Below are positions 1 to 64,000 of a DNA stretch of 64,000 nucleotides, piece by piece. Below the pieces are notes generated by a model that was not told the origin of the DNA, ran no database searches, and worked only from the letters and a program-made list of their open reading frames with translations. Position 1 is the stretch's first letter, and every line of letters starts with the position of its first letter. The stretch is from Rhodobacter sp. CZR27 (GTDB lineage Bacteria > Pseudomonadota > Alphaproteobacteria > Rhodobacterales > Rhodobacteraceae). The DNA is taken from contig NZ_CP023548.1 of NCBI RefSeq assembly GCF_002407205.1, forward strand, positions 2,008,501-2,072,500, written 5' to 3'. The translations under genes and the position numbers were made by a program.

Positions 1-196
1 CGGCCGGTTGCCGCCGGCGCACGGTCCGTTCAGGGCTGCCTGGCGGGCAACTCGCCGCCTTCAATGGCTGCTGATCGCGGCAACCGTCCCCTCCGTGGCC
101 GGCACGGGCATCGCGGGCTGCCTGCGCGGCAATCGTCCCGGGGATGCAGAAGGGCCGCCCATGGGCGGCCCTCACGTCAGTCGGATGCCGGCCGCC
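1..196. other. Gene-free left edge
   Basis: No gene can be supported here. Frames that are open across it are shadows of sodB continuing from the right. The only structured element is the hairpin at 151-172, which fits a terminator for sodB. Confidence 0.6.
147..172 (-). terminator. sodB terminator hairpin
   Basis: A perfect 10-bp inverted repeat (AGGGCCGCCC at 151-160 with GGGCGGCCCT at 163-172) lies about 25 bp beyond the sodB stop codon. On the minus strand it is followed by TTCTG, a weak T stretch. It is a likely intrinsic terminator, although the tract is poor. Confidence 0.6.
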
Positions 197-796
197 TCAC
201 ATGCGCGAGGCGACGTTCTCCCAGTTCACCAGCTTGTCGAGGAAGTTCGTGAGATATGCCGGGCGCTTGTTGCGGAAGTCGATGTAGTAGCTGTGCTCCC
301 ACACGTCGCAGCCCAGCAGCGCCGTCTGGCCGAAGCACAGCGGGTTCACGCCGTTCTCGGTCTTGGTGACCTTCAGGCTGCCGTCGGCGTCCTTCACCAG
401 CCAGCACCAGCCCGAGCCGAACTGGCCCGCACCGGCGGCCGAGAAGTCTTCCTTGAACTTGTCCACGGACCCGAAGCTTTCGACCAGCGCCCGCTCAAGC
501 TCGCCCGGCATCTTCTTGTCGCCGGAGCCCATCATCTCCCAGAACTGGCAGTGGTTCCAGTGCTGGCTGGCGTTGTTGAAGATGCCGTTCTGCGCCACGG
601 CGCCGGGCTGGTAGGTGCCCCGGACGATCTCCTCCAGCGACTTGCCTTCCCACTCGGTCCCGGCAACCAGCTTGTTGCCATTGTCCACATAGGCCTTGTG
701 GTGAATGTCGTGGTGATACTCCATCGTCTCCTTCGACATGCCGAGCGCCGCCAGCGCGTCATGGGCATAGGGAAGGTCGGGAAGGGTGAAGGCCAT
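197..796 (-). CDS. sodB: Superoxide dismutase, Fe/Mn family
   Basis: Converts superoxide to hydrogen peroxide and oxygen in the cytoplasm. The protein has 199 aa, the usual length. The four metal ligands of the family are visible: H28 in EYHHD, H82 in HWNH, and D164 and H168 in DVWEH. Q78 in the ASQHWNH stretch is the glutamine position typical of iron-type enzymes, so Fe is the likelier metal. The Cys after the ligand His (NHC instead of the common NHT) is mildly unusual. The start is supported by AGGAGAG six to eight bases upstream. A sigma70-like promoter and a dyad lie just upstream. The gene follows the sox operon on the same strand, but with a 299-bp gap and its own promoter it is probably a separate unit. 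Confidence 0.96.
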   Translation of the reverse strand: MAFTLPDLPYAHDALAALGMSKETMEYHHDIHHKAYVDNGNKLVAGTEWEGKSLEEIVRGTYQPGAVAQNGIFNNASQHWNHCQFWEMMGSGDKKMPGELERALVESFGSVDKFKEDFSAAGAGQFGSGWCWLVKDADGSLKVTKTENGVNPLCFGQTALLGCDVWEHSYYIDFRNKRPAYLTNFLDKLVNWENVASRM

Positions 797-816
797 CTGT
801 CTCTCCTGTGCTTTCG

Positions 817-866
817 CAACCTCGTGAGGTTGGGCTCAATAAGAGCGCGGCGGTGGGTGAGGTCAA
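817..866 (-). promoter_or_regulatory. sodB promoter with a dyad at the start site
   Basis: Reading the minus strand, TTGACC (866-861) and TTATTG (842-837) are separated by 18 bp and resemble a sigma70 promoter. Just downstream, CAACCTC (817-823) and GAGGTTG (826-832) form a perfect 7-bp inverted repeat with a 2-bp centre over the predicted transcription start. The position suits an operator or a 5'-leader hairpin. The binding protein is unknown. Confidence 0.5.
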
Positions 867-1095
867 GAGGCCGCGGCGACCCGATGTCGCATCCGTCGCC
901 GCGGACGCACACCGCGCCATCCGCAGCGCCACGGCAGGCGCATCCACGGCGCCGGAGCGGGATCGCCCTCGAACCGGCCCGTGGGGACTGTCGGCCGCCC
1001 TAGCGGAACCGCGCCGGCAGGGCACCGCGACCGGACGCGATACCGCGCCGGCGGGACCTCGTGTTCCGACCGGCGCTGTCCGACACCCCGTCCGA

Positions 1096-1653
1096 TCAGC
1101 CGGCGAAGAGCTCGCTTCCGGGCTGCGCCGAGTGGGTCAGCAGCCCCATGACGTAGGCCGCGACCGACCGGAAGGCGACCAGCGTATAGCCACCCTCTTC
1201 CGCCCAGAAGGCCCCGGCGACCTGCGCCACCCTCGTCCGGCGAAGCTCGCCCGGCTCAAGCGTCGCGAAATCCACCGGGCAGAGCTTCATCAGCACCTGC
1301 GCCGCCTTCTCGCCCTCGATCCGGAACAGGCAGCGCGCATCCGACACGTCCACCACCATGACATGCGCCCCGGTCAGGGCGTTGGTCAGCGCCGTCACCG
1401 TGGCCGCCACCTCGCCATAAGGCAGCAGGATCAGCAACTCGTCCGGCGACATCCAGCCCACGCGGGTTTCGCCAACGGACAGGATCTGCCGGCGCTCGGG
1501 CAGGCCGAGGCCCAGCACGGCCTTCAGCGCGGCGGGCAGCCCCGGCAGGTCATGCTTCGCCCTGAGCGTGATCATGCCCATCGGCCCGATCTCGCGGATG
1601 GTGGCGAAGCCCTCGAAGCTGGCATTCCCCAGCGCGCTCACCGGCTCAGACAT
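1096..1653 (-). CDS. soxG: Sarcosine oxidase, gamma subunit
   Basis: Smallest catalytic-complex subunit of heterotetrameric sarcosine oxidase (SoxBDAG), which demethylates sarcosine to glycine and passes the methyl carbon to tetrahydrofolate. The protein has 185 aa, as expected, and the family hallmark DARCLFRIEG lies in the C-terminal half. It is the last gene of the operon: its ATG overlaps the soxA stop by 8 bp, implying translational coupling. A 299-bp region without a gene follows before sodB. The order B-x-D-A-G matches the canonical operon apart from the extra gene between B and D. Confidence 0.92.
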   Translation of the reverse strand: MSEPVSALGNASFEGFATIREIGPMGMITLRAKHDLPGLPAALKAVLGLGLPERRQILSVGETRVGWMSPDELLILLPYGEVAATVTALTNALTGAHVMVVDVSDARCLFRIEGEKAAQVLMKLCPVDFATLEPGELRRTRVAQVAGAFWAEEGGYTLVAFRSVAAYVMGLLTHSAQPGSELFAG

Positions 1654-4627
1654 CCTGCTTCTCTCCCGCCTTGTCGTAGAACACCGGATCGACGATCCGC
1701 GCCTTCACCACGCCGCCCCACATCTTCGGGAACTCCAGCACCTCGCCCATCCGCTGCGGACCGCGGTGGACGAGGCCCATGGCGATGCCCTTCTTCAGCG
1801 TCGGCGAGTAGTAGGTCGAGGTGACGCGCCCCTGCGTGTTGCGCTGGCCGTTGGCATTGCTGCCCGCGGCCGGGGCAATAGCCCCATCCGGCAGCACCGA
1901 GCCGTCCAGCGTCTCGAGACCCACCAGCTTCCAGCGCTCGGGGTTGGCGAGGAACGTCCGCTCCTGCCCGCGCTTGCCGATGAAGTCGGCCTTCTTCTTC
2001 GAGATCGCCCAGTCGAGGTTCAGGTCCTGCGGGATCACCGTGCCGTCGGTCTCGTCGCCGATCATGATGAAGCCCTTCTCGGCCCGCATGACGTGCAGCG
2101 CCTCGGTGCCATAGGGCATCAGGCCGAACTCGCGTCCCGCCGCCACGCAGGCTTCCCAGAAGGCTAGGCCGTGGCTCGCCGGGATCGCGATCTCGTAGGA
2201 CAGCTCGCCCGAGAAGCTGATCCGGTAGGCGCGGGCCGGGATGCCGGCGATCGTGCCCTCCTTCCAGTGCATGAAGGGCAGCGCCTCCTTCGAGACGTCC
2301 ATCCCGCCCAGCTTCTCCAGCAGCTTCCGCGCCGAGGGGCCGACCACCGCGACCTGCGCATATTGCTCGGTGAGGTTGGCGGTAAAGACCTGCCAGTCCC
2401 ACCACTCGCACTGGAGCCAGTCCTCCATATGCGCATGGATCCGGTCCGCCCCGCCCGAGGTGGTGTGGCAGAGCCAGGTGTCCTCGGAAATGCGCGCGAC
2501 GACACCGTCATCGGAGAGGAAGCCGTTCTCGTTGCACATCAGGCCATAGCGGCAGCGGCCGACCCCGAGGTTCGACATGACATTGGTATACATCATGTCG
2601 AGGAAGCGCCCGGCATCCGGCCCCTTCACGAGGATCTTGCCAAGCGTCGAGGCGTCGAGCAGGCCCACGTGGTTGCGGGTGTTCGTCACCTCGCGCTTGA
2701 CCGCATCGGCGTGAGATTCGCCCGCCTTCGGATAGCAATAGGGACGCCGCCAGTAGCCCACCGGCTCCCAATAGGCGCCGTGCGCCTCGTGCCAGCCGTG
2801 CATCGGCGTGCGGCGCAGCGGCTGGAAGATGTCGCCCCGCGCCTCGCCGGCCAGCGCGCCGATGGTGACGGGCGTGTAGGGCGGGCGGAAGGTGGTGGTG
2901 CCCACCGCCGGGATGGGCGCGTTGAGCGATCCGGCCAGCACCGCCAGACCGTTGATGTTGCTCAACTTGCCCTGATCGGTCGCCATCCCGAGCGTGGTGT
3001 AGCGCTTGGTGTGCTCGACCGATTCATAGCCCTCGCGGGCGGCAAGCTGCACGTCGGACACCTTCACGTCGTTCTGGTAGTCGAGCCACATCTTCGCGCG
3101 CAGCGCGGGCTTGGCGCCCTGCGGCATCATCCAGACCGGCTCCATCGGCGCTTCGGCCGCGGCATGGACCGGCAGTGCCGCCCCTCCGCCGCCCGCCGCC
3201 CGGATGGCATCGGCCAGCACGGCCGAGGCATGCAACTCGCCATTGGCCGATCCGGCGGCGACGACCATGGCCGAGCCATCGTGGCTGATCGGCGGCCGCT
3301 TCGGGTCGGGGCGGAACGCGGCCTGCGCCTCGTCCCAGATCAGCTTGCCGCCGCAATGGCTCCAGAGGTGGACGACCGGCGACCAGCCGCCCGACATGGC
3401 GACCGCATCGCAGGCGATCTGGTTGAGCACCGCGCCTTCGCCGGCCTGCGCGCAGATCGCGACTCCGGTGACGCGCTTGCCGCCCTTCACCTTCGAGATG
3501 CCGCGATTGACCAGCACCGGGATGCCCAGCGAGCGGGCCTCGTTCGGCAGGTCCCCGTCGGCCTGCATCCGCGCGTCGAGGATCGCCGGCACCGTGAGAC
3601 CCGCGCGGTGGACGGCGATGGCGGTCCGATAGGCGTCGTCGTTGTTCGTCGCGATCACCACGCGGTCGCCGGGCGAGACGGCCCAGTTCACGATGTAGTC
3701 GCGCACCGCCGAGGCGAGCATCACGCCGGGGATGTCGTTGCCCGCGAACGGCAGCGGCCGCTCGATCGCGCCGGTGGCGGCGATGATCCGGCCGGCGCGG
3801 ATCCGCCAGAGCCGCTTCTTCGGCCGCCCGTCGCCGGGCGTGTGGTCGGCCACGCGCTCCTCGGCCAGGACATAGCCGTGGTCATAGACCCCGGCCGCCA
3901 TGCAGCGGGTGCGCAGCGTGACGTTCGGCATCGCGTCCAGCGCGCGGACCGTGGCCTTCACCCAGTCCTCGGCCGGTTTGCCGCCGATCAGCACGTCATC
4001 GACCGGGGCGCGCCCGCCCCAATGCGCAGTCTGCTCCAGCACCAGCACGCGCGCGCCGGTGGCCGCGGCGGCCAACGCCGCCTGAAGGCCCGCGATCCCG
4101 CCGCCCGCGACGAGTACGTCGCAATGGGCATAGGCCTGTTCGTAACGGTCCGGGTCGGGCTTCTCGGGCGCTTTGCCGAGACCGGCCGAGCGGCGGATCA
4201 CCGGCTCGAACAGATGCTTCCACGCGGCGCGCGGCTGCAGGAAGGTCTTGTAGTAGAAGCCCGCCGGCAGGAAGCGCGCCACGGCGTTGTTCACCACGCC
4301 CACGTCGAACTCGAGGCTCGGCCAGTGGTTCTGGCTGGCCGCCGCGAGGCTCGCGAACAACTCGGTCGTCGTGGTGCGCTGGTTCGGCTCCAGCCGGTCG
4401 TCCTGGCCAAGGTTCACGAGCGCGTTGGGCTCTTCCGCGCCCGAGGCCACGATGCCGCGCGGGCGGTGGTACTTGAAGCTGCGGCCGACCAGCATCTGGT
4501 CGTTGGCCAGCAGCGCCGAAGCGAGCGTGTCGCCGGCAAGGCCGCGCATCCGCTTGCCGTTGAAGGTGAAGTCGAGGGCGGTCGCGCGGTCGATCAGCCG
4601 CCCGCCCCGTGCCAGACGCGTGCTCAC
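1646..4627 (-). CDS. soxA: Sarcosine oxidase, alpha subunit
   Basis: Large subunit of tetrameric sarcosine oxidase, about 993 aa. Domain order: an N-terminal 2Fe-2S-ferredoxin-like (Fer2_4) domain, roughly residues 10-95; an NAD/FAD-type dinucleotide fold with VAGGGIAGLQAAL near residue 180; then a C-terminal aminomethyltransferase (GcvT-like) half from about residue 600, which binds tetrahydrofolate and captures the methylene group. The start is chosen as GTG at 4627: it overlaps the soxD stop as GTGA and gives the usual N-terminus with Ser-Thr-Arg-Leu. An in-frame ATG 15 bases upstream lies inside soxD and is less likely. The gene is translationally coupled to soxD upstream and soxG downstream. 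Confidence 0.95.
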   Translation of the reverse strand: MSTRLARGGRLIDRATALDFTFNGKRMRGLAGDTLASALLANDQMLVGRSFKYHRPRGIVASGAEEPNALVNLGQDDRLEPNQRTTTTELFASLAAASQNHWPSLEFDVGVVNNAVARFLPAGFYYKTFLQPRAAWKHLFEPVIRRSAGLGKAPEKPDPDRYEQAYAHCDVLVAGGGIAGLQAALAAAATGARVLVLEQTAHWGGRAPVDDVLIGGKPAEDWVKATVRALDAMPNVTLRTRCMAAGVYDHGYVLAEERVADHTPGDGRPKKRLWRIRAGRIIAATGAIERPLPFAGNDIPGVMLASAVRDYIVNWAVSPGDRVVIATNNDDAYRTAIAVHRAGLTVPAILDARMQADGDLPNEARSLGIPVLVNRGISKVKGGKRVTGVAICAQAGEGAVLNQIACDAVAMSGGWSPVVHLWSHCGGKLIWDEAQAAFRPDPKRPPISHDGSAMVVAAGSANGELHASAVLADAIRAAGGGGAALPVHAAAEAPMEPVWMMPQGAKPALRAKMWLDYQNDVKVSDVQLAAREGYESVEHTKRYTTLGMATDQGKLSNINGLAVLAGSLNAPIPAVGTTTFRPPYTPVTIGALAGEARGDIFQPLRRTPMHGWHEAHGAYWEPVGYWRRPYCYPKAGESHADAVKREVTNTRNHVGLLDASTLGKILVKGPDAGRFLDMMYTNVMSNLGVGRCRYGLMCNENGFLSDDGVVARISEDTWLCHTTSGGADRIHAHMEDWLQCEWWDWQVFTANLTEQYAQVAVVGPSARKLLEKLGGMDVSKEALPFMHWKEGTIAGIPARAYRISFSGELSYEIAIPASHGLAFWEACVAAGREFGLMPYGTEALHVMRAEKGFIMIGDETDGTVIPQDLNLDWAISKKKADFIGKRGQERTFLANPERWKLVGLETLDGSVLPDGAIAPAAGSNANGQRNTQGRVTSTYYSPTLKKGIAMGLVHRGPQRMGEVLEFPKMWGGVVKARIVDPVFYDKAGEKQDV

Positions 4628-4947
4628 TTCGTGCCCTCCCATTCCGGCCGGCGGGCCTTGATCTTCGCGATGATGTCGGGCGGCGGTTCCGAAGTCTGGG
4701 CCGGATAGGTCCCGAAGACCTCAAGCGTCGCGGTGCAGCGCGCGGCAAGGAACCACTTGCCGCAGCCGTAGCTGTGGCGCCAGCGCTCGAAATGAACCCC
4801 CTTGGGGTTCTTCCGGGCGAACATGTAGGATTCGAACTCCTCGTCGGACGAGCCGGGACCGAAGCGCTTGAGATGCGCCTCGTAACCCGGACTCAGTTCG
4901 GTCTCCTCGGCCTTGACGCCGCAATAGGGACATTCGAGGATCAGCAT
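4624..4947 (-). CDS. soxD: Sarcosine oxidase, delta subunit
   Basis: A 107-aa zinc-binding subunit of tetrameric sarcosine oxidase. Its N-terminal CPYCG and the later YGCGKWF with RCT supply the Cys ligands expected for the structural zinc of the family. The stop overlaps the GTG start of soxA by 4 bp. It lies 39 bp downstream of the unnamed small membrane protein gene. The length and the motif GVHFERWRH are typical for SoxD. Confidence 0.95.
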   Translation of the reverse strand: MLILECPYCGVKAEETELSPGYEAHLKRFGPGSSDEEFESYMFARKNPKGVHFERWRHSYGCGKWFLAARCTATLEVFGTYPAQTSEPPPDIIAKIKARRPEWEGTK

Positions 4948-4986
4948 GCGCTTGCGCTCCGGTCAGGCCGGGCGCAGGCGCCCGGT

Positions 4987-5361
4987 TCATTCGATGGGAT
5001 AGACGACGCTGGGGCGGTTGTTCGCGTCCGAGGCTCCGCCAAAGTTGCCGGACGTGGCGAAGGCGCCAAGGACCATGACCAGCAGGGCACCCGACAGGAA
5101 GCCGCCGATCTGCACGCGGTATTTCCAGATGGTCGCGATGTCCTTGTCGCGACGGGCGGCAAGCTCCTCCTTCGAGGGCATGCGCTTCCAGATCCAGGTC
5201 GCGGGGTCGATCTTGAGCTCCTCGTCGTTGAGAAGCTCCCGGCCCTTCTGCACGATACGGGAGTTGTTCCAGTATTCGTCGTACTTGTATTTCTTGATGT
5301 CGTCCCGGACCCGAGCCTTGATCTGCTCGAGCGTCGGGATGTCGTCGATGAATGAGAACAT
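4987..5361 (-). CDS. Small single-pass membrane protein inside the sox operon
   Basis: I do not recognise a named family. The 124-aa product has a charged N-terminal two-thirds rich in Lys, Asp and Tyr/Trp (IKKYKYDEYWNN, then WIWKRMPSKEE), one hydrophobic segment at about residues 84-102 that could cross the membrane, and a short polar tail ending in PSVVYPIE. It lies 79 bp after soxB and 39 bp before soxD on the same strand, so it is almost certainly cotranscribed with the sarcosine oxidase genes. It has no signal-peptide cleavage pattern. Inference only: it could anchor the soluble oxidase to the membrane or act in substrate entry. The coding call is firm because of codon usage, operon fit and an ATG preceded by GGAGAAGC. 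Confidence 0.8.
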   Translation of the reverse strand: MFSFIDDIPTLEQIKARVRDDIKKYKYDEYWNNSRIVQKGRELLNDEELKIDPATWIWKRMPSKEELAARRDKDIATIWKYRVQIGGFLSGALLVMVLGAFATSGNFGGASDANNRPSVVYPIE

Positions 5362-5440
5362 GTCGGCTTCTCCAGAGAATTGTGCTCAGGAGATACCGCA
5401 TGAAGCGTCGGCGTCAAAGCGACACGGTAACGCGGGTGCA

Positions 5441-6688
5441 TCAGTGCGCCACCCCTGCCGCGACCGATTCGTCGATGAATCGGCCCTCACGGAACCGCTC
5501 CATGCCGAAATCTGCGGCAAGCGGCCCGGGCTCTCCCTTCGCGACGAGTTCGGCCATCGCCCAGCCAGAGCCGGGAATGGCCTTGAAACCGCCGGTGCCC
5601 CATCCGCAGTTGATGAAGCAGTTACCCAGCGGCGTCTTCGAGATGATCGGCGAGCGGTCGCCGGTCATGTCCACGATCCCGCCCCACTGCCGCAGCATCT
5701 TGAGGCGGCTGATGATGGGGAAGGTCTCGATCAGCGCGCGCAGGGTTTCCTCGATGTGGTGGAAGCTGCCGCGCTGGGTGAAGTTGTTGAAGCTGTCGGT
5801 GCCGCCGCCGATCACCAGCTCGCCCTTGTCGGACTGGCTCATGTAGCCGTGGACGGTGTTGGCCATCACGACGACGTCGATGCAGGGCTTGATCGGCTCG
5901 GACACCAGCGCCTGCAGCGCCACCGCCTCGACCGGCAGGCGGAAGCCGGCCATCTCGGCCACCTGCCCCGAATGGCCCGCGACCACGATGGCAAGCTTCT
6001 TCGTTCCGATGAACCCCTTGGTCGTCTCGACGCCGGTCACCATGCCGGCCTGCTGGCGGACGCCCGTGACCTCGCATTGCTGGATGATGTCCATCCCCAT
6101 GGCCGAGCAGGCCCGCGCATAGCCCCAGGCCACCGCGTCATGCCGCGCCGTGCCGCCGCGCTTCTGCAAGAGCGCGCCCAGCACCGGATAGCGCGGTCCG
6201 TCGATGTTCATGATCGGCACCAGCCGCTTCACCTGCTCGGGCGAGATCCACTCGGTCTCGACCCCCTGCAGCAGGTTCGCATGCACGGTGCGCATGTAGC
6301 CGCGAACCTCGTGATGGGTCTGGGCCAGCATCAGAAGGCCGCGCGGGCTGAACATCACGTTGTAGTTCAGGTCCTGGCTCAGCCCCTCGTACAGGCTGCG
6401 CGCCTTTTCGTAGATCGCGGCCGAGGGGTCCTGCAGGTAGTTCGAGCGGATGATCGTGGTGTTGCGGCCGGTGTTGCCGCCGCCCAGCCAGCCCTTCTCG
6501 ATCACCGCGACATTGGTGATGCCGAAGTTCTTGCCGAGGTAATAGGCCGTGGCCAGCCCGTGCCCGCCCGCGCCCACGACGATCACGTCATAGGAAGCCT
6601 TCGGCAGCGGAGAGGACCAGGCGCGCTCCCATCCGGAGTGGTTGCGCATCGCCTCGCGGGCAATGGCGAAGACCGAATACCGTTTCAT
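5441..6688 (-). CDS. soxB: Sarcosine oxidase, beta subunit
   Basis: FAD/FMN-binding catalytic subunit of tetrameric sarcosine oxidase, 415 aa. A Rossmann fingerprint VVGAGGHGLATAYYL near residue 38 binds FAD, GWLGGGNTGRNTT carries the conserved region before the covalent flavin site, and the C-terminal NCGWGTGGFKAIPGSG is the family hallmark. It is the first gene of the operon. The ATG at 6688 is preceded by GGGGAG. A sigma70-like promoter lies about 45 bp upstream in the 198-bp divergent region shared with ccmI. Confidence 0.96.
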   Translation of the reverse strand: MKRYSVFAIAREAMRNHSGWERAWSSPLPKASYDVIVVGAGGHGLATAYYLGKNFGITNVAVIEKGWLGGGNTGRNTTIIRSNYLQDPSAAIYEKARSLYEGLSQDLNYNVMFSPRGLLMLAQTHHEVRGYMRTVHANLLQGVETEWISPEQVKRLVPIMNIDGPRYPVLGALLQKRGGTARHDAVAWGYARACSAMGMDIIQQCEVTGVRQQAGMVTGVETTKGFIGTKKLAIVVAGHSGQVAEMAGFRLPVEAVALQALVSEPIKPCIDVVVMANTVHGYMSQSDKGELVIGGGTDSFNNFTQRGSFHHIEETLRALIETFPIISRLKMLRQWGGIVDMTGDRSPIISKTPLGNCFINCGWGTGGFKAIPGSGWAMAELVAKGEPGPLAADFGMERFREGRFIDESVAAGVAH

Positions 6689-6739
6689 GTGCCGACTCCC
6701 CGTTGCGGGCCCTGTCCCAGCCTTCTGGAACGGGGCAGA

Positions 6740-6767
6740 GTTATAGCCCCGCGTGCAAGCGGCACAA
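6740..6767 (-). promoter_or_regulatory. Putative sox operon promoter
   Basis: On the minus strand, TTGTGC (6767-6762) and TATAAC (6745-6740) are separated by 16 bp. The predicted start is about 45 bp before the soxB ATG. This is a reasonable sigma70 match by eye only. Confidence 0.4.
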
Positions 6768-6886
6768 TCCGGACAAATGCGACATCACGCAACCGGCACC
6801 GGACGGGGGCCCGCCGACAGGCGATTTGACCCTTTTGCGCATCGCGCCGACGCCTTACATGGGGGCCAGTCAGCACGGGGGCCCGC

Positions 6887-8134
6887 ATGGAGATGACGCT
6901 GTTCTGGATCCTTGCCGGGGTGATCGCGCTCGGCGTCGGGGGGATCCTCGTGCTTGCGCTGCTGCGGGGCGGGACCGGGGCCGAGCCCGCCGCCGCCTGC
7001 GACCTGCGCGTCTACCGCGACCAGCTGCGCGAGATCGACCGCGACCAGGGCCGGGGCACCATCGGCCCGGACGAGGCCGAGCGGCTGCGCGCCGAGGTCT
7101 CGCGCCGGCTGCTCGACGCCGACCGCGCGCTGAAGGCCGAGGCGGCGGCCACTCGCGCGCCCCGCATGGCGACCCTCGCCGCGGCGGGGGCGGTGCTTCT
7201 GCTGGTGGGGGGCGCGGTGGCCGCCTATCTCGGCCTCGGCACCCCCGGGCAGCCGGACCAGCCGATGGCGGCTCGGCTGGCCCAGGCCGAGGACGCCTAT
7301 CGCAACCGCCCCTCGCAGGCCGAGGCCGAGGCCGCGATGGCGGGCGTGCCGCGCTCCGGGCTGCCGCAGCCCGACCAGCAGTTCCTGGACCTGATGGAGA
7401 AGCTGCGCACCGCCGTCGCCCGCAACCCCGACGACATCCGCGGACAGGAGCTTCTGGTCCGCAACGAGGCCGCGCTCGGCAATTATGCCGCCGCCGCGAA
7501 GGCGCAGGAGAAGGTGATCGCGCTTCTTCAGCCGAAGGCCGGCGCCGAGGATCACGCGGGGCTCGCCGAGCTGATGATCATGGCCGCCGGCGGCATCGTC
7601 TCGCCCGAGGCCGAGGCCCGGCTGACCGAGGCGCTGCGCCTTGACCCGCAGAACGGCACCGCGCGCTACTACTCCGGCCTGCTGCTCGCGCAGACCGGCC
7701 GGCCCGACATGGCCTTCCGGCTGTGGCGCGCGCTGCTCGAGGGCTCGGCGCCGGATGCGCCCTGGGTGCCGCCGCTGCGCGCCCAGATCGGGCAGCTGGC
7801 CTGGCTCGCGGGCGTGGAATACGAGGTGCCGCCCGCGCCCGACGCCGCACCTGCCCCGGGTCCGACGCAGGGCGACATGGAGGCCGCGCAGGAGATGAGC
7901 CCGGAGGATCGGCAGGCGATGATCCGCTCGATGGTCGAGGGTCTGAACCAGCGCCTCGCGACCGAGGGAGGCAGCGCCGACGAATGGGCGCGGCTGATCG
8001 GGGCTCTGGCCGTGCTGGGCGAGGCGGATCGCGCCCGCGCGATCTATGACGAGGCCCTCGGGCGCTTTGCCGGCCGCGATGCCGATCTTGCGGCGATCCG
8101 CGCCGCGGGTGAAAAGGCCGGGGTGGCGCCGTGA
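6887..8134 (+). CDS. ccmI: Cytochrome c biogenesis protein CcmI (TPR)
   Basis: Component of the system I cytochrome c maturation machinery that holds apocytochrome c for the CcmF/H heme ligation complex in the inner membrane and periplasm. The 415-aa protein has two transmembrane helices (about residues 4-25 and 95-117) separated by a cytoplasmic CcmI-type segment containing the characteristic [17 protein letters not shown] stretch. A periplasmic tetratricopeptide-type C-terminal part follows, with helical pairs rich in Ala, Glu and Leu and a closing tetratricopeptide near residue 380. A cytochrome c substrate lies in the same window (49170). The stop overlaps the GTG start of ruvX, so the two are translationally coupled. 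ATG 6893 is an alternative start. Confidence 0.9.
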
Positions 8135-8613
8135 TCCACGACACGATCGAGGAGTTCCTGGCCGCCCTGCCCCGGACCGGCGCGCTCGCCGGGCTCGACC
8201 TCGGCACGAAGACCATCGGGGTGGCCGTCTCCGACGGGCTGCGCCGGATCGCGACCCCGCTGCTGACGATCCGCCGGACGAAGTTTACCGAGGATGCGGT
8301 GAAGCTGCAGGAGCTTGCGTCCTCGCGCGGGCTGGCCGGGCTGGTCCTGGGCCTGCCGCGCAACATGGACGGATCCGAAGGGCCGCGCGCCCAGGCAACC
8401 CGCGCCTTCGCCCGGAACCTTTCACAGCGCCTGCCGCTTCCGATCGGCTACTGGGACGAGCGGTTGTCCACCGTGGCCGCCGAACGGGCGCTGATCGAGG
8501 CGGATACGTCGCGAAAACGTCGCGCCGAGGTGATCGACCATGTCGCCGCCGGCTATATCCTTCAGGGAGTGCTGGACCGGCTGGACTGGCTGAACCGGGA
8601 GAGGGACGCGTGA
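8131..8613 (+). CDS. ruvX: Putative pre-16S rRNA nuclease / Holliday junction resolvase-like YqgF
   Basis: RNase H-fold nuclease family implicated in 5' maturation of 16S rRNA. The 160-aa product shows the family blocks [15 protein letters not shown] (first acidic residue), [13 protein letters not shown] and YWDERLST, and an Asp near the end in the [13 protein letters not shown] block. Translation starts at GTG, overlapping the ccmI stop. The gene is followed with GTGA overlap by the DUF1289 gene. Confidence 0.9.
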
Positions 8614-8840
8614 AGGACGACATCTGGAAGCGCGACGAGATCGAGAGTCCCTGCGTGAAGCTCTGCATGATCCACCCGGAAGAAGGGATCTGCGTGGGCT
8701 GCCACCGCACCATCGACGAGATCGCCGTCTGGTCCCGCCTGACGCCGGAGGCCCGCCGCGAAGTCATGGCGCAGCTGCCCTCCCGCGCCCCCCGCCTCGC
8801 CCGCCGCCGCGGCGGCCATTCCGGCCGGCTGGGCGGCTGA
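8610..8840 (+). CDS. DUF1289 family small cysteine-rich protein
   Basis: The 76-aa product carries the DUF1289 pattern: SPCVKLC, then [13 protein letters not shown] and a conserved Trp, giving four cysteines that could bind a metal. The function of the family is not established. The GTG start overlaps the ruvX stop (GTGA), so this is the third gene of a ccmI-ruvX operon. The C-terminus is Arg-rich. Confidence 0.85.
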
Positions 8841-9294
8841 CCGCAGATTGACTGCGCCACCGCACGGCCGGCCCTGACAGGGCGCGCGGTTTCAGGATCG
8901 ATGGCCCGCTCCGCCAGGCTTCGGTGATGGCACCCACCCCACGGGGCGTTCCGCTGCGTCCCCTTCGGCAGGGCTGCGGATGGTCCGGCCCCGCGCCATC
9001 GGCTCGGCTTGCGGCACGTGCCCGGACTCTGACGTGCCGTCTTGCCGCGCCTCTGGGCGGTCCGCATGCGCGGCAACACGGGATCGAGCCTGCGGCGCAG
9101 GGATTCTCGCATCCTCAGGGACAGGATTGTTTTCACCTCGCCGCCATGAAGGCAGACGTACGCGGTTTCCGCCTACCCGCCGGGCAGTTTCAGGATTGCC
9201 CGCTTCCCGGGCGCCCCGGGTGGCACAAGGCGCTTCTCAGGCGGGCAGTCCGGTGATCTGCCCGCGCCCGGGTCCGTCTGAGGAGGAAACGGGA
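8841..9294. other. Gene-free region upstream of amt
   Basis: 454 bp with no supportable gene. Frames open through it are in poor codon context and lack ribosome sites. I looked for a sigma54 promoter, expected for an ammonium transporter gene; the best candidate near 9221 (TGGCAC) lacks the TTGCA-type -12 element. AGGAGG at 9281-9286 is the amt ribosome binding site. Confidence 0.5.
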
Positions 9295-10473
9295 ATGAAC
9301 GGAGCGGATACGGCGTGGGTGCTCGTCGCCACGGCGCTGGTGCTGATGATGACCTTGCCGGGGCTGGCACTGTTCTATGGCGGCCTCGTCAGGGCGCGGA
9401 ACGTGCTGTCGCTCTTCATGCACTGCTTCTCCATCGCGGCCCTGATGAGCGTTCTGTGGCTGCTGCTGGGCTATACCATTGCCTTCGGCGGCCCGGGCAG
9501 CTTCTGGGGAGGCATGGCAAAGCTCGGCCTGCTGGGCATCGGGCCCGATGCGCTGACGGGCAGCATTCCCGAGGTGCTGTTCTTCGCCTTCCAGATGACC
9601 TTCGCCGTCATCACGCCTGCCCTGATCGTCGGGGCCTTCGTCGAGCGCGTGAACTTCGCCTTCGTGCTGGCCTTCACCGGGCTGTGGATGCTGCTGGTCT
9701 ATGCGCCCGTGGCGCACTGGATCTGGGGCGGCGGCTTCATGTCCGATGGCGGCCTGTTCGGCGCGACGGGGACGCGGGACTTCGCCGGCGGCATCGTGGT
9801 GCACGAGACCGCGGCGCTGGCCGCGCTGCTTCTGGCGGTGATGATCGGCCCGCGCCGGCACCGGACCACGCCGCCGCACAATCCCGGCATGGTGGCGATG
9901 GGCGCGGGGCTGCTGTGGGTGGGCTGGTTCGGCTTCAACGGCGGCTCGGCGCTCGCCGCCAACGGCACCGCCGCCATGGCGCTGACCGCGACCCACCTGT
10001 CGGCCGCCGGCGCCTCGCTCAGCTGGGCGCTGTGGGAGCGGCTGAAGTACGGCCGGTCCTCGCTGATCGGTCTGGTGACCGGAACCATCGCCGGCCTTGC
10101 CTCCGTCACGCCGGCCTCGGGCTACGTCTCGCCGCTGGAGGGGCTGGCCATCGGCCTCGTCGCCGGCATCCTGTGCCACGAGGCGGTGCTGCTCGTGCGC
10201 GAGCGCATGGGCATCGACGATACGCTCGACGTCTTCGCGGTCCATGGGGTTGGCGGCATCTTCGGCACCATCATGGTCGCGGTCTTCGGCTACGGCACGT
10301 TCCAGGCGCAGCTGGGGGCGCTGGTGCTGGTCGGGATCTACACGCTGGCGGTCAGCTACGGCATCGCGCGGATCGTCGCGCTGGCCTTCCCGATGCGGGT
10401 CGACCGCGAGGCGGAAACCAACGGGCTCGACCTCTCGACACATGGCGAGCGGGCCTACGAGATGACCTCCTGA
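9295..10473 (+). CDS. amt: Ammonium transporter, Amt/MEP family
   Basis: Inner-membrane ammonium channel of 392 aa with about eleven hydrophobic helices. Family marks are DFAGGIVVHET (Amt signature plus the first pore His), GFNGGSALAANG in the middle, and VHGVGGIFGTI holding the second pore His. The start at 9295 is chosen because AGGAGGA lies 8 bases upstream and the preceding open sequence has no Amt character. There is no glnK next to it, unlike the usual glnK-amtB pair, and no evident nitrogen-control promoter. It is convergent with fabD across a strong hairpin. Confidence 0.93.
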   Translation: MNGADTAWVLVATALVLMMTLPGLALFYGGLVRARNVLSLFMHCFSIAALMSVLWLLLGYTIAFGGPGSFWGGMAKLGLLGIGPDALTGSIPEVLFFAFQMTFAVITPALIVGAFVERVNFAFVLAFTGLWMLLVYAPVAHWIWGGGFMSDGGLFGATGTRDFAGGIVVHETAALAALLLAVMIGPRRHRTTPPHNPGMVAMGAGLLWVGWFGFNGGSALAANGTAAMALTATHLSAAGASLSWALWERLKYGRSSLIGLVTGTIAGLASVTPASGYVSPLEGLAIGLVAGILCHEAVLLVRERMGIDDTLDVFAVHGVGGIFGTIMVAVFGYGTFQAQLGALVLVGIYTLAVSYGIARIVALAFPMRVDREAETNGLDLSTHGERAYEMTS

Positions 10474-10568
10474 GCCAGGCTGGCGCGCCGGGGCGGGGAA
10501 ACCCTCCGCCCTCCCCCCGGTCCGCCTTCAGCCGGTTCCGCGCCGCGGGTTCGGCCGTCCGCGGTAGC

Positions 10569-10603
10569 GCCGCGCGCGGGGGCTCGATGCCCCCGCGCGC
10601 GGC
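10569..10603. terminator. Strong hairpin between convergent amt and fabD
   Basis: A perfect 15-bp GC-only inverted repeat with a 5-nt loop (loop at 10584-10588) lies in the 174 bp separating the 3' ends of amt and fabD. No T tract follows on either side, so it may work with Rho or as an mRNA 3' protection structure for both transcripts. Confidence 0.55.
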
Positions 10604-10647
10604 TCCTCCCGCCCGGTCCGTCGCTGCCGGCCGGGCGGGGCGTCGGC

Positions 10648-11580
10648 TCAGGCGGTGGCGGCCGCCGTCACATCCTCCGGCGTGCCGATGGCCCGCGTCG
10701 CGGCACCCTTGGCGATCCGCTTGATCATGCCCGACAGCGCCTTGCCGGCCCCGATTTCCCAGAACTCGGTCACGCCCGCGTTCTCCATCCACATCACGCT
10801 CTCGCGCCAGCGCACGGCACCGGTGACCTGCGACACCAGCAGGGCGCGGATCCGGTCGGGTTCCGAAACCGCCTCAGCGCGCACGTTCACCACCACCGGG
10901 CAGACCGGCGCCTCGATCACCACCGCGGCCAGCGCCTCGGACATCACCGAAGCCGCGTGCTGCATCAGCGAGCAATGGAAGGGTGCGCTGACCGGCAGCA
11001 TGATCGCCCGCTTGGCCCCGCGCGCCTTGGCCAGTTCCACCGCCCGCTCCACCGCCGCCTTGTGGCCCGACACCACCACCTGCGCCGGATCATTGTCGTT
11101 CGCCGCCTGGCACACCTCGCCCTGCGCAGCCTCGTGGGCGACCTCGACCGCCGCCTCGTAGTCCAGCCCCAGCAGCGCCGCCATCGCGCCGATGCCCACC
11201 GGCACCGCCTCCTGCATCGCCTGGCCGCGGATGCGCAGCAGCCGTGCCGTGTCCGACAGCTTCAGCGACTTCGCCGCGCAGAGCGCGGAATACTCGCCCA
11301 GCGAATGCCCGGCCACGAACGAGGCCGTGGCGATCCCCAGCCCCTCGACCTCCAGCGCCGCCAGCGCCGCCATCGAGGTCGCCATCAGCGCCGGCTGGGC
11401 GTTCTGCGTCAGCGTCAGCTCTTCGATCGAGCCGTCCCAGATCAGCGCCGAGAGCTTCTCGCCCAGCGCCTCGTCCACCTCCTCGAAGACCGCGCGGGCT
11501 GCCGGATAGGTCTCGGCAAGCGCGCGGCCCATGCCGATCGTCTGGGCACCCTGCCCCGGAAACACGAATGCGCGGCTCAT
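10648..11580 (-). CDS. fabD: Malonyl-CoA:ACP transacylase
   Basis: Transfers malonyl groups from CoA to acyl carrier protein in fatty acid synthesis. The 310-aa product shows VFPGQGAQ at the start, the nucleophile elbow AGHSLGEYSAL (Ser near residue 92), the catalytic His in APFHCSLM, and the closing EIGAGKALSGM. ATG at 11580 gives the canonical N-terminus; sequence further upstream is open but unrelated. No other fab gene is beside it within the window. Confidence 0.95.
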   Translation of the reverse strand: MSRAFVFPGQGAQTIGMGRALAETYPAARAVFEEVDEALGEKLSALIWDGSIEELTLTQNAQPALMATSMAALAALEVEGLGIATASFVAGHSLGEYSALCAAKSLKLSDTARLLRIRGQAMQEAVPVGIGAMAALLGLDYEAAVEVAHEAAQGEVCQAANDNDPAQVVVSGHKAAVERAVELAKARGAKRAIMLPVSAPFHCSLMQHAASVMSEALAAVVIEAPVCPVVVNVRAEAVSEPDRIRALLVSQVTGAVRWRESVMWMENAGVTEFWEIGAGKALSGMIKRIAKGAATRAIGTPEDVTAAATA

Positions 11581-12056
11581 GGATCTGGTCTCCTTCTCTC
11601 CTCGACCCGGCCATACCCCGCCAACCGCAGGCGCGCAATCGCCGCCCCTCCTCCTGCGCGCTTCGGCCCCAATCGGCCCGCCGTCGCAGATGGCGGACCA
11701 CCCGCCCGTCGCCCATGTGCCGGGCGCGCCGCTCCCCCGCGGCTTCGGTCCTGCACGGCGCGGGCCCCGGGTTTGCCACGCTCGGGCGTGGCCCGGATCG
11801 GGCATCCGCCCCGACGCGGTGTCCGGCTGGCCCAACCGCCAGGGTTCGAGGGGTTCAGGCCGCAACCCGTGACTCTGCTGCCGACACGAGGGTCGGCCGA
11901 CTGCGCCCGTCCCGTTCCGGACCGAAGTCGTGGCAGGCTCCCCCTTACGCGCCGAAATGCATCGGACATAATGCTGCCCAGATGGCTGCGTAGAAGCAGG
12001 CTGGTTAACCTTTCTGCGGTAGCCATGCGCAGGGACAGCGGCAGCCGGGGCGGCGG
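11581..12056. other. Gene-free region between fabD and kpsT
   Basis: 476 bp separating divergent genes. No coding region can be supported. It holds the fabD leader on the left and a putative kpsT promoter near 11945-11972 on the right. Confidence 0.5.
11945..11972 (+). promoter_or_regulatory. Putative promoter of the kpsT-kpsE operon
   Basis: TTACGC (11945-11950) and CATAAT (11967-11972) are separated by 16 bp, in an unusually AT-containing stretch for this genome, about 85 bp upstream of kpsT. Match by eye only. Confidence 0.35.
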
Positions 12057-12716
12057 ATGATCGAGTTCGAGAACGTCAGCAAGTCCTTCTGGACCGGGCA
12101 GCAGCGCAAGGTGATCCTCGACCGCGCCTCGTTCCGGGTCGAGCTGGGCAGCGCGCTCGGCATCCTCGCCCCGAACGGGACCGGAAAGACCACGATCATC
12201 AACATGATGGCCGGCCTCGAGAAACCGGACGAGGGGCGGATCCTCCGCCGATCGCGGATCTCCTTCCCGCTCGGCTTCATGGGCGGCCTCGTGCAGCGCC
12301 ACACCGCGACCGAGAATGCCCGCTACATCTCGCGGCTCTACGGGCTCGATCCCGACTATGTCGAAAGCTACTGCCGCTGGATCTGCGGCATCGGCGAGTA
12401 TTTCGACATGCCGGTGGGGACCTATTCCTCGGGGATGAAGGCCAGATTCGCCTTCGCGCTGATGCTGGCGATCGAGTTCGACATCTACCTGATCGACGAG
12501 GGCATGCCCTCGACCACGGATGTGGAGTTCAACCGCAAGGCCGGAAGCCTGCTGCGCGACCGGTTGCGCCGTTCGACGCTGGTGATGGTCTCGCACCAGC
12601 CCTCCACGCTCGAGAAATTCTGCCGGTCCGCCGCCGTGCTGCGGAACGGCAGGCTCTACATGTTCGACACCCTCGAGGAAGCGAAGCGGCTTTATGACTA
12701 TGAAGCTCAAGGCTAG
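12057..12716 (+). CDS. kpsT: Capsular polysaccharide export ATP-binding protein (KpsT/BexA type)
   Basis: ATPase of an ABC-2-type exporter for capsular or similar polysaccharide. The 219-aa length is typical. Walker A is APNGTGKTT, the signature is the family variant YSSGMKARFAF (instead of LSGGQ), Walker B is YLIDEGMP, and the switch His is in VMVSHQPS. The start ATG follows GGGGCGGCGG. The gene overlaps kpsE by 23 bp. The usual membrane partner KpsM and the outer-membrane protein KpsD are not next to it, so the rest of the exporter must lie elsewhere or be missing. Confidence 0.85.
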   Translation: MIEFENVSKSFWTGQQRKVILDRASFRVELGSALGILAPNGTGKTTIINMMAGLEKPDEGRILRRSRISFPLGFMGGLVQRHTATENARYISRLYGLDPDYVESYCRWICGIGEYFDMPVGTYSSGMKARFAFALMLAIEFDIYLIDEGMPSTTDVEFNRKAGSLLRDRLRRSTLVMVSHQPSTLEKFCRSAAVLRNGRLYMFDTLEEAKRLYDYEAQG

Positions 12717-14268
12717 GCGGTTCCGCATCCGGGCCGACGACCAGCCGCCGGTCGAGCCGGCGCCCCCCGCCGCCGGAACCGGTGTCGCGGTCCGCGGCCG
12801 CGGAGCGGGTCCCGACGATGCGGCCTGCGAGATCGAGGCGATCCGCAGGGAGGGGCTGACCGGCCGCCAGCTGCGCATGGCGCGCCGCATGGCGCAGAAG
12901 CACGGGCTGCCCGCCACCTCGGACTTCGACGCCGTCCGCCTGCTGCGGCACGAGGGGATCGATCCCTTCCAGCGCACGCCGCTTCTGGAACTGGTCGGCG
13001 CGCAGGACCCGGCCCCTGCCGAGCCGTCCTCGCGCGTCATAGCCCTGGCAGAGCCGCCGTCCCTGCCCGGGACCGTGCCGCTCGAACTGCCCACGCCCGA
13101 GGTCCGCGCGGAATTCGGCCACGCGGCCGAGATCATGCGGATCCAGCAGGACATCGCCCGCCGGCGCCGGCGCAGGCTGGCAATGCTCGGCGCGCGGCTG
13201 GCCTTCTTCGTCCTGCTGCCGACGCTTCTTGCGGGCTACTACTATTTCCGCGTGGCCACCCCGCTCTATGCCACGAAGAGCGAATTCGTGATCCAGCAGG
13301 CGGAAAGCCCGATCGCGGCGGGCGGGATGGGCGGCCTTCTCTCCACGACCCCCTTCGCGACCGCGCAGGACAGCATGGCGGTGCAAGGCTACCTGCAATC
13401 GCGCGAGGCGATGCAGCGTCTGGACAGCGACATCGGGTTCCGGTCGCATTTCGACCGGCCCGGGATCGATCCCATCCAGCGCCTCGACCCCAAGGCCACG
13501 GACGAAAGCGTCTATCGGCTTTACTCCGATACCGTGAAGATCGCCTATGACCCGACCGAGGGCATCATCAAGATGGAGGCGCTCGCCACCGACCCGAAGA
13601 CCTCGGTCGCCTATTCGACGGCGCTGATCTCCTATGCCGAGGAACAGGTGGACCAGCTGACCCAGCGAATGCGCGAGGACCAGATGTCGGGCGCGCGCAA
13701 GAGCTATGAGGAGGCCGAGGCGAAGATGCTGGCCGCCCAGCAGCGGGTGGTGAACCTGCAGGAAAAGTTCAAGGTGCTCTCGTCCGATGTCGAGGTGACG
13801 CTGATCACCGGGCAGCTGTCGCAGCTGGAATCGCAGCTGACCACGGAACGCCTGTCGCTGCAGCAGATGGAATCGAACCCCCGGCCCAACCTTGCCCGGA
13901 TGGAGCCGATCCGCCGCCGCATCGCGACGCTGGAGGCCGAGATCGCGGCGGCCCGCGGACGGCTGACCGAGGACGGAAAGGACGGGCTGTCGCTCGCGAA
14001 GGTGCAGAGCGAGCTGACAGTCGCACAGTCCGACGTGGCCACGCGGCAGCTGCTGCTTGCCCAGTCGCTCGAGGCGCTCGAGGCCGCGCGGGTCGAGGCC
14101 AACCGGCAGACGCGCTATCTGTCGCTGTCGGTGCGGCCCATCGAGCCGGACGAGGCAGCCTATCCCCGCGCCTTCGAGAACACGCTGGTGGTCTTCCTGA
14201 TCTTCGCGGGGATCTACCTGATGGTGTCGATGACGGTGGCCATCCTGCGCGAGCAGGTCTCGGCCTGA
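12694..14268 (+). CDS. kpsE: Capsule polysaccharide export inner-membrane protein (KpsE/BexC/CtrB type)
   Basis: Periplasmic adaptor of the polysaccharide co-polymerase class that links the ABC exporter to the outer-membrane channel. The 524-aa product is longer than classical KpsE because of an N-terminal cytoplasmic part of about 160 residues: a Pro/Ala-rich stretch, then an RREGLTGRQLRMARRMAQKH helical block that resembles N-terminal extensions of other alphaproteobacterial homologues. One transmembrane helix follows at about residues 164-184, then a periplasmic domain with a long coiled coil (about 320-480), and a second helix near the C-terminus (about 498-518). The start lies inside kpsT, implying coupling. 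It is convergent with ecfG. Confidence 0.82.
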   Translation: MTMKLKARRFRIRADDQPPVEPAPPAAGTGVAVRGRGAGPDDAACEIEAIRREGLTGRQLRMARRMAQKHGLPATSDFDAVRLLRHEGIDPFQRTPLLELVGAQDPAPAEPSSRVIALAEPPSLPGTVPLELPTPEVRAEFGHAAEIMRIQQDIARRRRRRLAMLGARLAFFVLLPTLLAGYYYFRVATPLYATKSEFVIQQAESPIAAGGMGGLLSTTPFATAQDSMAVQGYLQSREAMQRLDSDIGFRSHFDRPGIDPIQRLDPKATDESVYRLYSDTVKIAYDPTEGIIKMEALATDPKTSVAYSTALISYAEEQVDQLTQRMREDQMSGARKSYEEAEAKMLAAQQRVVNLQEKFKVLSSDVEVTLITGQLSQLESQLTTERLSLQQMESNPRPNLARMEPIRRRIATLEAEIAAARGRLTEDGKDGLSLAKVQSELTVAQSDVATRQLLLAQSLEALEAARVEANRQTRYLSLSVRPIEPDEAAYPRAFENTLVVFLIFAGIYLMVSMTVAILREQVSA

Positions 14269-14323
14269 CCCAACCCCGATGGCCCGTCCGGTCGCCCCGT
14301 GCCTGCCGACCGAAGGCGACCCC

Positions 14324-14827
14324 TCAGGGGCCACCGCCCTCCAGCTCGTTCATCACCAGCTGGCGCGCCCTGCTGACGCGGCTCTTCACCGTTCCGACCG
14401 CGCAGTCGCAGATCCGCGCGGCCTCCTCGTAGCTTTCGCCCAGCATGACGACGAGGATCAGGATCTCGCGGTAATGCGTCGGCAGGCGGTCGATCGCCGC
14501 CATCAGTTCCTGCCCCCGCACCGCCCATTCCTGCGAGGGCTGCACCGACATCTCGCCCGAGACGCAGTCGGCCGCGCCCGTGCGCTCGCGCGCGCTGATG
14601 CGGATCCGGGTATAGAAGGTGTTGCGCAGGATGGTGAAGAGCCATGCCCGAAGCCGCGTTCCCGCCTGGAACTTGTCGACATTGGCCAGCGCCTTCAGCA
14701 GCGTCTCCTGCACGAGGTCGTCGGCATCCGCCTGGTTGCGGCTGAGCGAGCGGGCGTAGGCGCGCAGGGCCGGGATCAGATCGACGACATCGGGAATGAT
14801 CGATCGGGGAGGGGTCTGGTCCGTCAC
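14324..14827 (-). CDS. ecfG: General stress response sigma factor EcfG
   Basis: ECF-type RNA polymerase sigma factor of the EcfG (ECF15) class, which transcribes the general stress regulon of alphaproteobacteria. Region 2 contains DDLVQETLLKAL and LRAWLFTILRNTFYT; region 4 contains YEEAARICDCAVGTVKSRVSRAR. I start it at GTG 14827 (167 aa) because AGGAG lies 6 bases upstream at 14838-14834. The in-frame ATG at 14857 has no ribosome site and would leave almost no leader after the promoter at 14893-14869. That promoter is a perfect EcfG site, so the gene is probably autoregulated. NepR-like genes are next door. No phyR is visible in the window. Confidence 0.9.
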   Translation of the reverse strand: MTDQTPPRSIIPDVVDLIPALRAYARSLSRNQADADDLVQETLLKALANVDKFQAGTRLRAWLFTILRNTFYTRIRISARERTGAADCVSGEMSVQPSQEWAVRGQELMAAIDRLPTHYREILILVVMLGESYEEAARICDCAVGTVKSRVSRARQLVMNELEGGGP

Positions 14828-14868
14828 GGGCGGCTCCTGGCTCTTCTCGGCTCTCACCTTGGGAATTC

Positions 14869-14893
14869 AACGTCGGTTCGCTGGGGCGGTTCC
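14869..14893 (-). promoter_or_regulatory. EcfG-type promoter of ecfG
   Basis: On the minus strand GGAAC (14893-14889), 16 bp, CGTT (14872-14869): a perfect match to the published EcfG consensus. A start near 14862 gives a leader of about 35 nt to the GTG start at 14827. Confidence 0.8.
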
Positions 14894-14954
14894 GCCTTAG
14901 CCGTTGCGCTTCCCGCGCGGCCGTCGCAAAACAGAAGCCGGGGCAGGTAGGAAC

Positions 14955-15170
14955 ATGACGGGAAAACGCGATCAGGGCACGGGTCAGCCGGTCGGGCAGG
15001 ACGAGTTGCGCGACCTCGGCGAGGAACTCCTGCGGGCCATCGAGGCAGAGCCGGTGCCGGAACCGATCCTCGAGCTTGCACGGCGCCTTGCCCATGCGCT
15101 CGGCGTGAGGAGCGGGGCCGAGCCGGCGGGCCACCCCCCGCACGTCGCCGGCGAGCGCAACGACTCCTGA
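14955..15170 (+). CDS. NepR-like small protein (possible second anti-sigma)
   Basis: The 71-aa product is divergent from ecfG. Its centre, LGEELLRAIEAEPVPEP followed by ILELARRLAHAL, resembles the NepR core pattern in which a Glu-Pro-Val-Pro turn joins two helices. It lacks the Leu-Arg-x-x-Tyr of classical NepR, so assignment is tentative. The start is supported by AGGTAGGA just upstream. Its upstream region has no EcfG promoter on the plus strand. It is convergent with a better NepR candidate across a bidirectional terminator. It could alternatively be an unrelated conserved small protein. Confidence 0.55.
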   Translation: MTGKRDQGTGQPVGQDELRDLGEELLRAIEAEPVPEPILELARRLAHALGVRSGAEPAGHPPHVAGERNDS

Positions 15171-15250
15171 ACATCCGCAGGTCCCGAAGGACAGGCATGC
15201 CCTTCGGCGACAGGCGCATCACAGTAGCGCCCCGCAGGTGTCCGCGACAA

Positions 15251-15283
15251 AAGAAAAGCGGCTCCCGAAGGGAGCCGTCTTTC
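15251..15283. terminator. Bidirectional intrinsic terminator
   Basis: An 8-bp perfect stem CGGCTCCC/GGGAGCCG with a GAA loop (15259-15277) is flanked by AAAAGAAAAG on the left and TCTTTC on the right, so both strands have a T tract. It separates the convergent ends of the two NepR-like genes. Confidence 0.8.
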
Positions 15284-15330
15284 GCGCAAGCCGGGATGCA
15301 GGCAGCGGGCGGGCGCCCGGGCGCGGGCGA

Positions 15331-15501
15331 TCAACTGCAGGATCGCTGCCGCGCCTGCTTGCTGGCGATCCGCCCCAGCAGCACCGCGAAGCGGTCGTCC
15401 ATCGCTTCAGGCAGCGCCAGATCATAGGCGCGGCGCAGATTGTCCTCGACGTGTCTGTTCACCAGGGCCTCGCCCTGGTCATCCTGCATGTAGGAAAACA
15501 T
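15331..15501 (-). CDS. nepR: Anti-sigma factor NepR
   Basis: Small protein that sequesters EcfG until phosphorylated PhyR binds it. The 56-aa product matches the NepR core very well: VEDNLRRAYDLALPEAMDDR and then FAVLLGRI fits the pattern L-R-x-x-Y, acidic residue, P-D-R-F, L-L. The start ATG at 15501 has a GAGG-like site upstream. A GGAAC box lies at 15561-15557, but the element at -10 distance (TCTT) is poor, so stress control of this gene is uncertain. The gene lies within 0.5 kb of ecfG but in a separate transcript. Confidence 0.75.
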   Translation of the reverse strand: MFSYMQDDQGEALVNRHVEDNLRRAYDLALPEAMDDRFAVLLGRIASKQARQRSCS

Positions 15502-15904
15502 TGCCTCGGGTCCGTTTCTTGAGTCTCTCGGCTCACAAGACCCGGGGGTGCGAATTGTTCCGTCCCGCTGCCGCCGGTCGTCGCCGGACGCGGGGACCGC
15601 GGATTGCAGGGCGGTTTCGGGCTCCAGCGGATGTTCAGGCTTGCGCACGGCGGGTTCCTCCTGCTGCCGAAGCCCGCTGTCCCGCCGGCCCGCCCCCGAT
15701 GGGCCCGGCACGCCGATATTCGCCGTTGCGAAAAGTCATTGCATCTGTCCCGGTTTTGCCCCTTGTTCGCGCAGCAACTCGCAATCGGGCAGGAGGTTCC
15801 CCTGCGTGATGCGTTTTCTGGCGCGCCGTGCCGGAATGCCGCACAGCCGGAACCTCGCTTCGGGCCCGACGTTGGCAGGGGACTGCTGCCGCAGCGAGGG
15901 TTCC
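15502..15904. other. Gene-free region between nepR and ligD
   Basis: 403 bp between divergent genes. Apart from the ligD promoter at 15849-15873 and a GGAAC box at 15557-15561 on the minus strand, I see no gene or strong structure. Confidence 0.5.
15849..15873 (+). promoter_or_regulatory. EcfG-type promoter of ligD
   Basis: GGAAC (15849-15853), 16 bp, CGTT (15870-15873). A perfect consensus match about 30 bp upstream of the ligD start codon. Confidence 0.8.
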
Positions 15905-18388
15905 ATGTCCGGCATCGTCTCCCGCCCCGATCTCGGAGCCTACAACGCGAAACGGGATTTCCGCCGCACGGCGGAGCCCGCGGGACAGGTTCGCGCCGGG
16001 ACAGGCGGACACGGCTTCGTGGTGCAGAAGCACGCGGCAACCCGGCTGCACTGGGACTTCCGGCTGGAATGGCAGGGCGTCCTGCTCAGCTGGGCTGTCA
16101 CGCGGGGCCCCTCGGCGGATCCTTCGGCCCGGCGCCTGGCGGTGCGGACCGAGGATCATCCTCTCGATTACGCCGGCTTCGAGGGCACGATCCCCAAGGG
16201 CGAATATGGCGGCGGCACGGTGATGCTGTGGGACCGCGGCACGTGGTCCCCTCTTGGCGATGTCGCCGAAGGCCTGCGCGAGGGGCGGCTGAAGTTCGTG
16301 CTGCAGGGCGAGCGGATGCGCGGCGCGTGGATGCTCGTCCGCATGAAGCCGCGCAAGGGCGAGCGGTCGGAGTCGTGGCTGCTGATCAAGGAACATGACG
16401 ACCACGAAAGCGACGAGACCGAGGAGCTCGTGCGCAGCCACCTGACCTCGGTCACCACGGGGCGCAGCATGGAGCAAATCGCCAGCGGGGCGAAGTCGCG
16501 CAAGCATCGCTCGCCCCGGGCCGACCCGCCGGCTTTCAGGCCGCTCCAGCTGGCGCGGCTGGTGCCGGCGGCGCCCGAGGGGGACGAGTGGCTGCACGAG
16601 ACCAAGTTCGACGGCTATCGCTGCCTTGCCGCGCTTGGACAGGGCGCTGTGCGGCTTTACACGCGGACGGGGCTGGACTGGACCGACCGCTTCGGCAGCC
16701 TCGTGCCCGACTTCGGCCGACTGAAGCTGCGGTCGGCGCTGATCGACGGCGAGGTGATCGCGCCGGGCGTGGCCTCGGGCGGCTTTTCGGATCTTCAGGC
16801 GCGGCTGAAGACGGGGCTTCCGCTGGCATTCATTGCCTTCGACCTGCTGGAACTGGACGGAGCCGACCTCGCGCCACGGCCGCTTCTTGAGCGCAAGGAG
16901 CGGCTGGAACGGCTGATCGGCGCGGGCGTTGGCGCGATCCGCTTCTCGACCCACATTCTCGGCCACGGTGAGGAGGTTCACCGCCGCATGTGCGAGGCCG
17001 CGCAGGAGGGCATCGTCTCGAAGCGCGCCTCCTCGCCCTACTCGGGCAGCCGCAACGGCGACTGGCTGAAGGTCAAGTGCGGCCTCAGGCAGGAATTCGT
17101 GATCTGTGGCTGGACCCCCTCGACCAAGCCCGGCCGTCCCTTTGCCTCGCTGGTGATGGGCAGCTTCGAGGCTGGCCGCCTCGTGCATCGCGGCAACGTG
17201 GGCACCGGCTTCGGCGCGGAAGTCTTCCGTCGGCTGATGCCGCTTCTGAAGGCGCGGGCGCAGCGCGCAAGCCCGTTCCGTCCGGTCCCGGCCGAGGCGA
17301 AGGGCGCGCGCTGGGTGCGGCCCGATCTGGTGGCCGAGGTGAAACTGGCGGAACTGACCGCGGATGGCCGGATCCGGCACGGCGTCTTCGTCGGCCTGCG
17401 CGAGGACAAGCCCGCGCCCGAGGTACATCTGGAACGGCCGGAGACGGAGGAGACCATGGCGCAGCCGAGCGACGAGGTCCGCGTGGCGGGCGTGCGGATC
17501 AGCCATCCGGAGCGGCGGATCTTCGACCGCCCGCCTGTCACCAAGCTCGAGGTGGCGCAGCATTACGAGGCCTTGGCCCCGCGCATCCTGCCCTTCCTGA
17601 AGGATCGGCCGGTGTCGCTGCTGCGCTGCCCGGACGGTGCGGGCGGCGAGTGCTTCTTCCAGAAGCACCGCACCAAGGGCATGCCCGAAGCCATCCGCAC
17701 CGTCACGGTCGATACGAAGGACGGCCCGGAGGAGTTCGTGACCCTGCCCGATGCAGCGGCCCTGGTGGCCGCGGCGCAGATGGGCGCGATCGAGTTCCAC
17801 ATCTGGGGCTCGCGCAATCGCGCGCTCGACCGGCCCGACCGCATGGTCTTCGACCTCGACCCGGACGAGGGGCTGGGCTTCGACCGCGTGCGCGCCGCGG
17901 CCGAGGAGCTGCGCGAGCGGCTGGAGGCGCTTGGCCTGCCCTCCGTCCCGATGCTCTCGGGCGGCAAGGGTATCCACGTCATCGTGCCGCTGAAGCCGAA
18001 GGCCGCCTGGGACAGCGTGAAGCTCTTCTCGCGGGCGCTGGCCACCATCCTCGCAGACGAGGCGCCGGAACGCTACACCGCGACCATGTCGAAGGCCGAG
18101 CGCAAGGGGCGGATCTTCATCGACTGGCTGCGCAACGACCGCGGCGCGACCGCCGTGGCGCCTTATGGCCTGCGTGCGCGGCCCGGGGCGACGGTGGCCG
18201 TGCCGCTGACATGGGAGGAACTCGGCCAGGCACGTTCGGCCGGGGACTGGGACATCCGGTCGGTGCGCGACCGGCTGACCCTGCCCTGTCCGCTGGCCGA
18301 GGGGGGACGGAAGGCGGTCACGCTGGGCCCGGCGGTGCTTCGCCGGCTCGAGCGGCATGTGGCGGCCGCCGGAAAGGAGGAAGGATGA
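15905..18388 (+). CDS. ligD: Multidomain ATP-dependent DNA ligase D
   Basis: End-joining enzyme for DNA double-strand breaks, 827 aa, order PE-LIG-POL. The phosphoesterase domain (about residues 35-170) has FVVQKHAATRLHWDFRLEW and GTIPKGEYGGGTV. The ligase domain begins with the nucleotidyl-transfer motif TKFDGYR near residue 233 and runs to about 500. The primase/polymerase domain (about 530-820) includes MVFDLDPDEG, the acidic catalytic block, and MLSGGKGIHV. ATG at 15905 is preceded by GCGAGGG and lies behind a perfect EcfG promoter; sequence upstream in frame is not LigD-like. The usual partner Ku is absent from the window. Stress-sigma control of ligD would put break repair in stationary or stressed cells. 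Confidence 0.93.
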   Translation: MSGIVSRPDLGAYNAKRDFRRTAEPAGQVRAGTGGHGFVVQKHAATRLHWDFRLEWQGVLLSWAVTRGPSADPSARRLAVRTEDHPLDYAGFEGTIPKGEYGGGTVMLWDRGTWSPLGDVAEGLREGRLKFVLQGERMRGAWMLVRMKPRKGERSESWLLIKEHDDHESDETEELVRSHLTSVTTGRSMEQIASGAKSRKHRSPRADPPAFRPLQLARLVPAAPEGDEWLHETKFDGYRCLAALGQGAVRLYTRTGLDWTDRFGSLVPDFGRLKLRSALIDGEVIAPGVASGGFSDLQARLKTGLPLAFIAFDLLELDGADLAPRPLLERKERLERLIGAGVGAIRFSTHILGHGEEVHRRMCEAAQEGIVSKRASSPYSGSRNGDWLKVKCGLRQEFVICGWTPSTKPGRPFASLVMGSFEAGRLVHRGNVGTGFGAEVFRRLMPLLKARAQRASPFRPVPAEAKGARWVRPDLVAEVKLAELTADGRIRHGVFVGLREDKPAPEVHLERPETEETMAQPSDEVRVAGVRISHPERRIFDRPPVTKLEVAQHYEALAPRILPFLKDRPVSLLRCPDGAGGECFFQKHRTKGMPEAIRTVTVDTKDGPEEFVTLPDAAALVAAAQMGAIEFHIWGSRNRALDRPDRMVFDLDPDEGLGFDRVRAAAEELRERLEALGLPSVPMLSGGKGIHVIVPLKPKAAWDSVKLFSRALATILADEAPERYTATMSKAERKGRIFIDWLRNDRGATAVAPYGLRARPGATVAVPLTWEELGQARSAGDWDIRSVRDRLTLPCPLAEGGRKAVTLGPAVLRRLERHVAAAGKEEG

Positions 18389-18627
18389 GGGATGTGGAGG
18401 ACGAGACCCTGGAGGGGCGGCTGATCGCCCAGCGCAAGGTCATCGCGCGGCTGGTGGCGCTGGCCGGCGACGAGGCGCTGCGCGCCTGGCTGGAGGAACG
18501 CAGCGTGATGCAGGACCAGCAGGAGGACCCCGGCGCGGTGCCTTCGCCCGGCGTCGGCATCGAGGTCGCCATCGCCGAGGAGATCCGCCACATCCGCGAC
18601 GAGGCCGAGCGGCACCGCCCCGGGTGA
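18385..18627 (+). CDS. Small acidic protein cotranscribed with ligD
   Basis: Unrecognised 80-aa protein. The N-terminal half is a predicted helix (EGRLIAQRKVIARLVAL), the middle is rich in Gln, Asp and Glu, and the C-terminal half holds another charged helix (VAIAEEIRHIRDEAERHR). There is no membrane segment and no Cys. The ATG overlaps the ligD stop (ATGA) and has GGAGGAAGG ahead, so coding status and coupling to ligD are well supported. A role with LigD is inferred only from the operon. Confidence 0.75.
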   Translation: MRDVEDETLEGRLIAQRKVIARLVALAGDEALRAWLEERSVMQDQQEDPGAVPSPGVGIEVAIAEEIRHIRDEAERHRPG

Positions 18628-18690
18628 CTTCCGGTTGCGAACGCAGGCGAGGTCGGCGGTCTGGACATGTCGGCGACCATGGCGCGGCCC

Positions 18691-18878
18691 GGCCTCGACA
18701 CGCGCGGGATCAGTTCCCGTCGCAGCAGCCTTCGGGCCGCAGGTCACGCGGGATCAGGCGGGTGATGAAGGTCGGTGCGAGTTCCGGCCTGCCGGCCGCG
18801 ACACGCGCGCGGGGTCAGGTCGTCGGCGCAGGGCGGGTGGCGGCGGCGGTGAGGCCGCGACACGCGCACGGGGTCAGG
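18691..18878. repeat. Degenerate direct repeats reaching the mgtC stop codon
   Basis: A 26-bp unit occurs at 18794-18819 and 18853-18878 with one mismatch (core GACACGCGC, then GGGGTCAGG), 59 bp apart. Shorter relatives lie at 18691-18713 and about 18737-18757. The last copy spans the mgtC stop codon at 18874-18876, so the array looks like repeated duplication of the 3' end of mgtC. No gene is seen in this interval. Confidence 0.65.
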
Positions 18879-19629
18879 ACGTGCCGGCCCCCTCGCCGTC
18901 CTGCAGCCGCAGGCCGCTCGGGTCCTCGACCGGGACGATGACGAAGCCCAGGACGCTCTCCTCGGCCGCCAGCGCGTCCGACAGGCGGTCCAGCTTTTCC
19001 ATGCCGTGGGTGAAGATCGCGGTGGACAGGACCAGCGTGCCGGAGGGTCGGCTCAGGCTGCGGCTGACGGCGCGCACGCTCAGCCCCTCGCGGCGCAGCA
19101 GGTGGCAGAGCGCGGCCGCGCCGAAGCCCGAGCCGTCCCTGACCGTGACGCGCAGGCGGATCTCGGTGCGGATCGGAAGCAGCGCGAAGATCAGCCGCAG
19201 CGCGACCAGCACGATCAGCGTGGCGGCGGTGCCGGCGACCGCCAGCCAATACATGCCGATCCCATAGACGATGCCCAGCGCCGAGACGATCCAGAGCGAG
19301 GCGGCGGTGGTCAGCCCGTGGACCGAGGCGCCCTCGCGGAAGATGACCCCGGCGCCGAGGAAGCCGATCCCGGTCAGGATGCCATGGGCCATCCGCGACG
19401 GGTCGGCGACGATCTGCGTCTCGGGCAGGAAGTTGACCGTCCATTCCCCCTGCCGTGCCGCGGCAAGCGTCAGGATCGTGGCGCCGAAGCACACGAGCGC
19501 ATGGGTGCGCAGTCCGGCGGGCTTGCCGCGCACCTCGCGGTCCAGGCCGATCAGAAGGCCGGTCACGAGGCTGCTCAGCATCGGCAGCGCGATGTCCTGG
19601 GCCAGAAATCCGTGGAAAAGGCCGGTCAT
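18874..19629 (-). CDS. mgtC: MgtC/SapB family membrane protein
   Basis: Inner-membrane protein of the MgtC family, 251 aa. The N-terminal hydrophobic half holds four to five helices with the family motifs GLLIGLDREVRGKPAGLRTH and GIGFLGAGVIFREG. The C-terminal cytoplasmic part (from about residue 150) is ACT-like. MgtC proteins are linked to survival under low magnesium and acid stress; some act on the ATP synthase. I start it at ATG 19629, because upstream residues are not conserved in character and a perfect EcfG promoter lies at 19684-19659, 30 bp upstream. It is divergent from the response regulator gene. Confidence 0.88.
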   Translation of the reverse strand: MTGLFHGFLAQDIALPMLSSLVTGLLIGLDREVRGKPAGLRTHALVCFGATILTLAAARQGEWTVNFLPETQIVADPSRMAHGILTGIGFLGAGVIFREGASVHGLTTAASLWIVSALGIVYGIGMYWLAVAGTAATLIVLVALRLIFALLPIRTEIRLRVTVRDGSGFGAAALCHLLRREGLSVRAVSRSLSRPSGTLVLSTAIFTHGMEKLDRLSDALAAEESVLGFVIVPVEDPSGLRLQDGEGAGTS

Positions 19630-19658
19630 GATCCTCGACGCCGAGCAGGTCGACTGCC

Positions 19659-19684
19659 AACGCAGGCCCCGGCCGGATCGTTCC
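19659..19684 (-). promoter_or_regulatory. EcfG-type promoter of mgtC
   Basis: On the minus strand GGAAC (19684-19680), 17 bp, CGTT (19662-19659). A perfect consensus match, about 30 bp before the mgtC ATG. Confidence 0.8.
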
Positions 19685-19730
19685 GCGATGTCCGGCGCAA
19701 GCCGGCTTCGCGGCGGGACGCGATGCCCTG

Positions 19731-19755
19731 GGAACAATGGCCGGCTTCGGACATT
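19731..19755 (+). promoter_or_regulatory. Possible EcfG-type promoter of the response regulator gene
   Basis: GGAAC (19731-19735), 16 bp, CATT (19752-19755). One mismatch to the consensus in the -10 element, 30 bp before the start codon. Confidence 0.45.
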
Positions 19756-19784
19756 GCCGCGCCAACCCCGGAAGGAGAGTCCGC

Positions 19785-20168
19785 ATGACCCCCGCCGATC
19801 CCGCCCCGCCCGCTGACGAACGACCGCTTGTGCTGGTGGTGGAGGACGACCTGATCCTCGGCATGACGCTGGTGGACGATCTCGAGGAGGCGGGCTTTGC
19901 CGTCGCGGGTCCTGCCCGCAGCGTGGCCGAGGCCATCCGCCTTCTTGCGCACCAGCGTCCGCAGGCAGCGCTCCTCGACATCGACCTGCGGGGCGAGACC
20001 TCTTTTCCCGTTGCCCGGGCGCTTCAGGCTCAGTCGGTGCCCTTCGCCTTCGTGTCCGGCAATCCGCCGTCGTCGCTGCCGCCCGAGTTCGAGACGGCGA
20101 TGCTGCTGGAGAAGCCGGTCAGCCCGCTGCTGCTCGCGACGGCGCTTGAAAAACTGATGCAGGGCTGA
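19785..20168 (+). CDS. Single-domain response regulator (REC)
   Basis: A 127-aa stand-alone receiver domain. LVLVVEDDLILG carries the acidic pair, ALLDIDLRG the phosphoacceptor Asp (near residue 65), and LLEKPVSP the conserved Lys-Pro. The block VPFAFVSGN resembles the P-F-x-F-A-T-G-Y stretch of the so-called FAT GUY receivers (SdrG, MrrA), which feed the general stress pathway. That resemblance and the location in the EcfG island suggest a role in signalling to the stress response; this is inference. The start has GGAAGGAGAG upstream, and a one-mismatch EcfG promoter lies in the divergent region shared with mgtC. Confidence 0.85.
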   Translation: MTPADPAPPADERPLVLVVEDDLILGMTLVDDLEEAGFAVAGPARSVAEAIRLLAHQRPQAALLDIDLRGETSFPVARALQAQSVPFAFVSGNPPSSLPPEFETAMLLEKPVSPLLLATALEKLMQG

Positions 20169-20184
20169 GGCCCGCCCGAGGCGC

Positions 20185-21105
20185 TCACTGCGCGCGATCC
20201 TCGTCCTGCCAGCCCGCGCGGGGCTCCGTCGGCTCGGGACGGCGCGCAGGATGCGGCGGGCGTGGCCTCGACGCCTCGCCCTGGCTCAGCACCGCCGCCA
20301 GAACCCGCAGCGGCGCCGAGCGGTGCAGGTCATGGCCCGAGTCCGCGATCTCGAGCAGGTCGAGGTCGGGCACGACGGCCTTCAGCCACGGCAGAAGCGC
20401 GCCGTGTGGCGCGATGCGGTCCGAGCCGCCCGTAACCGCCAGGACCGGGCAGCCCACCTGCGGCAGTCGCTGCATCGCGGTATCGAGCGAGCGCAACTCC
20501 GCCCGCGTCGCGGCCAGCGCCTGATCCCGAAGCAGATGCTGCAATGGCCCGTCCCGCAGAAGCGGCGGCGGCGCGTCCGGCGCGATCAGCGAGGCCAGCG
20601 CCTGCGCACCCGGCAGCGGCATGAGATGCGGCAGCAGCCGCCGGCGCAGGAGCGGCCCGATCCCTGGCATCGCCAGCAGCCCGAGCACCGGGACAGGCCC
20701 GCGCGGCGCACGGCAGAGCGGCGCAAGCAGCGTCACCGCGCGGACCTTGCCGGGATGGGTGGCCGCCAGCCAGAGCGCCTGCCCCGCCGCCAGGGAATGC
20801 GCGACGACCTGGACCGGCGCCAGCCCGAGGACATCGATCAGGTCCGCCAGCCAGTCAGCCGCGGCGCGTGGGCCGGCGTCCGGGATGGGCTCCGTGTAGC
20901 CATAGCCCGGGCGGTCGGGGGCGATCCAGCGGATGCCCTCGACCGGCGGCAGCGAGCCGAGGATCTCCTCGCCCAGACTGCCGCAGCCGTGCAGCAGCAG
21001 AACCGGGCGCCCCTCGCCGATCGAGTGCAAGTGCACGAAGCGGCCGCGCAGCCGAAGCGCCCTGCCGATCCGGAGCTTGCGGTCAGGAGTCGGGTCAGGG
21101 CGCAC
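20185..21105 (-). CDS. Alpha/beta-fold hydrolase
   Basis: A 306-aa hydrolase of unknown substrate. LLLHGCGSLGEE forms the oxyanion region, VAHSLAAG the nucleophile elbow (Ser in A-H-S-L-A, a departure from G-x-S-x-G), GGSDRIAPHG the acid and ADSGHDLHR the catalytic His. The C-terminus is a Pro/Arg-rich tail. The best start is GTG 21105 with AGGGGAGG six bases upstream; longer frames reach through a gene-poor region without coding character. No membrane anchor is evident. It is convergent with the response regulator and downstream of two tiny genes on the same strand. Confidence 0.75.
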   Translation of the reverse strand: MRPDPTPDRKLRIGRALRLRGRFVHLHSIGEGRPVLLLHGCGSLGEEILGSLPPVEGIRWIAPDRPGYGYTEPIPDAGPRAAADWLADLIDVLGLAPVQVVAHSLAAGQALWLAATHPGKVRAVTLLAPLCRAPRGPVPVLGLLAMPGIGPLLRRRLLPHLMPLPGAQALASLIAPDAPPPLLRDGPLQHLLRDQALAATRAELRSLDTAMQRLPQVGCPVLAVTGGSDRIAPHGALLPWLKAVVPDLDLLEIADSGHDLHRSAPLRVLAAVLSQGEASRPRPPHPARRPEPTEPRAGWQDEDRAQ

Positions 21106-21510
21106 GGTCACCCTCCCCTGGCGTCGCAGCATGCCGCGCCTGCGGCCGAGACCGTGCCGACCCGGGCTCCAAGCGCTGCAGGGGGACCCTGCCGGCGTCG
21201 GGACCTTCCGAACGGCCGGAGCCGCCGACTGCGGAGCTTTCGGGAATCGTGGCAACGGCACGCCGTCCGCTTCCGCCGGATCGGTGCCGTCCCGGGCGGG
21301 ACAGGCGGGGCGGTCTGGCGACCCTTGCGGGCTGCATCGCGGGGCTCCTCTGCGGGGGGCGCGAATGGACGGGCGGCTGGTCCAGGGCAATCCGGACCTT
21401 GCCCGGGTCATGCAGGCACGGCGCCGGCAGTTGCACGATGGCCCTGCGGAGGGTCCGCAGGGCCGGTCACTCGCACCCGGGCGAGGGTCGCCCGTTACCG
21501 GAACTTCGCC
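21106..21510. other. Gene-free stretch with a hairpin
   Basis: 405 bp between the hydrolase start and the 24-aa gene stop. It contains a perfect 11-bp inverted repeat with a GGG loop at 21440-21464 (arms GGCCCTGCGGA and TCCGCAGGGCC), a likely end point for the upstream minus-strand transcript. No T tract and no gene are seen. Confidence 0.5.
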
Positions 21511-21585
21511 TCAGCGCAGGCCGAGGAAAGAAAGGATCGCGATCACGATGACCACGAGGCCCACGATGTAGATGATGCTGTTCAC
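21511..21585 (-). CDS. 24-residue single-helix membrane peptide
   Basis: A very short gene: GTG start, 24 codons, TGA stop. The peptide is almost one hydrophobic helix: Asn-Ser-Ile-Ile-Tyr-Ile-Val-Gly at the start, a run of Val, Ile and Leu, and Phe-Leu-Gly-Leu-Arg at the end. AAGGAG lies 7 bases before the GTG (21585). It is too small for standard gene finders. I have the impression of near-identical peptides in related genomes but cannot verify this. It lies 34 bp downstream of the Pro-rich small gene and probably shares its transcript. Role unknown; small stress-induced membrane peptides often tune membrane complexes. Confidence 0.7.
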   Translation of the reverse strand: MNSIIYIVGLVVIVIAILSFLGLR

Positions 21586-21619
21586 TGGTCGCTCCTTGTT
21601 GCTCTGCTGCGGGGCACTG

Positions 21620-21796
21620 TCAGACGGGAATGGTCGGCGGGATGCCGGGACCGTCGCCGGGAAGATCGGTTCCGCCCGGCGGCATGTCCGGACTCTCGCC
21701 CGGTGCGGGCAGCGGACCCGGCGTCACGTCCGGGGCCGGCCCTTCCGCGGGCAGGGGAGTCTGGCCCGGCACGGGCCGGGAAACAGGTGACGTCAT
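21620..21796 (-). CDS. Proline/glycine-rich small protein
   Basis: Unrecognised 58-aa protein in which about one residue in three is Pro, with Gly, Asp and Thr (repeating patterns such as PAPGESPDMPPGG). It is probably disordered. There is no signal peptide or membrane helix. The ATG at 21796 is preceded by AGAGGA. A one-mismatch EcfG promoter (21878-21853) lies about 50 bp upstream. Composition alone would not prove it is a gene; support comes from the ribosome site and the promoter. Confidence 0.5.
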   Translation of the reverse strand: MTSPVSRPVPGQTPLPAEGPAPDVTPGPLPAPGESPDMPPGGTDLPGDGPGIPPTIPV

Positions 21797-21852
21797 GCGA
21801 TATCCTCTGCGGCTGGCGGGGGCGACGGGGCCGCCTTCCCCCTCGGTCCGAC

Positions 21853-21878
21853 AATGCGGAGCCTCCACGGCTGGTTCC
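21853..21878 (-). promoter_or_regulatory. Possible EcfG-type promoter of the two small genes
   Basis: On the minus strand GGAAC (21878-21874), 17 bp, CATT (21856-21853). One mismatch in the -10 element. Confidence 0.45.
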
Positions 21879-21988
21879 CTTTGCCACCGGACCCCGGCGC
21901 CGCGCCGGCCGAACGGCCCCCCGTAGCCGGATGCCGCGATGCCCGGCGCGCACCGGTCCCGGGCGGCCTCACCCCGCGTCAACTTGCT

Positions 21989-22013
21989 GGAACATTCACC
22001 GCGAGCGCCCGTT
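21989..22013 (+). promoter_or_regulatory. EcfG-type promoter of the BON-domain gene
   Basis: GGAAC (21989-21993), 16 bp, CGTT (22010-22013). A perfect match, giving a leader of about 55 nt. Confidence 0.8.
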
Positions 22014-22074
22014 CAATGGGCCGTCTGAGGACGGGAAGCCGACTGGTTTCCCTGACGCTCGATGGAGGAGACAC

Positions 22075-23232
22075 ATGGCACAATCGAGGTTCGAAGGCCG
22101 CCAGCGCGGCTGGAACGACGAAGACCGCGGCTATGCGGGCGACAGGTTCCGCGAGGAGCGCGACGAGGGCTATCGGTCCCGCGACGAGAGCCGCCAGTCG
22201 CAACGCTATGGCGGGCGGGATGATCGGGATCGCTACCGCGACCGCTCCGAGTCCCGTTATCAGGATCGCGGCCCCGACGATTACGGCGCGCTCGGCTCGG
22301 ATTACGACCGCTGGCAGGAGGGCCGCGGCGGCCAGCGCGGCGGCTACGGCATGGAGGGCTCCGGCGGCTACGGTTTCGGCGGCCAGGACCAGCGTCAGGA
22401 CCGCTCCCGCAGCGATTACGGCTCGGGCTATGGCCGTGGCGAGTACGGATCGGGGTTCGGCCGGAGCGAGAACTGGTCGGCCGGAGGAGGCCGCGACCAG
22501 GGCCCGGACGCCGGCTTCACCCGCGGCGGCGACTATGGCGGCGATGCCGGACGCTCGTGGAGCGAAGGATCCCGGTTCGGCTCGGACAGGGATCGCTTCG
22601 GCCAGGGCTATGGCCAGGGCAACCGAGGTTACGGCCAAGGCTACGGCGAGCGGCGCGGCAGCGGCGACTATGGCGGCGAGCGCGGCTTCATGGAGCGGGC
22701 CGCCGACGAGGTGATGTCGTGGATGGGTGACGAGGATGCCTCGCGCCGGCGCGAGGCCGATCACCGGGGCAAGGGTCCGCGCGGCTACCAGCGCTCGGAC
22801 GAGCGCATCCGCGACGAGGTGAACGACCGCCTCAGCGATGACTGGCGGGTCGATGCCTCGGACATCGAGGTGTCGATCTCGAACGGCGAGATCACGCTGA
22901 GCGGCGAGGTCGCCTCGAAGATGGAGAAGCGTCGCGCCGAGGATTGCGCGGATTCCGTCTCGGGTGTGCGGCATGTGCAGAACAACCTGCGTGTGCGCGA
23001 CCCCGCCAGCCGGTCCGCCTCGGGCCAGACCGGTGAGTCCGCCTTCGGCAGCCCCGTGTCAGGCAGCTCGGCCTCGGGCGTGACGGGGACGGGTGCGGGA
23101 ACGCGCCAGGCGTCCGGCATGGGCCAGACGGCCTCCGGCTCCGCGACGGGCGGCACGGGATCGTCGGCCACGGGATCGGGCCTGTCCGGCAGCGGAACCT
23201 CGGGCACCGGATCGCGCGACACGCAGGCCTGA
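22075..23232 (+). CDS. BON-domain protein with Gly/Arg/Tyr-rich N-terminal region
   Basis: A 385-aa protein. Residues 1-220 are a low-complexity region of Gly, Arg, Tyr, Asp and Ser (many RGGYG, GYGQG and DRDR units), resembling condensate-forming or RNA-associated segments. A BON domain follows at about residues 245-305 (SDERIRDEVNDRL, then EVSISNGEITLSGEVASK and GVRHVQNNL); BON domains are thought to bind phospholipid or cell-envelope surfaces. The C-terminal 75 residues are Gly/Ser/Thr repeats. There is no signal peptide. ATG 22075 has GGAGGAG upstream and a perfect EcfG promoter. Similar SWFGDE-less BON proteins with disordered heads are common near stress genes in alphaproteobacteria. 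Confidence 0.82.
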   Translation: MAQSRFEGRQRGWNDEDRGYAGDRFREERDEGYRSRDESRQSQRYGGRDDRDRYRDRSESRYQDRGPDDYGALGSDYDRWQEGRGGQRGGYGMEGSGGYGFGGQDQRQDRSRSDYGSGYGRGEYGSGFGRSENWSAGGGRDQGPDAGFTRGGDYGGDAGRSWSEGSRFGSDRDRFGQGYGQGNRGYGQGYGERRGSGDYGGERGFMERAADEVMSWMGDEDASRRREADHRGKGPRGYQRSDERIRDEVNDRLSDDWRVDASDIEVSISNGEITLSGEVASKMEKRRAEDCADSVSGVRHVQNNLRVRDPASRSASGQTGESAFGSPVSGSSASGVTGTGAGTRQASGMGQTASGSATGGTGSSATGSGLSGSGTSGTGSRDTQA

Positions 23233-23251
23233 CCCGACCGGGCAGGCGGAT

Positions 23252-23283
23252 GCGGCCCGGCCAGATCGGCCGGGCCGCTTTCC
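23252..23283 (+). terminator. Terminator hairpin after the BON gene
   Basis: A perfect 11-bp stem GCGGCCCGGCC/GGCCGGGCCGC with a 5-nt loop, followed by TTTCC. The T tract is short, so partial read-through to the next gene is possible; I see no separate promoter for that gene. Confidence 0.6.
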
Positions 23284-23319
23284 ATTCGGCCCTTCAGCAT
23301 CAGCAAGAGAGGACGAACC

Positions 23320-24072
23320 ATGACGACATTCAGAACAGGACTGATGGCGGGCGTCTCCGCCCTGCTGGCCACCGTTTCATCGGCCCAGACCACCACCTCC
23401 CAAGGCACGACGATGGGACAGGACTGGGAGGCGCCGGTGGTCGACACCTTCTTCAATCCCGGCGGCTCGTTGACCCTGCGCACCGAGGCCGAGATCCGTG
23501 AAAGCTGGGCCTCGCTGGGCGAGGCGCAGAAGCAGAAGGTGCGCGACGACTGCGCCTCCTTCGGCACCGCGGACGGCGCGGCAGCGGCGCCCTCGGGCGC
23601 GGGCGGCGCGACATCCACCGGCTCGTCCGGCGGAGCCTCGCCCTCTCCCGGCGTGCCGGAGGCGACCGATACCGGCGGTGCCGCAAGTCCGACGGGGCAG
23701 CCCACCGGCGACAGCGCGGCGCATGCGGCGGATGACACGACGGGCGATCCCGACACGAAGGTGAGCAACGTGGGCGAGAGCGACGCCACCACGGCCGACA
23801 TGGGCACCTCGGCCGGGCCGGGCACCTCGGATGAGCGCGTGACGGCGGCCGAGCAGGCGCAGGCCGGCGGCCCGGACGCGGAAGGCACCGGGGCCACGAC
23901 CAATCCCGATGCCGGCATGGCCACCACCGGCAGCGGCGAGGGCACCTATCAGGGCACCTCGACCTCGGCGGCCGGGGCCACGGGCGCCAACCAGGGCGAA
24001 CGCCGCTTCGATTCCGCCTCGGTCTCGCTGACCTCGTGGACGCAGATCTGCCAGATGGTCGAGAAGCTCTGA
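23320..24072 (+). CDS. Secreted low-complexity acidic protein
   Basis: Unrecognised 250-aa protein. It starts with a signal-peptide-like segment (MTTFRTGLMAGVSALLATVSSAQ, cleavage likely after SSA). A short ordered part follows (about residues 35-80, with FFNPGGSLTLRTEAEIRESW and a Cys in VRDDCASFG), then 150 residues of Ala, Thr, Gly, Ser, Pro and Asp. The end, SLTSWTQICQMVEKL, holds a second Cys that may pair with the first. Many secreted alphaproteobacterial proteins of this style are poorly described. The start has AGAGAGGACG upstream. It lies behind the BON gene and ends at a strong terminator. Confidence 0.7.
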   Translation: MTTFRTGLMAGVSALLATVSSAQTTTSQGTTMGQDWEAPVVDTFFNPGGSLTLRTEAEIRESWASLGEAQKQKVRDDCASFGTADGAAAAPSGAGGATSTGSSGGASPSPGVPEATDTGGAASPTGQPTGDSAAHAADDTTGDPDTKVSNVGESDATTADMGTSAGPGTSDERVTAAEQAQAGGPDAEGTGATTNPDAGMATTGSGEGTYQGTSTSAAGATGANQGERRFDSASVSLTSWTQICQMVEKL

Positions 24073-24102
24073 CACCTGCAACCCGCCCGCGCAGATCTCC
24101 AG

Positions 24103-24132
24103 CGGCAGGCCGGACGGCCTGCCGTTTCTTTT
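24103..24132 (+). terminator. Intrinsic terminator of the secreted protein gene
   Basis: A perfect 9-bp stem CGGCAGGCC/GGCCTGCCG with a GGAC loop, directly followed by TTTCTTTT. Canonical Rho-independent terminator, 30 bp after the stop codon. Confidence 0.88.
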
Positions 24133-24152
24133 GGCATAGGCCGCCCGATATG

Positions 24153-24185
24153 AAAAAACTCCCGCCGGGGGACCAGGCGGGAGTT
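24153..24185 (-). terminator. Intrinsic terminator on the minus strand with no gene upstream
   Basis: A perfect 10-bp stem (AACTCCCGCC at 24157-24166, GGCGGGAGTT at 24176-24185) with a 9-nt loop, followed on the minus strand by a run of six T (24158-24153). It is among the best terminators in the window, yet no minus-strand protein gene feeds into it. Confidence 0.85.
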
Positions 24186-24241
24186 GAGTCGTTCGAAGGA
24201 CCTCGGCGACATGGCGGATGTGGGAACGCCGCCGCCGATGG
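24153..24241 (-). ncRNA. Predicted small RNA of about 89 nt
   Basis: Inferred from an orphan minus-strand intrinsic terminator at 24185-24153 and an EcfG-like promoter at 24272-24248, whose spacing predicts transcription from about 24241. The interval contains no open reading frame of substance. The 3' half is the 10-bp terminator stem with loop UGGUCCCCC; upstream, a GC-rich segment can fold locally. It is likely an independent small RNA of the stress island. It could alternatively be an antisense leader or a remnant. Confidence 0.5.
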
Positions 24242-24247
24242 CATTCC

Positions 24248-24272
24248 AACAGGCCGGAGGCCCCGAAGTTCC
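24248..24272 (-). promoter_or_regulatory. EcfG-like promoter of the predicted small RNA
   Basis: On the minus strand GGAAC (24272-24268), 16 bp, TGTT (24251-24248). One mismatch to CGTT. Confidence 0.4.
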
Positions 24273-24408
24273 CACGCGAGGCCCAAGAATTGTTCCCTCA
24301 CGTCGCCGCGATCGGGGACGTATTGGCTGTTTTTTGCCGACGTTCTACCCGGATTTGGGCGGACTTTGGCCGACGAACACCACCACCCCATACACCCCGA
24401 GGCCGGGC

Positions 24409-24433
24409 GAAACCTCGTCCGCTGCGATCCGTT
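24409..24433 (+). promoter_or_regulatory. Possible EcfG-type promoter of the PRC-barrel gene
   Basis: GAAAC (24409-24413), 16 bp, CGTT (24430-24433). One mismatch in the -35 element; predicted leader about 50 nt. Confidence 0.45.
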
Positions 24434-24491
24434 GGCACCTGCAGCAGGCCATTTGGCCCTGTCCAATTGCTTCAGGCGAAAGGATCGCAAG

Positions 24492-25061
24492 ATGAAGAAA
24501 ATGATTGCCCTCTCGGCCCTTCTGGCTTCGACCACGGCTTTTGCCGCGCTGGCCCAGGATGCCACGACGCCCGGGACGACACCGACGGCGCCGGCCACCG
24601 GCACCGATACGGGCACCACGACGACGCCCGCACCGGATGCCACGACGCCCGGCACCATGACCGGCGACGATGCCGCGACGACCACGCCCCCTGCCACCAC
24701 CGGGACCGGCATGACCGGCACGGATACCGCAGTCGGCGGCGAGGGCATGCAGGTACCCGAGGGCTTCTCGCTCTATGCGGGCGAGCCGATGACGGCCGAA
24801 GACCTTCAGGACGCCGACGTATTCTCGATGAACGATGAATCGGTCAGCAACATCTCGGACTTCGTGGTGGCCGAGGATGGCAAGATCGAACAGGTGATCT
24901 TCGACGTTGGCGGCTTCCTCGGCATCGGCGCGCGCAACGTGGCCGTGCCGTTCGAGGATCTGAAGATCTACACCAACCAGGATCAGAGCGACGTTCGCGT
25001 CTATGTTCCGATGTCGCGCGACGAACTGGAGGCGCTGCCGGAATATACTGCCGTCGAGTGA
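24492..25061 (+). CDS. Exported PRC-barrel domain protein
   Basis: A 189-aa protein with a signal peptide (about residues 1-21, ending AALAQ), a Thr/Pro/Ala-rich linker to about residue 80, and a PRC-barrel-like domain (about 88-175). The domain includes MTAEDLQDADVFSMNDESV, IEQVIFDVGGFLGIGARNVAVPFEDL and a terminal VYVPMSRDELEALPEY. Periplasmic PRC-barrel proteins of this layout are common in alphaproteobacteria and often stress-induced; their partner is unknown. ATG 24492 follows AAGGATCGCAAG. It is followed by a hairpin terminator and then the dehydrogenase gene. Confidence 0.85.
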   Translation: MKKMIALSALLASTTAFAALAQDATTPGTTPTAPATGTDTGTTTTPAPDATTPGTMTGDDAATTTPPATTGTGMTGTDTAVGGEGMQVPEGFSLYAGEPMTAEDLQDADVFSMNDESVSNISDFVVAEDGKIEQVIFDVGGFLGIGARNVAVPFEDLKIYTNQDQSDVRVYVPMSRDELEALPEYTAVE

Positions 25062-25092
25062 TCGCAGACCGCATCGGGTTCCGATGCAGACC

Positions 25093-25122
25093 GGCGCGCG
25101 GGGAAACCCGCGCGCCGTTTCC
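25093..25122 (+). terminator. Terminator hairpin after the PRC-barrel gene
   Basis: A perfect 10-bp stem GGCGCGCGGG/CCCGCGCGCC closed by a GAAA tetraloop, followed by GTTTCC. Very stable; modest T tract. Confidence 0.7.
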
Positions 25123-25158
25123 GTTGTCACTGGTCGCAGAGCAGCGGCGCCCGCACAG

Positions 25159-25183
25159 GAACCTTTTCCGGCCCGTCCCGTTG
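25159..25183 (+). promoter_or_regulatory. EcfG-type promoter of the PQQ dehydrogenase gene
   Basis: GGAAC (25159-25163), 16 bp, CGTT (25180-25183). A perfect match 28 bp before the start codon. Confidence 0.8.
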
Positions 25184-25211
25184 GCGAGACGTTCCGGAGC
25201 AGGAGTTCGCC

Positions 25212-27542
25212 TTGACCGCCATCACCGCCCTCGTCTTCGCCCTCGTCGGTTTCGGCCTTCTGATTCCGGGGGCGTGGCTCCTCCTTCTGGGCGGCAGCTG
25301 GTTCCACCTCCTCGCCGGCGCGGCGATCCTGCTGACGGCGGTGCTGATCCTCCGTCGCTCGGCCGCCGCCGTCTGGCTGTATGGGCTGGTGATCCTCGGG
25401 GCGCTGGTCTGGGCCGTGCGCGAGGTCGGCTTCGACTGGTGGCAGCTGATCCCGCGGGGCGGCGTGTTCGTGCTGCTCGGGCTCTGGCTCTATCTGCCGC
25501 TCATGCGGCGCCGGCTCGTGACCTCCAGCGGCGGGGTCGCGCCGGGGCTGCCGCTCGCCCTGCCCCTGCTGGCCGCCGTCGGCACAGCGCTCTGGTCCTG
25601 GACCGCGGACGAAGCCGGCCATCGCGGACGACTGCCGACCGAGGTGGTCAATCCCCAGCCCGACCTTGGCCCCACATCAGGGCCGGAGGACTGGCACCAG
25701 TATGGCCGGACCCAGTATGGCCAGCGCTACTCGCCCCTCGACCAGATCACCATGCGGAACGTGGGCGAACTGGTCGAGGTCTGGCAGTATCGCACCGGCG
25801 ACGTGAAGCTGCCGCAGGACGTGACCGAGACGACCTATCAGGTCACGCCGCTGAAGGTCGGCGACCGGCTGTTCATCTGCACGCCGCACAACCTTGCCAT
25901 TGCGCTGGACGCCGCCACCGGGGCCGAGCACTGGCGCTTCGATGCAAATTCGGGGCTGAATCCCGACCGGCAGCACCAGACCTGCCGCGGCGTGACCTAC
26001 TGGCGCGATCCAGCGCGCGAGGTGGGCGCGAGCTGTGCCGAGCGGGTCTATCTGCCCACTGCCGACGCCCGGCTGATCGCTCTGGACGCCGCCACTGGCG
26101 AGGTCTGCACCTTCTTCGCCGAGAACGGGACACTGCATCTCGAACACGGCATGCCCTACACGCCGGCCGGCTTCTACTACTCGACCTCGCCCCCCGTGGC
26201 GGTCGGCGGGCGGGTGATCATCGGCGGGGCGGTGAATGACAACTTCTCGATCCGGTCGCAATCCGGCGTGATCCGTGCGTTCGACGCCAACAGCGGCGCA
26301 CTGCTCTGGAACTGGGACAGCGGCAATCCCGACACCACCGCCCCTATCGACTGGATGAACGGCGAGACCTACACCGCGAACTCGCCGAATTCGTGGTCGG
26401 TGTTCTCCGTGGACGAGGAGCGCGGCCTTGTCTTCATCCCGCTCGGCAACCAGGTGCCGGATCAGCTTGGCATGGGACGCTCGGCGGCGGTGGAGGCGCA
26501 TTCCTCCTCGGTCGTGGCGCTCGATGTCGTGACGGGCGCGAAGCGATGGGTGTTCCAGACGGTTCACCACGACCTGTGGGACATGGACGTGCCCGCACAG
26601 CCCGTGCTGCTCGACCTGACCATCGGGGGCGAGAGCGTGCCGGCGCTGGTGCAGCCCACCAAGCAGGGCGACATCTATGTGCTGAACCGCGAGACCGGAG
26701 AGCCACTGCTGCCGGTGACCGAGGAACCCGCGCCGCAGGAAGGCGGCCTGCCCGAGGAGACCCTAGCGGCAACGCAGCCCACCTCGGCGCTGAGCTTCAA
26801 GCCGGCCGCGCTGCGCGAGCGCGACATGTGGGGCCTGACGATCTTCGACCAACTGGTCTGCCGCATCCAGTTCCACCGCCTGTCCTACGACGGGCGCTAC
26901 ACGCCCCCGTCGGTGGGCGGCTCCATCGTGCATCCGGGCAATTTCGGCACCTTCAACTGGGGCTCGGTGGCTGTCGATCCCGAGCGGCAGGTGATGTTCG
27001 GCATGCCGACCTATCTGCCGTTCGAGGTTCGCCTGGTGCCGCGCTCCGAGATCCCGCCCCCGGGGGCGGACACCAGGGCCAGCGAGCAGGGCCTGAACCG
27101 CAACGAAGGCGCGCCCTACGGCGTGATGATGGGACCGTTCCTCGGGCCACTGCAGGTTCCGTGTTCGGCCCCGCCCTGGGGCTATGTCGCGGGCGCCGAC
27201 CTGCGCACGGGCAAGATCGCCTGGATGCACCGCAACGGCACGGTGCGCGACATGACCCCGCTGCCCCTGCCCTTCAAGGTCGGCGTTCCGGGCATTGGCG
27301 GACCGATCGTGACGAAGGGCGGTGTGGCATTCCTCGCCGCTACCGTCGACAACGAGCTGCGCGCCTATGACCTGACGACGGGCGAGCAGCTCTGGCAGCA
27401 GCGGCTGCCGGCGGGTGGGCAGTCGACGCCCATGACCTACATGCTCGACGGGCGGCAGTTCGTGGTCATGGTGGCGGGCGGGCACGGCTCGGTCGGCACG
27501 GATCCGGGCGACTACGTGATCGCCTACGCCCTGCCCGAATGA
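25212..27542 (+). CDS. gcd: Membrane-bound PQQ-dependent dehydrogenase (glucose/quinate/shikimate family)
   Basis: Oxidises a sugar or cyclic polyol in the periplasm and feeds electrons to ubiquinone. The 776-aa protein has an N-terminal membrane part of about five helices (residues 1-135) and a periplasmic eight-bladed propeller. Propeller marks include DWHQYGRTQYGQRYSPLDQI, ALDAATGAEHWRFD and VHHDLWDMDVPAQPVL, the last a PQQ-enzyme hallmark. Translation starts at TTG 25212 with AGGAG six bases upstream. A perfect EcfG promoter lies 28 bp before it. No pqq biosynthesis gene is in the window, so the cofactor is made elsewhere or imported. Glucose is the default substrate guess; quinate and related compounds are equally possible. 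Confidence 0.9.
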   Translation: MTAITALVFALVGFGLLIPGAWLLLLGGSWFHLLAGAAILLTAVLILRRSAAAVWLYGLVILGALVWAVREVGFDWWQLIPRGGVFVLLGLWLYLPLMRRRLVTSSGGVAPGLPLALPLLAAVGTALWSWTADEAGHRGRLPTEVVNPQPDLGPTSGPEDWHQYGRTQYGQRYSPLDQITMRNVGELVEVWQYRTGDVKLPQDVTETTYQVTPLKVGDRLFICTPHNLAIALDAATGAEHWRFDANSGLNPDRQHQTCRGVTYWRDPAREVGASCAERVYLPTADARLIALDAATGEVCTFFAENGTLHLEHGMPYTPAGFYYSTSPPVAVGGRVIIGGAVNDNFSIRSQSGVIRAFDANSGALLWNWDSGNPDTTAPIDWMNGETYTANSPNSWSVFSVDEERGLVFIPLGNQVPDQLGMGRSAAVEAHSSSVVALDVVTGAKRWVFQTVHHDLWDMDVPAQPVLLDLTIGGESVPALVQPTKQGDIYVLNRETGEPLLPVTEEPAPQEGGLPEETLAATQPTSALSFKPAALRERDMWGLTIFDQLVCRIQFHRLSYDGRYTPPSVGGSIVHPGNFGTFNWGSVAVDPERQVMFGMPTYLPFEVRLVPRSEIPPPGADTRASEQGLNRNEGAPYGVMMGPFLGPLQVPCSAPPWGYVAGADLRTGKIAWMHRNGTVRDMTPLPLPFKVGVPGIGGPIVTKGGVAFLAATVDNELRAYDLTTGEQLWQQRLPAGGQSTPMTYMLDGRQFVVMVAGGHGSVGTDPGDYVIAYALPE

Positions 27543-27558
27543 TCGCGCCCGGCCCCGG

Positions 27559-27882
27559 TCACAGGGTGAGGGCCACAAGCACGATCAGCACCACCACCAC
27601 CACGAGGGCAATGATCGGCCCCAGCCCGCGGCGCTCCTCGTTCCCGGCCAGTTCGCCCACGGTGGTCGGTCGGGCGGGTGCGTTGGTGGTGGCCGCGGGG
27701 ATGCGGGACTCGTGCTCGCGCGCCATCGCGATCTGCTGGGGCGTCGGCGGGGTGCCTGCCGCCTCGTCATCGGTGCCCAGCGGCGCCGCGGCGGGGTCCA
27801 TGAAGGGCACCTTGTCGCCCGCACGGCCCCGGTCGATGTCGTGCCTCAGCCGGGCACTGGTGTTGCGGTTGTCCTCGGGCAT
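27559..27882 (-). CDS. Small protein with C-terminal membrane anchor
   Basis: Unrecognised 107-aa protein. About 85 polar, probably disordered residues (Asp, Arg, Pro, Thr) precede one strongly hydrophobic C-terminal helix made of Val, Ile and Leu (about residues 88-107). It is therefore a tail-anchored or C-terminally anchored protein facing the cytoplasm. ATG 27882 follows AAGGAGACGG. A perfect EcfG promoter lies at 27938-27914. It is divergent from another small membrane protein that also has an EcfG-like promoter. Confidence 0.72.
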   Translation of the reverse strand: MPEDNRNTSARLRHDIDRGRAGDKVPFMDPAAAPLGTDDEAAGTPPTPQQIAMAREHESRIPAATTNAPARPTTVGELAGNEERRGLGPIIALVVVVVLIVLVALTL

Positions 27883-27913
27883 GTCGCCGTCTCCTTCACC
27901 ACTAATGGGTGCC

Positions 27914-27938
27914 AACGGGGCGCAGCCGGCCTTGTTCC
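27914..27938 (-). promoter_or_regulatory. EcfG-type promoter of the tail-anchored protein gene
   Basis: On the minus strand GGAAC (27938-27934), 16 bp, CGTT (27917-27914). A perfect match, about 32 bp before the ATG. Confidence 0.8.
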
Positions 27939-27942
27939 CGGG

Positions 27943-27967
27943 GGAACCTTGCGGCGCGCCCCCGGTT
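27943..27967 (+). promoter_or_regulatory. EcfG-like promoter of the divergent small gene
   Basis: GGAAC (27943-27947), 16 bp, GGTT (27964-27967). One mismatch; nearly back-to-back with the minus-strand promoter. Confidence 0.5.
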
Positions 27968-28020
27968 GACTCCCCTTGAGGCGCCGGCATGCCGCCCGGC
28001 CGCAAGCAGAGGAGCCGCGC

Positions 28021-28326
28021 ATGTCCGCATCCGAAAACAACCTCGAGAAGCAGAAGCGCCGCCATCGCGGCCCGCTGATCGGGATCATCGTCGTGGTGGT
28101 CTTCGCACTGGGGCTGCTGCTCTGGTGGGTGACCTACGAGGTGGCCGAGGGCGAGGCGCCGCGCGGCAGCGACGCGCAGGTCGACGGCCGCACCGGCGAA
28201 GTCGAGGACCGGTCGCAGAGCGGCAGCGTCGAGGGCACAAGCCCGGCCGGCGCCGCCAATTCGCCCGCACCGCCCGCCACCGCACCGCCCGCGACCGCCC
28301 CGGCCACCCCCGCCCCGGCCAACTGA
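28021..28326 (+). CDS. Small single-pass membrane protein with Ala/Pro tail
   Basis: Unrecognised 101-aa protein. A basic N-terminus (EKQKRRHRG) precedes one membrane helix (about residues 18-38, GIIVVVVFALGLLLWWV), followed by an acidic segment and a C-terminal Ala/Pro/Thr run of about 30 residues. The positive-inside rule puts the tail in the periplasm. The start ATG follows AGAGGAGCCGC. It pairs divergently with 27559-27882 and shares the stress-type control region. Confidence 0.72.
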   Translation: MSASENNLEKQKRRHRGPLIGIIVVVVFALGLLLWWVTYEVAEGEAPRGSDAQVDGRTGEVEDRSQSGSVEGTSPAGAANSPAPPATAPPATAPATPAPAN

Positions 28327-28349
28327 CGCCCAAGGCTGTCGCCGGATCG

Positions 28350-28370
28350 TCCCTCGCGCAGCGCGAGGGA
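28350..28370 (+). terminator. Hairpin after the small membrane protein gene
   Basis: Arms TCCCTCGCGC and GCGCGAGGGA around one base form a tight inverted repeat 24 bp after the stop. It is followed by CAGCGG, no T tract. Confidence 0.45.
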
Positions 28371-28387
28371 CAGCGGCGCGAATGCGG

Positions 28388-28438
28388 GAATGTTCGTTTG
28401 ATCCTGCATTCGCGCATTTGCGAAAATATCCGTTGACA
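28388..28438 (+). promoter_or_regulatory. Putative glp operon control region
   Basis: An AT-richer stretch ahead of glpD contains AATGTTCGTTT (28389-28399), resembling a DeoR/GlpR-type half site, and the dyad TTCGC-N6-GCGAA (28409-28424). TTGACA at 28433-28438 is a perfect -35 hexamer, but I find no good -10 at 17 bp. A GlpR-like repressor is the family expectation; no regulator gene is adjacent. Confidence 0.4.
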
Positions 28439-28489
28439 AAACGCCGCAGGTCCGGCTCCTCTTGGCATACGCTGGGAGGAGGCGTGACC

Positions 28490-30106
28490 GTGGCAGTGCA
28501 AGGAACCGGAGTTGCTCCGGTCGATCTCTTCATCATCGGGGGCGGCATCAACGGCTGCGGCATTGCCCGCGACGCCGCCGGGCGCGGTCTGAGCGTGACG
28601 CTGGCCGAGATGGGCGATCTGGCGCAGGCGACCTCCTCGGCCTCGACGAAGCTCTTTCACGGCGGGCTGCGCTACCTCGAATATTTCGAGTTCCGTCTGG
28701 TGCGCGAGGCGCTCGAGGAACGCGAGACCCTGCTGGCCGCCATGCCGCACATCTCCTGGCCCATGCGCTTCGTGCTGCCCTGGCAGCCCGAGATGCGGTT
28801 CGAGAGCGACACGCCGACCTCGCGCATCCTCGGGCGGCTGATGCCGTGGATGAAGGGCCGGCGCCCGGCCTGGCTGATCCGGCTGGCGCTCGAGACCTAT
28901 GACCGGCTGGGCGGGCGCAGGATCCTGCCGCCGGCCCGCGCCGTGGACCTGACGCGGGACGAGGCCGGCAAGCCGCTGCAACGCCGCTTCACCAAGGGCT
29001 GGGAATATTCCGACTGCTGGGTCGAGGACTCCCGCCTCGTGGTGCTGAACGCCCGCGACGCCGAGGCGCGAGGCGCGACCGTGCTGACCCGGACAAGGGT
29101 CACCGGCGCCGAGCGGCAGGGCGAACTCTGGCACGTGACGACCGAGAGCCCGGAGGGCGTGCGCGAGCACCAGGCCCGCGCGCTGGTGAACGCGGGTGGC
29201 CCCTGGGTCGGGCAGATCGTCCGCCAGACCCTGCACCTGCCCACGACCGAGGACGTGCGCCTCGTGCGCGGCAGCCATATCGTGACCCGCCGGCTCTATG
29301 ACCACGACCGCTGCTACTTCTTCCAGGGCACGGACGGCCGGATCATCTTCTCCATCCCCTACGAGACCGATTTCACCCTGATCGGCACCACCGACCAGGA
29401 CCACGACGGCCCGCCCGAGACCGCCCGCTGCACCGAGGCCGAGCAGGATTACCTCTGCGCCTTCGCCTCGCAGTATTTCGAACGCCCCGTCACGCGGGAC
29501 GACATCGTCTGGACCTACTCGGGGGTTCGGCCGCTCTACAACGACGGGGCCAAGTCGGCGACGGCGGCGACGCGCGACTACGTGCTGTCGCTCGACCGGA
29601 ACGGGCCGCCGCTGCTCAATGTCTTCGGCGGCAAGATCACCACCTACCGCAGGCTGGCGGAAAGCGCGCTGGCGCGGCTGGCACCGTTCTTCCCGCGGGC
29701 GGGCGGCCCCTGGACCGCGGGCGCGCCGCTGCCCGGCGGCGACTTCCCCTGGGACGGCGCGGCGCGGCTTGCCGCCGACCTGCGCCGCGACCATCCCTTC
29801 CTGTCCGAACGCTGGGCGATGCGCCTCGTCCGGGCCTACGGGACGGAGGCGCGAAAGATTCTCGGCGAGGCTCGCAAGACGCTTGATCTGGGCCGGGAGT
29901 TCGGTGCTACCCTCACCGAGGCCGAGGTTCGGTGGCTGATGGCGCGGGAACATGCGCAGCGGGCGGAAGACGTGGTCTGGCGGCGGAGCAAGCTCGGCCT
30001 GCGGATGACGCCCGAGGAGATCGCGGCGCTCGACGACTGGATGGCCGCAGCACGGACCGAAAAGCGAGACCCGGCACAAAGCCGGGCGGCGAAGGGGGGA
30101 GAATGA
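28490..30106 (+). CDS. glpD: Aerobic glycerol-3-phosphate dehydrogenase
   Basis: Membrane-associated FAD enzyme that oxidises glycerol-3-phosphate to dihydroxyacetone phosphate and reduces quinone. The 538-aa product opens with the FAD fingerprint FIIGGGINGCGIARDAAGRG and has TKLFHGGLRYLE, TDFTLIGTTDQDH and the closing FGGKITTYRRLAE, all family marks. I start it at GTG 28490, 7 bases after AGGAGG; GTG 28484 is too close to that site. It heads the glycerol operon; its stop overlaps the glpS start (ATGA). Confidence 0.95.
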   Translation: MAVQGTGVAPVDLFIIGGGINGCGIARDAAGRGLSVTLAEMGDLAQATSSASTKLFHGGLRYLEYFEFRLVREALEERETLLAAMPHISWPMRFVLPWQPEMRFESDTPTSRILGRLMPWMKGRRPAWLIRLALETYDRLGGRRILPPARAVDLTRDEAGKPLQRRFTKGWEYSDCWVEDSRLVVLNARDAEARGATVLTRTRVTGAERQGELWHVTTESPEGVREHQARALVNAGGPWVGQIVRQTLHLPTTEDVRLVRGSHIVTRRLYDHDRCYFFQGTDGRIIFSIPYETDFTLIGTTDQDHDGPPETARCTEAEQDYLCAFASQYFERPVTRDDIVWTYSGVRPLYNDGAKSATAATRDYVLSLDRNGPPLLNVFGGKITTYRRLAESALARLAPFFPRAGGPWTAGAPLPGGDFPWDGAARLAADLRRDHPFLSERWAMRLVRAYGTEARKILGEARKTLDLGREFGATLTEAEVRWLMAREHAQRAEDVVWRRSKLGLRMTPEEIAALDDWMAAARTEKRDPAQSRAAKGGE

Positions 30107-31191
30107 CGCTGGAACTCAAGGGGGTCTCGCGCTCGGTCGCGGGGCGGGTGCATCTTCACCCGACCGATCTGGTGCTGGAGGGCGGCACGATGAACGTGCT
30201 GCTCGGCCCCACGCTGGCCGGCAAGACCAGCCTGATGCGGGTGATGGCGGGGCTCGATGCGCCCTCCGCCGGCCGGATCTTCTGGAACGGCGCGGACGTC
30301 ACCGGCCAGCGGGTGCAGGACCGCAAGGTGGCCATGGTCTACCAGCAGTTCATCAACTACCCGTCGATGAGCGTCTACGACAACATCGCCTCGCCGCTGC
30401 GGCTTCAGGGACGGTCGAGGGCCGAGGTCGACCGCGAGGTCAAGGCCGTGGCCGAGATGCTGAAGCTGACGCCGATGCTCGGGCGGAAACCGCTGGAGCT
30501 GTCGGGCGGCCAGCAGCAGCGCTGCGCGCTCGCCCGCGCGCTGGTCAAGGGCGCGGGCCTCGTGCTGCTCGACGAGCCGCTGGCCAACCTCGACTACAAG
30601 CTGCGAGAGGAACTCAGGCTGGAGATCCCCCGGATCTTCGAAGCTTCCGGCGCGATCTTCGTCTATGCCACCACCGAGCCCGAGGAGGCGCTGCTGCTGG
30701 GTGGCAACACGGCTACCCTCTGGGAAGGACGGATCACCCAGTTCGGCCCGACGCCGCAGGTCTATCGCCAGCCGGTGGATGCGACCACGGCACGGGTGTT
30801 CTCGGACCCGCCGATGAACTTCGTGCCGGTAACGAAGGTCGGCCGCCGCCTGACCTTCGGGCGTCTCGCGGCTGCGCCGGCCGAGGGGCGGCTGGCCGCT
30901 CTGGCCGACGGGCACTACCTTGCCGGCTTTCGGGCCAACCACCTGGCGCTGCACCGCCATTCGGGTCAGGCGGTCGAGTTCGCCTGTCGCCTGACGGCCA
31001 CCGAGATCACCGGCTCCGAGACCTTCCTGCACCTTGCGCACGGCGGCGACGCCTGGGTCGGCCTTGTCTCGGGCGTGCACGACATCGCGCCGGGGTCCGA
31101 GGTCTCGGTCTGGCTCGATCCGGCGCATGTCTACCTGTTCGACGAGGCGGGGGCGCTGGTGGCGCCGGCCGCCTATGCACTCGCCGCCTGA
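30103..31191 (+). CDS. glpS: Glycerol ABC transporter ATPase 1 (GlpS)
   Basis: One of two ATPases of the glycerol importer described in Rhizobium as GlpSTPQUV. The 362-aa product has Walker A GPTLAGKTS, Q-loop VYQQF, an intact signature LSGGQQQR, Walker B VLLDEP and D-loop ANLD, plus a C-terminal regulatory (TOBE-type) domain from about residue 235. The switch region reads VYATTEPEEA: the usual His is a Thr near residue 191. Combined with the degenerate signature in the partner GlpT, this predicts one proper and one crippled ATP site. The ATG overlaps the glpD stop. Confidence 0.9.
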   Translation: MTLELKGVSRSVAGRVHLHPTDLVLEGGTMNVLLGPTLAGKTSLMRVMAGLDAPSAGRIFWNGADVTGQRVQDRKVAMVYQQFINYPSMSVYDNIASPLRLQGRSRAEVDREVKAVAEMLKLTPMLGRKPLELSGGQQQRCALARALVKGAGLVLLDEPLANLDYKLREELRLEIPRIFEASGAIFVYATTEPEEALLLGGNTATLWEGRITQFGPTPQVYRQPVDATTARVFSDPPMNFVPVTKVGRRLTFGRLAAAPAEGRLAALADGHYLAGFRANHLALHRHSGQAVEFACRLTATEITGSETFLHLAHGGDAWVGLVSGVHDIAPGSEVSVWLDPAHVYLFDEAGALVAPAAYALAA

Positions 31192-31200
31192 GGAGGGGAC

Positions 31201-33155
<1,955 letters not shown>

Positions 33156-33180
33156 TGGGCAACCCGTGGGAGACCCCGAC

Positions 33181-33984
<804 letters not shown>

Positions 33985-33985
33985 C

Positions 33986-34258
33986 ATGGCCTGGATGGCA
34001 TGGACCTGGCCCACCGCCGCCTTCTTCGGCACCATCGCCGCGCTTCTGCTGCTGATGACGCTGCTCGCCGTCCTGCGCCCCGAGACGCCCCGGCGCGGCA
34101 TTCTCACCATCGAGACGACGCGCGGCGACCGGCTTTTCATCTCGCTTCTGGGTTCGGCCTTCATCTGCCTTGGCTGGCTCTTCTTCTTCGGCGCGCCCCT
34201 TTGGGGGGCGCTGGTCGCAAGCCTGATCTATGCCGCGGCGGTGTTCCGCTGGGTCTAG
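33986..34258 (+). CDS. glpU: DUF2160 small membrane subunit (GlpU)
   Basis: A 90-aa protein with three hydrophobic segments (about residues 10-28, 50-68 and 70-88) and the block LTIETTRGDRLFISLLGSAF. It matches the DUF2160 family, which sits at this position in glycerol ABC operons. It is presumably an accessory membrane subunit of the transporter. The start is one base after the glpQ stop. Confidence 0.85.
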   Translation: MAWMAWTWPTAAFFGTIAALLLLMTLLAVLRPETPRRGILTIETTRGDRLFISLLGSAFICLGWLFFFGAPLWGALVASLIYAAAVFRWV

Positions 34259-34303
34259 ATCGGGACAATCACACGGTCCAACAGTCTTTGGGAGGAGACG
34301 ACA

Positions 34304-36028
<1,725 letters not shown>

Positions 36029-36035
36029 TCCAAGG

Positions 36036-36057
36036 GGGCGGGCCTCCGGGCCCGCCC
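36036..36057 (+). terminator. Hairpin between glpV and glpK
   Basis: A 9-bp perfect stem GGGCGGGCC/GGCCCGCCC with a TCCG loop lies 8 bp after the glpV stop and lacks a T tract. It more likely stabilises the upstream mRNA or partly terminates than fully stops transcription, since glpK follows on the same strand. Confidence 0.5.
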
Positions 36058-36168
36058 TGCCTTCGGGATGCCGGCGCCCGCAGGGCAAGCGCGGGAACAA
36101 GCCTTCCTCTTTGTCGAGCTGCCCCGGTCGGGTATCTCGACCAAGGTGAAGCATCCGCACGGTGATCC

Positions 36169-37649
<1,481 letters not shown>

Positions 37650-37653
<4 letters not shown>

Positions 37654-38792
37654 CGCCGTTCGGCATCACCGCCCCGGGCCGCATCCTGTTCGGACGGGGC
37701 GAGGCCGCCCGCGCGGCGGGCCTGATCGCCGCACTGGACGACCGGGTGCTTCTGGTCCACGGCGCGACCTCGGCGCGCGCGGCCTGGCTGGTCGAGGCGC
37801 TGACCGAGGCCGGGGCCGAGGTGCTGTCGCTCGGCTGTGCGGGCGAGCCCGACCTTGCGACGCTCGAGGATGCCCTGGCCGAGGCCCGGCCCTTCCGGCC
37901 CGGCGTCGTGGCGGGGATCGGCGGCGGCGCAGCGCTCGATCTCGCCAAGGCCCTCGCGGCGCTGGTGCCGGCGCCCGACGGGCCGATGGAGCATCTCGAG
38001 GTCGTTGGCCGGGGTCGGCCGCTGGTTGCGGCGCCCCTGCCCTTCGTGGCGCTGCCGACCACTGCCGGCACCGGCACGGAAGCCACGCGCAACGCGGTGA
38101 TCGGCGTGCCGGAACACCGGCGAAAGGTCAGCCTGCGTGACGAGCGCATGCTTGCCCGCGTGGCGATCGTCGATCCCGCGCTGACGGACGGCTGCCCGCG
38201 CGGAGTCACGCTCGCCTCGGGTCTGGATGCCGTCACGCAGGTGATCGAGCCGTTCGTCTCGTCCCGCGCGACGCCCTTCACGGATGCCCTGACCCGGCCC
38301 GCGATCGGCAGCGGCCTTGCCGCCCTGATCCGGCTTATGCGGGCCGAGGATGCCGCGGCCCGGGACGAGATCGCCTGGGTCAGTCTGTGCGGCGGGCTTG
38401 CGCTGGCCAATGGCGGGCTCGGCGCGGTGCACGACCTTGCCGGGGTGATCGGCGGGGTGACGGGCGGGGCGCATGGTGCGATCTGCGGCACCCTGCTCGG
38501 CCCGGTCCTGCGCGCGAACCTTCAGGCCGCCGCACCCGGAAGCGCCGCCCGCGCGCGGCTGACCGAGGTCTGCGCGATCTTGGCCGGCGCGCTGGCCGTC
38601 CCCGCCGCCGAAGCGCCAGAGGCGCTTTCCGACTGGGCCGGCCGGATGGGCCTGCCGCGGCTCGCGGACATGGGCCTCGGGCCCGGCGATCATCTGCCGG
38701 TGGCAGAGGCCTCGCTCGCCTCGTCGTCGATGAAGGGCAACCCGGTCGGCCTGTCCGTCTCGGCTTTGGTCGAGGCGATGCGGCAGGCCTGA
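37650..38792 (+). CDS. Iron-type (group III) alcohol dehydrogenase family protein
   Basis: A 380-aa NAD(P)-dependent oxidoreductase of the Fe-ADH family. [14 protein letters not shown] binds nucleotide and [16 protein letters not shown] is the family mark. Of the usual metal ligands, the Asp in [10 protein letters not shown] and the His residues in VHDLAG and GAHGA are present, but the first ligand His is Gln (T-Q-V-I-E). The enzyme may therefore bind a different metal or act like a subfamily with that substitution. Coupling to glpK suggests a substrate such as glycerol, dihydroxyacetone or an aldehyde derived from them; this is inference. Confidence 0.82.
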
Positions 38793-38846
38793 CCCGTCGC
38801 GCAGCCGGCGTGGCGCGCGGGTTCATCCCGGTGGCGCGGCGTCGGC

Positions 38847-39815
38847 TCAGTCCGCACGGCGGCCGAGAGTGTCGGCCATCACCGCACCGCGGCTGCCCAT
38901 CGGCAGCTCGGCCCCCGTCGTGGTGTCGCGCGCGGTCTGGTGTTCCATCTCGGAATTGATCTCGGCCCCGACGATCAGGATCATCACCGCGATCCAGATC
39001 CAGAGCAGCAGGCCCACCAGCGCGCCCAGCGATCCGTAGGTCGCCGAATAGTTCGCGAAATTCTCCAGATAGATCGTGAAGGCGATCGAGGCTATCAGCC
39101 AGACCACCGTCGCGATGGCACTTCCCCAGGTGACCCAGCGCCATTCCGGCGCCTCGCGCGAGGGTGCCCAGCGGTAAAGCCCGGCCAGCGCCAGCGCCAC
39201 GGCAAGCAGCAGCAACGGCCAGCGCACCAGCCAGATCGCCACGGTCGCAGCCGAGCCGAGGTCGAACACCGCAAGGATCGCGGGAACGATGGCGACGGCG
39301 GCGAACATGGCCACTGCCAGCGCCATGGCGCCCAGCGTCAGGGCGAAGGACAACAGCGTCAGCTTCAGGAACGAGCGCTTCTCGCGCTCCTGATGGGCAA
39401 TGTTCACCGCCTCGATCAGCGCCTTCATCCCCGAGTTCGCGCTCCAGAAGGCGATGAGGAACGAGACGACGAAACCCACCGTTAGCGAGGACTGCGCCCC
39501 GGCCGAAAGGGTGCGCAACTGGTCGGTGAGCATCGCGAGGCCCTCGGCCGGCAGGACCCCGCGCAGCGCCTCGGCCTGATCGATGACGGTGGCCGGATCG
39601 GCGACGAGGCCGTAGAGCGACACGAAGGCCGCCAGCGCCGGAAACAGCGCGAGCAGCAGGTAGAAGGTCACGCCCGCGGCGACCAGCATCACGCGATCCT
39701 CACCGATCGACTGCCAGACCCGCATGGCGATGTCTTTCCATCCCTTCCGGGGGATCTCGCGGGGAGAGCGGGCTTCGCGTCCGCGTCCGGCGTCCATGGG
39801 TGTGGCTTCAGGCAT
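38847..39815 (-). CDS. YihY/BrkB family integral membrane protein
   Basis: A 322-aa protein with six predicted helices and the family blocks MLVAAGVTFYLLLALFPALA near residue 45, FWSANSGMKALIEAVN, and NYSATYGSLGALVGLLLWIW near the end. The family was once misnamed ribonuclease BN; its function is unknown. The N-terminal 40 residues are basic and polar, and the C-terminus is a polar tail. A GGAAC-N16-GGTT sequence upstream (39860-39836) is one mismatch from an EcfG promoter, and YihY proteins often belong to stress regulons. It is convergent with the alcohol dehydrogenase gene. Confidence 0.88.
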   Translation of the reverse strand: MPEATPMDAGRGREARSPREIPRKGWKDIAMRVWQSIGEDRVMLVAAGVTFYLLLALFPALAAFVSLYGLVADPATVIDQAEALRGVLPAEGLAMLTDQLRTLSAGAQSSLTVGFVVSFLIAFWSANSGMKALIEAVNIAHQEREKRSFLKLTLLSFALTLGAMALAVAMFAAVAIVPAILAVFDLGSAATVAIWLVRWPLLLLAVALALAGLYRWAPSREAPEWRWVTWGSAIATVVWLIASIAFTIYLENFANYSATYGSLGALVGLLLWIWIAVMILIVGAEINSEMEHQTARDTTTGAELPMGSRGAVMADTLGRRAD

Positions 39816-39835
39816 GGCGGTCTCCTTTGGCGCTC

Positions 39836-39860
39836 AACCGGAGCAGGCGCCAAGGGTTCC
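39836..39860 (-). promoter_or_regulatory. Possible EcfG-like promoter of the YihY gene
   Basis: On the minus strand GGAAC (39860-39856), 16 bp, GGTT (39839-39836). One mismatch; about 21 bp before the ATG. Confidence 0.4.
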
Positions 39861-39922
39861 GGCGGAAGACGAAGACGGCGGCCGATGCTCCGGCAACACC
39901 GGGGGATGTCGCCGCGCGGCAG

Positions 39923-40084
39923 GGAGGCCCAAGGCCCCGCCCGCGCCCTCGTTTCAACCGTCCGTGCCGGAACGGCCGGCGGCCCCACACGCGCCTTCGC
40001 TGCAAGCCGTCCGCACGAAACGGCCGGCGGCCCGCACGCGCCCTCGGTGCAAACCCCGTTTGTCACGGGACGGCCGCAGGCGCA
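39923..40084. repeat. Degenerate tandem repeat of about 47 bp
   Basis: Two clear units begin GAACGGCCGGCGGCCC (39970) and GAAACGGCCGGCGGCCC (40017), each followed by CGCGCC and a TGCAA element. A weaker copy precedes them and a partial copy (from 40067) follows. The array fills the gap between the YihY gene and the 3' end of dgt. No gene is visible in it. Confidence 0.65.
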
Positions 40085-40090
40085 CTCAAG

Positions 40091-41227
40091 TCAGCCGCAG
40101 AGGCGGGCATGCTCCTGCAGGGCGAAGCGGTCCGTCATGCCGGCCACGTAATCCGCGACGAGCCGCGCCAGCGCCGTCTCGTCCTCGGCCGTCTCGACGT
40201 CGCGGCGCCATTCCTGCGGCAGAAGCTCGGGCCGCGCCATGAACAGCGGGAAGAGGTCGTTCACCACGGCTGTCACCTTGGCGCGCTCCCTCATCACCGA
40301 GGGGGCGCGATACATCCGGTGGAACAGGAAGCTGCGGATCACCTTCAGTTCCTGATAGAGCGGCTTCGAGAAGCGGATCACCGTGGCACCCATCTGGCGG
40401 ATCTCCTCGGCGGATCTCGGCTGCGCCGCCTCGAGCCGGCCCTGCGCCACGGCGATCACATCCTCGACCATGCGGCCGAAGACCCGGCGCAGCGCCTCGT
40501 GCCGCCGCCGCATCGGCTCGAGCCCCGGATAGAGCCGGTCCACCTCCTCGAAGGCGGGGGCAGTGACGGGCAGCGCCATCAGGTCCTCCTCGGTGAACAG
40601 GCCCGATCGCAGCCCGTCGTGCAGGTCATGGTGCGAATAGGCGACGTCGTCGGCAATCGCTGCGACCTGCGCCTCGGCCGAGGCATAGGTGTGAAGTTCC
40701 AGATCCCACTGGGCGTTCGCCTCGGCCAGGGCATAGGGCAGCGGCCCCTCGACCGGGCCGTTGTGCTTGGCGATGCCTTCGAGCGACTCCCACGTCAGGT
40801 TCAGCCCGTCGAATTCGGCATAGTGACGCTCGAGCCGCGTCACGATCCGCATGGCCTGCGCGTTGTGATCGAACCCGCCATGCGGCTCCATCAGTTTCGC
40901 CAGGGCATCCTCGCCGGTATGGCCGAAGGGCGTGTGGCCAAGGTCATGGGCCAGCGCGATGCATTCGGCGAGATCGGTGTTCAGACCCAGCACGCCCGAG
41001 ATCGTGCGCGCGACCTGCGCCACCTCGATGGAATGGGTCAGACGGGTGCGGTAATAGTCGCCCTCGTGTTCCACGAAGACCTGCGTCTTGTGCTTCAGCC
41101 TGCGGAAGGCCGAGGAGTGGATGATCCGGTCCCGGTCGCGCTGGAACGGCGAGCGGAAGGTGGACATGCTCTCGGGCTTGAGCCGGCCGCGGCTCTCGCC
41201 GGGCTGGCAGGCATAGGGGGCCAGCAT
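40091..41227 (-). CDS. dgt: dGTPase-like HD-domain triphosphohydrolase
   Basis: Hydrolyses dGTP (or other dNTPs) to deoxynucleoside and triphosphate. The 378-aa product has the HD metal ligands in RTRLTHSIEVAQVARTI and ALAHDLGHTPFGHTGE, a later Asp in IADDVAYSHHD, and the FRRLKHKTQVF block. The length matches the shorter bacterial type 2 dGTPase-like proteins. It is divergent from erpA with a 75-bp gap. A later in-frame ATG (20 codons in) is possible but would remove RPAx-like residues common at this end. Confidence 0.92.
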   Translation of the reverse strand: MLAPYACQPGESRGRLKPESMSTFRSPFQRDRDRIIHSSAFRRLKHKTQVFVEHEGDYYRTRLTHSIEVAQVARTISGVLGLNTDLAECIALAHDLGHTPFGHTGEDALAKLMEPHGGFDHNAQAMRIVTRLERHYAEFDGLNLTWESLEGIAKHNGPVEGPLPYALAEANAQWDLELHTYASAEAQVAAIADDVAYSHHDLHDGLRSGLFTEEDLMALPVTAPAFEEVDRLYPGLEPMRRRHEALRRVFGRMVEDVIAVAQGRLEAAQPRSAEEIRQMGATVIRFSKPLYQELKVIRSFLFHRMYRAPSVMRERAKVTAVVNDLFPLFMARPELLPQEWRRDVETAEDETALARLVADYVAGMTDRFALQEHARLCG

Positions 41228-41302
41228 GAATCTGCCTGTTCTTGTGGGCGCTTTTCCGCCATCCTATATGTGGGAACGACTGGTTTGACACGGGGTTTTC
41301 GC

Positions 41303-41629
41303 ATGAACCTTCCGCCGCGGGTGACTGACAGGGCCTTTGCCCGGCTTGCCGAAATCGCCGAAGCCTCGGGTGAGACGCGCGCGCTGCGCGTGGCCGTCGA
41401 GGGCGGCGGCTGCTCGGGCTTCCAGTACGAGATCAAGCTGGACGATCCGGGGGCGGACGATCTGGTGATCGAGAAGGACGGCCAGCGGGTGCTGGTCGAT
41501 CAGGTTTCGCTGCCCTTCCTGCAGAACGCCGAGATCGACTATGCCGAAGAACTGATCGGCTCGCGCTTCGTGATCAACAATCCGAACGCGACCAGTTCCT
41601 GCGGCTGCGGCACCTCGTTCTCGATCTGA
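41303..41629 (+). CDS. erpA: Iron-sulfur cluster insertion protein, A-type (ErpA/IscA)
   Basis: A 108-aa A-type carrier that delivers Fe-S clusters to apoproteins. The three conserved cysteines are present in GGGCSGFQY and SSCGCGTSF near the C-terminus, and the acidic segment ELIGSRFVINNPNA is typical. The length and C-terminal motif fit ErpA best. The start ATG has a TTTTCGC context with a weak ribosome site. Confidence 0.92.
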   Translation: MNLPPRVTDRAFARLAEIAEASGETRALRVAVEGGGCSGFQYEIKLDDPGADDLVIEKDGQRVLVDQVSLPFLQNAEIDYAEELIGSRFVINNPNATSSCGCGTSFSI

Positions 41630-41686
41630 CCTTCGCCGAATGACACGGGCCGCGCGCCCTCTCACGCCGCCGGGAGGGGCGCGCCC

Positions 41687-42466
41687 ATGAAGATCGCCAC
41701 CTACAACATCAACGGCATCAAGGCGCGGATCGAGGCGCTGACCGCCTGGCTCGAGGCGGCGAAGCCGGACGTGGTGCTGCTGCAGGAGATCAAGTCGGTC
41801 GACGAGGGCTTTCCGCGCAGCCTGTTCGAGGATGCGGGCTGGCGGGTCGAGACCCATGGCCAGAAGGGCTTCAACGGCGTGGCGATCCTGTCGCGCCTGC
41901 CGCTCGACGATGTGACGCGCGGGCTGCCCGGCGACGAGGAGGACGCGCAGGCGCGCTGGATCGAGGCGACCGTGATGGGGCAGCGCGCGGTGCGGGTCTG
42001 CGGGCTCTACCTGCCGAACGGCAACCCGGCGCCGGGGCCGAAATATGACTACAAGCTGGGCTGGATGGCGCGGATGAAGACGCGCGCGGCCGAGCTTCTG
42101 GCCACCGAGGAGCCGGTCGTGCTGGCGGGAGACTACAACGTGATCCCGCAGCCCGAGGATGCGGCACGACCCGAAGCCTGGGTTACCGACGCGCTGTTCC
42201 TGCCCGAAAGCCGGGCCGCCTTCCGGCGCATCCTGCACCTGGGCTATACCGAGGCCTTCCGTGCCCGGACCTTCGGGCCGGGGCATTACTCGTTCTGGGA
42301 CTACCAGGCCGCCGCCTGGGAGAAGAACAACGGCATCCGCATCGACCACCTGCTGCTGTCGCCGCAGGCGGCGGACCTGATGACCGATGTCCGCATCGAC
42401 CGCGAGACGCGCGCCGGCGACAAGCCGTCGGATCACGTGCCGGTCTGGGTGGACCTCGCCGCCTGA
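41687..42466 (+). CDS. xthA: Exodeoxyribonuclease III
   Basis: AP endonuclease and 3'-5' exonuclease of base excision repair, 259 aa. Catalytic marks: YNINGIKAR, LLQEIKS (metal Glu), GDYNVIPQPED and the terminal Asp-His in SDHVPVWVDL. GGGAGGGG lies before the ATG. It lies 57 bp after erpA in the same direction, possibly cotranscribed. Confidence 0.95.
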   Translation: MKIATYNINGIKARIEALTAWLEAAKPDVVLLQEIKSVDEGFPRSLFEDAGWRVETHGQKGFNGVAILSRLPLDDVTRGLPGDEEDAQARWIEATVMGQRAVRVCGLYLPNGNPAPGPKYDYKLGWMARMKTRAAELLATEEPVVLAGDYNVIPQPEDAARPEAWVTDALFLPESRAAFRRILHLGYTEAFRARTFGPGHYSFWDYQAAAWEKNNGIRIDHLLLSPQAADLMTDVRIDRETRAGDKPSDHVPVWVDLAA

Positions 42467-42522
42467 GCCCGACGCAACGTTTCCTTTGACCTTCCGGCCG
42501 CGGGCTTCGTAGCCTCATTGCC

Positions 42523-42993
42523 ATGAGCCGGCCCTGCGATCCCCTTGCCATCGACCGCGTGCGGGCGAGCTTCGCCCGCCAGCCCGCCATGGCGCTGATA
42601 CGTGCCAGCCTGCCGCTGGTCGAGCCGGGGCGGGCCGAGATCCACCTGCCGCACTGGCACGGGGTCGAGCAGCAGCACGGCTTCGTCCACGGTGGCGTGG
42701 TGGGCATGATCGCCGACTCGGCCGCCGGCTATGCCGCGATGACCGTGGTGCCGCCGGAGGCTTCCGTGCTGACGGTGGAATACAAGATGAACCTCGTCGC
42801 CCCGGCCGATGGCGAGATGATCGTGGCCCGCGGCCGCGTCGTGCGACCGGGCCGGACGCTGATCGTGACGCAGGCCGAGGTCTTCGCCCTGCGCGACGGG
42901 CGCGAGACACTCTGCGCGCTGATGCAGCAGACCATCATGGTGATGCCCGGCAAGGGCGAAAGGGACCGCCCTCAGGCCGTGGTCACGTCATAG
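42523..42993 (+). CDS. PaaI-type hotdog thioesterase
   Basis: A 156-aa hotdog-fold acyl-CoA thioesterase of the PaaI family. The active-site block QQHGFVHGGVVGMIADSAAG is followed by the beta-strand pattern TVEYKMNLVAPADGE. The substrate is unknown. Its 3' end overlaps the convergent monooxygenase gene by 22 bp. Confidence 0.88.
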   Translation: MSRPCDPLAIDRVRASFARQPAMALIRASLPLVEPGRAEIHLPHWHGVEQQHGFVHGGVVGMIADSAAGYAAMTVVPPEASVLTVEYKMNLVAPADGEMIVARGRVVRPGRTLIVTQAEVFALRDGRETLCALMQQTIMVMPGKGERDRPQAVVTS

Positions 42994-44144
42994 CCGTAAA
43001 GCCAGTCGAAGCGGCGCAGCGTGGGCCCGGGCAGCAGGCGCGAGCCGAGCTTCAGCCCCAGATGGGCGATCTCGCGCAAGGGGGTGCGCAGGTGATAGGC
43101 CCAGGCATTGTTGTTCGCGGCCTGCACCACGCGGCAGACGCGCGGCACCCGGCGGGCCTGATACTCGGCCAGGCCGCCCTTCATGTTCGAATGCCGGCTG
43201 AGGCATTCCGCGAGAACCCAAGAGTCCTCGAGCGCCATGTTCGCACCCTGCGCGAGGAAGGGCAGCGTGGGATGCGCGGCGTCGCCGAGGATGGCGACAT
43301 GGCCCCGATACCAGGTATGGGCGACCGGATGGCGGAACAGGCCCCAGAGCCAGACATCGGGCACCTGCTCCAGCCAGTGGCGCACCCGGCCGTTGAAACT
43401 GGCGAAGGCGAGGCGCAGGTCCACCGGATCGTCGCGCAGGTTCCAGCCCTCCTGCACCCAGCGCTTGCGTTCCTCGACCGCCACGATGTTGCGCTGCGTG
43501 CCGCCGCGCATCGGATAGCTGACCAGATGCCGGCCCTCGCCCATGTGGACCTCGGCCACCACCGGCTCGCCGGGCGTGGCCGGAATCACCGCGCGCCAGG
43601 CGACCTGGTTGGTGAAGAAGGGCTGCGCCGGACCGTTCAGCTCGGCCCGCACCAGCGAATGCAGCCCGTCGGCGCCGATCAGCAGGCTCGGCATGTATTC
43701 CGCGCCCTGCGCCGTGATCAGCCGCGGCCGCGGGCCGGCCAGATCGACCGACTCGATCTTCTGCAGCAGACGGATCTGCACGCCGGCATCGCGCGCCCCG
43801 GCGGCCAGCAGGTCGATCAGGTCCGCCCGGTGCATCAGGTGATAGCCCTGCCCCGGCCGGAGCCGCTCGAGATCCAGCCGCAGCACGAGATCCCCGCCCA
43901 CGCCGTTGCGCAGCTCGACCGCCCTGGCCCGCATCGAGGCGCCTTCCAGCGCGTCGCCCAGCCCGATCGCCCGCAGCACCGCCGCGCCGTTGGGCGAGAT
44001 CTGCAGGCCCGCGCCCACCTCGCGGATCGCCTCTGCCTGCTCCAGCACCGTCACCTGGGCCCCGCGGAGCGCGAGCGCCCGGGCCACCGCGAGGCCGGCC
44101 ACGCCGGCCCCCAGCACGGTGACCTCGGCATCCTTCAGGCTCAT
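42972..44144 (-). CDS. FAD-dependent aromatic-ring monooxygenase (salicylate hydroxylase-like)
   Basis: A 390-aa flavoprotein hydroxylase of the UbiH/salicylate hydroxylase group. VLGAGVAGLAVARALALRG binds FAD, GADGLHSLVR is the DG motif, and GDAAHPTLPFLAQGANMALED is the second FAD motif. The substrate cannot be told from sequence; 3-hydroxybenzoate, salicylate or a ubiquinone precursor are possible. ATG 44144 is chosen for its GGAGGAG site; a longer frame to 44183 has none. No ring-cleavage genes are adjacent. Confidence 0.87.
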   Translation of the reverse strand: MSLKDAEVTVLGAGVAGLAVARALALRGAQVTVLEQAEAIREVGAGLQISPNGAAVLRAIGLGDALEGASMRARAVELRNGVGGDLVLRLDLERLRPGQGYHLMHRADLIDLLAAGARDAGVQIRLLQKIESVDLAGPRPRLITAQGAEYMPSLLIGADGLHSLVRAELNGPAQPFFTNQVAWRAVIPATPGEPVVAEVHMGEGRHLVSYPMRGGTQRNIVAVEERKRWVQEGWNLRDDPVDLRLAFASFNGRVRHWLEQVPDVWLWGLFRHPVAHTWYRGHVAILGDAAHPTLPFLAQGANMALEDSWVLAECLSRHSNMKGGLAEYQARRVPRVCRVVQAANNNAWAYHLRTPLREIAHLGLKLGSRLLPGPTLRRFDWLYGYDVTTA

Positions 44145-44264
44145 CGCGGGCTCCTCCACATGCGAACGCCGGACCCAACACACGGTCCGGCGTCATTTTT
44201 TGCGCCCGACCGGCCGGAGGGCAAGCCGCGAGGCGCTGCTGCGCTTACTGGTCGCGGGACGGGC

Positions 44265-44741
44265 TCACTCGTCCCGGTGCACGCGTTCCCGACGCTCGTG
44301 GCGTTCCTGGGCTTCCAGCGTCATGGTCGCGATGGGCCGCGCGTCGAGCCGCTTGAGAGAGATCGGCTCGCCCGAGACCTCGCAGTAGCCGTATTCGCCG
44401 TTGTCGATCCGCCGCAGCGCGGCGTCGATCTTGGCGACCAGCTTGCGCTGCCGGTCACGGGTGCGAAGCTCCAGCGCGCGGTCGGTTTCCTCGCTGGCGC
44501 GGTCGGCGATGTCGGGGACGTTGCGGCCGGATTCCTGCAGGCCCTCGATGGTCTCTGCGCTCTGTTCCAGCAGTTCCTGTTTCCAGTTGAGAAGTTTGCG
44601 GCGGAAATACTCCAGTTGCCGCTCGTTCATGAAAGGTTCGTTCTCGGCGGGGCGATAATCGTCAGGCAGAAAGATCTCTGCTTTCATGGCTTCTGCTCTC
44701 TCTTGCAGGCCGGCAGGCTCCGAAATGTGGTTCACAGTCAT
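44265..44741 (-). CDS. dksA: RNA polymerase-binding transcription factor DksA
   Basis: Binds the secondary channel of RNA polymerase and works with ppGpp. The coiled coil carries the tip motif DIADRASEE with the essential Asp and Ala. The zinc finger is reduced: only C120 in GYGYCEVSGEP remains of the four cysteines. That matches the single-Cys DksA reported in Rhodobacter sphaeroides and implies no structural zinc. Start choice: ATG 44741 has GAAGGGAG upstream and gives 158 aa; ATG 44687 (140 aa, beginning MKAEIFLPDDY) gives the usual N-terminus but a weaker site. Confidence 0.93.
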   Translation of the reverse strand: MTVNHISEPAGLQERAEAMKAEIFLPDDYRPAENEPFMNERQLEYFRRKLLNWKQELLEQSAETIEGLQESGRNVPDIADRASEETDRALELRTRDRQRKLVAKIDAALRRIDNGEYGYCEVSGEPISLKRLDARPIATMTLEAQERHERRERVHRDE

Positions 44742-44873
44742 CCGGCGCTCCCTTCAATGCGGCTCATCTAGCGCATGGGCGGGTGATTGTCACTAGCCGC
44801 GTGGCCGCGCTTGCGGCGGATTCAACCTGTGCTATCCTGCCTCAGCAATTTCTCTCAAGGTGACGTAGCGTCG

Positions 44874-45713
44874 ATGAAATTTTCCTCTACCTCTTCCTAT
44901 GTAGCGACAGAGGATCTGGCGGTTGCCGTCAATGCTGCGGTCACGCTGCAACGCCCCCTTCTGGTCAAGGGAGAGCCGGGAACGGGAAAGACGGAACTGG
45001 CGCGTCAGGTGTCGCAGTCGCTGGGACTGCCGCTGATCGAGTGGCATGTCAAAAGCACGACGCGCGCGCAGCAGGGGCTTTACGAATACGATGCCGTCAG
45101 CCGCCTGCGCGACAGCCAGCTCGGCGACGAGCGCGTCCACGACGTGCGGAACTACATCCGCAAGGGCAAGCTCTGGCAGGCGTTCGAGGCGCCCGGCCGG
45201 GTCGTCCTGCTGATCGACGAGATCGACAAGGCCGACATCGAGTTCCCCAATGACCTGTTGCAGGAGCTCGACCGGATGGAATTTCACGTCTACGAGACGG
45301 GCGAGACCGTGCGTGCGCAGCATCGACCGGTGGTCATCATCACCTCGAACAACGAGAAGGAACTGCCCGACGCCTTCCTGCGCCGATGCTTCTTCCATTA
45401 CATCCGCTTCCCCGACATCGAGACGATGCGCGCCATCGTCGAGGTCCACTTCCCCGGCCTGAAGGAGGCGCTTCTGACCGCCGCGCTCACACAGTTCTAC
45501 GAACTGCGCGAGGTGCCGGGGCTGAAGAAGAAGCCCTCGACCTCCGAGGTGCTCGACTGGCTGAAGCTGCTCCTGGCCGAGGATCTCTCGCCCGAGGATC
45601 TGCGCCGCGATGGCCGCTCGCTGCTGCCCCGGCTGCATGGCGCGCTGCTCAAGAACGAGCAGGACGTGCACCTGTTCGAGCGGCTGGCCTTCATGGCGCG
45701 ACGTCAGGTCTGA
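44874..45713 (+). CDS. MoxR-type AAA ATPase
   Basis: A 279-aa AAA+ ATPase of the MoxR class. Walker A is GEPGTGKTE (about residues 36-44), Walker B VLLIDEIDKAD, sensor 1 VIITSNNEKELPD and the arginine finger region FLRRCFF. MoxR proteins act as chaperones that load metals or assemble complexes together with von Willebrand A proteins; such a partner lies 2.1 kb downstream on the same strand. A reasonable ribosome site (AGGTGA) lies 16 bases upstream, a little far. Confidence 0.92.
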   Translation: MKFSSTSSYVATEDLAVAVNAAVTLQRPLLVKGEPGTGKTELARQVSQSLGLPLIEWHVKSTTRAQQGLYEYDAVSRLRDSQLGDERVHDVRNYIRKGKLWQAFEAPGRVVLLIDEIDKADIEFPNDLLQELDRMEFHVYETGETVRAQHRPVVIITSNNEKELPDAFLRRCFFHYIRFPDIETMRAIVEVHFPGLKEALLTAALTQFYELREVPGLKKKPSTSEVLDWLKLLLAEDLSPEDLRRDGRSLLPRLHGALLKNEQDVHLFERLAFMARRQV

Positions 45714-45791
45714 TCCGACACGGGTCCTGCGCCCCGCCTTCGCAAGACGTCCGGGCGTCGCGGCGCCCTGCCCTTCATCGCCGAGACCTTC

Positions 45792-46244
45792 ATGACCGAC
45801 ACCCTTCGCCTCCGCCCGATCACCACCGCCGACGAGGCTGCATGGCGCCCGCTGTGGGGCGCCTACCTGCGCTTCTACGACACCGACCTGCCCGAGACGG
45901 TGATCGCCTCGACCTTCGCCCGCCTCACCTCGGGCGACCGGGCCGAGCCGCGCGGGATCCTTGCGTGGCAGGGCGGGGCGGCGGTGGGCTTGGTGCATTA
46001 CCTCTTCCACCGGCACTGCTGGCGGATTGAGGATGTCTGCTACCTTCAGGACCTGTTCACCGCGCCCGAGGCCCGCGGCCATGGCGTCGCCCGCAGCCTG
46101 ATCACGGCGGTCTATGACGCCGCCGATGCCGCGGGCGCGCCGGCGGTCTACTGGCTGACGGCCGAGAACAACGCCCGCGCCCGGGCGCTCTATGACCGGA
46201 TCGGGCGGAAGTCGCCGTTCATCCGCTACAATCGGGTGGTGTGA
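45792..46244 (+). CDS. GNAT family N-acetyltransferase
   Basis: A 150-aa acetyltransferase. The acetyl-CoA site is EARGHGVARSLITAVYDAA (motif A), preceded by YLQDLFTAP and followed by YWLTAENNARARALYDRIG. The substrate is unknown. The stop overlaps the start of the DUF2927 gene (TGATG), placing it in the MoxR operon. Confidence 0.88.
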   Translation: MTDTLRLRPITTADEAAWRPLWGAYLRFYDTDLPETVIASTFARLTSGDRAEPRGILAWQGGAAVGLVHYLFHRHCWRIEDVCYLQDLFTAPEARGHGVARSLITAVYDAADAAGAPAVYWLTAENNARARALYDRIGRKSPFIRYNRVV

Positions 46245-47638
46245 TGCGGGCGCTGGTCCTGGGCCTCGGCCTCGTCCTAGGTGCCTGTGGCGGCCCGCCC
46301 GCCGCCGATGTGTCGATGAGCGGGCCTCGCTGGCTGGTCCTGGACCCGCTGCCGGACATGAAAAGCTTTTCCACCACATCGCACCGCTCGCAGGCCCGCC
46401 CCCATGCCGAGGTTGCGCGGGACTTCCTAGACCTGACCTTCGCCATGGAAAGCGGCCGGGCGCTGGAGCGGATGACGCGGTTCGAGGAACCGATCACCGT
46501 CTCGATGAGCGGCGAGGTCCCGGCCACGGCGCCGGGCGATCTGGCGCGGCTGCTCGGCCGGCTGCGGTCCGAAGCGGGCATCGACATCCGCGAGACCGGA
46601 GGGCCCGCCGCGGTCTCCATCGAGTTCGTCACACGGCAGAGGATGCAGGCGCTCGTGCCGACGGCGGCCTGCTTCGTCGTCCCGCGCGTCTCGTCCTTCG
46701 CGGAATACCGGGCCGAGCGCCGGAACCCGCAGGTGGACTGGGCCACGCTGGCCGAGCGCGAGCGGGTGTCGATCTTCATCCCCTCGGACACCAGCCCGCA
46801 GGAGGTGCGCGACTGCCTGCACGAGGAACTGGCGCAGGCCATCGGGCCGCTCAACGACCTGTATCGCCTGTCGGATTCGGTGTTCAACGACGACAACTTC
46901 CACACCGTCCTGACCGGCTTCGACATGCTGATCCTGCGCATCACCTATGCGCCGGAGCTGCGATCCGGGACGACGCGGGCCGAGGCGGCGAAGGCACTGC
47001 CGGGCCTGCTGGCGCGGCTCGACCCGCAAGGCAGGCCGGGCAAGGCGGCGCCGCCCGCACCGACGCCCCGCGCCTGGACCGAGGCGATCGAGCGCGCGCT
47101 GGGTCCCACCGGCTCGGACAGGACCCGGCGCGAGGCGGCCATCCGGGCGCTGCACATCGCCGAGGATCAGGGCTGGCAGGATGCACGGATGGCCTTCAGC
47201 CTGTTTGCGGTGGCGCGTCTGAGCATGGCCAACGAGATCGCGACCGCCGTCGCCGCCTTCATCGAGGCGGCCCGGATCTACCGCAGCCTGCCCGGCGGCG
47301 AGATCCAGGCGGCCCATATCGACATGCAGATGGCGGCCTTCGCCCTTTCGTCGGGGCAGGCGGCCGAGGCGATCATCCTCTGCAACCGCTCCATTCCCGT
47401 GGTGACGCGCGCCGAGAACGCGGCGCTGCTGGCCACGCTCCTGATGATCCGGGCCGAGGCGTTGCGCCTGCAGGGGCACGCGGCCGAGGCACGGGCCTCG
47501 CGCCTCGAAAGCCTCGCCTGGGCGCGCTATGGCTTCGGGGACGAGGTCGAGGTGCGCGCCCGGATGAGCGAGATCGCCGCGCTGACCCCGGGCCGGCTGG
47601 CCGAGACGGTTCCCGGCGAGCAGGGAGACAGCGGATGA
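46244..47638 (+). CDS. DUF2927 lipoprotein-like protein
   Basis: A 464-aa exported protein. The N-terminus (LVLGLGLVLGACGG) ends in a lipobox with Cys near residue 15, so it is probably a lipoprotein. A DUF2927 domain spans about residues 55-235 and includes CLHEELAQAIGPLNDLYRLSDSVFNDD, whose H-E pair recalls a metallopeptidase-like site. The C-terminal 170 residues are helical repeats of Sel1/TPR character. ATG 46244 overlaps the preceding stop; GTG 46241 is just upstream. Its place between MoxR and the von Willebrand A protein suggests it is a client or partner. Confidence 0.82.
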   Translation: MRALVLGLGLVLGACGGPPAADVSMSGPRWLVLDPLPDMKSFSTTSHRSQARPHAEVARDFLDLTFAMESGRALERMTRFEEPITVSMSGEVPATAPGDLARLLGRLRSEAGIDIRETGGPAAVSIEFVTRQRMQALVPTAACFVVPRVSSFAEYRAERRNPQVDWATLAERERVSIFIPSDTSPQEVRDCLHEELAQAIGPLNDLYRLSDSVFNDDNFHTVLTGFDMLILRITYAPELRSGTTRAEAAKALPGLLARLDPQGRPGKAAPPAPTPRAWTEAIERALGPTGSDRTRREAAIRALHIAEDQGWQDARMAFSLFAVARLSMANEIATAVAAFIEAARIYRSLPGGEIQAAHIDMQMAAFALSSGQAAEAIILCNRSIPVVTRAENAALLATLLMIRAEALRLQGHAAEARASRLESLAWARYGFGDEVEVRARMSEIAALTPGRLAETVPGEQGDSG

Positions 47639-47799
47639 TCGTTCTCGCAGGCGCGCTTCTGGGCATGGTGATCGGCGCCACCACCGCACGGCGTCGCGGC
47701 GGGCAGCGCCTCGACATGCTGCAATACGGGGCCGGCTACGGGATCGCCTTTGCGCTGGCGGGCCTGTTCCTCGCCATCCTGATCGAGCGGCTGGCCTGA
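47635..47799 (+). CDS. 54-residue two-helix membrane protein
   Basis: Unrecognised small protein. Helix one covers about residues 1-17 (VLAGALLGMVIGATT), a basic loop ARRRGGQR follows, and helix two about 31-52. It is coupled at both ends: ATGA overlap with the DUF2927 gene before it and one-base overlap with the von Willebrand A gene after it. This makes the coding call strong despite the size. Confidence 0.8.
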   Translation: MIVLAGALLGMVIGATTARRRGGQRLDMLQYGAGYGIAFALAGLFLAILIERLA

Positions 47800-48983
47800 T
47801 GTTCCTGCCGTTCTTCGAGACGCTGCGAAGGACCGGGGTTCCCGTCTCGCTGCGGGAATACCTGAGCTTCCTCGAAGGCATGGCCGCGGGCCTCGTGACC
47901 TTCGACGTGACGGGCTTCTACCACCTCGCCCGCACTGCGATGGTCAAGGACGAACGCCACCTCGACCGGTTCGACCGCGCCTTCGCCGAAAGCTTCCGCG
48001 GGCTCGAGACCATCACGCCCGAACAGGTGCTCGAGGCGCTGAACATCCCGCGCGAGTGGCTGGAGAAGCTGGCCGAAAAGCACCTGACGCCCGAGGAGCG
48101 CGCGGCGATCGAGGCGCTTGGCGGGTTCGACAAGCTGATGGAGACGCTGAAGGACCGCCTGCGCGAGCAGCAGGGCCGGCATCAGGGCGGCAACAAGTGG
48201 ATCGGCACCGCCGGCACCTCACCCTTCGGCGCCTACGGCTACAACCCCGAGGGCGTGCGGATCGGGCAGGACGAAAGCCGCCACCGCCGCGCGGTCAAGG
48301 TCTGGGACCGGCGCGAGTTCCGCAACCTCGACGATCAGGTCGAGCTTGGCACCCGCAACATCAAGGTGGCGCTGCGGCGGCTGCGCCGCTGGGCGCGCGA
48401 GGGGGCGGCGCAGGAATTCGACCTTGACGGCACGATCCGGGCGACTGCCGAGCATGGCTATCTCGACGTCAAGACCCGGCCCGAGCGGCACAATGCGGTG
48501 AAGGTGCTGCTCTTCCTCGACATCGGCGGCTCGATGGACGACCATGTCCGGGTGGTGGAGGAACTGTTTTCCGCTGCCCGCGCCGAGTTCAAGCATTTCG
48601 AGCATTTCTACTTCCACAACTGCCTTTACGAAGGGGTGTGGCGCGACAACCGCCGCCGCTGGGACGAGCAGGTGCCGACCGATCAGGTGATCCGCACCTA
48701 CGGCCCCGACTACAAGTGCATCTTCGTGGGCGATGCCTCGATGAGCCCCTACGAGATCCTGCACCCCGGGGGCGCGAACGAGCACTGGAATGCCGAGGCG
48801 GGCGAGGTCTGGCTGCGCCGCGCCCGCGCGCAGTGGCCGGCGAACCTCTGGATCAACCCGGTTCCCGAGAAGCACTGGGGCTACACCCAGTCGATCCGCA
48901 TGATCCGCGAGATCTTCGAAGGGCGCATGGTGCCGATGACCCTCGAAGGCATCGCGGGCGGCGTGCGCGAACTCTCCCGCTGA
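47799..48983 (+). CDS. Von Willebrand factor A (CoxE-like) protein
   Basis: A 394-aa protein with an N-terminal helical part (about 1-200) and a C-terminal VWA domain. The metal-ion-dependent adhesion site reads FLDIGGSMDDH, a Gly replacing the more common Ser at the third position of D-x-S-x-S. FVGDASMSPYEI gives a later site residue. This family (CoxE/YehP type) works with MoxR ATPases as a two-part chaperone. Last gene of the operon that begins with the MoxR gene. Confidence 0.88.
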   Translation: MFLPFFETLRRTGVPVSLREYLSFLEGMAAGLVTFDVTGFYHLARTAMVKDERHLDRFDRAFAESFRGLETITPEQVLEALNIPREWLEKLAEKHLTPEERAAIEALGGFDKLMETLKDRLREQQGRHQGGNKWIGTAGTSPFGAYGYNPEGVRIGQDESRHRRAVKVWDRREFRNLDDQVELGTRNIKVALRRLRRWAREGAAQEFDLDGTIRATAEHGYLDVKTRPERHNAVKVLLFLDIGGSMDDHVRVVEELFSAARAEFKHFEHFYFHNCLYEGVWRDNRRRWDEQVPTDQVIRTYGPDYKCIFVGDASMSPYEILHPGGANEHWNAEAGEVWLRRARAQWPANLWINPVPEKHWGYTQSIRMIREIFEGRMVPMTLEGIAGGVRELSR

Positions 48984-49169
48984 CCAACGTCAATGACGCC
49001 GCCATCAGGCCGGTGGGACGCTCGGGTCTCGCCCTGCCGTTCGCCGCATCCCCGGGGGAGGAGCGCGGCGCCCCGACGGCAGCGCGTCCCGCATGGGGGC
49101 AGCCGTCAGCGGCCCGTGCCTGCCCCGGCGCTTTGCGCGCGGGCGGTCCGGCCGCGAGAGGGAGATGAG

Positions 49170-49574
49170 ATGAAACGCATCAGTCTGGCGGTCCTGTTCA
49201 TGGCGGCGCTCGCGGCCGGGCCGGCCCTGGCCGACAAGACCGAGGAGGCCGGAAAGGCCGAATACATGGTGGCCTGCGCCGGGTGCCACGGCGAGACCGG
49301 CAAGGGCCAGGGGCCCTTCGCGCCGGTCCTGAACATCGCGACCCCCGACCTTACCCAGTTGACCAAGAGGAACGACGGCCAGTTTCCCTTCCAGAAAACC
49401 TTCATGATCATCGACGGCCGGACCGGAGTCCGGGGCCATGGCGGGCCGATGCCGATCTGGGGCGACCGCTACAAGCCGCAGGCCTTCGAAGATCGCGGCC
49501 CCTATGGAAGCGAGCTGGTGATCCGGGGCCGCATCCTCTCTCTCGTGCTGTATCTTCAGACCCTTCAGGAATAG
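49170..49574 (+). CDS. Periplasmic monoheme cytochrome c
   Basis: A 134-aa cytochrome c class I protein. Signal peptide about residues 1-21 (ending GPALA), heme site CAGCH near residue 36, and an axial Met likely in HGGPMPIWGDRY. The electron donor and acceptor are unknown; it resembles mono-heme cytochromes found beside dehydrogenases. Ribosome site GGGAG upstream of the ATG. Maturation would need CcmI and the other Ccm proteins. Confidence 0.9.
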   Translation: MKRISLAVLFMAALAAGPALADKTEEAGKAEYMVACAGCHGETGKGQGPFAPVLNIATPDLTQLTKRNDGQFPFQKTFMIIDGRTGVRGHGGPMPIWGDRYKPQAFEDRGPYGSELVIRGRILSLVLYLQTLQE

Positions 49575-49658
49575 TCCCCGGGTCGCGGCAGGCGATCCTG
49601 TCGCCGGAGATGCGGTTCCGCCCTTCCCGATCCGGCGGGGCGGGACCATATTGGCCTC

Positions 49659-50345
49659 ATGCTGAAGTTCGCCCCCCTGCTTCTGGCCGTGGCCTACGGG
49701 CTGCTCATGTATCAGTTCTCCGTCTGGAGGACGAAGCGGATGCTCGACGCCCAGTCGCGACCGCTCGACGAGCCCGAGATCGTGGCGCTGGCCCGCCGGA
49801 TGGCCGCGGCGCTGGATCTGCCCGACATCCGGGTGCAGGTCTTCGAGGTCGATCCGATCAATGGCCTTGCCGCGCCGGACGGGCGGATCTTCCTGACGCG
49901 GGGCTTCCTGCGCAAGTTCAAGACCGGCGAGGTCAGCGCAGCGGAGCTGGCCTCGGTCATCGCGCATGAGCTGGGCCATGTCGCGCTTGGCCATTCGCGG
50001 CGGCGGATGATCGACTTCACCGGCCAGAACGCGGTGATGATGATGCTGGGCGCGCTCCTGAACCGGTTCATCCCGTTCTTCGGGATCTGGCTTGCGAACC
50101 TGCTCGCCTCGGCGCTGGCCGCGCGGCTGTCGCGGCGCGACGAGCACGAGGCCGACGCCTATGCCTCGGCGCTGCTGGTCAAGGCGGGGATCGGGACGGA
50201 GCCGCAGAAGTCGCTGTTCCGCAAGCTCGCGCGCTGGTCGGGCGCGAACGGGGCGCAGGTCCCGGCCTGGCTGATGAGCCATCCCGGCACCGAGGAACGC
50301 ATCCGGCTGATCGAGGAGCGCGAGGCGCGCTGGCTTCAGGTCTGA
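49659..50345 (+). CDS. M48 family metallopeptidase (HtpX-like)
   Basis: A 228-aa zinc peptidase. A membrane anchor covers about residues 4-20, the zinc site HELGH lies near residue 104, and the third ligand Glu is in RRDEHEADAYA. It is shorter than HtpX and lacks its extra helices, resembling the minimal M48 proteins. A likely role is quality control of envelope proteins. Its 3' end overlaps the convergent PIN gene by 10 bp. Confidence 0.88.
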   Translation: MLKFAPLLLAVAYGLLMYQFSVWRTKRMLDAQSRPLDEPEIVALARRMAAALDLPDIRVQVFEVDPINGLAAPDGRIFLTRGFLRKFKTGEVSAAELASVIAHELGHVALGHSRRRMIDFTGQNAVMMMLGALLNRFIPFFGIWLANLLASALAARLSRRDEHEADAYASALLVKAGIGTEPQKSLFRKLARWSGANGAQVPAWLMSHPGTEERIRLIEEREARWLQV

Positions 50346-50878
50346 AGCGCCTTGGCGAGCCGCGGAAGCCTTGCGCGCTTCAGCAGCGCCCGCAGCGACA
50401 GCGGCGCGCCAGCGATCGCCTCGGCCTTGGCGTGAACCTCGCGCACGATTGTTGCCACCGTCTCGGGGTGCGAGGACCACAGTTCCCACAGGAACCCGTC
50501 CGGGTCGCGCCGCGCCAGCCCTTCGGCCGCCAGCACTCCGCGCGGAAAGTCCGCCGCGTTGAAGGTCAGGATCGCATCGGCATGGCTGCCGATCGCCGCC
50601 GCCAGCACATGGATGTCGGCCTCGTCCGGCAGGTGGAGCCGGGATTCGAGGCCCGGCTGCGGCAGGACCATCGCCTTCGGGAAGGCTGCCTTGACCGCCG
50701 CCACCTCGGCCCGCGCCTGCACCTCGGCCGCGGGGCCGAGGCGGCGGGTGGCGCGCGCCCATTCCTCCAAGATGCGCTCGGACCAGAGCGGGGTGTAAAG
50801 GCCCCTCGCCGCCACGCCGAGCAGGATCTCGCGCAGGACGGTGGGAAACAGCACGCAGGCGTCGAGGACGACCCTCAC
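50336..50878 (-). CDS. PIN-domain ribonuclease-like protein
   Basis: A 180-aa protein with the PIN acidic residues in VVLDACVLFP, DEADIHVLAAA and TFNAADFP. Length and the LWSERILEEWARA block resemble the VapC50-type group. PIN proteins are often toxins, but no antitoxin gene is adjacent: upstream is an rRNA methyltransferase whose stop overlaps the GTG start (GTGA). It may thus be a housekeeping RNase or a toxin with a distant antitoxin. The start GTG 50878 is chosen for that overlap; the frame upstream belongs to the neighbour. Confidence 0.82.
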   Translation of the reverse strand: MRVVLDACVLFPTVLREILLGVAARGLYTPLWSERILEEWARATRRLGPAAEVQARAEVAAVKAAFPKAMVLPQPGLESRLHLPDEADIHVLAAAIGSHADAILTFNAADFPRGVLAAEGLARRDPDGFLWELWSSHPETVATIVREVHAKAEAIAGAPLSLRALLKRARLPRLAKALQT

Positions 50879-52065
50879 CCGTCGAGCCGGAAGAACAGCG
50901 CCTTCAGATAGCCGCTTTCGGCCAGCTGCGGCAGGACGGGGTGGTCGGGCCCGGCAAAGCCGGTGTGGATCAGCTGGCCGCGCCGGCCGCCGCGTCCGAT
51001 GCCGCGTGCGCAGGCGTTGCGGAACGCGGAAAGGTCGGCGGCATGCGAACAGGAACAAAGCCCGAGGAACCCGCCGGGCGCGACCAGCGGCGCAGCAAGC
51101 CGGGCCAGACGCTCGTAGGCGCGCAGCCCCGCCTCCAGCGCGGGCTTCGAGGGGGCGAAGGCGGGCGGATCGCAGATCACGAGGTCAAAGCGCGCGCCTT
51201 CGGCGCCCAGCGCCTCCAGCACCTCGAAGGCGTCGCCCTGCCGCGTTGCGAAGCGGTCGGCCATGCCGCCGGCCGCGGCGCCGGCCTCGGCCAGCGCCAG
51301 CGCGGGGCCCGAGGCATCCACGCCCAGCGCCCGCCCGGCCCCGCCCGCCAGCGCGGCAAGCGCGAAGCCGCCGACATGGGTGAAGACGTCGAGCACGGAC
51401 GCCCCCCGCGCCAGCCGTGCGCCGAAGGCGTGGTTCGGCCGCTGGTCGTAGAAGAGGCCCGTCTTCTGCCCTCCGGTCAGGTCCGCCATGTAGGTCGCGC
51501 CGTTCATCGGCACCGGCACCGGGCCCTGCAGGCCGCCACGCAGCACCACGATTTCCTCGGGCAGCCCTTCAAGGCTGCGGGCGCGGCCGGCGCCGTTCTT
51601 GATGACGGTGGTGACACCGGTCACCGAGACCAGCGCCGCTTCGAGTGCGGGCAGATGCGACTCGGCCCAGGCCGCGTTGGGCTGGATCACCGCCGCATCG
51701 CCGAAGCGGTCGATGACCACGCCCGGCAGGCCGTCGGCCTCGGCATGGATCAGGCGGTAGAACGGGCCGTCGAACAGGCGCGCGCGCAGCGCCAGCGCCC
51801 GCGACAGCCGGGTCGCGAACCAGCCCTCGTCGATCGTCGCGTCCGGATCGCGGTCGAGCATCCGCGCGATGATCTTCGAGGCAGGGTTCACCGTGACAAG
51901 GCCCATCGCCCGCCGCTCGGCATCCTCGAGCACCGCAAGCGCCCCCGGAGAAAGCGCCTGTGTCCGGCGATCGGTGACAAGCTCGTCGGCATAGACCCAG
52001 GGGAAGCCGTGCCGGATGGCGCGGGCCTCGGCCTTGGGGCGCAGGCGGACGGTGGGATAGGACAT
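50875..52065 (-). CDS. rlmI: RlmI-like rRNA large subunit methyltransferase
   Basis: SAM-dependent cytosine-5 methyltransferase for 23S rRNA, 396 aa. An N-terminal PUA-like part ([11 protein letters not shown], about 1-80) precedes the Rossmann core with [19 protein letters not shown] (SAM motif I) and [12 protein letters not shown] (motif IV), and [14 protein letters not shown] carries the motif VI Cys. It overlaps the PIN gene at its 3' end. The 54-aa gene lies 105 bp upstream on the same strand. Confidence 0.9.
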
Positions 52066-52170
52066 CGGCGGATCTTCCGGTGAGGCAGGGTCGGCCCCTG
52101 CTCTACCCCGTTCCGGGGCCCTCGGAAAGACGTGCCGGCAGATGTGCGGGCCGCCCGGTACCGCGGCGGC

Positions 52171-52335
52171 TCAGACCGCGCGGTGGCCGAGGCCCGTCAG
52201 GCGCCGCCGAATGCCGCCGCCCAGAGCGACAAGTCCCGCGCGGATCGCGTCGTTGCGCATCCTGCGTGCCTCGGCTTCGACCGCGACATGGTCGATCACG
52301 TAGCCGTCGCTGTTCATTCCGTTCATCCGGGTCAT
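52171..52335 (-). CDS. 54-residue basic protein, unrecognised
   Basis: ATG at 52335 with AGGAG ten bases upstream, 54 codons, then TGA. The product begins with Met-Thr-Arg-Met-Asn-Gly and has a charged helix ([20 protein letters not shown]) and a Gly/Arg-rich end. There is no membrane segment or Cys. The amphipathic helix recalls small DUF1127-like proteins, but I cannot assign it. A ribosome site, a clean start and no overlap with other genes support it. It precedes rlmI on the same strand. Confidence 0.6.
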
Positions 52336-52532
52336 GGATCCGATCTCCTGTGGTCCAGCCCTCCCCTGCGCGGGACCCTAGCCGGAAGCCGCCTGGCGCA
52401 CACCATCCAGTTGAGAAGTTCCGCCATGCACGGGCTGCAACTGCGACAGAATGGCTGACCCATTATGCTGCCGCACCGCCGGTTGCGGCGGCGGGGAAAT
52501 CGCGGCAGACGTCTTTCCCTCGGCCACAGTTT

Positions 52533-52550
52533 GCGCTAGTTAGCGCTAAC
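52533..52550 (+). promoter_or_regulatory. Palindromic operator upstream of edd
   Basis: GTTAGCGCTAAC (52539-52550) is a perfect 12-bp palindrome. It overlaps a second inverted repeat GCGCTA-GT-TAGCGC (52533-52546). The shape is that of a LacI-family operator. It lies about 75 bp before the edd start, suiting control of the Entner-Doudoroff genes by a sugar-acid-responsive repressor. No regulator gene is nearby. Confidence 0.6.
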
Positions 52551-52625
52551 AGACGCTCATCACCAGCCTTCCCGGCGCCGGCGGCGATGCGACGCCGCCC
52601 GATCCGTCAGCCATCGAGACCGCGC

Positions 52626-54431
52626 ATGACCCTGAACGACACCATCGCCCGCGTCACCGACCGCATCCGCGCCCGTTCTGCCGCCAGCCGCGGCAGCTAT
52701 CTGGACCGGATGGCCCGGGCGGCAGAGGAAGGCCCGGTCAGGGCGCATCTCTCCTGCGGGAACCAGGCCCATGCCTATGCCGCCATGGCCGAGGACAAGG
52801 CGGCACTGGCCGAGGGGCGCAGCCCGAACCTCGGGATCGTCACGGCCTACAACGACATGCTCTCGGCGCATCAGCCCTATGAGGACTATCCGAAGCTGAT
52901 CCGCGCCGCCGCCCGCCGGGTGGGTGCCACCGCGCAGGTCGCGGGCGGTGTGCCCGCGATGTGCGACGGCGTTACCCAGGGCCAGCCGGGCATGGAACTC
53001 TCGCTCTTTTCACGCGACGTGATCGCGCTGGCGGCGGGAGTGTCGCTCAGCCACAATTGCTATGACGCCGCGCTCTTCCTCGGGATCTGCGACAAGATCG
53101 TGCCGGGCCTCGTGATGGCGGCGGCCACCTTCGGACATATCCCGGCGGTCTTCGTGCCGGGCGGACCGATGACCACCGGCCTGCCCAACGACGAGAAATC
53201 GCGGGTGAGAAACCTTTTCGCCACCGGCGAGGTCGGGCGCGAGGCGCTGATGGCGGCCGAGATGGCCTCGTATCACGGGCCGGGCACCTGCACCTTCTAC
53301 GGCACCGCGAACACCAACCAGATGCTGATGGAGTTCATGGGCCTGCACTTGCCGGGTGCGAGCTTCGTCAACCCGAACACGCCGCTGCGCGAGGCGCTGA
53401 CCGTGGCCGCGGTGGAACGGGCGGCGGCGATCACCGCGCTCGGCAATGAATACGTGCCGGTGGCGCAGATCCTCGACGAGCGCGCCTTCGTGAACGGCCT
53501 CGTCGGGCTGATGGCGACGGGCGGCTCGACCAACCTCGTGCTGCACCTGCCGGCGATGGCACGAGCGGCGGGTGTTCTGCTCGACCTGCAGGATTTCGCG
53601 GACGTGTCCGAGGTGGTGCCGCTGATGGCCAAGGTCTATCCGAACGGCATGGCGGACGTGAACCATTTCCATGCCGCGGGCGGCCTGCCCTACATGATCG
53701 GCGAGCTGCTCGATGCGGGCCTGCTGCACCCGGACGTCAAGACCGTGGCGGGCGACGGTCTCTCGCACTACCGGCAGGAGCCGGTTCTGGTCGAGGGGCG
53801 GCTCGAATGGCGCGACGGCGCGGGCGTTTCGCAGAACGACCGCATCCTGCGCCCGGCCGCGGACCCGTTCCAGCCCTCGGGGGGCTTGCGCCAGTTGAAC
53901 GGCAACCTCGGGCGCGGCGTGATGAAGGTGTCGGCGGTATCGCCCGACCGACATGTGGTCGAGGCGCCGGTGCGGATCTTCCACGACCAGGAGTCGGTGA
54001 AACGCGCCTTCAAGGCGGGCGAGTTCACCTCGGACACCGTTGTGGTGCTGCGCTTCCAGGGCCCGCGCGCCAACGGCATGCCCGAGTTGCACTCGCTGAC
54101 CCCGGTGCTGTCGGTGTTGCAGGACCGCGGCTTGCGCGTGGCGCTGGTGACCGACGGGCGGATGTCGGGGGCCTCGGGCAAGGTGCCTTCGGCGATCCAT
54201 GTCGCGCCCGAGGCCGCGATGGGCGGCCCGCTTGCGCGCCTGCGCGACGGCGACGTGGTGCGGGTGGATGCGAAGGCCGGACGGCTCGACGTGCTGGCCG
54301 AGGATTTCGACGCGCGCGAGCCGATGGTGGCCGATCTCTCCTCCTCGGCCCACGGCATCGGGCGCGAACTGTTCGAGGCGTTCCGCCGCAGCGTCGGCCC
54401 CTCCACCGAAGGGGCGGCGGTGGTCGTCTGA
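52626..54431 (+). CDS. edd: 6-phosphogluconate dehydratase
   Basis: First enzyme of the Entner-Doudoroff branch: 6-phosphogluconate to 2-keto-3-deoxy-6-phosphogluconate. The 601-aa product belongs to the IlvD/Edd family with Fe-S cysteines in [25 protein letters not shown] and [14 protein letters not shown]. The substrate region [15 protein letters not shown] and closing [18 protein letters not shown] are standard. It forms a pair with eda 43 bp downstream. A palindromic operator precedes it. Confidence 0.96.
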
Positions 54432-54474
54432 CCGCCCGCGCGCCCCGGCACACCAGACAACGAAGGACCTGCCG

Positions 54475-55113
54475 ATGACCCCAGCCGAGCAAAGCCGCCA
54501 CGCCCTCGACCTCTGCCGCCGCGCGCCGGTCGTTCCGGTGCTGGTGATCGAGGATCTGGCCCATGCCCGGCCGCTGGCCGAGGCGCTGGTGGCGGGCGGG
54601 CTGCCGGCGCTGGAGGTGACGCTGCGCACGCCGGTGGCGCTGGAGGCGATCCGCATCATGGCCGAGGTCGAAGGCGGCATCGTCGGGGCGGGCACGCTGC
54701 TGACCCCGGCGGACGTCGCGGCGGCGAAGGCTGCTGGCGCCCGCTTCGGCGTCTCGCCCGGCGCGACCGACCGGCTGCTCGACGCCTGCGCGGATCAGGG
54801 GCTGGCGTTGCTGCCCGGGGCCGCGACGGCGACCGAGGTGATGGTGCTGCTGGAGCGCGGCTACACGATGCAGAAGTTCTTCCCGGCCGAATCGGTCGGG
54901 GGCGCGCCGGCGCTGAAGGCGATCGGCGGGCCGCTGCCGCAGGTGAGCTTCTGCCCGACCGGCGGCATCAGCCTGAAGAACGCGCGCGACTATCTGGCGC
55001 TGCCGACCGTCGTCTGCGTCGGCGGAAGCTGGGTCGCGCCCAGGGCGATGATGGAGGCCGGCGACTGGGCCGGCATTACCGCGCTTGCCGCCGAGGCGGC
55101 CGCCCTGCGCTGA
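54475..55113 (+). CDS. eda: KDPG aldolase
   Basis: Splits 2-keto-3-deoxy-6-phosphogluconate to pyruvate and glyceraldehyde-3-phosphate. The 212-aa product has the catalytic Glu in [18 protein letters not shown], the Schiff-base Lys in MQKFFPAE and the phosphate loop [15 protein letters not shown]. It follows edd with a modest gap, and the ATG has GAAGGACC upstream. It is convergent with the small gene at 55130. Confidence 0.96.
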
Positions 55114-55129
55114 CCTGCAGATCGGGGCG

Positions 55130-55399
55130 TCAGCCCTCGGCCACGCGAGCGGCACGGCCACCGCGCCGGCGGGGCGTGCCGGGCGCTTCCAGTCCCTGAT
55201 GCAGCACCGCGCTCATCGGATGGTCGGGTCGGTCGGCGGCATAGGCCGCAATCAGCGCATGCAAGGCATCCGGGACATCGGCCGAAGGAAGGCTCAGCGC
55301 CCAGTCGACGAAGATCGAGCGGCATTCGGCCAGGCTGATGCCCTCGATCGCGTAGCTCTCGCGCACCAGCCCCTTCGGATCCGCCTCATTCAGCCGCAC
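55130..55399 (-). CDS. Conserved-looking small protein downstream of glnE
   Basis: An 89-aa protein without a recognised domain. It is helical, with IEGISLAECRSIFVDWALSLP in the middle and a basic Arg-rich end. The start is set at GTG 55399 (GGGGGGAG five bases upstream, giving Met-Arg-Leu-Asn); ATG 55414 with GAAGGGGAAG is an alternative that adds five residues. It overlaps the end of glnE, so it is coupled to it. No function can be proposed from sequence. Confidence 0.72.
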   Translation of the reverse strand: MRLNEADPKGLVRESYAIEGISLAECRSIFVDWALSLPSADVPDALHALIAAYAADRPDHPMSAVLHQGLEAPGTPRRRGGRAARVAEG

Positions 55400-58199
55400 G
55401 GCCGCTCCCCCCATCTTCTTCCCCTTCGATCATGCCCAGCCGCGCCGAGATCCGCATCTCGGCATCGGCAACCGCTTCGGCCAGCCGGGCCGAGAGCGCC
55501 TCGGCCGAAGCGGCCTCGACCTCGCGCAGCAGGAAGGCACGGCCGCCCTCGCCCAGCCTGCTCGGATCGACCTGCCCCTCCGACAGCAGCCGCGAGCCCG
55601 CCTGAAGCCGCCAGCAAAGCCGGTAGGTCTTCAGAAGCGCCGTCTCGTCCGCCGCCGACAGGACACCATGCCTTACCCCGGCACGCAGCTGCTGCTCGAC
55701 CCGGCGCGACGGATCGCCCGCCAGAAGCGCCGCCGTCTGGGCGAGCAGTTCCATGTCCATCAGTCGGCCGGGGCCGTTCTTGGCCTCCCACAGGCCGCTC
55801 GCGGGCTTCGCCTCGGCCAGCCTGCGACGCATGTCGGCGACGTCGGGCAGCACGCGCGCGGGGACGGCCTTCTCCTTCAGGATCTCGCGACGCAGTTCCT
55901 CGATCTCGGCCGCAAGGCTTGGATCGCCCGCCAGCGGGCGCGCGCGGGTGAGCGCCAGATGCTCCCATGTCCAGGCCTCGTCGCGCTGGTAGCTGGCGAA
56001 GGAGGCAAGCGCCGTCGCCACAGGCCCCTGACGGCCCGAGGGACGCAGGCGCATGTCGACCTCGTAGAGCCGGCCCTCGGCCATCGGCGCCGTCAGCGCC
56101 GTCACCAGCGCCTGCGTGAGGCGCGCGAAGTAGGGCCGGGCAGCGAGCGGCCGCGGCCCCTCGCTCGCCTCCTGCCCCTGCGCGTCGTGGATCACGATCA
56201 GGTCGAGGTCGGACCCCGCGTTCAGCCGCCCCGCGCCGAGGCTGCCCATCCCCAGCACCACCGCCCCGCGGCCCGGCGCCGGCCCGTGCTTGCGGGCGAA
56301 TTCCTCGCAGACAACCGGCCAAAGCGCGGCCACAACGGCCTCGGCCAGATCGGCATATTGCTTGGCCGCCTCGAAGGCGTCGATCAGGCCGCGCAGGTGA
56401 TGGACGCCGACGCGGAAGTGCCATTCCTTCATCCAGCGCCGGGCGGCATCCAGCCGCCGCTCGTAATCCGCCACCTCGGCCAGCCAGTCCGAGAGTTCCC
56501 GCACCAGGGCCGCCGTCCCCGGCCAGGGCGCGAAGAAGCCGCCGCCGATCACCGCATCGAGCACGCCGGAGTTGCGCGAGAGATAAAGTGCAAGCTTGGG
56601 CGAGGTGGCGCAGATGTCGACGATCAGGTCCACCAGCGGCGGGTTGGCCTCGAACAGCGAGAAGATCTGGACCCCCGCCGGAAGGCCGGCCAGGAAGCCG
56701 TCGAAGGCCGACAGCGCCTCGTCGGCGTTCCCCGCGCGCGCAAGGCTTTTCAGGATCTGCGGACGCAGGCGGGTGAAGATCGTCACCGCCCGCTGCGAGC
56801 GCAGGGCCGGATAGCTCGACCAGCCGTCGACGACGGCGCGGGCGTGGTCGGACAGCTCTGGCCCCGCCTCGGCCGCGCCGGGGGCGAAGAAGCCCTCGGT
56901 CAACCGATCCACCCGCTCGAGCCGCTCGCGCAGGGCCTGCCGGAAGGCGTCCGGCTGAAGGCCGCAGAAATGCGCGATCCGGGCCACACCGTCGGGCGTC
57001 GTGGGCATGGTCTGGGTCTGCTGGTCGTGGACCATCTGCAGCCGGTGCTCGACCTCGCGGTGGGCGCGGTAGTGCTCGACCAGTTCGCCGGTGACCTCGG
57101 GCGGGATCCAGCCCGCGGCGGACAGCGCCCGCAGCCCGCCGACGGTGGTGCGGTCGCGCAAGGAGGGGTCTCTTCCGCCCGCGATCAGCTGGCGGGTCTG
57201 GGTGAAGAACTCGATCTCGCGGATGCCGCCGACGCCGAGCTTCATGTTGTGGCCCTCGATCACCACCGGCCCGTGCAGGCCCCGGTGGTCGCGGATGCGA
57301 AGGCGCATGTCATGCGCGTCCTGAATTGCCGCGAAATCGAGGTGCTTGCGCCAGACGAAGGGCACGAGGGTCTTCAGGAACCGCTCGCCCGCCGCAAGGT
57401 CGCCCGCGCAGGGGCGCGCCTTGATGTAGGCCGCGCGCTCCCACGTCCGGCCGACGCTTTCATAGTAGCTTTCGGCGGCCGCCATCGACAGGCAGACCGG
57501 CGTCACCGCCGCATCGGGGCGCAGGCGCAGGTCGGTGCGGAAGACATAGCCCTCGGCCGTCAGGTCCGAGAGCATCGCCGTCATCCTGCGCGTGACGCGG
57601 ATGAAGGCGGCGCGGGCTTCCTGCTCGTCGCCCGGGTAGCGGGTTTCGTCGAACAGGCAGATCAGGTCGATGTCCGAGGAATAGTTCAGCTCGAACGCGC
57701 CCATCTTGCCCATGGCGAGCGCCACCATGCCGGCCGCCGTCTCGGCATCCTCGGGCCGCGCACCCGGCAGCTTTCCGCGCCGGATCTCGTCGGCGACAAG
57801 GGCCTTCATCGCAAGATCGGTGGCGTGGTCGGCCAGCCGGGTCAGTGCGCCCGTCACCTCCTCGAGCGACCAGACCCCGCCAAGGTCGGCCAGCGCCGTC
57901 AGCAGCGCCACGCGGCGCTTGGCCACCCGCAGCCCGTCGGCAAGGTCGGGCACGCCCAGCGCGCCGAGCGGGTCCAGCACAGCTGCCAGCGCCGTCTCGG
58001 GCGCGAGCGACAGCGCCGGGCGCAGCCAGTCGGCCTCGCGCTGCATCAGCCCGCGCAGGAACGGGCTGCAGCCGGCGGTGGCGGCGAGCAGGCCGGCCAG
58101 GTCCGGGCCGAGGTCGCGGAAGGTGGTGGCGATCTCGGCCGCGGGCTCGGGATCAATGGGAAGGGGCGAGCGCACGAGGCGCGAGACGAATGCGGTCAT
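55386..58199 (-). CDS. glnE: Bifunctional glutamine synthetase adenylyltransferase/deadenylase
   Basis: Adds AMP to or removes it from glutamine synthetase in response to PII state and glutamine. The 937-aa product has two nucleotidyltransferase domains: the N-terminal one (deadenylase) with GAFELNYSSDIDLICLFD and the C-terminal one (adenylylase) with GAGRLNAGSDLDLIVIHD, each with the G-S-D-x-D core, joined by a helical regulatory section. ATG 58199 gives the proper N-terminus. Divergent from the YbaK-type gene. With amt in the window it represents nitrogen regulation, though the two are far apart. Confidence 0.96.
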   Translation of the reverse strand: MTAFVSRLVRSPLPIDPEPAAEIATTFRDLGPDLAGLLAATAGCSPFLRGLMQREADWLRPALSLAPETALAAVLDPLGALGVPDLADGLRVAKRRVALLTALADLGGVWSLEEVTGALTRLADHATDLAMKALVADEIRRGKLPGARPEDAETAAGMVALAMGKMGAFELNYSSDIDLICLFDETRYPGDEQEARAAFIRVTRRMTAMLSDLTAEGYVFRTDLRLRPDAAVTPVCLSMAAAESYYESVGRTWERAAYIKARPCAGDLAAGERFLKTLVPFVWRKHLDFAAIQDAHDMRLRIRDHRGLHGPVVIEGHNMKLGVGGIREIEFFTQTRQLIAGGRDPSLRDRTTVGGLRALSAAGWIPPEVTGELVEHYRAHREVEHRLQMVHDQQTQTMPTTPDGVARIAHFCGLQPDAFRQALRERLERVDRLTEGFFAPGAAEAGPELSDHARAVVDGWSSYPALRSQRAVTIFTRLRPQILKSLARAGNADEALSAFDGFLAGLPAGVQIFSLFEANPPLVDLIVDICATSPKLALYLSRNSGVLDAVIGGGFFAPWPGTAALVRELSDWLAEVADYERRLDAARRWMKEWHFRVGVHHLRGLIDAFEAAKQYADLAEAVVAALWPVVCEEFARKHGPAPGRGAVVLGMGSLGAGRLNAGSDLDLIVIHDAQGQEASEGPRPLAARPYFARLTQALVTALTAPMAEGRLYEVDMRLRPSGRQGPVATALASFASYQRDEAWTWEHLALTRARPLAGDPSLAAEIEELRREILKEKAVPARVLPDVADMRRRLAEAKPASGLWEAKNGPGRLMDMELLAQTAALLAGDPSRRVEQQLRAGVRHGVLSAADETALLKTYRLCWRLQAGSRLLSEGQVDPSRLGEGGRAFLLREVEAASAEALSARLAEAVADAEMRISARLGMIEGEEDGGSGRAAE

Positions 58200-58298
58200 G
58201 GCGCCACAATGGCCGGGCCGCCCGGGGCGGTCAACGGCAGGTCGGGGCTTGCGAGGTCGCAGCGCCCCGGGGATAAGGCAGGAAAACGGGGGACGAGG

Positions 58299-58769
58299 AT
58301 GAGCAAGAGCCTGGCGCGGGTGAAGGCGGCCCTGGAGGCCGCGGGGATCGAGGCCGAGGTGCGCGAGATGGGGGCCGAGACCCGCACCGCCGAGCAGGCG
58401 GCCGCGGCAGCGGGCTGCGCGCTTGACCAGATCGTGAAGTCGATCCTGTTCCAGGGCCAGCAGAGCGGACGGCTGCACCTGTTCCTGACCGCCGGCGGCA
58501 ACCAGGTCTGCGCCGAAAAGGCGAGCGCGCTGGCGGGCGAACCCCTGGGCCGCGCCGATGCCGCGACGGTGCGGGCACAGTCCGGCTTTGCGATCGGCGG
58601 CGTGGCACCGGTCGGGCATCTGACGCCGCTGCCGGTCTGTCTTGACCCGCGCCTGATGGAGTTCGACGAGGTCTGGGCCGCGGGCGGCACGCCGCGCCAC
58701 ATCTTCGCCGTTCCGCCGACGGTGCTGCACCGGCTGACCGGCGCACGGATCGAGGATTTCATCCTCTGA
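58299..58769 (+). CDS. YbaK/EbsC-type aminoacyl-tRNA deacylase
   Basis: A 156-aa stand-alone editing domain that hydrolyses mischarged tRNA such as Ala- or Cys-tRNA(Pro). Visible marks are ALDQIVKSILF with the key Lys, GGNQVCAEKAS, and GFAIGGVAPVGH with the G-x-x-P-x-G pattern. The exact substrate is not readable. Ribosome site GGGGGACGAGG; divergent from glnE. Confidence 0.9.
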   Translation: MSKSLARVKAALEAAGIEAEVREMGAETRTAEQAAAAAGCALDQIVKSILFQGQQSGRLHLFLTAGGNQVCAEKASALAGEPLGRADAATVRAQSGFAIGGVAPVGHLTPLPVCLDPRLMEFDEVWAAGGTPRHIFAVPPTVLHRLTGARIEDFIL

Positions 58770-58938
58770 CATTGCGGCCTGCCGGCTGCGTCGGGGCCGC
58801 GCATCCACCGGCAGCGATCAGGCGGCCCGTGCCGAAGGAACACTCTGCCGATCATCGGGCATGCCTGCGCGGGAGCGCAGGGCGCCCCTCGGGACCCGGA
58901 TGCACGCGGTGCGAGCTTCCGGCGAACCTTCGCCACCA

Positions 58939-59017
58939 GATGTAAATTCCCTTAACATCGCCCCTTGCGATAATCCTGGCCGTCCCCATCTGGATGGATG
59001 TGAAATGCCTTCACATC
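58939..59017 (+). promoter_or_regulatory. Two operator-like palindromes flanking the DUF2852 promoter
   Basis: Sites 58939-58959 and 58997-59017 are both 21 bp with arms GATGT and ACATC. The second is a perfect 8-bp dyad (GATGTGAA, 5-nt centre, TTCACATC); the first is imperfect. GATAAT at 58969-58974 is a good -10 hexamer between them, so one site would cover the -35 region and the other the start of the transcript. The regulator is unknown. Confidence 0.65.
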
Positions 59018-59037
59018 ACCGCAACGGGAGACCGCCC

Positions 59038-59448
59038 ATGATACCTGCCACCGCCCGCGCCGGCTTCGCCTCATGGCCCGCCCGCGCCGAAGCCTGGCTT
59101 GACGACCGCGGCCGTCCGGCCTGGATCGCCGCCATGGTCGTAGGCTTCATCGCCTTCTGGCCCGCGGGCCTTGCCATCCTCGCCTACATGATCTGGAGCA
59201 AACGCATGTTCAGCCGGTCCTGCAGCCCCCGCCGCACCCTGACCCCCCGCCATTCCGCCTGGAACAGCAGCGGCAATGCCGCGTTCGACGCCTACAAGGC
59301 CGATACGCTGCGCCGGCTGGAAGAGGAGCAGATCGCCTTCGAGGCCTTCCTGCAGCGGCTGCGCGAGGCCAAGGACAAGCAGGAGTTCGATGCCTTCATG
59401 CAGGATCGCGCGCGCAACGCGGCCTCGCCGCGCGATGCGGACGCCTGA
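59038..59448 (+). CDS. DUF2852 membrane protein
   Basis: A 136-aa protein with one hydrophobic segment (about residues 30-52, AAMVVGFIAFWPAGLAILAYMIWSK) that is the DUF2852 hallmark. A charged helical C-terminal part follows (EEEQIAFEAFLQRLREAKDK). Function unknown. The gene stands behind twin operator-like palindromes, so it appears tightly regulated. An RDD-family membrane protein gene follows. Confidence 0.85.
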   Translation: MIPATARAGFASWPARAEAWLDDRGRPAWIAAMVVGFIAFWPAGLAILAYMIWSKRMFSRSCSPRRTLTPRHSAWNSSGNAAFDAYKADTLRRLEEEQIAFEAFLQRLREAKDKQEFDAFMQDRARNAASPRDADA

Positions 59449-59462
59449 CCCGAACGACCGGC

Positions 59463-59482
59463 GCGGCCCCTTCCGGGGCCGC
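59463..59482 (+). terminator. Hairpin between the DUF2852 and RDD genes
   Basis: An 8-bp stem GCGGCCCC/GGGGCCGC with a TTCC loop, no T tract. It may attenuate read-through or stabilise the upstream message. Confidence 0.45.
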
Positions 59483-59506
59483 CTGCCCCTGCCCGAGGAG
59501 CCCGAG

Positions 59507-59959
59507 ATGAGCCAAGCCTGGATCGATCCCCTGCCGGACCCCGACAGCCACGCCGAGTTCTACGCCGACGTGCCCCTGAAGCGCGGGCTCGCCTGGATCG
59601 TGGACATGGTGCTGATCGCGCTGATCACCCTTCTGATCGTGCCCTTCACCGCCTTCACGGCGCTGTTCTACCTGCCGGTCCTGTTCCTCTGCGTGGACTT
59701 CGCCTACCGGACGGTGACTCTTGCGCGCAGTTCCGCCACGCCGGGCATGCGGCTGATGGCGATCCGGATCCGCAACGGCCGCGGCGAGCCGCTCGACCTA
59801 GCCGGGGCATTCCTGCACACGCTCGGCTACACGGTCTCGATCGGCATGGTGCTGCCGCAGATCCTTTCGGTCGTGCTGATGCTGACGGGGGCGCGCGCGC
59901 AGGGCCTGACCGACCATATCCTGGGCACGGTGGCCCTCAACCGCGCGGCTGGCGAGTGA
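59507..59959 (+). CDS. RDD family membrane protein
   Basis: A 150-aa protein with three to four hydrophobic helices. Family residues include KRGLAWIVDMVLIALI (Arg and Asp of RDD) and ATPGMRLMAIRIRNGRG. RDD proteins have been linked to transport, but the role here is unknown. ATG 59507 is preceded by GAGGAGCCC. Probably cotranscribed at some level with DUF2852. Confidence 0.88.
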   Translation: MSQAWIDPLPDPDSHAEFYADVPLKRGLAWIVDMVLIALITLLIVPFTAFTALFYLPVLFLCVDFAYRTVTLARSSATPGMRLMAIRIRNGRGEPLDLAGAFLHTLGYTVSIGMVLPQILSVVLMLTGARAQGLTDHILGTVALNRAAGE

Positions 59960-60062
59960 GCTTCCGCCTGCGTCGCAAATGGCGATGCGGGGGCGCAAGT
60001 CTGACCTTGGCGCGGCCCCGGCGCCTTGCTAACGTAACCGGCAGTCCAGCGAAGAGCCGCCC

Positions 60063-60905
60063 ATGCGCCACACGCTTCCCATCGCGCCGCAGTTCTATGT
60101 GACGGCCCCGCAATCCTGCCCCTATCTCGAGGGGCGGCTGGAGCGGAAGCTGTTCACGGCGCTGCAGGGCGAACATGCCCAGAAGCTGAACGACACGCTG
60201 TCGAAGCAGGGCTTCCGGCGGTCGCAGAACGTGCTTTACCGGCCGTCCTGCGCGGAATGCTCGGCCTGTCTTTCCGCGCGCATCCGGGTGGCGGATTTCG
60301 AGCCGAACAGGACGCAGCGCAAGGTGATGCGGCGCAACACCGACCTGCGCCGCAACGCGACGAGCCCCTGGGCGACCGAGGACCAGTATGCGCTGTTCCG
60401 CCGCTATCTTGACGACCGGCATGCCGATGGCGGCATGGCCGACATGGACATCTTCGAATTCGCCGCGATGATCGAGGAGACGCCGATCCGCTCGCGCGTC
60501 ATCGAATATTCCCGCCCGGCCGAGAACGGCGGCGCCCGCCCGCTGGCGGCGGTCTGCCTGACCGACATCTTCGATGACGGGCTGAGCATGGTCTATTCGT
60601 TCTACGATCCCGACCTCACCAGCCGCTCGCTGGGAACCCACGTGATCCTCGACCATGTCGAGATCGCGCGCGAGGCCGGCCTGCCCTATGTCTATCTCGG
60701 CTACTGGGTGCCCGGCAGCCGCAAGATGGGCTACAAGGCGAACTACGCCGCGCTGGAGATCTACAAGGGCGGCCGCTGGCAGGACATCGGCCAGCCCTCG
60801 GACCACCGGGCGGAGCTTCATCCCCTGTCGGTGGATCCCATCGCCGAGCAGGTCGCGCGCATCAGCCTGCCCGAGGCCCGCTCGGGCGAGCGCGGGCGCG
60901 ACTGA
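60063..60905 (+). CDS. bpt: Aspartate/glutamate leucyltransferase (Bpt)
   Basis: Transfers leucine from Leu-tRNA to N-terminal Asp or Glu of proteins, marking them for ClpAP degradation (N-end rule). The 280-aa product belongs to the ATE1-like Bpt group: [29 protein letters not shown] with the Cys cluster, and [21 protein letters not shown]. Length is typical. The start ATG has a weak ribosome site. Confidence 0.92.
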
Positions 60906-61209
60906 ACCATCCTCCTCGACTGCCGCTCGGGCGGCCCTCCGCTTGCGATGCTGTGGCGTCCGCGACTGACCCTGCGTTCGGCCGGGCCGTGTCCGGCCGC
61001 GGGCTGCGGCCGCCCTGTCCGATCCCGCAATCATGCCCCTGCAGCGGTCACCGAGCCCCCTCGGATTTAGCCTTCTTTCGACCGCCCGCCGATTTGCGAA
61101 AGATATGTTCGGCACGCGCCCCTGCTGCGACACTTTCTTCGCGGATTTGCCATTGACGGCCCTGCGCGCACCGCCTAGTGTCCGGCCCGACCGCAACGGG
61201 GGGCCCGGA
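60906..61209. other. Gene-free region ahead of the ilv leader
   Basis: 304 bp without a supportable gene. It contains a small GC hairpin (60994-61012) after bpt and the ilvI promoter at 61153-61181. Confidence 0.5.
61153..61181 (+). promoter_or_regulatory. ilvIH promoter
   Basis: TTGACG (61153-61158), 17 bp, TAGTGT (61176-61181). A good sigma70 spacing; the predicted start near 61188 puts the leader peptide about 22 nt into the transcript. Confidence 0.6.
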
Positions 61210-61257
61210 ATGTCTGGTGTCGTACGTCTTGGTGGAAAGATGCGCATGGGCCGGTGA
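61210..61257 (+). CDS. ilv leader peptide (15 residues)
   Basis: ATG at 61210 encodes MSGVVRLGGKMRMGR and stops at 61257, well before ilvI. It has two adjacent valine codons (GTC GTA) and a leucine codon at positions 4, 5 and 7, the amino acids whose supply this operon serves. A G-rich stretch precedes the ATG as a poor ribosome site. It forms the sensor part of the attenuator described at 61242-61311. Confidence 0.65.
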   Translation: MSGVVRLGGKMRMGR

Positions 61258-61311
61258 CGGTTGACCATCATGGGATCCCATGCGCCCCCGAGTAAAACCC
61301 GGGGGCTTTTT
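61242..61311 (+). promoter_or_regulatory. Transcription attenuator of ilvIH
   Basis: Terminator: GCCCCCG (61284-61290) and CGGGGGC (61300-61306) with TTTTT after it. Competing pair: GCGCATGGG (61242-61250, in the last leader codons) with CCCATGCGC (61277-61285), 9 bp, overlapping the terminator's left arm by two bases. A ribosome held at the Val codons would leave the competing pair free; one reaching the stop would cover it and let the terminator form. Confidence 0.65.
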
Positions 61312-61357
61312 GTTGCGCGGAGCGCGCCGCCTGACGCGGCCGGAGATGGAGAGAGAG

Positions 61358-63112
61358 ATGACCGAGGTGATGAGCGGCGCGCGGATGGTGGTCCAGGCCC
61401 TGAAGGACCAGGGCGTGGACACCGTGTTCGGCTATCCCGGCGGCGCGGTGCTGCCGATCTATGACGAGATCTTCCAGCAGAACGACATCCGCCACATCCT
61501 CGTGCGGCACGAACAGGGCGCGGTCCACATGGCCGAGGGCTATGCCCGCTCGACCGGCAAGCCCGGCGTCGTCCTCGTCACCTCGGGTCCCGGCGCCACC
61601 AATGCGGTGACGGGCCTCGTCGATGCGCTGATGGATTCGATCCCGCTCGTCGTGATCTCGGGTCAGGTTCCGACCTTCATGATCGGCACCGACGGCTTCC
61701 AGGAGGCCGATACGGTGGGCATCACCCGCCCCTGCACCAAGCACAACTGGCTGGTGAAGGACACCGCGAAGCTGGCCGAGACGCTGCATCAGGCCTTCCA
61801 TGTCGCCACCCACGGCCGCCCGGGCCCGGTGCTGATCGACATCCCGAAGGACGTGCAGTTCGCCACCGCCGAATACTCGCCGCCGCAGAAGGCCCGCGTC
61901 GATCACTACCAGCCGAAGGTGAAGGGCGATCTCGACGCGATCACCCGCATGGTCGAGATGATCGAGACCGCCGAGCGGCCGATCTTCTACACCGGCGGCG
62001 GCGTCATCAACTCGGGCACTGCGGCGAGCCAGCTGCTGCGCGAACTGGTCGATGCCACGGGCTTCCCGATCACCTCGACGCTGATGGGGCTGGGCGCTTA
62101 TCCGGCTTCCGGCAAGGGCTGGCTCGGGATGCTGGGGATGCACGGGCTTTACGAGGCCAATCTCGCCATGCACGGCTGCGACCTGATGATCAACGTCGGC
62201 GCCCGCTTCGACGACCGCATCACCGGGCGCGTCAAGGATTTCAGCCCGACCTCGAAGAAGGTCCACATCGACATCGACCCATCCTCGATCAACAAGGTGA
62301 TCCGGGTGGACGTGCCGATCGTCGGCGACGTCGGCCACGTGCTGGAGGACGCGCTGCGGCTGTGGAAGTCGCGCGGCCGCAAGGTCAACAAGGAGGCGCT
62401 CGCCGCCTGGTGGAAGCAGATCGCCGAGTGGAAGGCGGTGGGCTGCCTCGACTTCCAGAACTCGTCCAAGCTCATCAAGCCGCAGCACGCGCTGCAGCGG
62501 CTGGAGGCGCTGACCAAGGGGATGGACCGCTACATCACCACCGAGGTCGGCCAGCACCAGATGTGGGCCGCGCAGTTCCTGAACTTCGAGGCGCCGAACC
62601 GCTGGATGACCTCCGGTGGCCTCGGGACGATGGGCTACGGCCTGCCGGCCTCGATCGGGGTGCAGGTGGCGCATCCCGAGGCGCTGGTGATCAACATCGC
62701 AGGCGACGCATCCTTCCTGATGAACATGCAGGAGCTCGGCACCGCGATGCAGTTCCGCCTGCCGGTCAAGCAGTTCATCCTGAACAACGAGCGCCTCGGC
62801 ATGGTGCGCCAGTGGCAGCAGCTGCTGCATGGCGAGCGCTACTCGCAAAGCTGGTCGGAAAGCCTGCCGGATTTCGTGAAGCTTGCCGAAGCCTTCGGCG
62901 CCAAGGGCATACAGTGCTCGGACCCGGCGGATCTGGACGAGGCGATCATGGAGATGATCCGCTACGACGGGCCGGTGGTGTTCGACTGTCTGGTGGAAAA
63001 GCACGAGAACTGCTTCCCGATGATCCCCTCGGGGCGGCCGCACAACGAGATGCTGCTGGGCGACGCCGAGACCGAGGGCGCCATCGGCGCCCGCGGCGCG
63101 GTGCTGGTCTGA
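61358..63112 (+). CDS. ilvI: Acetolactate synthase, large (catalytic) subunit
   Basis: Thiamine-diphosphate enzyme that condenses pyruvate to acetolactate (valine, leucine) or with 2-ketobutyrate (isoleucine). The 584-aa product shows VFGYPGGAVLPIYDE, the catalytic Glu in VRHEQGAVHMAEGYAR, SGPGATNAVTG and the cofactor motif NIAGDASFLMNMQELGTA. ATG 61358 is chosen for GGAGAGAGAG just upstream; ATG 61346 is close. The gene lies 46 bp beyond the attenuator and is paired with ilvH. Confidence 0.95.
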   Translation: MTEVMSGARMVVQALKDQGVDTVFGYPGGAVLPIYDEIFQQNDIRHILVRHEQGAVHMAEGYARSTGKPGVVLVTSGPGATNAVTGLVDALMDSIPLVVISGQVPTFMIGTDGFQEADTVGITRPCTKHNWLVKDTAKLAETLHQAFHVATHGRPGPVLIDIPKDVQFATAEYSPPQKARVDHYQPKVKGDLDAITRMVEMIETAERPIFYTGGGVINSGTAASQLLRELVDATGFPITSTLMGLGAYPASGKGWLGMLGMHGLYEANLAMHGCDLMINVGARFDDRITGRVKDFSPTSKKVHIDIDPSSINKVIRVDVPIVGDVGHVLEDALRLWKSRGRKVNKEALAAWWKQIAEWKAVGCLDFQNSSKLIKPQHALQRLEALTKGMDRYITTEVGQHQMWAAQFLNFEAPNRWMTSGGLGTMGYGLPASIGVQVAHPEALVINIAGDASFLMNMQELGTAMQFRLPVKQFILNNERLGMVRQWQQLLHGERYSQSWSESLPDFVKLAEAFGAKGIQCSDPADLDEAIMEMIRYDGPVVFDCLVEKHENCFPMIPSGRPHNEMLLGDAETEGAIGARGAVLV

Positions 63113-63120
63113 TCCAAGCG

Positions 63121-63138
63121 GCGGGGGCCAGCCCCCGC
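63121..63138 (+). terminator. Hairpin between ilvI and ilvH
   Basis: An 8-bp stem GCGGGGGC/GCCCCCGC with a two-base centre, no T tract. Since ilvH needs transcription from the same promoter, it is probably a processing or stabilising structure. Confidence 0.4.
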
Positions 63139-63171
63139 CCCATGACACTCCAACGAAAGGGAGCAGGACGC

Positions 63172-63732
63172 ATGGCGCCGCTCAACATCAAGCAGGGATC
63201 GACGTCGCATTCGGCCTATGACCTCCGCGACCCGAACGCCGAGGTCATCGAACAGCACACGCTGGCGCTGGTCGTGGACAACGAGAGCGGGGTTCTGGCC
63301 CGTGTGATCGGCCTCTTCTCGGGCCGGGGCTACAACATCGACAGCCTGACCGTGGCCGAGGTGGACCACACCGGCCACCGCAGCCGCATCACCATCGTGA
63401 CGCGCGGCACGCCGCAGGTCATCGACCAGATCAAGGCGCAGCTCGCGCGTCTGGTCCCCGTGCACGAGGTGCACGACCTGACCGTCGAGGGGCCCTCGGT
63501 GCAGCGCGAACTGGCGCTGTTCAAGGTCTCGGGCAAGGGCGAGGCGCGGATCGAGGCCCTGCGTCTGGCCGAGATCTTCCGCGCCAAGGTGGTCGATTCG
63601 ACGCTGGAGAGCTTCGTGTTCGAGATCACCGGCACGCCGGAGAAGATCGACGCGCTGGCCGATCTGATGCGCCCGCTGGGCCTGCGCGAGATGGCGCGGA
63701 CCGGGGTTGCGGCGCTGTCGCGCGGGATCTGA
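63172..63732 (+). CDS. ilvH: Acetolactate synthase, small (regulatory) subunit
   Basis: Regulatory partner of IlvI that gives valine feedback inhibition. The 186-aa product has an N-terminal ACT domain (HTLALVVDNESGVLARVIGL then FSGRGYNIDSLTV) and the conserved C-terminal half ending in LGLREMARTGVAALSRG. AAGGGAGCAGG precedes the ATG. It lies 59 bp after ilvI. Confidence 0.95.
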   Translation: MAPLNIKQGSTSHSAYDLRDPNAEVIEQHTLALVVDNESGVLARVIGLFSGRGYNIDSLTVAEVDHTGHRSRITIVTRGTPQVIDQIKAQLARLVPVHEVHDLTVEGPSVQRELALFKVSGKGEARIEALRLAEIFRAKVVDSTLESFVFEITGTPEKIDALADLMRPLGLREMARTGVAALSRGI

Positions 63733-63753
63733 GCGATCCGGTGAAGGACAATC

Positions 63754-63783
63754 GGCGGCCCGGCCACCCCGGGCCGCCTTTGC
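63754..63783 (+). terminator. ilvIH terminator
   Basis: A 10-bp stem GGCGGCCCGG/CCGGGCCGCC with a 5-nt loop, followed by TTTGCATT, 22 bp after the ilvH stop. Confidence 0.7.
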
Positions 63784-63855
63784 ATTACAGGCGCGTCTGT
63801 CGTCGCGGCGTCGGCACGCCATTGGCTGAGGCGATGCCCCCCGGCGCCTTGCGCC

Positions 63856-64000
63856 TCAGCGGCCGGTGAACCGGGCGGGCCGCTTTTCCAGAAAGGCGGC
63901 CACCCCTTCGGCGAAATCGGCCGTGGCGCCGCATCCCGCCTGCAGTTCCGCCTCCAGCGCAAGCTGCGCCTCGAAGCCATTGGCATAGCTTTCCCGCAGC
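63856..64000 (-). CDS. Enoyl-CoA hydratase/isomerase family protein, C-terminal end (cut by window)
   Basis: The last 47 residues of a minus-strand gene whose start lies beyond the window. The end FAEGVAAFLEKRPARFTGR is the typical C-terminal tail of crotonase-family proteins, in which a helix packs against the neighbouring subunit. The substrate cannot be told. Confidence 0.7.
   Translation of the reverse strand, partial: LRESYANGFEAQLALEAELQAGCGATADFAEGVAAFLEKRPARFTGR

Follow-up and report, generated by a model that had tools for sequence, protein, structure and literature searches.

A putative general stress regulon island around a second EcfG-type sigma factor in Cereibacter

The window analyzed here is a 64-kb stretch of DNA from Rhodobacter sp. 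CZR27, in which an Rfam search at the gathering cut-off and a search for tRNA and tmRNA genes returned nothing. Within it, a 14-kb island begins with a gene for an EcfG-type sigma factor, ecfG2 (14324..14857, minus strand), read from a GTG start at 14857, with a later GTG at 14827 also possible. The predicted protein matches the Pfam families Sigma70_r2, Sigma70_r4_2, and PhyR_sigma2 at 62.8, 61, and 57.9 bits, all above cut-off, and its best PDB sequence match is 5uxx (E 6.5e-36). A putative EcfG-type promoter of ecfG2 (14869..14893, minus strand), following the box definition GGAAC-N16/17-CGTT taken from PMC7083833, is perfect in five of six Cereibacter loci and carries one mismatch in C. 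ovatus.

Three small genes near ecfG2 could encode regulatory partners. The first-pass annotation had proposed two NepR-like genes here, one of which is supported as NepR-like: a 56-aa protein (15331..15501, minus strand) aligns to NepR by hhalign with 98.0% probability (E 2e-13), yet scores only 16.5 bits against the Pfam NepR cut-off of 25.7; it is a candidate anti-sigma factor of EcfG2. The other gene encodes a 71-aa protein (14955..15170, plus strand), predicted to form a two-helix hairpin with an AEPVPE linker. Its assignment as a NepR is not supported, with no Pfam match at a threshold of 0.05 and hhalign probabilities of 0.2% and 2.3%. Its structure model (pLDDT 74) supports a two-helix shape only, and a Foldseek search with that model gave nothing better than E 2. 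PDB sequence searches with the profiles of both small proteins produced no meaningful match. The 71-aa gene nevertheless travels with ecfG2; it is conserved in four other Cereibacter loci, leaves a weak trace in C. ovatus, and has relatives adjoining ecfG2 in loci L255 and L257.

The third gene, already noted as a receiver gene in the first-pass annotation, does encode a receiver domain (19785..20168, plus strand), with a Pfam score just under the curated cut-off. SdrG-type receivers are expected to carry a FATGUY motif, and the orthologues of this protein have FAFVSG, FAFVTG, or FAFLSG in its place. Among PDB sequences the protein matches 2lpm (E 9e-14) and, over the receiver domain, SdrG (5ieb, E 6e-13), but with FAFVSG or a similar sequence at the FATGUY position. 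It is single-domain and closest to the SdrG type; it was rejected as a PhyR, the sole PhyR-like place in the genome lying 1.24 Mb away. A one-mismatch GGAAC-N16-CATT box stands 29 bases upstream of its start, with variants in four of four relatives.

Downstream of these genes lies a varied set of functions, and the proposed bundling of DNA repair, envelope, and sugar-oxidation genes is borne out by Pfam matches to LigD, MgtC, BON, PRC, and PQQ dehydrogenase families. The end-joining ligase/polymerase/phosphoesterase gene ligD (15905..18388, plus strand; LigD_Prim-Pol, LigD_N, and DNA ligase domains) follows a putative EcfG-type promoter (15849..15873, plus strand) that is perfect in all five loci having ligD. 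Its end is overlapped by a gene for an 80-aa protein (18385..18627, plus strand), conserved beside ligD in the four syntenic relatives L130, L132, L088, and L091. An mgtC-family membrane protein gene (18874..19629, minus strand; Pfam MgtC, E 2e-36) has its box at 19659..19684 (minus strand), perfect in five of six loci. The alpha/beta hydrolase gene that follows (20185..21117, minus strand; Abhydrolase_1) gave no tblastn match in the same four relatives. Next come a 24-aa membrane peptide (21511..21585, minus strand), identical at 24 of 24 residues in L130, L132, and L088, and a proline-rich 58-aa protein, p58 (21620..21796, minus strand), 74% identical in L130; the two likely form one unit. 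A GGAAC-N17-CATT box stands 54-61 bases before p58 in four of four loci.

The right half of the island continues with a BON-domain gene (22075..23232, plus strand; E 8e-20) behind a box (21989..22013, plus strand) that is perfect in four of five loci, with a TGTT variant in L091. A predicted secreted protein (23320..24072, plus strand; signal peptide by eye) is conserved after it in four relatives. The PRC-barrel gene (24492..25061, plus strand) has a GAAAC-N16-CGTT box 58 bases before its start, found at 58-63 bases in five of six loci. The box of gcd (25158..25182, plus strand) is perfect in two of three loci compared and has TGTT in the third; gcd itself (25212..27542, plus strand; Pfam PQQ, E 2e-222) encodes a PQQ-dependent membrane dehydrogenase of the glucose/alcohol type. 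Two small membrane proteins end the island. The 107-aa tm27559 (27559..27882, minus strand), conserved in L130 and L132 and with a relative adjoining ecfG2 in L255, has a box (27914..27938, minus strand) that is perfect here only and appears as GGTT variants in L130 and L132. The 101-aa tm28021 (28021..28326, plus strand) lies 53 bases behind a GGAAC-N16-GGTT box present in three of three loci compared. In Sphingopyxis granuli, EcfG holoenzymes are known to transcribe from boxes whose -10 element is CATT, GGTT, or TGTT, all of them common variants (PMC7083833). Of the four or five one-mismatch boxes first claimed, those before p58, the PRC gene, and tm28021 recur, and only variable ones precede the receiver gene.

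The six intergenic perfect boxes that the first-pass annotation listed, each said to point at a nearby start codon, are all present, the gcd box one base from the originally given 25159-25183, and in each case the start codon lies 11 to 61 bases past CGTT. A seventh perfect box (16906-16930, plus strand) falls inside the ligD coding sequence and is probably a chance match, because it has no counterpart in the island of a second genome, G004. The window as a whole holds nine perfect matches against a mean expectation of 0.54, and 0 of 100 shuffles reached nine. Genome-wide (4.437 Mb), there are 98 perfect matches compared with 37 for a reversed control, so that up to about one third of all matches may be due to chance. 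Boxes are more concentrated in the island than in any other 14 kb of the genome, with seven of 93 box places against a background of approximately 0.3 per 14 kb; when the 93 places were distributed at random, 0 of 2000 draws reached seven in 14 kb and four reached six.

Conservation points in the same direction. One of the compared Cereibacter genomes looks like C. sphaeroides 2.4.1, and across the genus gene order and promoter positions are kept; the ecfG, ligD, mgtC, BON, and gcd boxes are found again ahead of the orthologues, although their spacers have diverged (spacer identity between the window and G004 only 0.19-0.69). Of the 98 genome boxes, 45 pair with a perfect orthologous box in G004 by best-BLASTN matching, which may include a few paralogous pairs. 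Setting aside ten pairs with upstream identity of at least 0.6 as coding-like left 35 conserved boxes, five of them in the island and 30 outside. This is probably an undercount, because the promoter on the phyR side of the canonical locus is among the pairs set aside. Outside Cereibacter the whole island is not general in the family. Relatives of ligD, the BON gene, or tm27559 do lie near ecfG2 in four of seven loci, compared with two of 20 control stretches (Fisher p 0.024).

The canonical general stress locus lies elsewhere. At C1:3.26 Mb, 1.24 Mb from the island, genes for PhyR, EcfG1, a kinase, and a more convincing NepR lie together, and this locus carries the same type of box; no phyR was found near ecfG2, and the only PhyR-like place in the genome is C1:3265389. 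Because the canonical components lie there, the island's ecfG is, judged from sequence, a second paralogue. EcfG2 and the PhyR-linked EcfG1 are 48% identical and form separate clades in a tree that splits both from a chromosome-2 ECF (100/100), with a midpoint root and long branches flagged. The original idea of a stress island with its own EcfG therefore survives in its dense, non-random set of putative EcfG-type promoters around ecfG, but not as the canonical general stress locus. By position, the C. sphaeroides orthologue of ecfG2 should be RSP_2681, described in part of one report as a sigma factor without a reported stress role as of 2018 (PMC5830050).

Together, the genes, their paralogy, the boxes, and the conservation of the boxes, all established at the level of sequence, favor a conserved Cereibacter general stress regulon island around EcfG2, with a NepR-like neighbor and without PhyR, a reading to which we assign a probability of roughly 0.75. 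We hypothesize that stress would free EcfG-type sigma factors through the distant PhyR/NepR1 switch, the island's own NepR paralogue, or both. RNA polymerase would then start at the GGAAC-N16/17-CGTT boxes before ecfG2, ligD, mgtC, the BON gene, gcd, and the genes for small membrane proteins, and at closely related boxes ahead of the PRC gene, p58, and probably the receiver gene. The box of ecfG2 itself would provide positive feedback. Under this model EcfG2 and/or EcfG1 would use the island boxes, the NepR paralogue would restrain EcfG2, the SdrG-like receiver would feed the phosphorelay, and island output would depend on stress or stationary phase.

Several observations count against the island reading. 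First, some genes do not fit the pattern: no box was noted for the hydrolase gene, the secreted-protein gene has no perfect box in five loci and no recurring box of its own, the NepR-like gene has no perfect box, and the 71-aa gene has a box in none of six loci. Second, one of the seven perfect island boxes is in coding sequence, and 86 of the 93 box places lie outside the island, including two further clusters without ecfG2, one with a catalase gene (L036) and one at phyR (L035), so density alone is not unique to the island. Finally, in C. ovatus EcfG2 is retained but its island has no perfect box at all, and across that genome the motif is no more frequent than the control (45 matches versus 67).

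The competitor that survives best, and one we consider possible though clearly less probable, holds that canonical EcfG1 uses the island promoters and that EcfG2 is a minor or accessory member of the regulon. Both paralogues would be expected to read the same box, which the PhyR locus also carries, and other species show hierarchical or parallel paralogues, as parts of two reports describe (PMC7083833, PMC3892343). EcfG2 is, however, 93-94% identical between most Cereibacter species, as conserved as EcfG1. C. ovatus also argues against this explanation, since EcfG1 and its own boxes persist there while the island boxes are lost and EcfG2, though kept, has diverged (80%). This single lineage was not accepted as proving that the island is served by EcfG2, since the sites (0 of 5 island boxes kept, versus 10 of 30 elsewhere) are too few to decide.

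An unlikely explanation is that the genes joined a scattered regulon independently and that their clustering has no regulatory meaning. The clusters at the catalase gene and at phyR would fit, as would the 30 of 35 conserved boxes outside the island and the absence of the tested partner genes from three of the seven EcfG2 loci outside Cereibacter; the enrichment of partner relatives at the other four speaks against it. Slightly less probable is a second, self-contained switch without PhyR, in which the NepR paralogue, the SdrG-like receiver, and the 71-aa protein would control EcfG2, which would drive a module partly recurring around ecfG2 in other Rhodobacteraceae. Here the modeled two-helix 71-aa protein could possibly be a new class of small anti-sigma factor. 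If true, such a switch would explain the only mild phyR-deletion phenotype in R. sphaeroides, for which RSP_1272 was taken as EcfG in the portion of the report used here (PMC5830050). Finally, chance matches in GC-rich DNA are extremely improbable, as the 37 control matches and the one coding-sequence match in the island are outweighed by the shuffles, the random placements, and the recurrence of boxes at orthologous genes in L130, L132, L088, and L091, which rule out this origin.

The idea that all end-joining genes are regulated together was also rejected. In both the window's genome and G004, neither of the two ku genes is immediately preceded by a perfect box. For one of them, a GGAAC-N16-GGTT box lies 7-8 bases upstream of the start in both genomes, but as a promoter it is only suggestive because it falls in conserved sequence that may belong to the gene upstream. 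On the preferred reading, an EcfG2-centered regulon island, ligD expression should occur chiefly under stress, a prediction relevant to the apparent lack of end-joining activity reported for strain 2.4.1 (PMC7183636). Because EcfG2 has its own promoter cluster at the probable RSP_2681, control of the R. sphaeroides general stress response is directly testable, and C. ovatus, with its decayed island, can serve as a natural point of comparison when asking how a regulon is split between duplicated sigma factors.

The island resembles the canonical phyR/nepR-ecfG-kinase locus of R. sphaeroides, RSP_1271-1274 as given in part of PMC5830050, in its EcfG-type sigma factor, NepR-like neighbor, and GGAAC-CGTT promoters. 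Unlike that locus it lacks phyR and a kinase, its sigma factor is only 48% identical to EcfG1, and its NepR-like gene is separate from ecfG2, not in an operon with it. A second EcfG sharing the box of the first is also described for the non-canonical EcfG2 of Rhizobium etli and for EcfG1/EcfG2 of S. granuli (PMC3892343, PMC7083833), and the S. granuli regulon includes ku-ligD and envelope genes (PMC7083833). The portions of these reports drawn on here describe no target-gene cluster around the paralogue, and in R. etli neither an anti-sigma factor gene nor a response regulator gene lies close to EcfG2, unlike in the island with its candidate NepR and its receiver (PMC3892343). The genome of Methylobacterium extorquens carries multiple paralogues of both EcfG and NepR, with no island of targets described in the corresponding excerpt (PMC4814048). 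Paralogous EcfGs are already known, and an island of target genes around one of them is a variant on that theme.

The first-pass annotation placed six perfect intergenic EcfG-type promoter boxes (GGAAC-N16/17-CGTT) in the island around ecfG (14324..28326), and all six are present, one coordinate being 1 base off; a seventh perfect box lies within ligD. The window contains 9 boxes against a shuffle mean of 0.54, and none of 100 shuffles reached 9. That annotation also proposed comparing motif density here with the genomic background, and the scan (4,437,113 bases, 4 contigs) returned 98 boxes versus 37 with a reversed control, or 93 places once overlapping pairs were merged. Seven of the 93 places fall inside the island, over 13 kb, making it the genome's densest 14 kb; among 2000 random placements a count of 7 was reached by none and 6 by four. 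Two other clusters were found, at C1:1,092,819-1,113,904 (6 places) and C1:3,260,516-3,267,364 (5 places). The former includes, at C1:1106407-1109663 (L036:11407-14663), a large catalase-like gene and a P450-like gene (both named by eye), together with a gene related to that of the secreted protein at 23320-24072 in the window. A further perfect box (59261-59285, +) stands 15 bases 5' of an ORF called at 59276; Cereibacter azotoformans has a near-identical counterpart (G001:C1:1256089), and a box in C. ovatus was also matched to it.

The island encodes the sigma factor, two short proteins (one of 71 aa, the other NepR-like), LigD (the ligD end is overlapped by a small gene), MgtC, a receiver (19785..20168, +), an alpha/beta hydrolase (20185-21117, -), p58 (21620-21796, -), a 24-aa membrane peptide, BON and PRC-barrel proteins, a predicted secreted protein, a PQQ dehydrogenase (gcd) and two small membrane proteins, tm27559 (27559..27882, -) and tm28021 (28021..28326, +). 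In one scan of named genomes, the window ecfG had its closest relatives in C. (Luteovulum) azotoformans (94% identity), C. johrii (94%), C. changlensis (90%) and C. ovatus (80%). Gene order from ecfG to tm28021 and glpD is kept in C. azotoformans and in G004, whose chromosomes we take to be those of C. sphaeroides 2.4.1, and likewise across the stretches read from C. johrii and C. changlensis; the hydrolase was not found in the syntenic stretches of these four relatives.

The promoters are also conserved. With the window locus included, perfect boxes precede ecfG at 5/6 loci, ligD at 5/5, mgtC at 5/6, BON at 4/5 and gcd at 2/3, and spacer identity between the window and G004 for these five boxes is 0.19 to 0.69. 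One-mismatch boxes of constant type and distance precede p58 (CATT, 4/4 loci), PRC (GAAAC in the -35 element, 5/6) and tm28021 (GGTT, 3/3). The receiver is a weaker case, since its one-mismatch box (5/5 loci) varies in type and distance; the tm27559 box is perfect in the window only and GGTT in two relatives, and the NepR-like gene has one-mismatch boxes ~270 bases 5' at 5/6 loci. CATT, GGTT and TGTT are the frequent non-consensus -10 boxes that served as templates in vitro for S. granuli EcfG1 and EcfG2 (PMC7083833). Boxes within one mismatch were found before the secreted-protein gene at 1/5 loci, before the 71-aa gene at 0/6 and before glpD at 0/4. Genome-wide, 45 of the 98 perfect boxes pair with perfect boxes at orthologous sites in G004; removal of 10 pairs with upstream identity of at least 0.6 as coding-like left 35 conserved promoter-like pairs, five of them from the island, and on the G004 main chromosome 4 or more boxes per 14 kb occur only at the island (5 boxes). 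What the sequences show is the set of parts, the boxes and how far these are conserved, and the box cluster around ecfG is a stronger observation than first stated because it is conserved across the genus.

The first-pass observation of a box cluster holds; the reading as the general stress response locus has to be revised to that of an island around a second EcfG. A PhyR-sigma2 profile found four genome places above the cut-off. One of the four, at C1:3,265,389, is PhyR, adjoining an EcfG (EcfG1), NepR (by Pfam) and a histidine kinase (other names by eye), and the phyR/nepR intergenic region has two divergent, overlapping boxes. These perfect boxes stand head to head between phyR and nepR-ecfG1 (C1:3265292-3265323; L035:9292-9323) as one palindromic divergent promoter; the overlapping arrangement is likewise present in the stretches L134, L135, L136 and L137. 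Another match, on chromosome 2 (C2:503173-503631; L038:8173-8631), is an ECF sigma factor followed by an anti-sigma-like gene (by eye), and within the 17 kb stretch it is not preceded by a perfect box. A 35-sequence tree unites the PhyR-linked EcfG1 proteins (5 rows) in one group (98/93) and the Cereibacter relatives of the window protein (6 rows) in another (100/99), and separates the chromosome-2 factor from both (100/100); long branches in the tree were flagged by the tool. Judged by sequence, the window ecfG, 48% identical to EcfG1, is a paralogue, which we name EcfG2 (14324..14857, -).

Two NepR-like genes had been proposed, and one is supported: profiles compared with each other make the 56-aa protein NepR-like (97.2% with E 4e-11; 98.0% with E 2e-13), but it scores 16.5 bits, under the Pfam NepR cut-off of 25.7, and a search of the PDB set with its profile retrieved none of the NepR chains. 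The 71-aa protein was not recognised as NepR by profile searches or comparisons. Four other Cereibacter loci keep its gene, C. ovatus shows a weak trace of it, and its relatives adjoin ecfG2 in loci L255 and L257; its predicted structure has two helices flanking an AEPVPE linker (mean pLDDT 74, 10 sequences). The best solved relatives of the receiver are SdrG and 2lpm (Sma0114, a 'two-component response regulator'). Upstream of the NepR-like start (15502-15570, -), an alignment of five Cereibacter sequences shows GGAAC and a CTTGTGA...TCACAAG-like inverted repeat in each; the repeat, imperfect in C. ovatus and in the window, may be a leader hairpin or an operator. Between the small gene of ligD and mgtC (18690-18885), 3-4 copies of one short direct repeat (CGACACGCGCG..GGTCAGG) are visible by eye. 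The 24-aa membrane peptide (21511-21585, -) is identical at 24/24 residues in G004, C. azotoformans and C. johrii, and 92% identical in C. changlensis and L133.

In the probable mechanism, stress would activate PhyR, which would take NepR off EcfG1, and EcfG1 and EcfG2 would then transcribe ecfG2, in positive feedback, together with the island. EcfG2 is probably held in check by the NepR-like protein, while adjustment of the phosphorelay may fall to the SdrG-like receiver. We infer the assignment of sigma factors to boxes, the signal and any part played by the 71-aa protein.

C. ovatus presents a decayed island. The 20 kb read contains ecfG2, the NepR-like gene, mgtC, PRC, the 24-aa gene and glpD; ligD, the receiver, the secreted protein and gcd were not found there, and the sole BON match is weak, partial and outside the island. 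All five conserved perfect boxes are gone there, the ecfG2 box reading CGGT rather than CGTT, and the EcfG1 locus retains 5 boxes. Genome-wide, 10/35 core boxes are retained and the motif shows no excess (45 versus 67 in the control). Identity to the window genome is 80% for EcfG2 and 93% for EcfG1. This pattern fits a tie between EcfG2 and its island, as one lineage with too few events for proof.

Synteny across Rhodobacteraceae had also been proposed as a check; gene order held in the four Cereibacter relatives compared above. Of 100 genomes sampled from the family, 14 had an EcfG2-like match (E 1e-40), although in G061, if not in others, the match is an EcfG1 adjoining phyR; 5/100 had a match of 60% identity or more, three of them Cereibacter-type. 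Outside the genus, 4/7 ecfG2 loci have a relative of ligD, BON or tm27559 (E 1e-6) compared with 2/20 controls (Fisher p 0.024). The tested stretches span 6.5 to 20.5 kb, with L090 and L092 from other groups, and the controls are 20 kb stretches from four genomes only; the neighbourhood thus recurs in part and not as a whole.

A protein named from C. sphaeroides is 94% identical to the window EcfG2, and EcfG2 of G004 lies at 1,326,868-1,327,380, ~1 kb from ligD. In 2.4.1, LigD is RSP_2679 (PMC7183636) and a table row places RSP_2685 at 1,330,900 (PMC9275681), so that by position EcfG2 should be RSP_2681. PMC5830050 notes that RSP_2681 is also annotated RpoE, with no stress role reported to date, names RSP_1272 as the EcfG of R. 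sphaeroides, and reports from a phyR deletion a role in membrane stress, whereas resistance to oxidative, heat and osmotic stress did not change significantly. No description of a second EcfG in Rhodobacter/Cereibacter was seen among the matches listed by our literature search of a library with few subscription journals. End joining has been inferred to be inactive or dysfunctional although Ku and LigD are annotated (PMC7183636); expression of ligD only under stress could be one explanation. Two ku genes lie distant from ligD (C1:748357-750190, L206:1857-3690; and L205:2051-3745); the window genome and G004 share a GGAAC-N16-GGTT box 7-8 bases 5' of the start of one of them, and a 350-base scan of the other gave nothing within one mismatch. 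EcfG paralogues (PMC3892343) and stress control of ku-ligD (PMC7083833) are already known; the interest of this island is that it occurs in a model organism, where it is readily testable.
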